DNA of 38,981 nt from Polychytrium aggregatum (lineage: Eukaryota; Chytridiomycota; Chytridiomycetes; Polychytriales). Below are positions 1 through 38,981 of the stretch, piece after piece (within the stretch, counting starts at the first letter, position 1; every line of letters begins with the position of its first letter). The stretch is taken from the NCBI RefSeq assembly GCF_025602895.1, contig NW_026516457.1:1-38981 (forward strand), in the 5' to 3' direction. The notes below the pieces were generated by a model. That model had not been told where the DNA came from. It saw only the letters and a program-made list of their open reading frames with translations, and searched no databases. The position numbers and the translations under genes were made by a program.

Positions 1-405
1 AAGGCTAATCAGAGTGAACGAATGTTGTTCATAGTGATCGCCGGTGATCATCGAAACACAAGCCGCATTATTGGACATCAGCGATGTGCCATCAGCCAAA
101 GAAATAACGAGGGAGAGTGGTGAAGTAGGGATATGGTGTCGGGAGGCGAACTCAGAGTCCATGAACGAGGTGACCGCGCCGGTATCGATCATTGCGGTCG
201 TCGCTATGGCCTCAGAGTTGCAAAGGAGGGTGACGGGGATGCAGGGTTGCTTTTGGATAAGCAATTCGGAAGATGCACTGAGAAGAGCGGCAGTGCAGGT
301 GGTGGTAACGGGGGCAAGGAAACAGGGTGGTGTGGACTGGACTGGAGGAGAATGTAGTGAAGAAACGCCTAGGAAAGCTCCTCTATCCTTTTCTAGGCAG
401 AGAAG
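1..405 (-). CDS. pol: TE-A pol, protease part (partial, runs off window)
   Basis: Aspartic protease of a Ty3/gypsy polyprotein, which would cleave Gag and Pol in the retroelement particle. It is read on the minus strand in the -1 frame relative to gag and stays open from the presumed frameshift site at 405-411 to the window edge. The retropepsin motif AMIDTGAVTSFMD is visible, followed by ISLADG (flap-side strand) and CVSMITG. There is no independent ATG, which fits expression as a Gag-Pol fusion. Reverse transcriptase and integrase would lie left of the window. Confidence 0.75.
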
Positions 406-411
406 TTTTCC
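367..411 (-). promoter_or_regulatory. TE-A gag-pol frameshift signal (near-canonical slip site plus hairpin)
   Basis: On the minus strand the gag frame reads G GAA AAC at 411-405. Six nucleotides later comes a stem GCCTAG...CTAGGC (398-393 with 372-367), extended by AAAG/CTTT after one mismatch. The gag stop TAG is part of the 5' arm. The same layout is conserved in TE-B. The heptamer is not a perfect X XXY YYZ because of its second base, so slippage efficiency is uncertain, but pol has no other visible way to be expressed. Confidence 0.55.
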
Positions 412-1046
412 TGGTCGGCGGCTTTATTGTCGTCCAACTCGGCATCGACAAAAGCGAGGGGAGCACGAGGGGTCAAAGGGTTGTGGGGACAATTGCGAAT
501 GACATGGCCAGGCTCCTTGCACAAGTAACACACCATGCCCCTCCTGCCCTGTCTACATGGCTTAACCTTTCGGGCCGACGCTTGGCCCAATTCCATAGGG
601 TGCGGGACAACTTGAGGCGGTGCGGGGCGAGGTGGAGCCGGGAGTGCAGCTTGGGGACGGAAGACTTGGCGAGGCACCGTGGCCACGGGACGTTGGGCCG
701 ACAGGTCTGGACGGCTTGATCGGTGGCGGTCGCGTTGAGACTGTTGGCGACTGTCGATAGAGACGGCCAGGCGCATCATCTCTTCGAGGGAGGCGGGGTC
801 TTCACGGGAGAGTTCTTCTTGGACGGATGCCTTGAGGCCGTTCTCATAGTGGAACATGAGCGAAGCTTGACCCCAAGCGGTGAGGTGGACGGCCAGCCGA
901 CGGAACTCGGCGGAGTAGGCGGCGGCTGACCCCGTCTGGGTGAGCTTGACGATGTCCCGGGCGGAGGCGGAGGTGGGTTGAAGTTGGCCGAAGACGGAGC
1001 GGAGGGTTTCGGCAAAGACATCGAAATCCGTAAGGATGTCGGGACG
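393..1046 (-). pseudogene. gag: TE-A gag, N-terminus lost at TE-B insertion
   Basis: Capsid/nucleocapsid protein of TE-A. The retained part covers the C-terminal capsid-like helices (motifs FAETLRSVFGQ, AAYSAEFRRLAVHL, MFHYENGLK) and a canonical nucleocapsid knuckle, CYLCKEPGHVIRNC (C-x2-C-x4-H-x4-C). It ends with the stop at 393-395. The frame stays open up to 1313, but everything above 1046 is TE-B LTR sequence read backwards, so the real gag breaks at 1046. Compared with TE-B gag, roughly the first 200 residues are missing. Confidence 0.8.
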
Positions 1047-1626
1047 TGTCATGAACACCCTCTGCCTTTGCCCACTCCCTTCCTTTACCCTTGCCCTTTC
1101 CTTTCTGTTTGCCTGCCTTAGTGCTTTCCCTTCCTTCTGTTTGTTTGTTTCCCGCGCTGTGCTGCCTTGTTGTCTTCCCGCCAGCACGCGCGCTGTCTGT
1201 GTTCCGTTCCCGCTTCCTTGCTGTTGGTCATGGGTTGCGCCCACGACGCCGCCTCGACGCCGCCTGACGCCTTGGCGCCGCCATGCCGCCGCCACTGACG
1301 CCCGCTGACTCACGGATCCCGAGTCACGGCCGCCACCTGCTTCGCTCGCTGCTTCGCCCTCCCCGCCGCTGCTTCGCTCCTGCCCCTCGCTCTGCAGCGT
1401 CGATCCTTGGCGCTCGCATAAATAGCCCTCCGACCAGCCTCTGTCTTTTGCCTTCGTCTTGCCACTTTGTATTTTTAGTATCCTAAGCCTTGGATCTAGA
1501 ATAAAACTTTGGCTTTACACTTGACACTCTGTGTCCCAGTCCAGTCCCCGCTCCTCTCCCTACGTTCGAGTCTTGCATTAGGACTCTTGCGCACTTCCCT
1601 GCTTGCCCCGTTGTCCAGTCTTGACA
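1047..1626 (+). repeat. TE-B 5' LTR (580 bp)
   Basis: It begins TGTCATGAAC immediately after TE-A gag sequence and ends CTTGACA two bases before the primer-binding site. It contains a TATA box (1418-1424), the putative RNA start (about 1456) and a polyadenylation signal AATAAA at 1500-1505. The strand is pyrimidine-rich. Boundaries come from the TG...CA termini, the position of the break in TE-A gag, and the spacing to the primer-binding site. There is no second copy in the window to confirm them. Confidence 0.7.
1418..1464 (+). promoter_or_regulatory. TE-B LTR TATA box and self-primer (RNA 5' end)
   Basis: A TATA-like box ATAAATA lies at 1418-1424. GTCTTGCCA at 1456-1464, 38 nt after the box, is the exact reverse complement of TGGCAAGAC at 1629-1637 just behind the LTR. 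As in the Tf1 element of fission yeast, the first bases of the transcript would fold back onto the primer-binding site and prime reverse transcription. TE-E shows the same geometry with a different sequence. Confidence 0.6.
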
Positions 1627-1628
1627 CT

Positions 1629-1637
1629 TGGCAAGAC
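1629..1637 (+). other. TE-B primer-binding site (self-primed)
   Basis: TGGCAAGAC starts two bases after the LTR end and is complementary to 1456-1464 inside the LTR. I see no match to the usual initiator-tRNA-Met binding sequence here. Confidence 0.6.
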
Positions 1638-1698
1638 CTTCAACAACCCCCCACTTGCCCTGCCTTTGCCCCCGTTCCCTTCGCTATCTCTTTTACCA

Positions 1699-2937
1699 AT
1701 GGCTTCCCCTTCTGGCCTTTCCGAGCCCGAGCTCCAGGCCATCCGTGCGGTCATTATCCAGTCCGCCGAGAACGCCCGTTCTCTCCAGGACTTTTCCAAG
1801 TTCCTCCACGATCAGGATGATGCGCTCAACCGCATCACCGATCGTATGGACCAGGTCCTGGCTCGCCGTGAAGAGGATGTCCGCCAAGTTGTCGCCGCCA
1901 GTGTCCAGGAGGCCCTCCGCAGCTACCAGGCCCAGCTACCTCCTCCTGCTCCCGCTCCCGCCCCGATCCGTCGTGCAGGTCGCCCCTACTTCGGCGTTCC
2001 TGACGACGTCGATGATCCTGCCCAAGACCCCGAGGACAACCCTGCTGGTCGCAACTCTGCCACCAGGCAGATAGGTCCTCCCGACCGCTTCTCTGGTAAG
2101 GACCCGAGCCGCTGCAATGCCTTCCTTTCGCATTGCAGACTGGCCTTCGTGTCCAACCCTCCCCTCTTCCAGACTGAAAGGGATAAGGTGTTTTACGCCC
2201 TATCCTATCTCGATGGTACTGCTGCAGACTACATGCAGCCGTACATCGATCAGTTGGAGAGAGACCCCGAGTGCTCCCCCCCTGCCATCCGTGACTTTGC
2301 CGGTTTCTCCGAGTGGCTCCGTGCTGCCTTTGGCCAGGTTCAGCCCACCATCGCCGCTGCTCGCGAGATGGTCAGGCTTTACCAAGTCACCTCCGCCGCC
2401 GCCTATGCCGCCGAGTACCGCCGCCAAGCCGTCCACCTCGTCACTTGGTCCCAAGACCCTCTCATGTTCCACTTCGAGAGTGGACTCAAGCCCTCGGTTC
2501 AAGACGAACTCTCCCGCCGCTCCTTCGACAACCTCGAAGACCTCATGCAAGCGGCGATCGCCATCGACAACCGCCAGGAGGACCAACGCTCCCGCCGTCC
2601 CAACCACCGCTCCGCTCCTGCTCCTGCTCCTGCTCGTCCGGCTCCTCTCCCTTTCCGTCCGGCTCCTCGTCCCTTCGCTCCTGCTCCTCCTCCTCGCCCC
2701 GCTCAAGCCTTCAACGTTCCGCAGCCCATGGACCTCAGCCAGGCCTCCGCTCGCAGGCTGACCGCCGAGGACAAGGCCGCCCTCCGTGCTGCCAACCGCT
2801 GCTTTTATTGCAAGCAGGAAGGGCACATTGCCCTTCGCTGCCCCAATAAGGCATCCTCCCGCTTGGCTGCCATTGATGCTTCTTTGGCTGCTGTTGAGGT
2901 GAATAAACTTGACGACCAGGAAAACTTCTCTGCCTAG
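1699..2937 (+). CDS. gag: TE-B Gag polyprotein
   Basis: Structural protein of the TE-B particle, 412 residues. The frame is open from 1603, but that part overlaps the LTR end and primer-binding site; the ATG at 1699 (MASPSGLSEPELQ) is the first plausible start. The N-terminal third includes a helical stretch and a Pro/Ala linker. The middle is the capsid-like domain, with GPPDRFSGKDPSRCNAFL (typical Ty3 gag entry segment), FSEWLRAAFGQ and LMFHFESGLK. A Pro/Ala/Arg-rich linker follows, and near the C-terminus a canonical knuckle CFYCKQEGHIALRC (C-x2-C-x4-H-x4-C) for RNA packaging. It ends with ENFSA at the TAG stop. Confidence 0.85.
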   Translation: MASPSGLSEPELQAIRAVIIQSAENARSLQDFSKFLHDQDDALNRITDRMDQVLARREEDVRQVVAASVQEALRSYQAQLPPPAPAPAPIRRAGRPYFGVPDDVDDPAQDPEDNPAGRNSATRQIGPPDRFSGKDPSRCNAFLSHCRLAFVSNPPLFQTERDKVFYALSYLDGTAADYMQPYIDQLERDPECSPPAIRDFAGFSEWLRAAFGQVQPTIAAAREMVRLYQVTSAAAYAAEYRRQAVHLVTWSQDPLMFHFESGLKPSVQDELSRRSFDNLEDLMQAAIAIDNRQEDQRSRRPNHRSAPAPAPARPAPLPFRPAPRPFAPAPPPRPAQAFNVPQPMDLSQASARRLTAEDKAALRAANRCFYCKQEGHIALRCPNKASSRLAAIDASLAAVEVNKLDDQENFSA

Positions 2938-2963
2938 AAAAGGTCGGAGGAGCTTTCCTAGGC
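2919..2963 (+). promoter_or_regulatory. TE-B gag-pol frameshift signal
   Basis: The gag-frame G GAA AAC at 2919-2925 is followed after 6 nt by a hairpin. Its arms are GCCTAG (2932-2937) and CTAGGC (2958-2963); after one A/C mismatch come AAAG and CTTT; the loop is 2943-2952. The gag stop TAG is inside the 5' arm. The -1 frame is open from upstream of the slip site into protease. Both sequence and fold are conserved in TE-A although the flanking proteins have diverged. Confidence 0.6.
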
Positions 2964-3917
2964 GTCAATCATGTCATAAATCTTCCTCCTGTAAATGTCT
3001 CCACGGTAAATCACTCTTCTGCCTTTTGCCATCTTGCCCCCGTCACCATTGCCACCGCTTCCACCGCTCTTGCTTCTTCGTCTTCGCCTCCCGAGCCTGA
3101 CATCCAACGTCAGCCCTCCCTCGCTGTGACTCTGCTGTGCGGTCCAGAGTCCATACGGGCAACCGCCATGATCGATACCGGCGCGGTTACTTCGTTTATG
3201 GACACTGGATTCGCCGCAACCCACGCTCTCCCCACCTTTGAAACTTCTTTCGTCATCACTCTTGCCGATGGTTCTTCGATGGAGTCTAGTCTTGGAGTTT
3301 GTGTTTCTATGATCACAGGCATCAGCCACTATGAACAAATCTCGTTCGCGCTGATTCCCTTGGCTTCATACCCGATCATCTTGGGTATGGATTGGATCAA
3401 GAAACACAAACCCTACTTTGACTGGCACCATGACTCTATTTTCTTGCCTTGCACCTCTATCCACAGTTTGGCCTCCCCGTTCTCTCCCGAGCCACAGTCC
3501 TCTAGGTCCAGCCCTGCCGAGCCGCCTGCCGAGCCGCCTGCCGAGTCCCCTGCTGAGGTCCCCGCCGAGCCTGCCGTGTCCCTGCCCGAGTCCAAGAAGT
3601 CCCCAGCCGAGTCCCCAGCCAAGCCCGAGATCCTCCCTGCCTTGCCTCCTGCCGTGCCCAAGCCCAGTCCTGCCTTGCCTCCTGCCGTCCCAAAGACCAA
3701 GACCAAGACCCAGTCCCTGCCCAGCGTCAGCCTGATCGGCAGCATCCCCTTCCAGCACGCCGTCCAGAAGGAAGGCCTGGAAGTGTTCCTCTTGGATGCT
3801 GCCCGAGTCCTGTCCCTCTGCTCCGTCGACGCTGGAGCCAAGCCCAAGGCCGAGCCCTCTGTCCCCTCCAAGTACTCGTCCTTTGCCAAGGTGTTTTCCA
3901 AGTCCGAGGCCGACAAG
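2925..3917 (+). pseudogene. pol: TE-B pol, protease and start of RT (truncated)
   Basis: The Pol frame is -1 relative to gag and has no ATG near its beginning. It carries the aspartic protease motif AMIDTGAVTSFMDTG, TLADGSSMESSLG and a short ILGMDWIKKH segment typical of the Ty3 protease C-terminus. A long Pro/Ala/Glu-rich linker follows, with repeated PAEPPAE-like units and then PALPPAVPK units. The frame then reaches KYSSFAKVFSKSEADK, the usual lead-in to the reverse transcriptase LPPHR segment. At that point it runs into TE-C; the stop at 3921-3923 is LTR sequence. RT, RNase H and integrase are missing. Confidence 0.8.
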
Positions 3918-4708
3918 TGTTAGAGTCCAAAGGGGACTCAACGGCAAAAGAAGAAGTGAGCTCGAAGTGAGCTCAGGGAAAGCAAGGGTAGAGTCCGAAG
4001 TGGACTCGGAGAGGGAGCGAGGGAAGCAAAGATCCGTTCAAGATAAGACTTGTCTCGAAATGAGACGTGAGGAACACTCAGAGAATAAAGTAGAAGGCAC
4101 TTTATTTAGTCCTATTTTGAACGCTAAGGTTCGACTACACATCGCGGGGGTCAGGCTATTTATAGACAAGTCCGGACTTGGCAGCGAAGGGCGGCCAAGG
4201 GAGGGAAAAGTGGGCGATCGAGCAGGGCGAAGGGGGCGATGCACGAACGAGGGCCGAGAAGGACCACCGAGACAGGCAGAGAACCAAAGCGAGAGAGGCG
4301 CAAGCAAAAGCGAAGCACCTGGCAGGAGAAACGTGCAAAGGCGAAGCAATGTGACTCAACGTCCAAGAAGCGGATTGGTCAAGTATAAGGTTGGGGCAAA
4401 TGCATGCGAGATGAACAAGAGATCGGGGCGGTCAGGCAGGTCATGAGTCACCGGTGGGGGGACACATGACCGGCAGCCGAATTGCAACCAATCGCAGCAA
4501 GGCGCGTGCACAAACAAACCGGCGCGTGCGAAGAAGACAAAGGAAGCGGAGCAGCGCGGGAAAACGGAAGTGCGGAAGGAGCGGAAAAGACAGGCAAAAG
4601 GCGGAAAATCGGAGGGGAACTGCAAGGCTACACACAAACAAACAGAAAGGCAAAAGAATAGCCAAGTGTGCAGTCAAAGTGGAGAACAAGCAGGAGCTAT
4701 CCCTAACA
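3918..4708 (-). repeat. TE-C 3' LTR (791 bp)
   Basis: It spans from TGTTAGAGTCC to CCCTAACA on the plus strand. It differs from the right LTR at several positions, for example AAAGG versus GAAGG near 3930, an extra A near 3979, and ACTTGTC versus ACTAGTC near 4050. The polypurine tract of the element lies next to it at about 4709-4722 (read on the minus strand). Confidence 0.9.
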
Positions 4709-4720
4709 TCATCCCCTTCC

Positions 4721-7700
4721 TTAGCGACGAACTCCGGACGTCGCCTTCGGCTTTGAGGGATAGCGAAGGTGGAAGTCAGCAACAAGATCAGTGGCGTGGG
4801 AAACATTGGCAGCGGGCTCCCAAGACCGGTCAGTCTCGGAATAGCCCTTCCACTGAACCAAGTACTGTAAGCGACCACGGAAGAGCCGAGAATCGAGAAC
4901 AGTCTCGACCTCAAACTCTTCCTGGGAGTTAACAAGAATGGGAGGTGGTTCTGGTTGGGTGAACTCGGGAACAATGTCCTTCGTTCGGGGTTCAAGGAGG
5001 GATACATGGAAAACGGGGTGAACTTTAAGTGTGGAAGGGAGTTTAAGCTCAAAGGCAACGGGGTTGATGCGGCGAAGAACTTTAAAGGGGCCAAGCTTTT
5101 TCTGGTCAAGCTTGTTGGAGGGACGAAGGGTGCGAATGTGGCGACGATCCAGAAAAACGAGGTCGCCAACGGAGATGTCGGGAGTGGGGAGACGGGATTT
5201 GTTGGCCTGCACAGTGTAGGACTCTTGGGCAACCCGGAGGTTGGCCTTGAGATCCTCGAGAACGGTCTGAAGTCGGTCGACACGTTCTTCGGCAGAGGGC
5301 ACAACAGAGGGATCACGAATGATAGAGGGATCGAAAATGGGGTGATGGCCATGGACTGCAAAGAAGGGAGTCATGCCAGTGGAGGTGTTTTCCGAGTTGT
5401 TGTAAGTGAACTCGGCAAGGGGAAGGTGAAGGGTCCAGTCGTCTTGCAGGTAATTGCAATGGATACGCAAATACTGCTCGATGACCTGGTTGAGAACCTC
5501 GGTCGAACCGTCGGTCTCGGGGTGGAAGGCAGAAGAAAGGGAAATCTTCGTCTTCAGAAGCTCATTGAAGCGCCTCCAGAAGGCCGAAGTAAACTGAGTT
5601 CCTCGGTCCGAAACAATAGACCGGGGACAACCATGCAAGCGGAAGATGTGGGAGAGGAAGAGTTCGGCGGTTTGCTCGCCTGTAACCGTCTTCGTGGTGG
5701 GCACAAAGTGTGCTTGTTTGGACAGGCGGTCCTTAACCACGAAGATCGAGTCAAAACCGTTCGAAGGTGGGAGATCCGTGATGAAGTCCATCGACAGGTC
5801 CCACCAACGTTCGGAAGGAACGGGGAGAGGATGAAGTAAACCATAAGGGGAGTGACGGGACGGCTTGGCTCGCTGGCACGCTTCACAATTAGCAATGAAG
5901 CGACGCACAGACTTACGAAGCCGGGGCCAGTGAAAGTCCCGGGAGACGAGCTCAACGGTCTTGGCAAGACCAAAGTGACCAGCGGCAGCGGAGCAGTGAC
6001 GTTGCTCAAACACTTTGAGCTGGAGCTCGGGGGAAGGGACAACGATCAGGTCTTTAAAGTAAAGGAGACCGTCACGGAAGGAGTAATCGCCATCAAGACG
6101 TTTGGCGTTAAAGTCAGAAAGGAGGGAACAAGAAAGGGTGGCAGCTCGAATCTCGGAAAGAAAGTCGGGATTCGAGCCGATAACAGTGATGCTGTCGAGA
6201 GAAATAGACTCGAACAGCTGAAGGAAGTTGGTGGAGTGGAGGGAGTCACCAGGCTTTATCTCAAAGTCAGAACGGCGACTGAGAGCATCGGCTTTGGTGT
6301 TGAGACGACCAGGGCGGTGGTAAATGCGAAAAGCAAAGTCAGAAAGGAATTGGGCCCACCGGAACTGGCGGCGAGAAAGTTGAGAAGCGGCAGTGAACCG
6401 GGTAAGGTTCTGATGATCAGAGAAAACAAGAGTGGGAATATCAGGGTCGGCAGCCATCAAGTAATGACGCCAGGCGGTAAAGGAATCGACAATGGCGAGG
6501 AGCTCTTTGTCGTGAGTGTCATAATTCACCTCGGCGGGACGGAATTGCCGAGAGTGAAAAGCAACGGGGTGAAGAGCGCCGTCAGGGTCAAACTGAGAAA
6601 GGACGGCACCCAAAGCAAAGTCAGAAGCATCGGGCTCGATGACAGCGGGTTTAGAGAAATCAAAGTATCGAAGAATAGGTGCGGAAGTGAAGGAAAGTTT
6701 AAGAGAATCAAAAGCCTCTTGGGCCTCGGGAGACCAAGAGAAGGTGGAGGATTTGGTAGTGAGGGAAGTCAAAGGACGAGCAAGTGCGGAAAAGTCCTTG
6801 ACGAAGCGGCGGTAAAAGTTTGCGAAACCAATAAAGACTTGGATATCGCGAGCAGAAGAGGGAACAGGCCAAAGGGAAACGGCCTCGACCTTGGCAGGGT
6901 CCATTTTGATGCCATCGGCAGAAATGATCATGCCGAGAAAGTCAACTTCAGAAAGGTCAAAAGAACACTTGGCCGGATTGACCTTAAGGGAGTGTTCACG
7001 AAGGCGAGAGAGAACAAGCTTAACATGCTCCTCATGCTCCTGGGGATCTTTTGAGAAGATCAGGATGTCGTCAAGATAAATGACAACACAGACACCAAGG
7101 AGGTCCGAGAAGATGTCGTTCATAAAAAACTGAAAAGCAGCGGGGGCATTCGAAAGACCAAAGGGGATAACATTGTACTCAAATGAGCCAGATTTGCAAA
7201 CAAAAGCAGTCTTCCACTCATCGCCCTTCTTGACACGAACCAAGTGGTAAGCATCAGGAAGGTCGAGGTGTGAGAAGACGCGGGCAGAAGAAAGTTTATC
7301 CAGAAGATCCTGGAAGAGGGGAAGTGGGTAACGGTTCTTCTTCGTGATGGCATTGAGGCCTCGGTAGTCGACGCAAAGGCGAAGACCACCATTGGGCTTC
7401 TTCACGAAGAAGCAGGGAGCACCAACGGGAGAAGAGGATTTGGAGATCCAACCACGTGCGAGGGCGTTGGTCAGATACTCCGAAAGAGCAGATTCCTCGG
7501 CCGGGGACAAAGGATAGACTTTCCCCGGCTTTGGCAAACGAGGTTCCTTTCCATCCTCGGTCCGTACAAACTCAATAGACAAGTCATACGGACGGTGAGG
7601 AGGCAAGGAAGAAGGAGGGTCAGACTTGAGGCTGAAAACGTCGCCAAACTCATTGTATTTGAGCGGGACACCTCGAGAGTCAACAGGGGTGCCAGACTCG

Positions 7701-8538
7701 GCATACACCTTCGTCGTGAGCACGGACCTTATCGACACCGTAGGATACGTCTCCGGCGAAGGAGGACGGATATCCATTTGGGCAGCGAAAATGTCGAGCT
7801 TGTCTTCCCGTGCAAGACGGAGAAGACTCGCCGCATTAACGAGCTCAATGTCGGGCGAAGATAAAGCCGTTGGCTCTTCAGAAAGCGAAGCAGAGTCAAG
7901 GCGGGAAGAAAGGGAAGGCGAAGTGCCAAAGGAGGGAACCGGTGTAAGGGAAGGACCGGAGGGAGGAGTCAAAGGCGAAGTGCCCGAAGGGGGAGGCGAA
8001 TAGCCGGAAGGGGACGAAGTGTCCAAGGAGGAAGCAGAGACATCCGCGAGGATGTGTCCATCAGCAAGGCAAGAGGGATCGGAGAACTGAAAGGGAGAGG
8101 GACTTCCAATTGACAACTGGATTATGCAAGCGCATCCAGGGAAGACCAAGAGTGATGGGAGTGGTGGAGAGTCGAGTCACAAGAAAAGAAATCGACTCGG
8201 TGTGGGAACCAATGGTCAACGTCACAGGAACGGTTTGGAAACGAATGAAACCGGCCGAAGAACCATCAGCAAGGGAAACGGAGTAGGGAGTAGAAAGAGG
8301 GATAAGAGAGAGTTTATGGAGATCCGCAAAGGCAGGATCAATGAGGGCAAGAGCGGTGCATCCATCATCAATAAAGACAGAAAGGGAGATGGAGACCGGG
8401 CCAGAAAGACTCATGACGACTAAGGGTGGCCGGAAGAAGAAGCTTATCGTCCGATAATGACGAGTCAGAGGGGGAAGATGTTCGTATCGCCGAACAGACC
8501 ACCTCGCTTACTTGCGAGGTGCTGCTCGGCTGTGGGCA
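4721..8538 (-). pseudogene. pol: TE-C pol with two frameshifts
   Basis: Protease, reverse transcriptase, RNase H, integrase and chromodomain polyprotein, the counterpart of TE-E pol. Aligned by eye to TE-E, it has an extra base at 8421 (just after the frameshift region, before protease) and another at 8088 (between protease and RT). Each throws the frame, so no full Gag-Pol can be made. From about 8080 to 4721 the frame is open and retains all catalytic motifs: YLDD in RT, EPDASDFALG in RNase H, the HHCC finger, D-D-E core and terminal chromodomain in integrase. The protease shows the same unusual DDG triad as TE-E. Confidence 0.85.
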
Positions 8539-9461
8539 TTTCCCGAGTTCCGTTTGACCAGAACCGGGCACTGCTGAACATCGCGACTGCCGGGACAAGA
8601 CTTTTCCCCGCAGTACAAGCAGAGACCCTGCTCACGACGTCGCTTTTTCTCGACGTCGGAGAGCTTAGCAGGGCGGACCGAGACAGAGTCAAGGTCCATG
8701 GGAGTGGGTGCAGAAGAGGAGGAAGAAGAAACATGCGCGGGAGAATGGTGGTGATGGGGAGCAGAGCGAGAAGAAGGAGGAGGAGGTTGGGAACGGGAGG
8801 AGACCTTGAGACGATGGAGGGCATCGTCGTACTCGACCGCTGCCTTGATCAACTCAGGCAAGGAAGCGGGAGCGGGGCGGAGACCGATGAGGTGGAACTT
8901 GACCTCAGACTTCAAACCCTCCTTGAAGAAGTGCATCTTGGTGGGTTCGTCAGTCTGGACGCGGGCGGCGAGCTGGACGAAGCGGGTGGCGAAGGCTTGG
9001 CAGGACTTGAGCTGGACCAAGCGTTTGAGGTCGTTCAAGGCCTTATCTTGCGAGGAGGCCGTGTCCTCACCGAAGGTCGACTTGAGGGCAACTTCAAAAT
9101 CCGCGAAGGAAGCCGGGAAGCGGTTGGCCATATAAAAGGCGGCCTCGTACCATTTGAAAGCTTCGCCGCGGAGGAAGGAGGTGGCATAAAGGACCTTCTG
9201 GCGCTCGGGCGCAAAGAAGGCAGGATCGGCGAGGAAGACGAGGTGGCACTGGGCGAGGAAGGCCGTCGTCTCGTCGCGGGAACCTAGGAACTCCTTGGGC
9301 TTGTTCACCTGGTAGACCTGGCGGGGAGCGGCGGCGGGAGCTTGCAGATCTTGGATCTGACGATGGAGAGCAGCGTTCTGGGTCATGAGGGCGTTCATAC
9401 GCTCCTCCATGCGCGCCAGGTACGCATTGAGATCTGCCGGGGGTGCAGCAGGCTCAGCCAT
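8508..9461 (-). CDS. gag: TE-C Gag
   Basis: 317 residues from the ATG at 9461 (MAEPAAPPADLN), nearly identical to TE-E Gag. It has an N-terminal coiled-coil-like stretch (LARMEERMNALMTQNAAL), a capsid-like domain with KPKEFLGS, FKWYEAAFYMANRFP and KMHFFKEGLKSEV, a Ser/His/Pro linker, and an atypical C-terminal knuckle CLYCGEKSC followed by a distant Cys. The frame extends upstream only through TTG codons that overlap the primer-binding site, so the ATG is preferred. The slip heptamer (8538-8544, minus strand) and hairpin are preserved. Confidence 0.85.
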   Translation of the reverse strand: MAEPAAPPADLNAYLARMEERMNALMTQNAALHRQIQDLQAPAAAPRQVYQVNKPKEFLGSRDETTAFLAQCHLVFLADPAFFAPERQKVLYATSFLRGEAFKWYEAAFYMANRFPASFADFEVALKSTFGEDTASSQDKALNDLKRLVQLKSCQAFATRFVQLAARVQTDEPTKMHFFKEGLKSEVKFHLIGLRPAPASLPELIKAAVEYDDALHRLKVSSRSQPPPPSSRSAPHHHHSPAHVSSSSSSAPTPMDLDSVSVRPAKLSDVEKKRRREQGLCLYCGEKSCPGSRDVQQCPVLVKRNSGNAHSRAAPRK

Positions 9462-9532
9462 CGGATCGACGAGGGAAAGAGAGGCGAAAGAAGAAGAAAG
9501 GCCGGGAAGCCAAGAGGGAGCGTTCAAAATGA

Positions 9533-10322
9533 TGTTAGAGTCCGAAGGGGACTCAACGGCAAAAGAAGAAGTGAGCTCGAAGTGAGCTCAGGGAAGCAAG
9601 GGTAAAGTCCGAAGTGGACTCGGAGAGGGAGCGAGGGAAGCAAAGATCCGTTCAAGATAAGACTAGTCTCGAAATGAGACGTGAGGAACACTCAGAGAAT
9701 AAAGTAGAAGGCACTTTATTTAGTCCTATTTTGAACGCTAAGGTTCGACTACACATCGCGGGGGTCAGGCTATTTATAGACAAGTCCGGACTTGGCAGCG
9801 AAGGGCGGCCAAGGGAGGGAAAAGTGGGCGATCGAGCAGGGCGAAGGGGGCGATGCACGAACGAGGGCCGAGAAGGACCACCGAGACAGGCAGAGAACCA
9901 AAGCGAGAGAGGCGCAAGCAAAAGCGAAGCACCTGGCAGGAGAAACGTGCAAAGGCGAAGCAATGTGACTCAACGTCCAAGAAGCGGATTGGTCAAGTAT
10001 AAGGTTGGGGCAAATGCATGCGAGATGAACAAGAGATCGGGGCGGTCAGGCAGGTCATGAGTCACCGGTGGGGGGACACATGACCGGCAGCCGAATTGCA
10101 ACCAATCGCAGCAAGGCGCGTGCACAAACAAACCGGCGCGTGCGAAGAAGACAAAGGAAGCGGAGCAGCGCGGGAAAACGGAAGTGCGGAAGGAGCGGAA
10201 AAGACAGGCAAAAGGCGGAAAATCGGAGGGGAACTGCAAGGCTACACACAAACAAACAGAAAGGCAAAAGAATAGCCAAGTGTGCAGTCAAAGTGGAGAA
10301 CAAGCAGGAGCTATCCCTAACA
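9533..10322 (-). repeat. TE-C 5' LTR (790 bp)
   Basis: It spans TGTTAGAGTCC to CCCTAACA on the plus strand. The minus-strand RNA start region (complement of 9728-9739) is complementary to the primer-binding site at 9519-9530, which lies two bases outside the LTR, exactly as in TE-E. Confidence 0.9.
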
Positions 10323-10323
10323 C

Positions 10324-10812
10324 CTTGTCTACCTGGACGCCGACAACATCAAGGTCCCCGAAGCCCAGTCAAAGAAGTTGTTGCCCAAGTACCGAGGACC
10401 GTTCAAGATAGCGGCCCGACCCAGTCCCCTCAACTACCTGTTGGACTTGCCACCTGGAAGCAAGCTCCATCCTGTCTTCCATGTGTCCAAGCTGCGTCGC
10501 CACACGACCCGCAGTCCAGCACAGTTCCCCGACGCCGACGAAGGTGTCCCGGACGACGCACCACTGGAAGACGACCTCGGACAATACTATACTCAAGAAT
10601 ATGAAGTCGAAAGGATCGTGAGGCACAAGAAAGTGGCTGATGGGTCACTTCGGTTTTATGTCAAGTGGGTTGGTTACCCACACTCGGGCAACACATGGCA
10701 AACACTGGAGGACTTGTCCCATGCACCCGAGGAGCTGAGTAAATACGGTAAACACCTCGAGGAGCCCCAAATAAAGAGCACACGCAGGGCTCCTCGCAGG
10801 AAGCCTTCTTAA
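10324..10812 (+). pseudogene. pol: TE-D integrase C-terminus with chromodomain (partial)
   Basis: 162 codons of an open frame that begins directly at the TE-C LTR edge with LVYLDADNIKV, the DNA-binding C-terminal region of a Ty3/gypsy integrase. It continues with KYRGPFKI (GPY/F module) and KLHPVFHVSKL. A chromodomain follows (YEVERIVRHKK, RFYVKWVGYP, NTWQTLEDL), which in chromoviruses directs integration to marked chromatin. It ends at 10810-10812, nine bases before the LTR. Everything upstream (RT, RNase H, integrase core) is absent. Confidence 0.85.
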
Positions 10813-10821
10813 GTGTGGGAG

Positions 10822-11130
10822 TGTAGGAGATGGTATCTCCGACGCTGTGCTGCGCGTACTGCGCGTACTGCGCGGCGCAGTGGGTCGTGACCTGTGCTGC
10901 GCTTTGCGTTTTCACGCACCGCAGGCAGGCCACCGCAGGGTATACCTGCGGGTTGCCCCCGTTCCCCCCGTTTGTCTGGAGTTCGGTTTTATCGTGAATA
11001 AACGTAAGTGCTCCCCGAGCTCACCCGTCCGCTAGAGTAGCCTAGCACCGCCCTGTTCTGCCCCGTCCTGTCTTGTCTTGTACCCCCTCCCTCCCCGTCT
11101 TGCCCCAACGTCCCAGTAGTGGACGTTACA
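10822..11130 (+). repeat. TE-D 3' LTR (309 bp)
   Basis: It begins TGTAGGAGAT after a purine-rich stretch and ends ACGTTACA, giving matching TGTA/TACA termini. It contains AATAAA at 10998-11003 and a short GCGCGTACT direct repeat near 10853-10870. The base after the LTR continues the Fanzor reading frame, which fixes the right boundary. The left copy and duplication are not present. Confidence 0.75.
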
Positions 11131-13344
11131 TCCCTTCCCCTGTTTCCAGGATGCATTCCCAAAGGCAATCACCACTTCGGTCTCCCTTGCTGCCTGGTCG
11201 ATGACTCGCTTGCACATCTCGTGGACGGTGCGCTGTCGCTTGCTGTGGAGATCGAGTCGCTTGAATCGCCGTCGCCGGGTCAGGCTGAAGTACAGCTGTT
11301 TGTCCAGCATGTCTCCATCGAACACATGGCGAATGTATCGCAGGAAGGGGGCCACCCCGGGGATCTTGGGACTTGGTGTGGTGCTCATCCAGTCCTGCAG
11401 ACCAAGGATCTTGTGGGTGCTCTGGATCCACTTGGTCGCCTGACTGGTGCCAGTTCGATGCTGGTACTCCTTGTTGGAGAACGACACGATCTTCTCGTTG
11501 GCGCGCTGTGCCTTGGTCACCTTGACACCGTCTTGCTCCTGGATGGATGGTTGACCGGGTGCTCGATTGACAGAGGTGAAGATCGATCCCACTCCAGGGT
11601 CGATCCCGATCCATGTGGTCCGAGAGTCGTCAATGGGACCGACTCTGGTCTGGATCTTCTGCTCGGGAGTGAGTGTGTTCACCTTGGTCTTGGGTACCGG
11701 CTTGGCATCGGGGCCCTTCTTCTCCAGGATCTTATATCTGAGTGTGGTGATCGAGCACCCGACCCCATCGGTGCTGATCTCGCAACCAAAGAGCTGCTTC
11801 CCCTCTTTCCTGGCACCAAAGAGTCTCGACTCCAGCTTGAAGGTCCTTCGCCAGAAGATCTCTTGTTTTGTGGTGCCATTGACCTTGGTCTTCAGGTCGT
11901 TCCACTTGAAACCAGTACCCTTCTGGGAACCAAGGAACTCCCACAATGCTTTGGTGTCGAGCTTGACATACTTGGCTCTGGCATCGCAGAGCGGGACCAA
12001 GGTGCACTGTGCTCGAGGGACGTTGTGTCGTTTCCTGGTCTGAGCAAGTCGGTCGGTCAATCGCTTGATTCGCTTCGTGTTGACGGTGACCTGCTTCTCC
12101 ACCTCCTCGTGCCGTTTGTGGAGTGCGTTGTATTGATCCGACTGCCTTCGTTCGATCGCGCGACACATCTCCTCGTTCAGTCGTCCACACTCTCCTTTCA
12201 GATCATCGGTATCCCTCACGAGCCTGGGGATGATTCTGTTTCGAATGGTCGCCACGAACAGTGTCTCCTTTCGGTGGGTCAGCCGAGAGACTTCACTGGC
12301 CAATACTGGTACGACTTTGTACAGGTCCTGTTGGCTTTTGTAGCGAAAGATGTAGAGCTGGTCGGCATGGTGGGCGAAGGATTTCCTCAGATCACCGAGG
12401 AGTGTATCGGAGAGGGGATTCTCCATCAGCTTCATACACTCATCGACGTGTGTATGTCGCTTGACATCCTTGGGAGCAATCAGGGCCAGATTGCAGAATC
12501 GGCGTAGAAGGGACCAATATCGATCGAGAATGTGGGTCTCGCAGTTGACTGCATAGGTCTTGACAGCCAATGTGAGGACCTGTGAACCAGTGCCCTTTGG
12601 GAGGGTTACAGGAGGTAGGGCACACGATCCACTCCATGTACTTCGATACAGCTCATAGGTGTCGAGGAGGTGCTTGTCTTCTTGGGTCGTGCCATTCTTG
12701 ACATCTGTAGCTCCGGTATGCACCATGTTGAAACACTTTCGAACGAACGAAGGGTCACTCGACGACACAGTGGGGATGGTGATGCCCTCGTCCAAGCATC
12801 GCCTGAGATGCAGCTCCAGGAGCCGAGATGCTTCGTACTGCACGTGTGTCATGGCCCGGACAGTCTCCTCAATCTTGTCGTGCAAGGCGCCGTTCTTGAT
12901 GATGGCGTCAAGAGTGCACTTGATGATCGAGTACTCGGCCTTGGCATACTCGTTTGGACCACAGTCGGGCTCGGTAGAGCTCCAGAGGGGGTTCTTTTTT
13001 GAACACAACGAGCTGCTGCTTCTGGCATGACCCTCTTCCCCACATGTGGTACATACAGGGACTTTTGGTGCAGGCATCTCGACCACGAGGGCCGGAACGG
13101 CGATGTCTTCACTGGACTCGTCTGGAGGGGGTGCTTGGCAAACGGCGCCAAAGGCAGACGCCGAGTCAGAAGGGGGGCCCAACTCGGTTCGGGCCTTGCA
13201 TTTCTTGGTGAATGGCTTGACGTGGTTGGTCAAACCACAGGCACGACATGATTTGATGACGGGTTTTTTGGCAGCAGGTGCGTCACTGGGTTGTCCAGGA
13301 TCTGGATTTGGGTCAGGCGGGGATTTTTTCTTGCGGGGAGCCAT
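11131..13344 (-). pseudogene. Fanzor (eukaryotic TnpB-family RNA-guided nuclease), C-terminus deleted
   Basis: About 738 codons from the ATG at 13344 (MAPRKKK) to the TE-D LTR edge. The N-terminus is basic and has two zinc knuckles of identical spacing, C-x2-C-x4-H-x7-C (residues 33-49 and 98-114). A long helical middle region follows. The RuvC-I motif WIGIDPGVGSIFTS has its catalytic Asp at about residue 582, and after a long insert typical of Fanzor1 comes EVVIAFGNASW near the break. The frame runs on to 11032 through the LTR, but those residues are not original. The RuvC-II glutamate, the zinc ribbon and the RuvC-III aspartate, known to follow in the family, are gone, so it should be inactive. 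The 3' guide-RNA region would also be lost. Confidence 0.8.
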
Positions 13345-13383
13345 CTGTCGCGATTTCGACACCCCGTTGATTCTACCTATAGG

Positions 13384-13457
13384 CAAGAAAAAACCAAGGG
13401 TGATTTTGACGCACTTTTTCGATGGTATGATTCACGCCCAGAAACGCATCGCGCGCT
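13384..13457 (+). repeat. Left inverted repeat of the Tc1/IS630 element
   Basis: 74 bp, read inward on the plus strand. Its inner end CATCGCGCGCT is within the last codons of the transposase. Confidence 0.6.
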
Positions 13458-14364
13458 CAATCAGCGGTGGGAAGACATCTGGAAGCACCCTCCGCACGGC
13501 GGACTCGAACAGGGTCACCATCCCGATCTTGAACCCCTCAGACGCATTCAGCGCTGCTGCCTTCCTGTACTGATGCTTCACAATCCCAAAGAAGTTCTCG
13601 ATGGGATTGAAGTCGGGCGAGGCAGGTGGGGTGAAGATCACTGACCATCCTCGGTGCTCGATGCAGTCCAGGACAGCCCTTGTCTTGTGCATGCTGACAT
13701 TGTCCATCACAATCACAGAGTCGTCTGGGAAGCTCGCTCGCTCAAAGAACTCGACCATCGAGTGTGTCTTGAATGATGTGGGGATGTACATGCGATGCAG
13801 CACACCAGAGTGATTGATGGCAAATGCAGCCGAGACAGACTTGTGTTTCATGTGATTGCGCTGGCGAAGCGGAGCACCCTTCGGTGAGTATCCGTAGAGA
13901 GGGAAAATGGATCTCCTGATCCCTGTCTCATCGACAAAAACGAATCGCCGCAGGTCGATGGAGCGGACCTGGTCCCTGAACTGTGCTACTCGCTCATCCA
14001 GTCGCTTGGACTTGTAGAGGTGTGTTGCCCTCTTGTGTGAGAGACCTGCTCGCTGGATGGCAGTGTGGCAGAGCGAGAGTGAAACTTTCCTCTGGAGGAT
14101 GGACTCGAGCTTGCATCGCAGCACAGGACCAGTCTGGAACGGGTCCTGTTCAATCAGGGTGCGAATGACTGGACATGCCTGCTCGAAGAAAGTGGATCTG
14201 CGAGCTGGGACCCGGGATGGGTCATCCAGCTTGCATCCTCGGTGCCATCGATGGATGGTGCTCTTGGATACACTGAATATGGAGGCGACCTTACGCAGGC
14301 TATGGATGAGGGCGTAGCATCGCAATGCGGCGGTGCGAAAGTCGGATGTGTGGCGAATGGTCAT
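13432..14364 (-). CDS. Tc1/IS630 family DDE transposase
   Basis: 310 residues from the ATG at 14364 (MTIRHTSDF); the upstream extension uses a TTG. The N-terminal helix-turn-helix (SLRKVASIFSVSKSTIHRW, residues 22-40) binds the inverted repeats. A second helical DNA-binding region follows. The catalytic core has VFVDETG (D145), IVMDNVSMHK (D221) and FNPIENFFG (E256), with 34 residues between the last two, the DD34E signature of Tc1-type enzymes that cut and paste at TA sites. No interruption is seen, so the enzyme could be active. No A-run promoter like that of the neighbouring virus-like genes precedes it. Confidence 0.88.
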   Translation of the reverse strand: MTIRHTSDFRTAALRCYALIHSLRKVASIFSVSKSTIHRWHRGCKLDDPSRVPARRSTFFEQACPVIRTLIEQDPFQTGPVLRCKLESILQRKVSLSLCHTAIQRAGLSHKRATHLYKSKRLDERVAQFRDQVRSIDLRRFVFVDETGIRRSIFPLYGYSPKGAPLRQRNHMKHKSVSAAFAINHSGVLHRMYIPTSFKTHSMVEFFERASFPDDSVIVMDNVSMHKTRAVLDCIEHRGWSVIFTPPASPDFNPIENFFGIVKHQYRKAAALNASEGFKIGMVTLFESAVRRVLPDVFPPLIERAMRFWA

Positions 14365-14368
14365 GGCC

Positions 14369-14438
14369 AGCGCGCGATGGTTTTGGGTAACAAAATATTC
14401 GATCAATGGTCAAAACCTGGGTGTCCCGTTTTTTATTG
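14369..14438 (-). repeat. Right inverted repeat of the Tc1/IS630 element
   Basis: 70 bp, read inward on the minus strand, with the same ordered blocks as the left repeat. It lies over the transposase leader and the last codons of the neighbouring gene. Confidence 0.6.
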
Positions 14439-15555
14439 GATTGGCTGTAAATGGGACTGCTGATACGGCGTTGCCAAAGAGTCCGTCGCTCACACTACTC
14501 CACGCATCAGACCCGGTAATGACACCACGGTCCTCGACGTTCAAGAGGATGACACTCAACCATTCAGTCTGCGTCTTGATTTTTGAAATACCATCGACTA
14601 TTTCACTCGGCGCTCGGTTCGACTTTGGACCACCAAAAGCCTCACCAAACGCCCGGATAACAAACAACCCCCATTGCTTTATAGATTGTCCATTGACACT
14701 ACTCTTGCCTTGTTTAACCACCACCGACTCTAGGTAGTTTGTGACAATCTCTGGCTTGTATATATCTGCCATAGTCAGCTTCCGTGTGGCAGTCGTTGTG
14801 AGGGCTTCGTGTGAGCTCGTTGCTGTGCGTGCCTCCTCAGTAATCCGAGGTCTGACGTAAAAGTTAACCACCAGAAAAGCGACATACGAAAATGCAACCC
14901 ACCAGTGATAGAGCTCATTTAGTTGTATTCTAAATATCGTCATTCTATCCCACGACGACTTGTCACTCAGTCTAGCGATCGTGTCAACAATGTTACGAAG
15001 CATACTGAATGGATACAGTGTCTGCCACCCGGTGTTTCCATCGTCATTTGGTAAGCGCGCTAAATTTTCAACAATCTTCTCTATGCCATCGGCACTCTTC
15101 GCAGTATCACTTTCACCGACTGATATGCTTTCATGGATACGTTTACAATGAGCGCGTAGTTCGGTATATAAGCGACGCACACGCTCCTCTCCGTGTTTGA
15201 GGCAATCGTTAGTTTGGTCCTCCACGACATCCCTAATGCATTCACTCGCTTCTCCGATAGCAGAAACAAGCTGATACACCGTATTCAATATGTCAATAGC
15301 TGTTTTTGCTTTCTGGAATCTGAGCGTACCTTTCTTAGCCGTCCGATTAACCTTCGGTGATGTCGCCGTTGGAGTGGTCGACATGTCATCTGCGAGAAGT
15401 GCTTGAATCCACTCACCACTCCGCTGTTGATTTTGATTCCGCTTGACTTTACTGCTTTTGGATAGCATAGAGCTCCATAGATACACATTCCACAAGCGAC
15501 AGTGTTCATACACCCTCTCGATCTCAGCGGTCGAAGCGTGCATCGATTGGTCCAT
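14410..15555 (-). CDS. Unrecognised virus-like membrane protein, 3' end altered by transposon
   Basis: 381 residues from the ATG at 15555, mostly helical and charged. There is one clear membrane segment in the second half (WWVAFSYVAFLVVNFYV) and two helical stretches before it. No family is recognised. The last roughly ten residues and the stop lie inside the inverted repeat of the Tc1/IS630 element, so the native C-terminus was replaced or slightly shortened by that insertion. An A7-T motif lies 29 nt upstream of the start. Base composition is visibly more AT-rich than in the retroelements. Confidence 0.65.
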   Translation of the reverse strand: MDQSMHASTAEIERVYEHCRLWNVYLWSSMLSKSSKVKRNQNQQRSGEWIQALLADDMSTTPTATSPKVNRTAKKGTLRFQKAKTAIDILNTVYQLVSAIGEASECIRDVVEDQTNDCLKHGEERVRRLYTELRAHCKRIHESISVGESDTAKSADGIEKIVENLARLPNDDGNTGWQTLYPFSMLRNIVDTIARLSDKSSWDRMTIFRIQLNELYHWWVAFSYVAFLVVNFYVRPRITEEARTATSSHEALTTTATRKLTMADIYKPEIVTNYLESVVVKQGKSSVNGQSIKQWGLFVIRAFGEAFGGPKSNRAPSEIVDGISKIKTQTEWLSVILLNVEDRGVITGSDAWSSVSDGLFGNAVSAVPFTANPIKNGTPRF

Positions 15556-15583
15556 TTGTCGGTCAGTTTGACATCAGAGTGTG

Positions 15584-15591
15584 ATTTTTTT
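15584..15591 (-). promoter_or_regulatory. A7-T motif before the gene starting at 15555
   Basis: Seven A then T on the minus strand, 29 nt upstream of the start codon. It is one of eight copies of a candidate viral promoter. Confidence 0.5.
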
Positions 15592-15602
15592 GGGCCAGAA
15601 AT

Positions 15603-16889
15603 TCATGGCCATAGGTACGATTCGCTGGTACTATCGAATATATCATCCTGTTCTTCGTAGACGTTCATTAGTTCCCTGTCCTCATCGTCCTCAAAGTAAT
15701 TCTTCTCCCACTTCGGAAGGAGCTTGCTCGACTTGATATTACTCGGGGAACTTTGGTAACTCGAAAGGTATGTCGAAAACGCTTGGTCCACAGAGTCCAG
15801 ACCCTGGGAAATTATTTTCAGAGTCGATACGAAATGTTTCGCCTTATCACGCCCCTCTTCGACTCTTCCGGACTTGAATTGCCAGTCAATAAAATCGATC
15901 AATGGGTCGACACACCACGTTTGGAATTCATTCCACTCTTCCACGGAGACGGTGGTATGTCCATCGTTGGATGAATTTTTTAGAGCATCAGAGTATTCGG
16001 AAATCACAGTGTCGATATAATAAGCCCACCAGTCTACCATGTTGAGTAAAGTGTCATTCGGTTGATCAATAAGATCTCGAGGACTCTCCCCCGCTATTTC
16101 CGTTACAGTGTTTATCGGTTGTAACCTATTATTTTTCAATTTCTCTCGAGTGTACGGTGGGCTGTAATCCAGGTCATCATCTAGTAAACTTGTGTCGATA
16201 GGTGTGGTTGGCGTCACCGGCTTGATTTTATCCTGAGTGGGTGTTGTGTCTCCGGATTGCGGTGTTACGGGTGCCCGCCGAACAGTAGAGGTTGACGACC
16301 TTAAACTAGCTGGTTCACTTGTCTGATCGTCATCATTTGATCCAGGGACTTGAGATTCAGTTTCACCCGACACTGGTGATGTGAAGTCAGGATCAACGGA
16401 CGCTGCTGCATTTGACACCTCATACATAGACACTATATCGCTGGTAGGAGTGATACGTTCATCACCTATTGGGGAATCGGGGAGCCGAGCGGTTCTCCCT
16501 ACCTTTAATTCAGAACTCGTCGCCTGGACATCTGACCCTTCCGAGCTTCCACTACCGCTTCCTGAATCACCTTCACCAGCACCCTTCAACTGAACCCTCG
16601 GGACTATTTCATCGGAAATCGCTTTGTTCAACTCCATTCCGCCTTCCTGGTGTGCTCTGAGGTTGGCCAAAGCATTGTCAAGTTCCTCTCGAACGTTCGG
16701 TGGTAGCGCCTTCAAGCACGCTCGAGTCTTTTGAATGATTTCATCGATTTGTGACTCGACAGGATCGTATTTCCTTTGCGACATGGACGACTTATGCTCC
16801 TGACCATATTCATCAGAAAAAAACATTCCTCTTCCACTCAAGTGGTCGATGTTGAAGGGGGGTTGTCTCCAAATTTGGCGATCAGACAC
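15603..16889 (-). CDS. Unrecognised acidic, low-complexity protein
   Basis: Up to 428 residues from the ATG at 16889 (MSDRQIWRQ); an internal ATG at about 16784 (MSQRKYDPVES) would give a protein some 35 residues shorter. The N-terminal part has a helical segment. A central low-complexity stretch is rich in Ser, Thr, Pro, Asp and Glu (GDSGSGSGSSEGSD). The C-terminal half is helical and acidic, ending EDDEDRELMNVYEEQDD. No membrane segment or known domain is seen. It is divergent from the gene at 17041 across a 151-bp spacer and is followed on the same strand by the 381-residue gene after 47 bp. Confidence 0.6.
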   Translation of the reverse strand: MSDRQIWRQPPFNIDHLSGRGMFFSDEYGQEHKSSMSQRKYDPVESQIDEIIQKTRACLKALPPNVREELDNALANLRAHQEGGMELNKAISDEIVPRVQLKGAGEGDSGSGSGSSEGSDVQATSSELKVGRTARLPDSPIGDERITPTSDIVSMYEVSNAAASVDPDFTSPVSGETESQVPGSNDDDQTSEPASLRSSTSTVRRAPVTPQSGDTTPTQDKIKPVTPTTPIDTSLLDDDLDYSPPYTREKLKNNRLQPINTVTEIAGESPRDLIDQPNDTLLNMVDWWAYYIDTVISEYSDALKNSSNDGHTTVSVEEWNEFQTWCVDPLIDFIDWQFKSGRVEEGRDKAKHFVSTLKIISQGLDSVDQAFSTYLSSYQSSPSNIKSSKLLPKWEKNYFEDDEDRELMNVYEEQDDIFDSTSESYLWP

Positions 16890-16986
16890 TGCCTCAAAAT
16901 GTCAAGAAGCCATTCGATATTGGCATTGGTAATGTCATCCGTCGTTGTTGTTTCCATTGTCTTTGGATTGGCTGTGTCTACTGAAC

Positions 16987-16994
16987 AAAAAAAT
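16987..16994 (+). promoter_or_regulatory. A7-T motif before the gene starting at 17041
   Basis: Seven A then T in the spacer between the divergent genes, 47 nt before the ATG at 17041. Confidence 0.5.
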
Positions 16995-17040
16995 TATCAC
17001 CATTCATCGAGCAAGGCAAGGAAGCTCTTGGAACCCAACC

Positions 17041-17532
17041 ATGCCCCAACGGTCCGAAACACTCTTTCACTTCACCGACTACCATGACCCCATGCATCAC
17101 CACGACTTTGAATACATCTCGCACCGCACCATCGACCCGAGCGACCATCCAGACAAATCACACATCTCCCTCGATCACGGCAACAACGTATCCCTGACCT
17201 ACAGAATCGGCGATCAGCGGTACACTCACATACTCGGCAAGGACATCCGGAATCGTAATGAACTGGTTGCCCATCACCCGTCACCCCCGTTCCGGGTTGC
17301 GATGCTGGTCAACAAACGATCGGGTGCCAGCGGTACCGTATCGATCCTATCCCTGATGAACGAGCTACTTGGTCCGAATGGCGATGCCCACGGCCAGAAC
17401 TACACCCTCAGAGACGTCTTCCCTTACATCATGCATCGCCTCGGCAAGCTCGGGAACATTAGGAACTACAAGATCATCGCCATGGACAGGACCCTCAACC
17501 GGTTCGTGTACGACGATCTCGAAAGGAATTAA
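17041..17532 (+). CDS. Unrecognised virus-like protein (163 aa)
   Basis: Starts at the ATG at 17041 (MPQRSETLF); the frame is open upstream to 16945 only via TTG. The N-terminal third is rich in His and Asp (DYHDPMHHHDFEYISH). The rest looks like a small mixed alpha/beta domain with VAMLVNKRSG and NYKIIAMDRTL strands. There is no signal peptide or membrane segment. I do not recognise the family. It lies 35 bp upstream of the DUF5759-like gene on the same strand and is preceded by an A7-T motif. Confidence 0.65.
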   Translation: MPQRSETLFHFTDYHDPMHHHDFEYISHRTIDPSDHPDKSHISLDHGNNVSLTYRIGDQRYTHILGKDIRNRNELVAHHPSPPFRVAMLVNKRSGASGTVSILSLMNELLGPNGDAHGQNYTLRDVFPYIMHRLGKLGNIRNYKIIAMDRTLNRFVYDDLERN

Positions 17533-17567
17533 TTCTCGACACCTGCTACCAGCGGTCGCTCCAGAAC

Positions 17568-18104
17568 ATGAACTTCGCCCAGCGTCTCAGAGGCTTTCAC
17601 GACACCGGCATCGAACTCAGGCGACGGCGATACCATGAGATCCTTGAGCTGTGCTGCCACGAAATGACCATGCGAGCCAGCAATGGCCTCTATATGTACT
17701 TTGAGGTACCATTGATGGTGGCAGGATGCCCCGCATACGACATCAATGAGTGTGTGGCCTATATCCAACAATCCCTCTGCTCCGAAGGCGTATCGTGTGA
17801 TCTCTTCATGCCTCCAAACATCCTCTTCATTTCATGGAGCGCCGACCACTCACCAGACCCAAAACCATCCACACAATCACTGACTGTGCCAACCCAGCCT
17901 CTACCACCAGCATCACCACCACCGCGCCAACTCGACAACGACCTCGAACTCGACATCAACCCCACGGACCCGGTCTCGACGATGAACTTCACCGTGGGTC
18001 TCATGCGGTCCAATCCTCGATACAACCATCTCTTTGACGAGAGTGGGACTCCAAGCAAGAAAAAAAACACAGGGAAAAGGACAAAGCATTCCCAGAATCA
18101 ATGA
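17568..18104 (+). CDS. DUF5759-like protein of nucleocytoplasmic large DNA viruses
   Basis: 178 residues. The first about 95 form a compact domain with a helical N-terminus (RRRRYHEILELCCHEM). The sequence then follows a pattern I associate with a small uncharacterised family widespread in giant viruses (DUF5759): FEVPLMVAGCPAYD, then a Cys and YIQQSL, then PPNILFISW. The C-terminal half is a Pro/Thr-rich linker ending in a basic tail. Function is unknown. Its stop overlaps the next start (ATGA at 18101-18104). The family name is from memory and not searched, but the G-x-P-x-YD and PN-LFISW signatures are distinctive. This is the strongest single pointer to a giant-virus origin. Confidence 0.65.
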   Translation: MNFAQRLRGFHDTGIELRRRRYHEILELCCHEMTMRASNGLYMYFEVPLMVAGCPAYDINECVAYIQQSLCSEGVSCDLFMPPNILFISWSADHSPDPKPSTQSLTVPTQPLPPASPPPRQLDNDLELDINPTDPVSTMNFTVGLMRSNPRYNHLFDESGTPSKKKNTGKRTKHSQNQ

Positions 18105-18358
18105 AGGATCCGGCATCTGCTTTCGAACCAGCTCTTGTTGCCATATGCGTCCTCCTCGGCCGCATCGGTGGTCGATTCATTGTCGACGACTTTGAAGTCA
18201 TGTGGTGCCACAACTTGTTCAGAACCAAAGTCGTAAAGGCGATTGTCGTCTTTGCGCTGGCATACGTCGGCTCCAGAAGCATAGCCGTGAGCACGCTGTT
18301 TGCAACCGCATACTTCATTCTTGGTCCTCGCTCTGCCATCGACGCCAACTCGACGTGC
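18101..18358 (+). pseudogene. Small membrane protein gene interrupted by TE-E
   Basis: The start overlaps the previous stop. 86 codons are present before the TE-E LTR, with two hydrophobic segments (ALVAICVLLGRIGG, and VVKAIVVFALAYV followed by TLFATAYFILG). The second resembles the hydrophobic hairpin of the 27167 protein, a pattern common in giant-virus membrane proteins. The frame runs six bases into the LTR to a TAG. Beyond the duplication CGTGC on the far side, the original frame would end five codons later at 24783-24785, so the insertion removed almost nothing and the product may still be made. Confidence 0.65.
18354..18358 (+). repeat. TE-E target-site duplication, left copy
   Basis: CGTGC directly before the LTR, repeated at 24763-24767 directly after the other LTR. 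Confidence 0.9.
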
Positions 18359-18902
18359 TGTTAGGGATAGCTTCTGCTTGTTCTCCACTTTGACTGCACA
18401 CTTGGCTGTTCTTTTGCCTTTCTGTTTGTTTGTGTGTAGCTTTGCAGTTCCCCTCCAATTTTCCGCCTTTTGCCTGCCATTTCCGCTCCTTCCGCACTTC
18501 CGTTTCCCCGCGCTGCTCCGCTTCCTTTGTCTTCTTCGCACGCGCCGGTTTGTTTGTGCACGCGCCTTGCTGCGATTGGTTGCAATTCGGCTGCCGGTCA
18601 TGTGTCCCACCACCGGTGACTCATGACCTGCCTGACCGCCCCGATCTCTTGTTCATCTCGCATGCATTTGCCCCAACCTTATACTTGACCAATCCGCTTC
18701 TTGGACGTTGAGTCACATTGCTTCGCCTTTGCACGTTTCTCCTGCCAGGTGCTTCGCTTTTGCTTGCGCCTCCCTCGCTTTGGTTCTCTGCCTGTCTCGG
18801 TGGTCCTTCTCGGCCCTCGTTCGTGCATCGCCCCCTTCGCCCTGCTCGATCGCCCACTTTTCCCTCCCTTGGCCGCCCTTCGCTGCCAAGTCCGGACTTG
18901 TC

Positions 18903-18953
18903 TATAAATAGCCTGACCCCCGCGATGTGTAGTCGAACCTCAGCGTTCAAAAT
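18903..18953 (+). promoter_or_regulatory. TE-E TATA box and self-primer
   Basis: TATAAAT at 18903-18909. AGCGTTCAAAAT at 18942-18953, 39 nt after the box, is the exact reverse complement of the 12 bases at 19152-19163 behind the LTR. This fits a transcript whose first bases act as primer, as in Tf1. Confidence 0.75.
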
Positions 18954-19000
18954 AGGACTAAATAAAGTGCCTTCTACTTTATTCTCTGAGTGTTCCTCAC

Positions 19001-19144
19001 GTCTCATTTCGAGACTAGTCTTATCTTGAACGGATCTTTGCTTCCCTCGCTCCCTCTCCGAGTCCACTTCGGACTTTACCCTTGCCTTCCCTGAGCTCAC
19101 TTCGAGCTCACTTCTTCTTTTGCCGTTGAGTCCCCTTCGGACTC
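19001..19144 (+). other. Four tandem short hairpins in TE-E leader
   Basis: Stems with five-base loops ending in TTC. GTCTC/GAGAC has loop ATTTC (19001-19015). GAGTCC/GGACTT has loop ACTTC (19060-19076). GAGCTC/GAGCTC has loop ACTTC (19093-19109). GAGTCC/GGACTC has loop CCTTC (19128-19144). Stem sequences differ but pair, and the loops are alike. All four are kept in TE-C. Confidence 0.7.
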
Positions 19145-19151
19145 TAACATC

Positions 19152-19163
19152 ATTTTGAACGCT
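19152..19163 (+). other. TE-E primer-binding site (self-primed)
   Basis: ATTTTGAACGCT begins two bases after the LTR end and is complementary to the presumed RNA 5' end at 18942-18953. No tRNA-like 3' CCA complement (TGG) is present at this position. Confidence 0.75.
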
Positions 19164-19220
19164 CCCTCTTGGCTTCCCGGCCTTTCTTCTTCTTTCGCCT
19201 CTCTTTCCCTCGTCGATCCG

Positions 19221-20174
19221 ATGGCTGAGCCTGCTGCACCCCCTGCAGACCTCAACGCGTATCTGGCGCGCATGGAGGAGCGTATGAACGCCCTCATGAC
19301 CCAGAACGCTGCTCTCCATCGTCAGATCCAAGATCTGCAAGCTCCCGCCGCCGCTCCCCGCCAGGTCTACCAGGTCAACAAGCCCAAGGAGTTCCTAGGT
19401 TCCCGCGATGAAACGACGGCCTTCCTCGCCCAGTGCCACCTGGTTTTCCTCGCCGATCCTGCCTTCTTCGCGCCCGAGCGCCAGAAGGTCCTGTACGCCA
19501 CCTCCTTCCTCCGCGGTGAAGCCTTCAAGTGGTACGAGGCCGCCTTCTACATGGCCAACCGCTTCCCGGCTTCCTTCGCGGATTTTGAAGTTGCCCTCAA
19601 GTCGACCTTCGGTGAGGACACGGCCTCCTCGCAAGATAAGGCCTTGAACGACCTCAAGCGCTTGGTCCAGCTCAAGTCCTGCCAAGCCTTCGCCACCCGC
19701 TTCGTCCAGCTCGCCGCCCGCGTCCAGACTGATGAACCCACCAAGATGCACTTCTTCAAGGAGGGTTTGAAGTCTGAGGTCAAGTTCCACCTCATCGGTC
19801 TCCGCCCCGCTCCCGCTTCCCTGCCTGAGTTGATCAAGGCAGCGGTCGAGTACGACGATGCCCTCCATCGTCTCAAGATCTCCTCCCGTTCCCAACCTCC
19901 TCCTCCTTCTTCTCGCTCTGCTCCCCATCACCACCATTCTCCCGCGCATGTTTCTTCTTCCTCCTCTTCTGCACCCACTCCCATGGACCTTGACTCTGTC
20001 TCGGTCCGCCCTGCTAAGCTCTCCGACGTCGAGAAAAAGCGACGTCGTGAGCAGGGTCTCTGCCTGTACTGCGGGGAAAAGTCTTGTCCCGGCAGTCGCG
20101 ATGTTCAGCAGTGCCCGGTTCTGGTCAAACGGAACTCGGGAAATGCCCACAGCCGAGCAGCACCTCGCAAGTAA
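19221..20174 (+). CDS. gag: TE-E Gag
   Basis: 317 residues from the ATG at 19221. The frame extends to 19155 only through a TTG that lies within the primer-binding site. A short coiled-coil-like N-terminus (LARMEERMNALMTQNAAL) precedes the capsid-like domain with KPKEFLGS, FKWYEAAFYMANRFP, FATRFVQLAARV and KMHFFKEGLKSEV. A Ser/His/Pro linker follows. The C-terminal knuckle is atypical, C-x2-C-x4-C and a last Cys eight residues further, where the usual His is replaced by Cys. It would build the particle and bind element RNA. The stop codon lies in the loop of the frameshift hairpin. Confidence 0.9.
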   Translation: MAEPAAPPADLNAYLARMEERMNALMTQNAALHRQIQDLQAPAAAPRQVYQVNKPKEFLGSRDETTAFLAQCHLVFLADPAFFAPERQKVLYATSFLRGEAFKWYEAAFYMANRFPASFADFEVALKSTFGEDTASSQDKALNDLKRLVQLKSCQAFATRFVQLAARVQTDEPTKMHFFKEGLKSEVKFHLIGLRPAPASLPELIKAAVEYDDALHRLKISSRSQPPPPSSRSAPHHHHSPAHVSSSSSSAPTPMDLDSVSVRPAKLSDVEKKRRREQGLCLYCGEKSCPGSRDVQQCPVLVKRNSGNAHSRAAPRK

Positions 20175-20192
20175 GCGAGGTGGTCTGTTCGG
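20138..20192 (+). promoter_or_regulatory. TE-E programmed -1 frameshift signal
   Basis: A canonical slippery heptamer G GGA AAT (gag-frame codons GGA, AAT) lies at 20138-20144. After an 8-nt spacer comes a two-part stem. The outer arms are 20153-20160 with 20185-20192 (8 pairs, one G-U). The inner arms CACCTCGC and GCGAGGTG are 20161-20168 with 20175-20182. A two-base bulge separates the parts. The loop 20169-20174 holds the gag stop TAA. The -1 frame is open throughout. TE-C keeps the whole structure. Confidence 0.85.
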
Positions 20193-23100
20193 CGATACGA
20201 ACATCTTCCCCCTCTGACTCGTCATTATCGGACGATAAGCTTCTTCTTCCGGCCACCCTTGTCGTCATGAGTCTTTCTGGCCCGGTCTCCATCTCCCTTT
20301 CTGTCTTTATTGATGATGGATGCACCGCTCTTGCCCTCATTGATCCTGCCTTTGCGGATCTCCATAAACTCTCTCTTATCCCTCTTTCTACTCCCTACTC
20401 CGTTTCCCTTGCTGATGGTTCTTCGGCCGGTTTCATTCGTTTCCAAACCGTTCCTGTGACGTTGACCATTGGTTCCCACACCGAGTCGATTTCTTTTCTT
20501 GTGACTCGACTCTCCACCACTCCCATCACTCTTGGTCTTCCCTGGATGCGCTTGCATAATCCAGTTGTCAATTGGAAGTCCCTCTCCCTTTCGTTCTCCG
20601 ATCCCTCTTGCCTTGCTGATGGACACATCCTCGCGGATGTCTCTGCTTCCTCCTTGGACACTTCGTCCCCTTCCGGCTATTCGCCTCCCCCTTCGGGCAC
20701 TTCGCCTTTGACTCCTCCCTCCGGTCCTTCCCTTACACCGGTTCCCTCCTTTGGCACTTCGCCTTCCCTTTCTTCCCGCCTTGACTCTGCTTCGCTTTCT
20801 GAAGAGCCAACGGCTTTATCTTCGCCCGACATTGAGCTCGTTAATGCGGCGAGTCTTCTCCGTCTTGCACGGGAAGACAAGCTCGACATTTTCGCTGCCC
20901 AAATGGATATCCGTCCTCCTTCGCCGGAGACGTATCCTACGGTGTCGATAAGGTCCGTGCTCACGACGAAGGTGTATGCCGAGTCTGGCACCCCTGTTGA
21001 CTCTCGAGGTGTCCCGCTCAAATACAATGAGTTTGGCGACGTTTTCAGCCTCAAGTCTGACCCTCCTTCTTCCTTGCCTCCTCACCGTCCGTATGACTTG
21101 TCTATTGAGTTTGTACGGACCGAGGATGGAAAGGAACCTCGTTTGCCAAAGCCGGGGAAAGTCTATCCTTTGTCCCCGGCCGAGGAATCTGCTCTTTCGG
21201 AGTATCTGACCAACGCCCTCGCACGTGGTTGGATCTCCAAATCCTCTTCTCCCGTTGGTGCTCCCTGCTTCTTCGTGAAGAAGCCCAATGGTGGTCTTCG
21301 CCTTTGCGTCGACTACCGGGGCCTCAATGCCATCACGAAGAAGAACCGCTACCCTCTTCCCCTCTTCCAGGATCTTCTGGATAAACTTTCTTCTGCCCGC
21401 GTCTTCTCACACCTTGACCTTCCTGATGCTTACCACTTGGTTCGTGTCAAGAAGGGCGATGAGTGGAAGACTGCTTTTGTTTGCAAATCTGGCTCTTACG
21501 AGTACAATGTTATCCCCTTTGGTCTTTCGAATGCCCCCGCTGCTTTTCAGTTTTTTATGAACGACATCTTCTCGGACCTCCTTGGTGTCTGTGTTGTCAT
21601 TTATCTTGACGACATCCTGATCTTCTCAAAAGATCCCCTGGAGCATGAGGAGCATGTTAAGCTTGTTCTTTCTCGCCTTCGTGAACACTCTCTTAAGGTC
21701 AATCCGGCCAAGTGTTCTTTTGACCTTTCTGAAGTTGACTTTCTCGGCATGATCATTTCTGCCGATGGCATTAAAATGGACCCTGCCAAGGTCGAGGCCG
21801 TTTCCCTTTGGCCTGTTCCCTCTTCTGCTCGCGACATCCAAGTTTTTATTGGTTTCGCAAACTTTTACCGCCGCTTCGTCAAGGACTTTTCCGCACTTGC
21901 TCGTCCTTTGACTTCACTCACCACCAAATCCTCCACCTTCTCTTGGTCTCCCGAGGCCCAAGAGGCTTTTGATTCTCTTAAACGTTCATTCACTTCCGCA
22001 CCTATTCTTCGTTACTTTGATTTCTCCAAACCCGCTGTCATCGAGCCCGATGCTTCTGACTTTGCTCTGGGTGCCGTCCTTTCCCAGTTTGACCCTGACG
22101 GCGCTCTTCACCCCGTTGCTTTTCACTCTCGGCAATTCCGTCCCGCCGAGGTGAATTATGACACCCACGACAAAGAGCTCCTTGCTATTGTCGATTCCTT
22201 TACTGCCTGGCGTCATTACTTGATGGCTGCCGACCCCGATCATCCCACTCTTGTTTTCTCTGATCACCAGAACCTCACCCGGTTCACTTCCGCTTCCCAA
22301 CTTTCTCGCCGCCAGTTCCGGTGGGCCCAATTCCTTTCTGATTTTGCTTTTCGCATTTACCACCGCCCTGGTCGCCTCAACACCAAAGCCGATGCTCTCA
22401 GTCGCCGTTCTGACTTTGAGATAAAGCCTGGTGACTCCCTCCACTCCACCAACTTCCTTCAGCTGTTCGAGTCTATTTCTCTCGACAGCATCACCGTTAT
22501 CGGCTCGAACCCCGATTTTCTTTCCGAGATTCGAGCTGCCACCCTTTCTTGTTCCCTTCTTTCTGACTTCAACGCCAAACGTCTTGATGGCGATTACTCC
22601 TTCCGTGACGGTCTCCTTTACTTTAAAGACCTGATCGTTGTCCCTTCCCCCGAGCTCCAGCTCAAAGTGTTTGAGCAACGTCACTGCTCCGCTGCCGCTG
22701 GTCACTTTGGTCTTGCCAAGACCGTTGAGCTCATCTCCCGGGACTTTCACTGGCCCCGGCTTCGTAAGTCTGTGCGTCGCTTCATTGCTAATTGTGAAGC
22801 GTGCCAGCGAGCCAAGCCGTCCCGTCACTCCCCTTATGGTTTACTTCACCCTCTCCCCGTTCCTTCCGAACGTTGGTGGGACCTGTCGATGGACTTCATC
22901 ACGGATCTCCCACCTTCGAACGGCTTTGACTCCATCTTCGTGGTTAAGGACCGCCTGTCCAAACAAGCACACTTTGTGCCCACCACGAAGACGGTTACAG
23001 GCGAGCAAACCGCCGAACTCTTCCTCTCCCACATCTTCCGCTTGCATGGTTGTCCCCGGTCTATTGTTTCGGACCGAGGAACTCAGTTTACTTCGGCCTT

Positions 23101-23959
23101 CTGGAGGCGCTTCAATGAGCTTCTGAAGACGAAGATTTCCCTTTCTTCTGCCTTCCACCCCGAGACCGACGGTTCGACCGAGGTTCTCAACCAGGTCATC
23201 GAGCAGTATTTGCGTATCCATTGCAATTACCTGCAAGACGACTGGACCCTTCACCTTCCCCTTGCCGAGTTCACTTACAACAACTCGGAAAACACCTCCA
23301 CTGGCATGACTCCCTTCTTTGCAGTCCATGGCCATCACCCCATTTTTGATCCCTCCATCATCCGTGATCCTTCTGTTGTGCCCTCTGCCGAAGAACGTGT
23401 CGACCGACTTCAGACCGTTCTCGAGGATCTCAAGGCCAACCTCCGGGTTGCCCAAGAGTCCTACACTTTGCAGGCCAACAAATCCCGTCTCCCCACTCCC
23501 GACATCTCCGTTGGCGACCTCGTTTTTCTTGATCGTCGCCACATCCGCACCCTTCGTCCCTCCAACAAGCTTGATCAGAAAAAGCTTGGCCCCTTTAAAG
23601 TTCTTCGCCGCATCAACCCCGTTGCCTTTGAACTTAAACTCCCTTCCACACTCAAAGTCCACCCCGTCTTTCATGTATCCCTCCTTGAACCCCGAACGAA
23701 GGACATTGTTCCCGAGTTCACCCAACCCGAACCTCCACCCATTCTTGTTGACTCCCAGGAAGAGTTTGAGGTCGAGACTGTTCTCGATTCTCGGCTCTTC
23801 CGTGGTCGCTTACAGTACTTGGTTCAGTGGAAGGGCTATTCCGAGACTGACCGGTCTTGGGAGCCCGCTGCCAATGTTTCCCACGCCACTGATCTTGTTG
23901 CTGACTTCCACCTTCGCTATCCCTCAAAGCCGAAGGCGACGCCCGGAGTTCGTCGCTAA
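20144..23959 (+). CDS. pol: TE-E Pol polyprotein (PR-RT-RNase H-INT-chromodomain)
   Basis: 1271 residues after the -1 shift. The protease has FIDDGCTALALID at about 20306-20344, a DDG triad instead of the usual DTG/DSG, then LADGSSAGF. After a Ser/Pro linker comes RT, with LPPHRPYDL, LRLCVDYRGLNAIT and YLDD at 21602-21613. RNase H has EPDASDFALG, DKELLAIV, FSDHQNL and NTKADALSR. Integrase has the HHCC finger (HCSAAAGHFG ... CEACQRAK), a core with SMDFITDLP, SDRGTQFTS and TDGSTEVLNQ (D, D, E), a KLGPFKV module, and a chromodomain (FEVETVLDSR, YLVQWKGYS, RSWEPAANV) near 23760-23920. No frameshift or stop is seen. Confidence 0.93.
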   Translation, partial: CPQPSSTSQVSEVVCSAIRTSSPSDSSLSDDKLLLPATLVVMSLSGPVSISLSVFIDDGCTALALIDPAFADLHKLSLIPLSTPYSVSLADGSSAGFIRFQTVPVTLTIGSHTESISFLVTRLSTTPITLGLPWMRLHNPVVNWKSLSLSFSDPSCLADGHILADVSASSLDTSSPSGYSPPPSGTSPLTPPSGPSLTPVPSFGTSPSLSSRLDSASLSEEPTALSSPDIELVNAASLLRLAREDKLDIFAAQMDIRPPSPETYPTVSIRSVLTTKVYAESGTPVDSRGVPLKYNEFGDVFSLKSDPPSSLPPHRPYDLSIEFVRTEDGKEPRLPKPGKVYPLSPAEESALSEYLTNALARGWISKSSSPVGAPCFFVKKPNGGLRLCVDYRGLNAITKKNRYPLPLFQDLLDKLSSARVFSHLDLPDAYHLVRVKKGDEWKTAFVCKSGSYEYNVIPFGLSNAPAAFQFFMNDIFSDLLGVCVVIYLDDILIFSKDPLEHEEHVKLVLSRLREHSLKVNPAKCSFDLSEVDFLGMIISADGIKMDPAKVEAVSLWPVPSSARDIQVFIGFANFYRRFVKDFSALARPLTSLTTKSSTFSWSPEAQEAFDSLKRSFTSAPILRYFDFSKPAVIEPDASDFALGAVLSQFDPDGALHPVAFHSRQFRPAEVNYDTHDKELLAIVDSFTAWRHYLMAADPDHPTLVFSDHQNLTRFTSASQLSRRQFRWAQFLSDFAFRIYHRPGRLNTKADALSRRSDFEIKPGDSLHSTNFLQLFESISLDSITVIGSNPDFLSEIRAATLSCSLLSDFNAKRLDGDYSFRDGLLYFKDLIVVPSPELQLKVFEQRHCSAAAGHFGLAKTVELISRDFHWPRLRKSVRRFIANCEACQRAKPSRHSPYGLLHPLPVPSERWWDLSMDFITDLPPSNGFDSIFVVKDRLSKQAHFVPTTKTVTGEQTAELFLSHIFRLHGCPRSIVSDRGTQFTSAFWRRFNELLKTKISLSSAFHPETDGSTEVLNQVIEQYLRIHCNYLQDDWTLHLPLAEFTYNNSENTSTGMTPFFAVHGHHPIFDPSIIRDPSVVPSAEERVDRLQTVLEDLKANLRVAQESYTLQANKSRLPTPDISVGDLVFLDRRHIRTLRPSNKLDQKKLGPFKVLRRINPVAFELKLPSTLKVHPVFHVSLLEPRTKDIVPEFTQPEPPPILVDSQEEFEVETVLDSRLFRGRLQYLVQWKGYSETDRSWEPAANVSHATDLVADFHLRYPSKPKATPGVRR

Positions 23960-23971
23960 GGAAGGGGATGA
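23958..23971 (+). other. TE-E polypurine tract
   Basis: AAGGAAGGGGATGA directly before the 3' LTR, overlapping the pol stop codon. It primes plus-strand DNA synthesis in this class. Confidence 0.7.
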
Positions 23972-24762
23972 TGTTAGGGATAGCTTCTGCTTGTTCTCCA
24001 CTTTGACTGCACACTTGGCTGTTCTTTTGCCTTTCTGTTTGTTTGTGTGTAGCTTTGCAGTTCCCCTCCAATTTTCCGCCTTTTGCCTGCCATTTCCGCT
24101 CCTTCCGCACTTCCGTTTCCCCGCGCTGCTCCGCTTCCTTTGTCTTCTTCGCACGCGCCGGTTTGTTTGTGCACGCGCCTTGCTGCGATTGGTTGCAATT
24201 CGGCTGCCGGTCATGTGTCCCACCACCGGTGACTCATGACCTGCCTGACCGCCCCGATCTCTTGTTCATCTCGCATGCATTTGCCCCAACCTTATACTTG
24301 ACCAATCCGCTTCTTGGACGTTGAGTCACATTGCTTCGCCTTTGCACGTTTCTCCTGCCAGGTGCTTCGCTTTTGCTTGCGCCTCCCTCGCTTTGGTTCT
24401 CTGCCTGTCTCGGTGGTCCTTCTCGGCCCTCGTTCGTGCATCGCCCCCTTCGCCCTGCTCGATCGCCCACTTTTCCCTCCCTTGGCCGCCCTTCGCTGCC
24501 AAGTCCGGACTTGTCTATAAATAGCCTGACCCCCGCGATGTGTAGTCGAACCTCAGCGTTCAAAATAGGACTAAATAAAGTGCCTTCTACTTTATTCTCT
24601 GAGTGTTCCTCACGTCTCATTTCGAGACTAGTCTTATCTTGAACGGATCTTTGCTTCCCTCGCTCCCTCTCCGAGTCCACTTCGGACTTTACCCTTGCCT
24701 TCCCTGAGCTCACTTCGAGCTCACTTCTTCTTTTGCCGTTGAGTCCCCTTCGGACTCTAACA
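23972..24762 (+). repeat. TE-E 3' LTR (791 bp)
   Basis: Same length as the 5' LTR and, by eye, the same sequence throughout. Confidence 0.95.
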
Positions 24763-24767
24763 CGTGC
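24763..24767 (+). repeat. TE-E target-site duplication, right copy
   Basis: CGTGC directly after the 3' LTR, matching 18354-18358. The virus-like sequence resumes here. Confidence 0.9.
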
Positions 24768-24777
24768 CCAGCATCAT

Positions 24778-25221
24778 TCACATGACTCGTAGCTGATATG
24801 TGTGAATAGAGCTATCCCCGATGACTTCGAAATACAGTGTCCGATTGATCGCATGCATTCCGAGCCTTTGACCGATTGTACCCGGAGCCTGACTCAGTCG
24901 GTGGACACTAGCATCCTGCGGACCCACTGATGCCAGGAAGGTGGCCGTGGGCTTGGTTGCATCGGTCGGTGACTGAAACTTGAGTATATACGACCCATAA
25001 GGCAGATTCACGATACAGGGTGGGGACACACTGTATATTTGCGTGATGATACTGAGCTGCTGGTCGACATAAGCCTTGTTGGCCGCATCCGTTGGGTTCG
25101 TGGGCAGGCTCATATCCCGGACCACTCCCCCGGACATGTCGATTGTGCAATTCGTGATACTGCCGTTGTTGAAGAATGCTCCGTCAAAGCCGGCATTGCC
25201 GCTAAAGTAGCTGTATGCCAT
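24778..25221 (-). CDS. Tail-fibre-like virion protein (147 aa)
   Basis: Begins MAYSYFSGN at 25221. The segment SLPTNPTDAANKAYVDQQL matches the motif that ends the stalk of many phage and giant-virus fibre proteins (P..P.DAA.K.YVD). The remaining C-terminal half looks like a beta-rich head domain. The upstream part (NGSITNCTIDMSGG) is a short beta-solenoid-like stretch. A role in virion surface or attachment is inferred. It is convergent with the interrupted 18101 gene and divergent from the basic-protein gene at 25305. An A8-T motif lies 39 nt upstream. Confidence 0.65.
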   Translation of the reverse strand: MAYSYFSGNAGFDGAFFNNGSITNCTIDMSGGVVRDMSLPTNPTDAANKAYVDQQLSIITQIYSVSPPCIVNLPYGSYILKFQSPTDATKPTATFLASVGPQDASVHRLSQAPGTIGQRLGMHAINRTLYFEVIGDSSIHTYQLRVM

Positions 25222-25259
25222 TGTCTATCCTTCAGTGACCCCTCAAAATGGCAAGCTGA

Positions 25260-25268
25260 ATTTTTTTT
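25260..25268 (-). promoter_or_regulatory. A8-T motif in the divergent promoter region
   Basis: Eight A then T on the minus strand, 39 nt before the start at 25221. The same tract, read as T8, lies 36 nt before the divergent start at 25305. Confidence 0.5.
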
Positions 25269-25304
25269 GTGTATTGTTATGTAGCACATCCCGCACATCA
25301 ATTA

Positions 25305-26012
25305 ATGTCCAGTGTTGATACCACCACCTCTACCGAACTCACACCCACTCCGGGATCCATCGCCTCGACCGCCCCCGCCGTTGCTGGTGGTGCCCGCCGA
25401 ACCAAGCGTCGATCGCGCAGTGGAAAGCGTCATTCCAAGCGATCGAAGGGTGGTAAGAAGAGCTTCAGTGGTCGCAAGGGTTCTCTCGGTAAGCGCAGAC
25501 GATCAAAGTCTAAGTCTGGCCGAGGCCATGGTCATTCCCTCGTTCGCTACAGCAGCACCAAGGACCTGAACAACCACCATCACTACCGCAACTCCGTCGC
25601 AAGGTCTGGCGGCAAGAAGAAGAGCAGGGTTAGCGTCCACAAACAACACGGCAGAGGCAGTGGCCGCAAAAGCAGAATCAGCAGACAACGCGGCAGAGGT
25701 AGTGGTAAGAAGTACCCCAAGCACTCCAAGCGCCAGCCTGGTGGTAAAAAGTCTTCCAAGAAGCGACGAAGCAGCAAGCGCAAGGGTAAGCGCGGTGGTA
25801 ACGGTGGTTGCCCGGTCGATGCCAACGGTCGAGTCGATTTTGCCTGCCCCATCTGCGGCAAGACCCACAAGCTGTCGTCCAACCAGTTCCACATTGAATC
25901 CATCCGCGTGCCTTCCGGCGATGGTGCTGATCGATACCAGAGCCAGATTGTCGTCCCCGTCTGCCCCGGATGCGGAACCCAGAACCTCCGCCAATTCTGC
26001 TCTTCCGCTTGA
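25305..26012 (+). CDS. Highly basic protein with C-terminal zinc ribbon (putative virion DNA-binding protein)
   Basis: 235 residues from the ATG at 25305 (MSSVDTTTSTE). After a Thr/Pro leader, about 130 residues are almost only Lys, Arg, Ser, Gly and His (RRSRSGKRHSKRSKGGKK, GRGSGRKSR repeated), as in DNA-condensing core proteins. The last 55 residues form a zinc ribbon: CPICGKTHKLS ... CPGCGTQNLRQFC, preceded by another Cys in GGCPVDANG. DNA or RNA packaging in the virion is the likely role, inferred from composition and neighbours. The repeated basic units suggest internal duplication. A chromatin protein of the host is the main alternative. Confidence 0.7.
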   Translation: MSSVDTTTSTELTPTPGSIASTAPAVAGGARRTKRRSRSGKRHSKRSKGGKKSFSGRKGSLGKRRRSKSKSGRGHGHSLVRYSSTKDLNNHHHYRNSVARSGGKKKSRVSVHKQHGRGSGRKSRISRQRGRGSGKKYPKHSKRQPGGKKSSKKRRSSKRKGKRGGNGGCPVDANGRVDFACPICGKTHKLSSNQFHIESIRVPSGDGADRYQSQIVVPVCPGCGTQNLRQFCSSA

Positions 26013-26015
26013 AGG

Positions 26016-26024
26016 AAAAAAAAT
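26016..26024 (+). promoter_or_regulatory. A8-T motif before the gene starting at 26071
   Basis: Eight A then T, three bases after the preceding stop codon and 47 nt before the ATG at 26071. Confidence 0.5.
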
Positions 26025-26070
26025 GTCTGTGTAAAGTAATAGCCATCCCTCCGAACGTCATCGCGCTATC

Positions 26071-26499
26071 ATGAGTTCTGCCTTGATGTACATTTTCATT
26101 ATCGCTACCATCGCGGGTGTCCTGTTCTACCAGTCTTATGCCCAGCAGGCGGCCACCACAACCGAAACGTTCTCGCCGCTGGCAGCGTGGGCTCCAGCGG
26201 CGCCTGCCCCGGATGCCTCTGGTCCGGATGCGGCCACCATTCCTTCCATCGACCAAGTCCAATCTCAGGGCCTCCAAACCGGCGTCTCTACCGCTCTACT
26301 CGACCACCCCGACGACCCAGCCTTCCAGCAGAACTTTTTGTTCAACCAGTTCTCGTCCGGCATCACTCTCAGCCAGCCCAAGAAGTGGAACAACAATGAC
26401 ATTCGCGGCTCGCTTCCCCCGCCCCAGAATGTCGTCAGCCCGTGGCTCCAAAGTACTACCGAACCCGATATGCTCAGGAAGCGCCTTGAGGTGGTTTAG
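26071..26499 (+). CDS. N-terminally anchored virion membrane protein (142 aa)
   Basis: A hydrophobic N-terminal anchor (LMYIFIIATIAGVLFY) is followed by an Ala/Pro-rich linker and a conserved-looking C-terminal part: WNNNDIRGSLPPPQNVVSPW, then STTEPDMLRKRLEVV. A DIRG...SPW...S..EPD..R arrangement recurs in small membrane proteins of giant viruses as I remember them, where it is tied to the inner virion membrane. I cannot name the family with certainty. It is the first of several membrane-protein genes on this strand. Confidence 0.65.
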   Translation: MSSALMYIFIIATIAGVLFYQSYAQQAATTTETFSPLAAWAPAAPAPDASGPDAATIPSIDQVQSQGLQTGVSTALLDHPDDPAFQQNFLFNQFSSGITLSQPKKWNNNDIRGSLPPPQNVVSPWLQSTTEPDMLRKRLEVV

Positions 26500-26537
26500 C
26501 AACTTTTTTTTCTCGCCTATTCGGTAGCTAACCAACC

Positions 26538-26915
26538 ATGTCTCAGAGCCGATTCAGCAAGCTGTATGCCCATGATCCCTACTCGATCGTCTACCAGACC
26601 GTGGACGTCCCTGTCCGTGATTTGATTGCACCCAAGGTCTTTACTCCCGTCTCTGGCTCGACCGTCCAGCTTACCAATGCTCGCGCACTGGTCACTCCCT
26701 CTGGCACCTTGGCCGCTCTCACCATCGCCCTTCCCCAGTACCCTGTCGATGGCCAGATTCAGAACGTCACTATCACCCAGTCGATCACTGCCCTGAGCAT
26801 CACCGGTGGTTCGCTTGCTGCCGGCTCGGCCCCTACCGCCATCGACACCACCAACGGTGCGGTCACTCTGCATCTGATTTTCTCTGCTCAGCTTAACAAA
26901 TGGGTCAAGATCTGA
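26538..26915 (+). CDS. Beta-rich virion-like protein (125 aa)
   Basis: Begins MSQSRFSKLYAHD at 26538. The second half is a regular beta pattern (GSTVQLTNARALV, GTLAALTIALPQYPVDGQIQNVTI, ITALSITGG, LHLIFSAQLNKWVKI). This type of small domain is frequent in phage and giant-virus structural proteins, where a hydrophobic core is followed by a NKW ending. No membrane segment is present. A structural role is inferred. A T8 tract lies 26 nt upstream; it could be a promoter element or a terminator of the previous gene. The 3' end overlaps the next start by 16 bases. Confidence 0.6.
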   Translation: MSQSRFSKLYAHDPYSIVYQTVDVPVRDLIAPKVFTPVSGSTVQLTNARALVTPSGTLAALTIALPQYPVDGQIQNVTITQSITALSITGGSLAAGSAPTAIDTTNGAVTLHLIFSAQLNKWVKI

Positions 26916-27139
26916 GCGAAACCGATTCCCAACACACTTCTACCCCCGCGGCGGCTGACTTGGTTCACACCGCCGCCAAACACGCACTGCAGCATTTTCG
27001 CAGTTTCGCTCACGACTTGCTCGAAACTGTAGACCAACTGCCCGAAAATACCCGTTGGAATCTGCTCTGGACCAGTCGCCCGGTCCTGCTCTTCATGCTC
27101 TATGTTTTCATCTCTCTGTCTTTTTTTCTCATCCTCTAG
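26900..27139 (+). CDS. Small tail-anchored membrane protein (79 aa)
   Basis: It starts inside the end of the previous gene in another frame (MGQDLSETDS). The body is helical and polar (AAKHALQHFRSFAHDLLETVDQ). The C-terminus is one membrane segment (VLLFMLYVFISLSFFLIL) ending at the stop, giving a tail-anchored topology. Nothing identifies a family. The overlapping arrangement and same-strand membrane neighbours support it as a real gene. Confidence 0.55.
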   Translation: MGQDLSETDSQHTSTPAAADLVHTAAKHALQHFRSFAHDLLETVDQLPENTRWNLLWTSRPVLLFMLYVFISLSFFLIL

Positions 27140-27166
27140 TCAGCAATACAGTTACCCATCCACCAA

Positions 27167-27655
27167 ATGGCCACCATCCTTCAGTCCGCTGACCGTCTCA
27201 TCAACCAGAGTCTCGCCGTGCTCGATAACAAATGGGTTAGCGGTTTCTTGCGTCTCTTCCTGTTCCTGTACGGCGGCTTTGCCGCTCCCAAACTCACCGC
27301 CAGCGCCACTGTCGTCTTCGAGAACCCCATCTTCCGCGTCCTTGTCTTCTTCCTGATCATCATCGTGGCCAACAAGGACTTTGCCCTCTCGCTGCTGCTC
27401 ACCTTTGTCTTCTTCACCAGCACTTGGTACATTGAGAACAAGCTGAATGCTTCCGGGTCTACGAGCTCCAGCATCGGCACTGGCTTGAGCTCGAGCGGCC
27501 TCTTCGGCAGTAGCAGCGTCGCACCCAAATCCAGCTCGGTCGTTGCCCCGACGGCGGTTTCCGTCACAGTGCCTCCCAGATACACATCCTTCAGTCAGAA
27601 CGGTGATTCAATCCCCGGCTACGACGAGAACGATGTGCCGTATGCTGCGTTCTGA
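27167..27655 (+). CDS. Hydrophobic virion membrane protein (162 aa)
   Basis: Two or three membrane segments: FLRLFLFLYGGFAAPKLTAS, FRVLVFFLIIIVANKD and FALSLLLTFVFFTSTWYI. A Ser/Gly/Thr-rich tail follows, with a terminal PGYDENDVPYAAF. The pattern LYGG.AAPKL ... VFFLII.VANKD.ALSLLL resembles hydrophobic proteins found repeatedly in giant viruses (remembered, not searched). The second hairpin resembles that of the 18101 protein. A T7 tract lies 39 nt before the ATG, inside the end of the previous gene. Confidence 0.65.
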   Translation: MATILQSADRLINQSLAVLDNKWVSGFLRLFLFLYGGFAAPKLTASATVVFENPIFRVLVFFLIIIVANKDFALSLLLTFVFFTSTWYIENKLNASGSTSSSIGTGLSSSGLFGSSSVAPKSSSVVAPTAVSVTVPPRYTSFSQNGDSIPGYDENDVPYAAF

Positions 27656-27662
27656 TCACCCA

Positions 27663-28388
27663 ATGGAAAACCAGGCCCTCACACAACCATCCACCGCAAT
27701 GACCGCACCAGTAGACTGCTGCTTCTTTGAGCTCACCCATTTCAAGCCATTCCTCCTCTATCTTGACGACACACCCCGTCTCTACGACGGCGAGACCGTC
27801 ACCTTTCTCGATATCGATATCGAGAAATCACACACTCCTACGACCCGAAACCGAAACCGAGACCGGGGTGTATTCATTGTCGAGATATGGGAGACCATCA
27901 ATCGCCCCAAACTGCTCGTATTCAGAGACTGCATCACCCATCCAAGCTTTGATCTCCTCGAGCGCCGCCAGCAGATCGCAGCAACGATCGCCGCCATGGA
28001 TGTGCGCGAGTATCAGTGTATCGTATCCCCCCTCTTCCACTGTGCGACCAACATCCGATTCGTCCTCTGCAATGCACCAACCAACGTCAGCGGCTTTTGC
28101 ATCACTCCGCGCTTTCAACGACCGGCTGGTCTGGACATGCCGCAACTGCCCGACCCACGTGTCTCCCACACCATTGAAATCGAGTTCAGTGAATGTGGCG
28201 GAGATAACCCCGAGGCCTATCGGGTTGTGCATGAGCAACGTGGATCCCGCCGGTTCTTGCGCCTTCCCGATCTGGGTGCGTGCAAGGGGGTCGCCGCGGC
28301 GTTCGAGGCAGCTTCGCCCAAGAAACGCATATATATCCAGGCCCGCTTCGATCCGGTCTGGATGTCTTGGACACCTCTGCTCATCTGA
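27663..28388 (+). CDS. Unrecognised soluble protein (241 aa), weak nucleotidyltransferase-like pattern
   Basis: The ATG at 27663 (MENQALTQ) is 7 bases after the previous stop; the longer open frame begins with a non-ATG codon inside that gene. There is no membrane segment. Several beta strands alternate with helices: CCFFELTHFKPFLLYLDD, LYDGETVTFLDIDIE, FIVEIWETINRPKLLVFRD, SGFCITP. The order DGE, then a V/I-rich strand with a following Arg and an ERRQQ helix, then GFCITP, loosely recalls an mRNA guanylyltransferase fold. The catalytic KxDG motif is not visible, so I do not assign that function. Confidence 0.55.
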   Translation: MENQALTQPSTAMTAPVDCCFFELTHFKPFLLYLDDTPRLYDGETVTFLDIDIEKSHTPTTRNRNRDRGVFIVEIWETINRPKLLVFRDCITHPSFDLLERRQQIAATIAAMDVREYQCIVSPLFHCATNIRFVLCNAPTNVSGFCITPRFQRPAGLDMPQLPDPRVSHTIEIEFSECGGDNPEAYRVVHEQRGSRRFLRLPDLGACKGVAAAFEAASPKKRIYIQARFDPVWMSWTPLLI

Positions 28389-28398
28389 GACCTCCAAA

Positions 28399-30816
28399 AT
28401 GGATTCCTTCGTTCACCTCACCACCGTCACCTGCCAGGACACTGCACAATCCAAGATTCGTAACATCTACCAGGTCTACATCAACGCTGCCGATCTCAGC
28501 GGACCTACACCCAAGAGTGATCTCAAGGCCCAATGGCACCAGTTCTTCAAGGTCATGACCACTTGCGTCTCCCCAGTGGAAATCGTTGCCCAGGTCACCG
28601 AGCGCACCCTCGCAGCAGCTACCCGCATCGACATCGACACTATCGACGATCAGGTTGCCGTCGCTCGAGTCCGTCTTGAGCCTGCCTTCTTTGACCAATA
28701 CTTCAAGCACCTTCGTACCGAGCCCCTAGACGACAAGGAGAACACTCTCGGGTTGATCAAGGCCATGTTTTCGATCAAGGGATGGGGAGCCGCCACCAAA
28801 CGCTCGGCTCAAGGTTTCAGAACGATCAAGGCACTCGAGGACAAGGGTCACATCCCCTCCATGATCGCCATGATCGAGCATTACATCGCGGCCGAGAAAT
28901 ACATCAATGTATTCGAGCTCAGCACCAAACTCGCAGCCAAGGGTAACATCCAGGGCCATCACTTCCTGGGCTGGACTCATTTCCATGGCAAGGGAACTCC
29001 CCAAAACTACACACTCGCAGTCAAGCATTTCAACATTGCCGTCGGGTCCAACCACCGCTGCTCCCAGAAGATCCTCGGCGACTGCCATTTTTACGGCCTC
29101 GGTGTTGTCCAGAGCTACCAAGTCGCCTTTGCCTTCTACCTCTGTGCCGGCCTCGCTGGAGATCCCGAAGCAGCCTTCCAGCTGGGTGAACTCTACAGGA
29201 ACGGTCTTGGAATCGATACCGACGTCAAGAGTGCTCTCCTGTGGTACGACCTGGCCAGCAACGGTGGAAACATCGATGCCTGTCGGACCCTGGGTGAGAT
29301 CTACCTCACCGGCACTATCACCCCTGCCGACGCCACCAAGGGGCTCAAGCTCTTGGAGACCGCTGCCGATGCGAGCGATCCCAAGGCGTGCTACCTGATG
29401 GGTGAAATCTATTATTATGGCCGCTACGGAGTCGACAAGGATTACGACAAGGCAGCATCCCTCTTCCACATTGCAGCCCTCTCTGGACAAGACTCGGATG
29501 CCCAGTACATTGTCGGCTACTTTCACGAAAACGGCATTGGCTCGAAAAAGGACCTTCGAAAGGCCGTCTTTTGGTACAAAAAGTCTGCCAACAACGACAA
29601 CCCAAACGGCCGGTTCGGGCTCGCTCGGATGATGCTCAAGGGAGCTGGTGGCATCAAGAAGAATGTCCAGGGTGCGATCGATACCCTCGTTGCGTCGGCA
29701 GCACAAGGTCACCCTGGTGCTTCCTACGTTCTTGGCACTCTCTGGGAAACCAAGGCCATTACCGAGCCAGGCAAGGATAATTACCAAGAAGCTATACACC
29801 TCTTCACTGTCGCAGCCAACGGTGGCTATCACGAAGCTCAAGCCCGCCTTGGCAACATATACTTCCAGGGAGACCGAGTCTCCGTGGACTTTACCAAGGC
29901 ATTCAAGCTTCTCTTGGCCGCAAGCGATTCGGACGAAGACAATGTCATCAAACAGACCCACAATCTCGGCGAGTGTTATCTGCATGGCTTCGGGGTCCGT
30001 CGCGATGTCCCCATGGCCATCGTTGCTTTTGAGCGCGCAGCCAACGCTGGAAACACCGAGTCCCAGTATCAGCTCGGCGTCATCCATACCCGTCCTGGGT
30101 CGTATGGATGGTATACCGACTACAATATCGCAGCCAAATGGCTCACTATGGCGAGCACCAAGAACCACGCCGAAGCCCAGTTTGAACTCGCCGAACTCCA
30201 TTTCTACGGCCGAGGCATGACGGAGCCCGATACGAAAACCGCCATTGTACTCTATCAAAAGGCCGTCGATAACAACTGCGAGAAGGCTCAGTTTATTCTT
30301 GGCTTTCGTTATTCTTTTGGCGCTAATGACATTCCAAAAGACCCATCTACGGGCTTGGAGTACCTCAAGCAGGCACACGCCAGAGGTCATTCAAATGCCA
30401 CTGCCGCCATTGGAATGCATCATTATTATGGTACTGCTGGCTGCACAAAGGACTGTGAGAGAGCACTTACCCTCTTCAACGACAGCGCTGCCCGCGGCTC
30501 CGCTCTCGGTCACTTTTGGGTCGGTATGTTCTTCTACGGTGGTGTTGTTGTGGATCAAAACTTTGATATCGCTTACAGCCACTTTACCAAAGCTGCTTGC
30601 ATGAGATTTGCACCAGCGTTCAGAGCTATTGCACGTTATCATGAACTTGGGTTGGGTGGATTCCCAGTATGCTTGTTGAGTGCTCGAGACCGCTACCGCA
30701 CGGCCGCCCGTCTAGGTGACACCGGTGGTGCTGAAAAATTCAAGGCCTTGTCTGCTCAGCTTCATGTTTGCGATTCCTTCGACCCTATCGATGAGATTGA
30801 CCCATTCACTGAATAA
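28399..30816 (+). CDS. Sel1-like repeat protein (805 aa)
   Basis: Starts at the ATG at 28399 (MDSFVHLTTV). The frame is open well upstream, but only over the previous gene in another frame. After about 130 helical residues, nearly the whole protein is tandem Sel1/TPR-like repeats of about 36 residues with the pattern A...LG..Y..G.GV..D...A...Y..AA..G. Examples are AAFQLGELYRNGLGIDTDVKSALLWYDLAS and AQYIVGYFHENGIGSKKDLRKAVFWYKKSA, about sixteen units by eye. Such solenoids are protein-interaction scaffolds, and in viruses of protists they are often involved in host interaction. It ends 12 bases before the convergent fibre gene. Confidence 0.8.
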   Translation: MDSFVHLTTVTCQDTAQSKIRNIYQVYINAADLSGPTPKSDLKAQWHQFFKVMTTCVSPVEIVAQVTERTLAAATRIDIDTIDDQVAVARVRLEPAFFDQYFKHLRTEPLDDKENTLGLIKAMFSIKGWGAATKRSAQGFRTIKALEDKGHIPSMIAMIEHYIAAEKYINVFELSTKLAAKGNIQGHHFLGWTHFHGKGTPQNYTLAVKHFNIAVGSNHRCSQKILGDCHFYGLGVVQSYQVAFAFYLCAGLAGDPEAAFQLGELYRNGLGIDTDVKSALLWYDLASNGGNIDACRTLGEIYLTGTITPADATKGLKLLETAADASDPKACYLMGEIYYYGRYGVDKDYDKAASLFHIAALSGQDSDAQYIVGYFHENGIGSKKDLRKAVFWYKKSANNDNPNGRFGLARMMLKGAGGIKKNVQGAIDTLVASAAQGHPGASYVLGTLWETKAITEPGKDNYQEAIHLFTVAANGGYHEAQARLGNIYFQGDRVSVDFTKAFKLLLAASDSDEDNVIKQTHNLGECYLHGFGVRRDVPMAIVAFERAANAGNTESQYQLGVIHTRPGSYGWYTDYNIAAKWLTMASTKNHAEAQFELAELHFYGRGMTEPDTKTAIVLYQKAVDNNCEKAQFILGFRYSFGANDIPKDPSTGLEYLKQAHARGHSNATAAIGMHHYYGTAGCTKDCERALTLFNDSAARGSALGHFWVGMFFYGGVVVDQNFDIAYSHFTKAACMRFAPAFRAIARYHELGLGGFPVCLLSARDRYRTAARLGDTGGAEKFKALSAQLHVCDSFDPIDEIDPFTE

Positions 30817-30828
30817 AGGTTTGAGTCC

Positions 30829-32781
30829 TTACACCGACAGGACCTGTACATGATAAGTAATCGTGGCACCGGAAGGCGAGTTGACCAGTGTCTGGAATCC
30901 CAGAGTGGGCTGGCCGTTCGCAGGCCATGTAATCTCTAGCGACTCACCATTCGATCCCTTTGCACTGCTGAGTCGTTGCACGGTGCCAGAGATACCAGAG
31001 CGAGCACTCATGATGAAGGTGGCAGCCGCTCCGCTGGACACATTGTCACGGACAAGGATCATGTAGCTGCCGTGAGTGGTGGTGCCGGAGATGACCGTGG
31101 AGCTCGAGGGGGTCGTACCGTCGTCCTTCATGGCAATGTCGGAAGTGACGGGCACGGTGTTGCCGTTGATCGAGTTGATTCCAGTCACGGCACCTGATGT
31201 GGAGATGTTAACCGCTCCATTAATGGTAACTCCGGCTCCGGGGGTAAGCTCGTTGACCGCATCGGTCTGCACAGAGTCATCCGCAATCAGCTTCTTGGCA
31301 TGGAAGGTGCCGCGAGAGATCAACCCGGCTTTGGAGTGGTAGGTGGGGTCGTTAGGAGTGAAACCCACTTGGAACTCGTCAGTGGTCTCGATCCAAGCGG
31401 ACACGGCATAGGTCTTGTAGTAGAGGCCGTAGACTGAGGTGTTGTCGGGTTGAGTGACCCAGGCCGTTTCGACCGTGGCGATCTTGGTGGTGGCATCAAA
31501 GCCAGTGATCTGGCGGATACCACCGGCACCGGTGCCGCTCATGATCCGAATCCACCAGTTTTTGTAGTAGTCGGTGGCAGCAGTGTCAGACGCAGCGAGC
31601 GTGATAGTGGTGCTGCTGGTCGAGCCCTGGGCGGTTGCGCTAATGTCGGGAGTGGCGTTAGTGACATCACCAGCGCCAGTCTCGCTGTCCGTTTGGTATC
31701 GCTGCATGACGATACCCACATCCGAGAGCGAAGCAGGAGCGGCGTTCAAGAGAATCCAATTGTCGTTCACTGTGAGCGTCTGACTCGTAATAGTGGTCGA
31801 GGCACCAAGCACAGTGAGGTTGCCCTGGACCGTGGTGTTGCCGCTAACGTTCACGTTTCCGCCGACATTGAGGTTCTTGGTGATCTCAGCTCCTCCTGCA
31901 ACCTGAAGAGCACCGCTGGTCAGATTGGTCGAGTCAGTAGTATTGGTGAGGCTGATGATACCGGCAAAGCTCGAGTTATCCCCGACACCGATGCCTCCAG
32001 AGACGACAAGCGCACCGGTCGACGGGTTAGTGGATGCCGTGGTGTTCGTGAAGCTGACGGCATTGGATGCAGTGAAGGTCGATCCAGTGAACTGCACATT
32101 TCCCCATGCATTGAGGTTGTTCAGGGTCGAGAGTCCGGTCACACCGAGCTTCTGAGTGGTGACGGTCTGGGCACACCCAATGCCACCCGCAACGATCAGC
32201 GCTCCACTCGTGGTGTTGGTCGAGTCGGTAGTGCTGTCGAGCGTGACAGTGCTGGCGACTTCGAGAGTGCTGCCCAAATACGTCGATCCACCAGCCGAAA
32301 TGCCGCCAGAGACAACGAGTGCACCCGCAGTCGACGTACCGGGAGTGGTGTCGGTAATGGTCACTGTTCCGGTCGAAGTGATTTGGGTGGTGAACAGGCG
32401 GTTGATCCAGGCATCTTGCTGGACCGAGAGACCTCCGGCTGTCTTAAAACCCCCAGTGGTGTACGAAGTGGCATTGGTGGTGTCAGTGATGGAGATCACG
32501 CCGTTAAAAACCGACCCACCGTTGATCGTGAGGGCACTGACCGAGTCGGTGGTGTTGATGGTGAGCCGGCCGTTGAAGTACGAGTCATTGCCGGCATAGA
32601 TACCACCAGCGACACTAAGAGCACCAGAGTTGGCAGTGGAGGTGGCCGCAGTGGTCGAGCCAATGCGGACAACGTTAGCAATAGTGAGGTCACCGAGACC
32701 ATAGTCCACTGTGGACGATCCCGGCAAAATGTCTACATTACCGTTGTAGACGACGTTCAAGTAGGTTGGATCAGCTGCCAT
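30829..32781 (-). CDS. Large fibre-like virion protein with six stalk repeats (650 aa)
   Basis: From the ATG at 32781 (MAADPTYLNV). The first about 350 residues contain six units of a GALVVSGGIG-type repeat (SGALSVAGGIYAG, AGALVVSGGISAG, SGALIVAGGIGCA, TGALVVSGGIGVG, SGALQVAGGAEIT, plus a diverged one). Each is preceded by a Thr/Ser-rich strand (DTTNATS, DSTTDSTNTTS), a beta-helical stalk seen in phage and giant-virus fibres. A middle domain has NDNWILLNAAPASLSDVGIVMQRY and KNWWIRIMSGTGAG. The C-terminal beta domain ends in TYHVQVLSV. No signal peptide or anchor. A host-attachment or decoration fibre is inferred. An A7-T motif precedes it. Confidence 0.75.
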   Translation of the reverse strand: MAADPTYLNVVYNGNVDILPGSSTVDYGLGDLTIANVVRIGSTTAATSTANSGALSVAGGIYAGNDSYFNGRLTINTTDSVSALTINGGSVFNGVISITDTTNATSYTTGGFKTAGGLSVQQDAWINRLFTTQITSTGTVTITDTTPGTSTAGALVVSGGISAGGSTYLGSTLEVASTVTLDSTTDSTNTTSGALIVAGGIGCAQTVTTQKLGVTGLSTLNNLNAWGNVQFTGSTFTASNAVSFTNTTASTNPSTGALVVSGGIGVGDNSSFAGIISLTNTTDSTNLTSGALQVAGGAEITKNLNVGGNVNVSGNTTVQGNLTVLGASTTITSQTLTVNDNWILLNAAPASLSDVGIVMQRYQTDSETGAGDVTNATPDISATAQGSTSSTTITLAASDTAATDYYKNWWIRIMSGTGAGGIRQITGFDATTKIATVETAWVTQPDNTSVYGLYYKTYAVSAWIETTDEFQVGFTPNDPTYHSKAGLISRGTFHAKKLIADDSVQTDAVNELTPGAGVTINGAVNISTSGAVTGINSINGNTVPVTSDIAMKDDGTTPSSSTVISGTTTHGSYMILVRDNVSSGAAATFIMSARSGISGTVQRLSSAKGSNGESLEITWPANGQPTLGFQTLVNSPSGATITYHVQVLSV

Positions 32782-32816
32782 AGAAGAAAATAAGTTGGCT
32801 ACTCATTGCACAAGGA

Positions 32817-32824
32817 ATTTTTTT
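32817..32824 (-). promoter_or_regulatory. A7-T motif before the fibre gene
   Basis: Seven A then T on the minus strand, 37 nt before the start at 32781. Confidence 0.5.
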
Positions 32825-32879
32825 CATCCAGGGTCAGTTTTCCGGGTCGCTCTCCATGCGTCGATCCATTCCCACCTGC

Positions 32880-33896
32880 CTACTTGCCTGTCGTGTTTGT
32901 CGCCCAGACCAAGTTTGTCCCGTTGTAGATGACCAGGTTTCCGTCGTTTTGCATCGTGAGCGCCGTAACTGGTCGTCCATCGGTATGTGAGACCCACAGA
33001 GGCTTCTTGGCGCTGTCGAATACGACCAGATTGCCATCGTTTTGAAGCGTCGCTGTATATGGCCCTGTTCCCTGACCACCCGTTCCTGTCGACCATATAG
33101 CAGCACCGGTTTTGTTGTTGTATACCACAAGGTTTCCGTCCTGCTGCATGACCAAGGCGTAAGAAGAATCCGGTGAGGATAACACAGCACACGACGACAT
33201 ACTCGTACCTGGTGACAATGCCGAATTGGTCGATGCAGCGGCACTGAACGGCATCCCCGCAGCACTGCACTGCGAATACACCGATGCGGGAGCTGCCAGC
33301 TTGCTGATGTACAGGTTTTGATTTGCAGCCCCTGGAGTGCATGCAGCCAGATCAAGCACTGTACCATTTGTCCTGGTATTGCCTTGCAAATCAAGACACT
33401 TGGTGCTGTCGGGTCCCCATGTCCATGTCGATCCACTGCTCGTGTTGTTCGTCCATGTTTGCGACTGGTCCGTGATATCACACGTCTTGATAACAATGGC
33501 GCTGCCTGCTGCAGCACTCGTTCCACCGGTTGGAGCGAGACACTTCATGCTGGTTTGGTCAATGAGACGCTGGTTAGTGCTGTCGTATCCAAAGTTTTGT
33601 CCTGCTCCATTCGAGTAATCCCAGTAAACCACAGCCGTGCCATCGGCCGTCTGCCCACCGGATACCTCCAAACCTCGCGAGGCATTGTCGCTCGTATGGA
33701 ACATACCGTATGTTGGAGCACCAAAAGTCGGCTGTGAAACGGACCCGACTGCACTTGTAGCAGGAGCGGTGCTGGTATGGGTTGGATAATACACTGCGAG
33801 CGCGTTCCGGTAGTAGCCCATACCCGCACCACCAAGAGCGATTGCGGAGCATATGCATGCGACCACGATGACAATAATGACGATCAAGATGCTCAT
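32880..33896 (-). CDS. Membrane-anchored double-lectin protein 1 (338 aa)
   Basis: Start at the ATG at 33896 (MSILIVIIVIVV), which puts the membrane anchor at the very N-terminus; the frame is open to 33977 across the A8-T motif. After a short linker comes a ricin-B-type beta-trefoil (ADGTAVVYWDYSNGAGQNF, MKCLAPTGG, SQTWTNN, KCLDLQGN). Next is a bulb-type mannose-binding lectin domain with three Q-x-D-x-N-x-V-x-Y-type sites: QQDGNLVVY, QNDGNLVVF, QNDGNLVIY. Sugar binding at a membrane or virion surface is the likely role. It is a close paralogue of the 34011-35219 gene. Confidence 0.8.
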   Translation of the reverse strand: MSILIVIIVIVVACICSAIALGGAGMGYYRNALAVYYPTHTSTAPATSAVGSVSQPTFGAPTYGMFHTSDNASRGLEVSGGQTADGTAVVYWDYSNGAGQNFGYDSTNQRLIDQTSMKCLAPTGGTSAAAGSAIVIKTCDITDQSQTWTNNTSSGSTWTWGPDSTKCLDLQGNTRTNGTVLDLAACTPGAANQNLYISKLAAPASVYSQCSAAGMPFSAAASTNSALSPGTSMSSCAVLSSPDSSYALVMQQDGNLVVYNNKTGAAIWSTGTGGQGTGPYTATLQNDGNLVVFDSAKKPLWVSHTDGRPVTALTMQNDGNLVIYNGTNLVWATNTTGK

Positions 33897-33941
33897 TGTG
33901 GTGTGCTCACCAAGAGATTTGTCGTTCTGCTTTGTGGTTTC

Positions 33942-33950
33942 ATTTTTTTT
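33942..33950 (-). promoter_or_regulatory. A8-T motif before lectin gene 1
   Basis: Eight A then TGAAACC on the minus strand, 46 nt before the start at 33896. The adjoining leader is shared with lectin gene 2. Confidence 0.5.
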
Positions 33951-34010
33951 CGAGTATCGGTGCTTTCGAGTTTGCAATCATTCGATTCTACAGGGACTGG
34001 CTTCAATTGC

Positions 34011-35219
34011 CTACTGACCCATCGTGTCGGTCGCCCAGACAGCGGATGTCCCGTTGTAGATGACCAAGTTTCCGTCGTTTTGCATCGTGAGTGCCGTTAC
34101 CGTTCGTCCATTTGTCTGCGACGACCACAGAGCAGTCTTGGTGGAGTCATACACAACCAGGTTTCCGTCGGTCTGGAACGACGCTGTGTATGGACCCTTA
34201 CCTTGCCCGCTCGTACCTGACGACCATGTAGAGGCACCGGTTTTGTTGTTGTACAGCACCAGATTACCGTCTTGCTGCATAATGAATGAATGCATGGAAT
34301 CGGGTGATGTCAGTACCGTACATGAGGCAATGTTTGTACCCGGAGCAATAGACGAATTGGTCGATGCGACGGCGGTCACTGGTGTGGCGGCTGCACTGCA
34401 CTGAGCACTAGCGGCTGCCGGAACAAGCATCGGTCCAAAGTAGAAATTCTGGTTCGCCCCACCACTGCACGTCCAAAAATCCAGAACCGTCCCGTTGCTT
34501 CGACCGTTACCTTGCAAATCAAGACACTTGGTGCTGTCGGGTCCCCATGTCCATGTCGATCCACTGCTCGTGTTGTTCGTCCAGGTTTGCGACTGGTCCG
34601 TGATATCACACGTCTTGATGACAATGGCGCTGCCAGCAGCAGCACTCGTTCCACCGGTGGGTGCGAGACACTTCATGCTGGTTTGGTCAATGAGACGCTG
34701 GTTAGTGCTGTCGTATCCAAAGTTTTGCCCGGATCCATTCGAGTAGTCCCAGTAGACGACAGCCGTACCATCCGCCGTCTGTCCACCCCAAGTCGCAAGG
34801 CCGCGTGCGGCATTGTCGTTCGTTCGGAAAATGGTGTAAGATGACGCTCCAAACGTCGGCTGCGGGGTACTACCTGATGCCGGTGCAGTCGTGCTCGGTG
34901 TGGACGTTGTGTTGCCACTGCCTGTTCCGCTGGGTGTCCCGCTGGTCCCGCTGGTGCTGGGAGTGCTGCTACTACCAGACCCCGAGCCACTCGAGCCACT
35001 GCTTCCGGAGCCGGTACCCGTTGCGCTCGGTGAACTGCTACTGCTGCCACTGGTATTGGTGGTGTTGCTGGTGTTAGGTGAACTCGAGCTGCTACTACTC
35101 GAGTTACCGCTCGATGATGACTGCATGTAAAAGTAATAGTATAAACCAACCCCACCGCTCGCCATCACAGAGCATATACAAACGATAATGGCAATGATGA
35201 TAATTACCGTAGTGTTCAT
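34011..35219 (-). CDS. Membrane-anchored double-lectin protein 2 (402 aa)
   Basis: Start at the ATG at 35219 (MNTTVIIIIAIIVCICSV), an N-terminal anchor. A long Ser/Gly/Thr linker absent from the paralogue follows, with runs of Ser and SGSSGSGSGSSSTPSTS-like stretches. The ricin-B-type trefoil has ADGTAVVYWDYSNGSGQNF, MKCLAPTGG, SQTWTNN and KCLDLQGN. The bulb-lectin domain has QQDGNLVLY, QTDGNLVVY and QNDGNLVIY. The trefoil core is nearly the same as in protein 1 and the bulb domain more diverged. The linker would extend the lectins from the membrane. The frame is open upstream only via a TTG. Confidence 0.8.
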   Translation of the reverse strand: MNTTVIIIIAIIVCICSVMASGGVGLYYYFYMQSSSSGNSSSSSSSSPNTSNTTNTSGSSSSSPSATGTGSGSSGSSGSGSGSSSTPSTSGTSGTPSGTGSGNTTSTPSTTAPASGSTPQPTFGASSYTIFRTNDNAARGLATWGGQTADGTAVVYWDYSNGSGQNFGYDSTNQRLIDQTSMKCLAPTGGTSAAAGSAIVIKTCDITDQSQTWTNNTSSGSTWTWGPDSTKCLDLQGNGRSNGTVLDFWTCSGGANQNFYFGPMLVPAAASAQCSAAATPVTAVASTNSSIAPGTNIASCTVLTSPDSMHSFIMQQDGNLVLYNNKTGASTWSSGTSGQGKGPYTASFQTDGNLVVYDSTKTALWSSQTNGRTVTALTMQNDGNLVIYNGTSAVWATDTMGQ

Positions 35220-35246
35220 CGACGAATCGTTCTGCTTTGTGGCTTC

Positions 35247-35254
35247 ATTTTTTT
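35247..35254 (-). promoter_or_regulatory. A7-T motif before lectin gene 2
   Basis: Seven A then TGAAGCC on the minus strand, 28 nt before the start at 35219. Confidence 0.5.
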
Positions 35255-35282
35255 CTTTGACAGGCCGATCGAGTCTGGTCGC

Positions 35283-35290
35283 AAAAAAAT
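35283..35290 (+). promoter_or_regulatory. A7-T motif before the gene starting at 35321
   Basis: Seven A then T, 31 nt before the ATG at 35321, in the 101-bp divergent spacer. Confidence 0.5.
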
Positions 35291-35320
35291 CCAGCCATTC
35301 ATCAGACAAAATCACATTCA

Positions 35321-35854
35321 ATGCCCTCTAACGACCTGTCGTACGTCGCAATCGTCGTCGTGCTGATCCTGACTCTGCTGTTTTTTGCTTCGCGCATGCC
35401 CTCGATGGAGTATCTCACTCCAGTGCCAGCGGCTCAGACTTCATCAACCATACCACGCGCATCCCTTTTGTCTTTCGCCCTGGACACGACGCTGGCTGAC
35501 ATCAATGCATTCTCAAACTTGGCCAATCGTTCGACGCTGTACGTTGTCGACAAGGGAACCAACGCCCTCGTGAAGCTCACCAGCGCTGATCAAAGCATGT
35601 GGGTTCGTCGATTCACCTTCCCAGGCACCGGCCTGGACTCGACCACACTCCCCAGATACGCATTCTTCTTGACGACCACAGGTGTCGACTGGCCCGAGAA
35701 GGCGACCCTGCAGCTCACTGCCAATACCAATGGGGTGGTGTCATCGTCCAGTATCGATATTCGGCAGTTCCCGGGTGTCGCTCGCCTGGTCATCCCACCA
35801 CCAACGGGCAGAACAGCGGATACGACATACCTCTACAGTTTCGCCTGGCAATAG
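35321..35854 (+). CDS. N-terminally anchored virion-like protein (177 aa)
   Basis: Begins MPSNDLSYVAIVVVLILTLLFFASR, with a membrane anchor at residues 8-22. The rest looks like a single beta-rich domain (ASLLSFALDTTLADINAF, LYVVDKGTNALVKL, MWVRRFTFPGTG, LPRYAFFLTTTGVDW, TTYLYSFAWQ). No family recognised. The topology matches the neighbouring lectins and the 26071 protein, suggesting another virion or infected-cell membrane protein. It is the last virus-like gene on the right. Confidence 0.7.
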   Translation: MPSNDLSYVAIVVVLILTLLFFASRMPSMEYLTPVPAAQTSSTIPRASLLSFALDTTLADINAFSNLANRSTLYVVDKGTNALVKLTSADQSMWVRRFTFPGTGLDSTTLPRYAFFLTTTGVDWPEKATLQLTANTNGVVSSSSIDIRQFPGVARLVIPPPTGRTADTTYLYSFAWQ

Positions 35855-36456
35855 AGGGGGCGATGGATCGATGGGTTGCTGGACAGGCGCCTGGTGGTTG
35901 GGTGGTTGGCGTCTGACGCGTCCCACACTCCAGTGTGGTTGCATCCGGTTTTTTTTTCGCGTTCCGGCGTCCGGAACCCGCCTCACCGCTCCTTTTCCTT
36001 GGCGCCCGCCCTCTTCCCCCCGTCCGCCCTCCACGTCGTCCGCCACCACCATCTCCAGGAAAGTATATCGTCGCTGCCTGCAACACCACCCACACCCTCA
36101 CACCCCCGCTGCTGTATGCTTCGCTTGCTCTGCTCGGACCTCTTATTGAAACGTCTGCCTCTCTGTTGTGGGATACTCTGGTGTATTGTTTGAGCATTGG
36201 GCGATCTCATCATGAGGGAGTTCGTGAATATACATGGGGAAACCTCACTGCGGGGAGGACAGACCTATCAACGGAGGGATGGATGAGCCGCAATACCACA
36301 CCTTCCTTAGCTTAGAATCATATTGTTTCGATATTTGATAATCGATCTAATATTTTATGACTTCCTATTTGCTTGCTTCCGTGACCCGGCTCGAATAACA
36401 ACAATGTCGGACTCAAACGCAAAGGAGCGCGAAGTGGATGAATCAGGTAAAGGAGG
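35855..36456. other. Spacer with no supported gene
   Basis: The short open frames here overlap each other without motifs or good starts. The first part is GC-rich and pyrimidine-rich; from about 36310 it is clearly AT-rich. It is probably the junction between virus-like DNA and host DNA. A 17-codon ATG frame at about 36404 only becomes long by reading into the minisatellite. Confidence 0.5.
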
Positions 36457-38981
36457 AATGGAGTCTCTGTTCGCTTATGCTGATGCGTGTGGCGGATGGG
36501 TTCTCTGTTCGCTTATGCTGATGCGTGTGGTGGATGGGTTCTCTGCTCGCTTATGCTGAAGCGTGTGGCGGATGGAGTCTCTGTTCGCTTATGCTGATGC
36601 ATGTGGTGGATGGAGTCTCTGTTCGCTTATGCTGATGCGTGTGGTGGATGGGTTCTCTGTTCGCTTATGCCGAAGCATGTGGTGGATGGAGTCTCTGTTC
36701 GCTTATGCTGATGCATGTGGTGGATGGGTTCTCTGTTCGCTTATGCTGATGCGTGTGGTGGATGGGTTCTCTGTTCGCTTATGCCGAAGCATGTGGTGGA
36801 TGGGTTCTCTGTTCGCGTATGCTGAAGCGTGTGGCGGATGGAGTCTATTCGCTTATGCCGAAGCATGTGGTGGATGGGTTCTCTGTTCGCTTATGCTGAT
36901 GCGTGTGGTGGATGGAGTCTCTGTTCGCTTATGCTGATGCGTGTGGTGGATGGGTTCTCTGTTCGCTTATGCCGAAGCATGTGGTGGATGGAGTCTCTGT
37001 TCGCTTATGCTGATGCGTGTGGTGGATGGGTTCTCTGTTCGCTTATGCTGATGCGTGTGGCGGATGGAGTCTATTCGCTTATGCCGAAGCATGTGGTGGA
37101 TGGAGTATCTGTTCGCGTATGCTGAAGCGTGTGGCGGATGGAGTCTATTCGCTTATGCCGAAGCATGTGGTGGATGGGTTCTCTGTTCGCTTATGCTGAT
37201 GCGTGTGGTGGATGGAGTCTCTGTTCGCTTATGCTGATGCGTGTGGTGGATGGATTCTCTGTTCGCTTATGCTGATGCGTGTGGCGGATGGGTTCTCTGT
37301 TCGCTTATGCTGAAGCGTGTGGTGGATGGAGTCTCTGTTCGCTTATGCTGATGCGTGTGGTGGATGGGTTCTCTGTTCGCTTATGCTGATGCGTGTGGTG
37401 GATGGGTTCTCTGTTCGCTTATGCTGAAGCGTGTGGCGGATGGAGTCTCTGTTCGCTTATGCTGATGCGTGTGGCGGATGGGTTCTCTGTTCGCTTATGC
37501 TGATGCGTGTGGTGGATGGGTTCTCTGCTCGCTTATGCTGATGCGTGTGGCGGATGGAGTCTCTGTTCGCTTATGCTGATGCATGTGGTGGATGGGTTCT
37601 CTGTTCGCTTATGCTGATGCGTGTGGTGGATGGGTTCTCTGTTCGCTTATGCTGAAGCGTGTGGTGGATGGAGTCTCTGTTCGCTTATGCTGATGCATGT
37701 GGTGGATGGGTTCTCTGTTCGCTTATGCTGATGCGTGTGGTGGATGGGTTCTCTGTTCGCTTATGCTGATGCGTGTGGCGGATGGAGTCTCTGTTCGCTT
37801 ATGCTGATGCGTGTGGTGGATGGGTTCTCTGTTCGCTTATGCCGAAGCATGTGGTGGATGGAGTATCTGTTCGCGTATGCTGAAGCGTGTGGCGGATGGA
37901 GTCTATTCGCTTATGCCGAAGCATGTGGTGGATGGGTTCTCTGTTCGCTTATGCTGATGCGTGTGGTGGATGGAGTCTCTGTTCGCTTATGCTGATGCGT
38001 GTGGTGGATGGGTTCTCTGTTCGCTTATGCCGAAGCATGTGGTGGATGGAGTCTCTGTTCGCTTATGCTGATGCGTGTGGTGGATGGGTTCTCTGTTCGC
38101 TTATGCTGATGCGTGTGGCGGATGGAGTCTATTCGCTTATGCCGAAGCATGTGGTGGATGGGTTCTCTGTTCGCGTATGCTGAAGCGTGTGGCGGATGGA
38201 GTCTATTCGCTTATGCCGAAGCATGTGGTGGATGGGTTCTCTGTTCGCTTATGCTGATGCGTGTGGTGGATGGAGTCTCTGTTCGCTTATGCTGATGCGT
38301 GTGGTGGATGGGTTCTCTGTTCGCTTATGCCGAAGCATGTGGTGGATGGAGTCTCTGTTCGCTTATGCTGATGCGTGTGGTGGATGGGTTCTCTGTTCGC
38401 TTATGCTGATGCGTGTGGTGGATGGGTTCTCTGTTCGCTTATGCTGATGCGTGTGGCTGGATGGAGTCTCTGTTCGCTTATGCTGATGCGTGTGGCTGGA
38501 TGGGTTCTCTGTTCGCTTATGCCGAAGCATGTGGGTGGATGGAGTCTCTGTTTCGCTTATGCTGAGGCGTGTGGTGGATGGGTCTCTGTTCGCTTATGCT
38601 GATGCAGTGTGGTGGATGGTTCTCTGTTCGCTTATGCTGAAGCGTGTGGCGGATGGAGTCTCTGTTCGCTTATGCTGATGCGTGTGGCGGATGGGTTCTC
38701 TGTTCGCTTATGCTGATGCGTGTGGTGGATGGGTTCTCTGCTTCGCTTATGCTGAATGCGTGTGGCGGATGGAGTTCTCTGTTCGCTTATGCTGATGCAT
38801 GTGGTGGATGGGTTCTCTGTTCGCTTATGCTGATGCGTGTGGTGGATGGGTTCTCTGTTCGCTTATGCTGATGCGTGTGGCGGATGGAGTCTCTGTTCGC
38901 TTATGCTGATGCGTGTGGTGGATGGTTCTCTGTTCGCTTATGCTGATGCGTGTGTGGATGGGTTCTCTGTTCGCGGATGCT
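36457..38981. repeat. 38-bp minisatellite array with higher-order structure
   Basis: More than 60 tandem copies of a 38-bp unit around TCTGTTCGCTTATGCTGATG with a GTGTGGYGGATGG segment. Variable positions are GAGTC/GGTTC, CTGATGCG/CTGAAGCG/CCGAAGCA/CTGATGCA and GGCGG/GGTGG. A 35-bp variant (GAGTCTATTCGC, three bases shorter) recurs. Blocks of mixed variants recur as units: the block from 36829 reappears at 37887 (1058 bp apart) and partly at 38187. Because 38 is not a multiple of 3 and the unit has few stops, all plus frames look open. After about 38450 units carry scattered single-base indels. The array reaches the window edge. Confidence 0.95.

What the first reader, a model, noticed from the sequence alone, without database searches (positions are those of the whole stretch)
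14410..35854. Endogenised giant-virus-like gene cluster in a cellular genome
Seen: seventeen short, intron-less, tightly packed genes on both strands. They include a DUF5759-like protein, several small anchored membrane proteins, hydrophobic proteins with a recurring hairpin, a basic zinc-ribbon protein, fibre-like proteins and lectins. Known: this mix is typical of virion gene sets of Nucleocytoviricota. Inference: this is part of an integrated viral genome; no hallmark gene (major capsid protein, DNA polymerase, packaging ATPase) is in the window. TE-E inserted with a duplication inside one of these genes, so the DNA was exposed to host retroelements.
Basis: partly seen in the sequence, partly recalled or inferred. 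Interest (0 to 1): 0.85.

Follow-up and report, generated by a model that had tools for sequence, protein, structure and literature searches.

The report
Endogenous giant virus in chytrid fungus

Summary
Window 14,440-36,237, minus a 6.4-kb retrotransposon, is a compact block of 16 intron-less genes of a Nucleocytoviricota virus: DUF5759, a P11-type minor capsid protein, anchored lectins, fibre-like proteins. The window is a whole contig of a 64.7-Mb assembly, identified as Polychytrium aggregatum by a 100% match to its annotated major capsid protein. Hallmark genes missing from the window lie elsewhere in the assembly: C5 (170 kb) carries this block plus capsid, polymerase B, RNR and PCNA genes; C96 carries A32-like ATPase and VLTF3. 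C58, C63 and C277 hold parts of the block too. Window and C5 differ mostly by synonymous changes (dN/dS 0.25), so related strains probably entered separately. The retrotransposon has identical LTRs, a 5-bp target duplication and 30 identical copies elsewhere in the assembly, so the viral DNA was within reach of host elements. It lies between genes, not inside one; another gene is cut by a different transposon. No virus-host junction was reached. Capsid proteins from four other zoosporic fungi lie on the same side of a well-supported branch. Endogenous giant viruses are known, in fungi too; this is a capsid-bearing chytrid one.

The parts
14410..15555 (-). Viral gene of unknown function, 3' third lost; its last ~12 codons run into a Tc1-like transposon
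   Evidence: 381 aa against a 543-aa ORF at C5 69974-71605; sequence departs from residue 370; no family hit
15603..16826 (-). Viral gene, acidic 407-aa protein of unknown function
   Evidence: no family above cut-off; net charge -37
16794..17087 (+). Small protein with one hydrophobic segment
   Evidence: its copy on C5 is identical from 16902 on
17041..17532 (+). 163-aa viral protein, unknown; A-tract motif at -54
17568..18104 (+). DUF5759 protein
   Evidence: PF19063 4.9e-9, above cut-off; three places in the assembly: C5, C63, C174; 0 of 14 control genomes
18354..24767 (+). Ty3/gypsy chromovirus inserted between two viral genes: TSD CGTGC 18354-18358 and 24763-24767; LTRs 18359-19149 and 23972-24762 (100% identical); gag 19221-20174; pol with integrase and chromodomain 20267-23959
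   Evidence: 30 places besides the window match the 4,739-bp body at 100% with the window's own bit score, one of them on C5; empty site on C5
24778..25221 (-). 147-aa fibre-like viral protein; A-tract motif at -47
   Evidence: PHROG head-decoration family only 0.0062
25305..26012 (+). Very basic protein (net +52) with two CxxC motifs (zinc-ribbon-like); DNA binding is a guess
   Evidence: zinc-ribbon families below cut-off
26071..26499 (+). P11-type minor capsid protein with N-terminal anchor; A-tract motif at -55
   Evidence: PF23983 4.6e-13, cut-off passed; hydrophobic 1-23; no homologue but itself among 5.8 billion proteins, 72 candidates scored
26538..26915 (+). 125-aa viral protein, unknown
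27167..27655 (+). Small protein with a long hydrophobic stretch, possibly a hairpin
   Evidence: two overlapping segments 46-69 and 54-83
27633..28388 (+). 251-aa viral protein, unknown
   Evidence: 4 synonymous and 1 non-synonymous change against C5
28000..30816 (+). Sel1-repeat protein (12 repeats); start likely at 28399
   Evidence: PF08238 6.1e-86; open in C174, C58 and C277, broken on C5
30829..32781 (-). 650-aa repetitive fibre-like protein; A-tract motif at -43
   Evidence: PHROG structural protein 0.0007; no PDB relative by sequence
32880..33896 (-). Membrane-anchored ricin-B plus B-type (mannose) lectin; A-tract motif at -54
   Evidence: PF00652 1.8e-11, PF01453 2.6e-11; hydrophobic 1-28
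34011..35219 (-). Membrane-anchored ricin-B plus B-type lectin, paralogue of the previous gene; A-tract motif at -35
   Evidence: PF00652 8.7e-15; hydrophobic 1-29; two DNA pieces 79% and 89% identical with the neighbour
35321..35854 (+). 177-aa anchored protein; A-tract motif at -38
   Evidence: hydrophobic 1-30; single-sequence model pLDDT 45.5, only the first helix is reliable
36464..38981 (.). 38-bp minisatellite that ends the contig; C5 has a 37-bp array just past the same place
   Evidence: C5 continues with ORFs beyond it
1..14440 (.). Nested transposons left of the viral block: gypsy 3918-10322 (LTRs 99.5% identical), a further gypsy piece near 10322-11130, a repeated element with a 770-aa ORF 11032-13344, and a Tc1-like DDE element 13432-14364

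Best explanation
The block is a stretch, probably the virion-gene stretch, of the genome of a Nucleocytoviricota virus that entered the nuclear genome of the chytrid Polychytrium aggregatum. Several related strains of the virus entered, rather than one copy being duplicated. The genes were made to build a particle (capsid protein and P11 minor capsid protein, anchored lectins and fibres for binding the host surface, a basic protein for the DNA). Part of them are probably switched on together by an A-tract promoter (A6-8 followed by T) about 35-55 nt upstream of the start codons. After entry the viral DNA was treated as host chromatin. An active chromodomain retrotransposon and Tc1-like elements inserted into it, and some genes are now broken (14410-15555 here, the Sel1 gene on C5). 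Shown: the gene content, the hallmark genes on other contigs, the several copies, the pattern of substitutions, the insertions. Inferred: integration, entry of separate strains, the promoter role, virion function, and silencing in heterochromatin to which the integrase's chromodomain would steer.
For: Hallmarks in the same assembly: MCP on C5, C63, C326; PolB in one open frame on C5 and C189 against exon-like pieces of cellular PolBs; A32 and VLTF3 on C96; RNR small and PCNA (RNR) and an AEP primase on C5. C5 is collinear with the window (99.2%, then 99.3% and 97.7%); C58 and C277 carry the window stretch too and C58 further C5 stretches. Window vs C5, 16 genes: 76 synonymous changes in 3,288 sites against 61 non-synonymous in 10,530, ratio 0.25, Fisher 1.3e-15; 0.19 without genes 1 and 12. 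Partial copies on C58, C63 and C277 give 0.05, 0.04 and 0.36. Retrotransposon: 30 identical places besides the window, LTRs 791/791 identical, TSD and empty site, chromodomain 1.2e-12. A6+T motif between -65 and -25: 13 of 95 C5 ORFs against 0.46% of random 40-mers, opposite strand 2 of 95; 7 of 14 ORFs in the window-equivalent stretch against 6 of 81 elsewhere on C5, p 3e-4.
Against: No contig was seen with virus and host genes side by side. Viral matches lie on contigs of at most 170 kb where length was given; C254, C196, C350 and C287 have no length on record. The left ends of C58 and C63 stop inside viral sequence, so not every contig end is a repeat, and a lasting nuclear episome is not excluded. 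P11 found no relative outside this assembly, and 15 of 16 window proteins found none in 46 IMG/VR polymerase loci (the 16th was read in a wrong frame). dN/dS is 1.06 for gene 1 and 0.64 for gene 2. The A32 family also matches 2 of 14 control genomes and PolB 5 of 14, so these two alone are not specific. The motif was found and tested on the same data. Of seven hallmark genes looked at, none has it in the tested interval: VLTF3 has an A-run at -23, MCP and A32 a T-run, three have neither, and the seventh had only 11 nt of upstream sequence. It may be a host-type poly(dA:dT) tract; host genes could not be tested.
Confidence: 0.68

Rival explanations
1. The virus persists as a large nuclear episome or latent genome rather than in a chromosome, and transposons jump into it there.
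For: Viral matches lie on contigs of at most 170 kb where length is known, and no host gene was seen beside them. Substitutions between copies are under purifying selection, as for a virus that still replicates.
Against: About a third of C5 (58.8 of 170.4 kb by a hand-drawn list of repeat intervals) is transposon, nested in places; some gene copies are broken. A replicating virus with so much insert would be unusual. The right ends of C58 and C63 and both ends of C174 lie in repeats, which would explain part of the missing junctions; the left ends of C58 and C63 do not.
Confidence: 0.1
2. One insertion, then duplicated inside the fungal genome.
For: C58 and C277 share one insertion next to the same viral site, and C63 and C326 share a Tc1-like insertion beside the capsid gene, so some contigs are duplicates or alleles of each other.
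Against: Window versus C5 dN/dS is 0.25, where neutral decay would give about 1. Insertion sites differ between C5, C174, C58/C277 and C189. Synonymous divergence jumps from 0.34% (genes 3-10) to 4.8% (genes 13-15), p 1.3e-10, which suits recombining strains better.
Confidence: 0.2
3. Contaminating virus or another organism's DNA in the assembly.
For: Small contigs; dense genes unlike the exon-split cellular genes.
Against: The retrotransposon inside the block is identical over 4,739 bp to copies on many contigs, among them C79, which bears a cellular polymerase in exon-like pieces.
Confidence: 0.01
4. Ordinary fungal gene cluster (lectins, Sel1 repeats), no virus.
For: Sel1 proteins occur elsewhere in the assembly at 26-40% identity; lectin domains are common in fungi (general knowledge).
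Against: P11 and DUF5759 profiles above cut-off; co-location on C5 with capsid and polymerase.
Confidence: 0.01

Closest known systems
Giant endogenous viral element of Rhizophagus irregularis (1.5 Mb; PMC10640383: abstract and passages seen)
   Same: Nucleocytoviricota genome stretch in a fungus; minor capsid genes present
   Different: [quoted passage not shown] here MCP, A32, VLTF3 and RNR are present, viral stretches occur in several copies, and TEs are abundant
NCLDV genes in Gonapodya prolifera and Allomyces macrogynus (PMC5294986: passages seen)
   Same: Zoosporic fungi; polymerase and/or D5 genes labelled 'Phy', in small islands amid eukaryotic genes
   Different: One or two core genes reported there; here a 170-kb contig with virion genes
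Juan de Fuca Ridge single-virion genomes with putative Ascomycota hosts (PMC9894930: passages seen)
   Same: Nucleocytoviricota proposed to infect fungi
   Different: Free virions from crustal fluid, host inferred from gene transfer and from the fungi present; here the viral DNA is in a fungal assembly
Amoebidium appalachense endogenized giant viruses (PMC11244446: abstract and passages seen)
   Same: Recurrent insertion of giant viruses with MCP, A32, VLTF3 and D5 genes
   Different: Host is a protist relative of animals; hundreds of insertions; silencing by 5mC shown there, only guessed here
Euglena gracilis GEVEs (PMC12455990: abstract seen)
   Same: Several closely related elements invaded by transposons
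   Different: Asfuvirales in Discoba; here the MCP is nearest, among solved capsids, to chlorovirus ones
Paramecium bursaria chlorella virus 1 capsid (1m4x is named PBCV-1; that 8h2i is the same virus is recalled)
   Same: MCP match (8h2i MCPv1 2.4e-98, 1m4x 4.3e-71); P11-type minor capsid protein (that P11 is a PBCV-1 protein is recalled)
   Different: Alga host (recalled); the P11 match covers only the conserved C-terminal part; membership in Phycodnaviridae not tested by a rooted tree

Membership tests
Nucleocytoviricota | Double-jelly-roll major capsid protein (Capsid_N + Capsid_NCLDV) | tested here: met
   Capsid_N on C5, C63, C326, 0 of 14 controls; both domains in the C5 protein, 6.2e-57 and 5.3e-51; not in the window itself
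Nucleocytoviricota | Family-B DNA polymerase of viral type | tested here: met
   One open frame on C5 and on C189; the C189 gene runs into a gypsy element at its end, so the last residues of my query are not viral. Nearest relatives other than itself: Quaeritorhiza 50%, environmental contigs 36-39%. Best solved relative is eukaryotic pol delta, usual for these viruses (general knowledge)
Nucleocytoviricota | A32-like packaging ATPase and VLTF3 | tested here: met
   Neighbouring genes on C96; hmmscan 2.9e-6 (weak, over cut-off; the family also matches 2 of 14 controls) and 1e-46 (0 of 14 controls). That C96 belongs to the same virus as C5 is inferred
Nucleocytoviricota | D5-type primase-helicase | tested here: inconclusive
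   AEP_C962R 1.2e-14 in one C5 ORF; a 908-aa ORF has DUF5906 at 2.2e-5, under its cut-off
Giant endogenous viral element | Viral genes physically joined to host chromosome | not testable with these tools
Indirect support: identical transposons inside and on contigs with cellular genes
Giant endogenous viral element | Signs of decay or TE invasion | tested here: met
Phycodnaviridae / Algavirales | Placement inside the family in a rooted marker tree with named references | not tested
   No named giant-virus sequences were at hand; chlorovirus capsids are the best PDB matches
Fungus-associated capsid branch (proposed here) | MCPs from fungal assemblies fall together | tested here: inconclusive
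   8 of 8 named fungal MCPs lie on a 33-row side of a branch with SH-aLRT 99, with 25 environmental rows; 37 environmental rows on the other side. They are not one clade by themselves (3 changes of the label; 0 of 500 shuffles as low). 70 of the 120 listed hits used, all near the query, unrooted

The most novel reading that the evidence does not exclude
Polychytrium aggregatum is host to a living lineage of capsid-building giant viruses of zoosporic fungi (with relatives in Allomyces, Catenaria, Quaeritorhiza and Blyttiomyces). Several strains have entered its nucleus repeatedly and recently enough that most genes of the block are still open and look selected, driven in part by an A-tract late promoter, while a chromodomain retrotransposon homes to the silenced viral chromatin and dismantles it.
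Probability: 0.4. Interest if true: 0.8.

Novelty: new member of a known kind. Interest (0 to 1): 0.62.

Why it matters
A 2023 paper on Rhizophagus states that no dsDNA virus infecting fungi is known to date, and found no capsid gene with that fungus's element (PMC10640383, abstract and passages). Here a fungal assembly carries capsid, minor capsid, packaging ATPase and late transcription factor genes of a giant virus, with the window block in several near-identical copies, so particles of a fungal giant virus become a concrete thing to look for in a chytrid. The several copies, with recent retrotransposon insertions, let one ask how often the virus enters and how the host silences it.

Tried and rejected
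Relatives of the window genes in viral contigs: P11 (none), MCP alone and as an alignment (none), PolB alignment (46 loci, at most 33% identical). No hit at E 0.01 for the window proteins in those loci (the Sel1 gene was read in a wrong frame there, so 15 of 16 were truly tested). P11 against 5.8 billion proteins gave only itself. The structure of 35321-35854 without an alignment is too poor to search. NCBIfam gave nothing for 10 proteins: 8 viral ones of the window, the 770-aa transposon ORF and the A32 protein. PDB gave nothing for the 650-aa fibre-like protein or the 770-aa ORF and only a chance match for P11 (0.095).

Rejected: that the two minisatellites (38 bp in the window, 37 bp on C5) are shown to be related; the best rotation scores 9.0 against shuffles averaging 3.3 (sd 2.2), but the highest of 200 shuffles reached 11.

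Own errors: (first dN/dS) used a wrong frame for the Sel1 gene and a length not divisible by three for gene 3; one search replaces it. Notebook entry 4 still bears the old ratio 0.29. One search used the same wrong start for the Sel1 gene; with the likely start it has no A-tract either, so 8 of 16 stands. One search failed for the same reason; one search is the rerun with the whole ORF. The main reading is now 0.68; that viral genes are there at all I hold at about 0.97.

Papers: 10 searches. No held paper has both 'Polychytrium aggregatum' and 'virus'. No bioRxiv collection is held and most subscription journals are missing, so an earlier description is not excluded. Gong et al. 2020 was seen only as cited in PMC10640383.


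Full report
What is there. The window is the whole of contig C174 (38,981 bp) in an assembly of 64.7 Mb and 418 contigs. The assembly is Polychytrium aggregatum, a chytrid fungus (lineage): the 415-aa capsid protein on C5 is 100% identical to a database protein with that organism name on a 91,312-bp contig, the length of C63; a polymerase with the same organism name lies on a contig of 36,002 bp, the length of C189. The left 14.4 kb are nested transposons. From 14,440 to 36,237 the DNA is a two-strand block of 16 intron-less genes, broken once by a 6.4-kb retrotransposon. The right end is a 38-bp minisatellite. ORF cover is 82% against 13.7% on average, and at most 31.5%, in 100 shuffles.

The genes. 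Pfam above cut-off: DUF5759, P11 minor capsid C-terminal region, Sel1 repeats, ricin-B and B-type lectins. The two lectins, P11 and the last gene begin with a hydrophobic anchor. The remaining genes match nothing above cut-off in Pfam. Ten of them were run against PHROGs, two with weak structural-protein matches and eight with none.

The rest of the virus. The window block lies on contig C5 (170 kb) at 70,491-85,861, 97.7-99.3% identical, without the retrotransposon. On C5, four sets of ORFs (97 in all; transposon stretches mostly left out, ORFs at 10-kb piece ends partly missed; the list for the second set shows 25 of 40 families) show polymerase B, an archaeo-eukaryotic primase, RNR small subunit, PCNA, RNase III, a papain-type protease, protein kinases, WD40 and Sel1 proteins, with some retrotransposon ORFs among them. 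The MCP is at 19,677-20,294 and also on C63 and C326. PolB is also on C189, where it runs into a gypsy element at its end. A32-like ATPase and VLTF3 are adjacent on C96. Cellular PolBs come in exon-like pieces, mostly on contigs of 198-892 kb, two pieces on a 31.5-kb one.

Copies. The block is found wholly or partly on C5, C58, C63, C174 and C277. C58 follows C5 from 73.8 to 140 kb in the places tested. C58 and C277 share one insertion, as do C63 and C326, so not every contig is a separate insertion. C5 1-10,000 has only one further match, 1.3 kb on C254. C5 160-170 kb matches C189, C196, C350 and C287, besides 30-46-bp repeat matches on many contigs. Against C5 the 16 window genes show 76 synonymous changes in 3,288 sites and 61 non-synonymous in 10,530 (ratio 0.25, Fisher 1.3e-15); without genes 1 and 12 the ratio is 0.19. 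Partial copies on C58, C63 and C277 give 0.05, 0.04 and 0.36 (7, 8 and 43 changes). Genes 1 and 2 alone stand at 1.06 and 0.64 on few changes. Neutral decay after a duplication would give about 1, so the copies most likely parted as replicating viruses. Synonymous divergence is 0.34% in genes 3-10 and 4.8% in genes 13-15 (p 1.3e-10), a mosaic that suggests recombination between strains. Decay has begun: gene 1 is cut by a Tc1-like element in the window (a 543-aa ORF on C5), and the Sel1 gene is broken on C5 but open on C174, C58 and C277.

The retrotransposon. It is a Ty3/gypsy chromovirus with RT, integrase and chromodomain. Its LTRs are identical over 791 bp, it is flanked by a 5-bp duplication, and C5 holds the empty site. 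Its 4,739-bp body matches at 100% and with the same bit score in 31 places listed, the window and one C5 place among them, and only the best candidates (31 of 829) were scored. Since C79 bears both identical copies and a cellular polymerase in exon-like pieces, the viral DNA was in reach of the host's own recently active element. It lies between two genes, not in one.

A promoter candidate. A k-mer scan upstream of C5 ORFs brought up A-runs followed by T. In the window 8 of 16 genes have A6-8 then T 35-55 nt before the start codon. On C5 13 of 95 ORFs have it between -65 and -25, against 0.46% of random 40-mers, and 2 of 95 on the opposite strand. In the window-equivalent stretch it is 7 of 14, elsewhere 6 of 81 (p 3e-4). 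T-runs are in excess too: 12 of 94 in the 100 nt upstream. The hallmark genes do not fit well: MCP and A32 have a T-run, VLTF3 an A-run at -23, RNase III, PolB and RNR neither, and the D5-like gene could not be judged. Since the motif was found and tested on the same data, and fungal promoters may have such tracts too (general knowledge), its role is a guess.

Relatives. Among solved capsids the MCP matches chlorovirus ones best (that the top entry 8h2i is PBCV-1 is recalled, 1m4x is named so). Among 120 listed hits, eight bear names of fungal assemblies: Polychytrium, Allomyces javanicus (2), Catenaria anguillulae, Quaeritorhiza haematococci (2), Blyttiomyces helicus (2). In a tree of 70 of the 120 (8 fungal, 62 environmental taken by length and rank) all eight lie on one side of a branch with SH-aLRT 99, among 25 environmental rows; they are not a clade by themselves. 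The tree is unrooted and sampled around the query, so it suggests, but does not prove, a lineage tied to zoosporic fungi. PolB agrees in part: the nearest protein other than its own is from Quaeritorhiza (50%), and Allomyces follows at 35% behind environmental ones.

Novelty. Endogenous giant viruses are known, in fungi too (PMC5294986, PMC10640383), and free giant viruses with putative fungal hosts have been described (PMC9894930). New, as far as the 10 paper searches show, is a chytrid with the capsid gene set in several strains. Gene content and copy structure are shown; integration, separate entries, promoter and silencing are inferred.

Noticed in passing
window 11032-13344: A 770-aa ORF in a repeated element (another copy at C5 144363-146774) with a CCHC-like start and a D-P-G motif that recalls Fanzor/TnpB-type nucleases from memory; no Pfam family above cut-off, no NCBIfam and no PDB hit confirms it.
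   Followed up: partly
window 36464-38981 and C5 86095-87445 (L019): Different 37/38-bp minisatellites at the same place of two virus copies; hypervariable site or unrelated arrays, undecided.
   Followed up: partly
C5 64561-69848 and 90593-105000 (L017, L020, L021): WD40 proteins with a 126-bp internal repeat, and protein kinases, one of them fused with Sel1, in the viral contig; possibly taken from the host.
   Followed up: no
C5 63295-63993 (L017): A 348-bp exact tandem duplication in a stretch that also occurs in the window near 10780-11130.
   Followed up: no
window 27766-27770; C58, C277: Both contigs have the same insertion at this viral site; alleles or a recent duplication.
   Followed up: partly
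C189 (L028): The viral polymerase gene on C189 runs into a gypsy element of the same family as the one in the window.
   Followed up: partly
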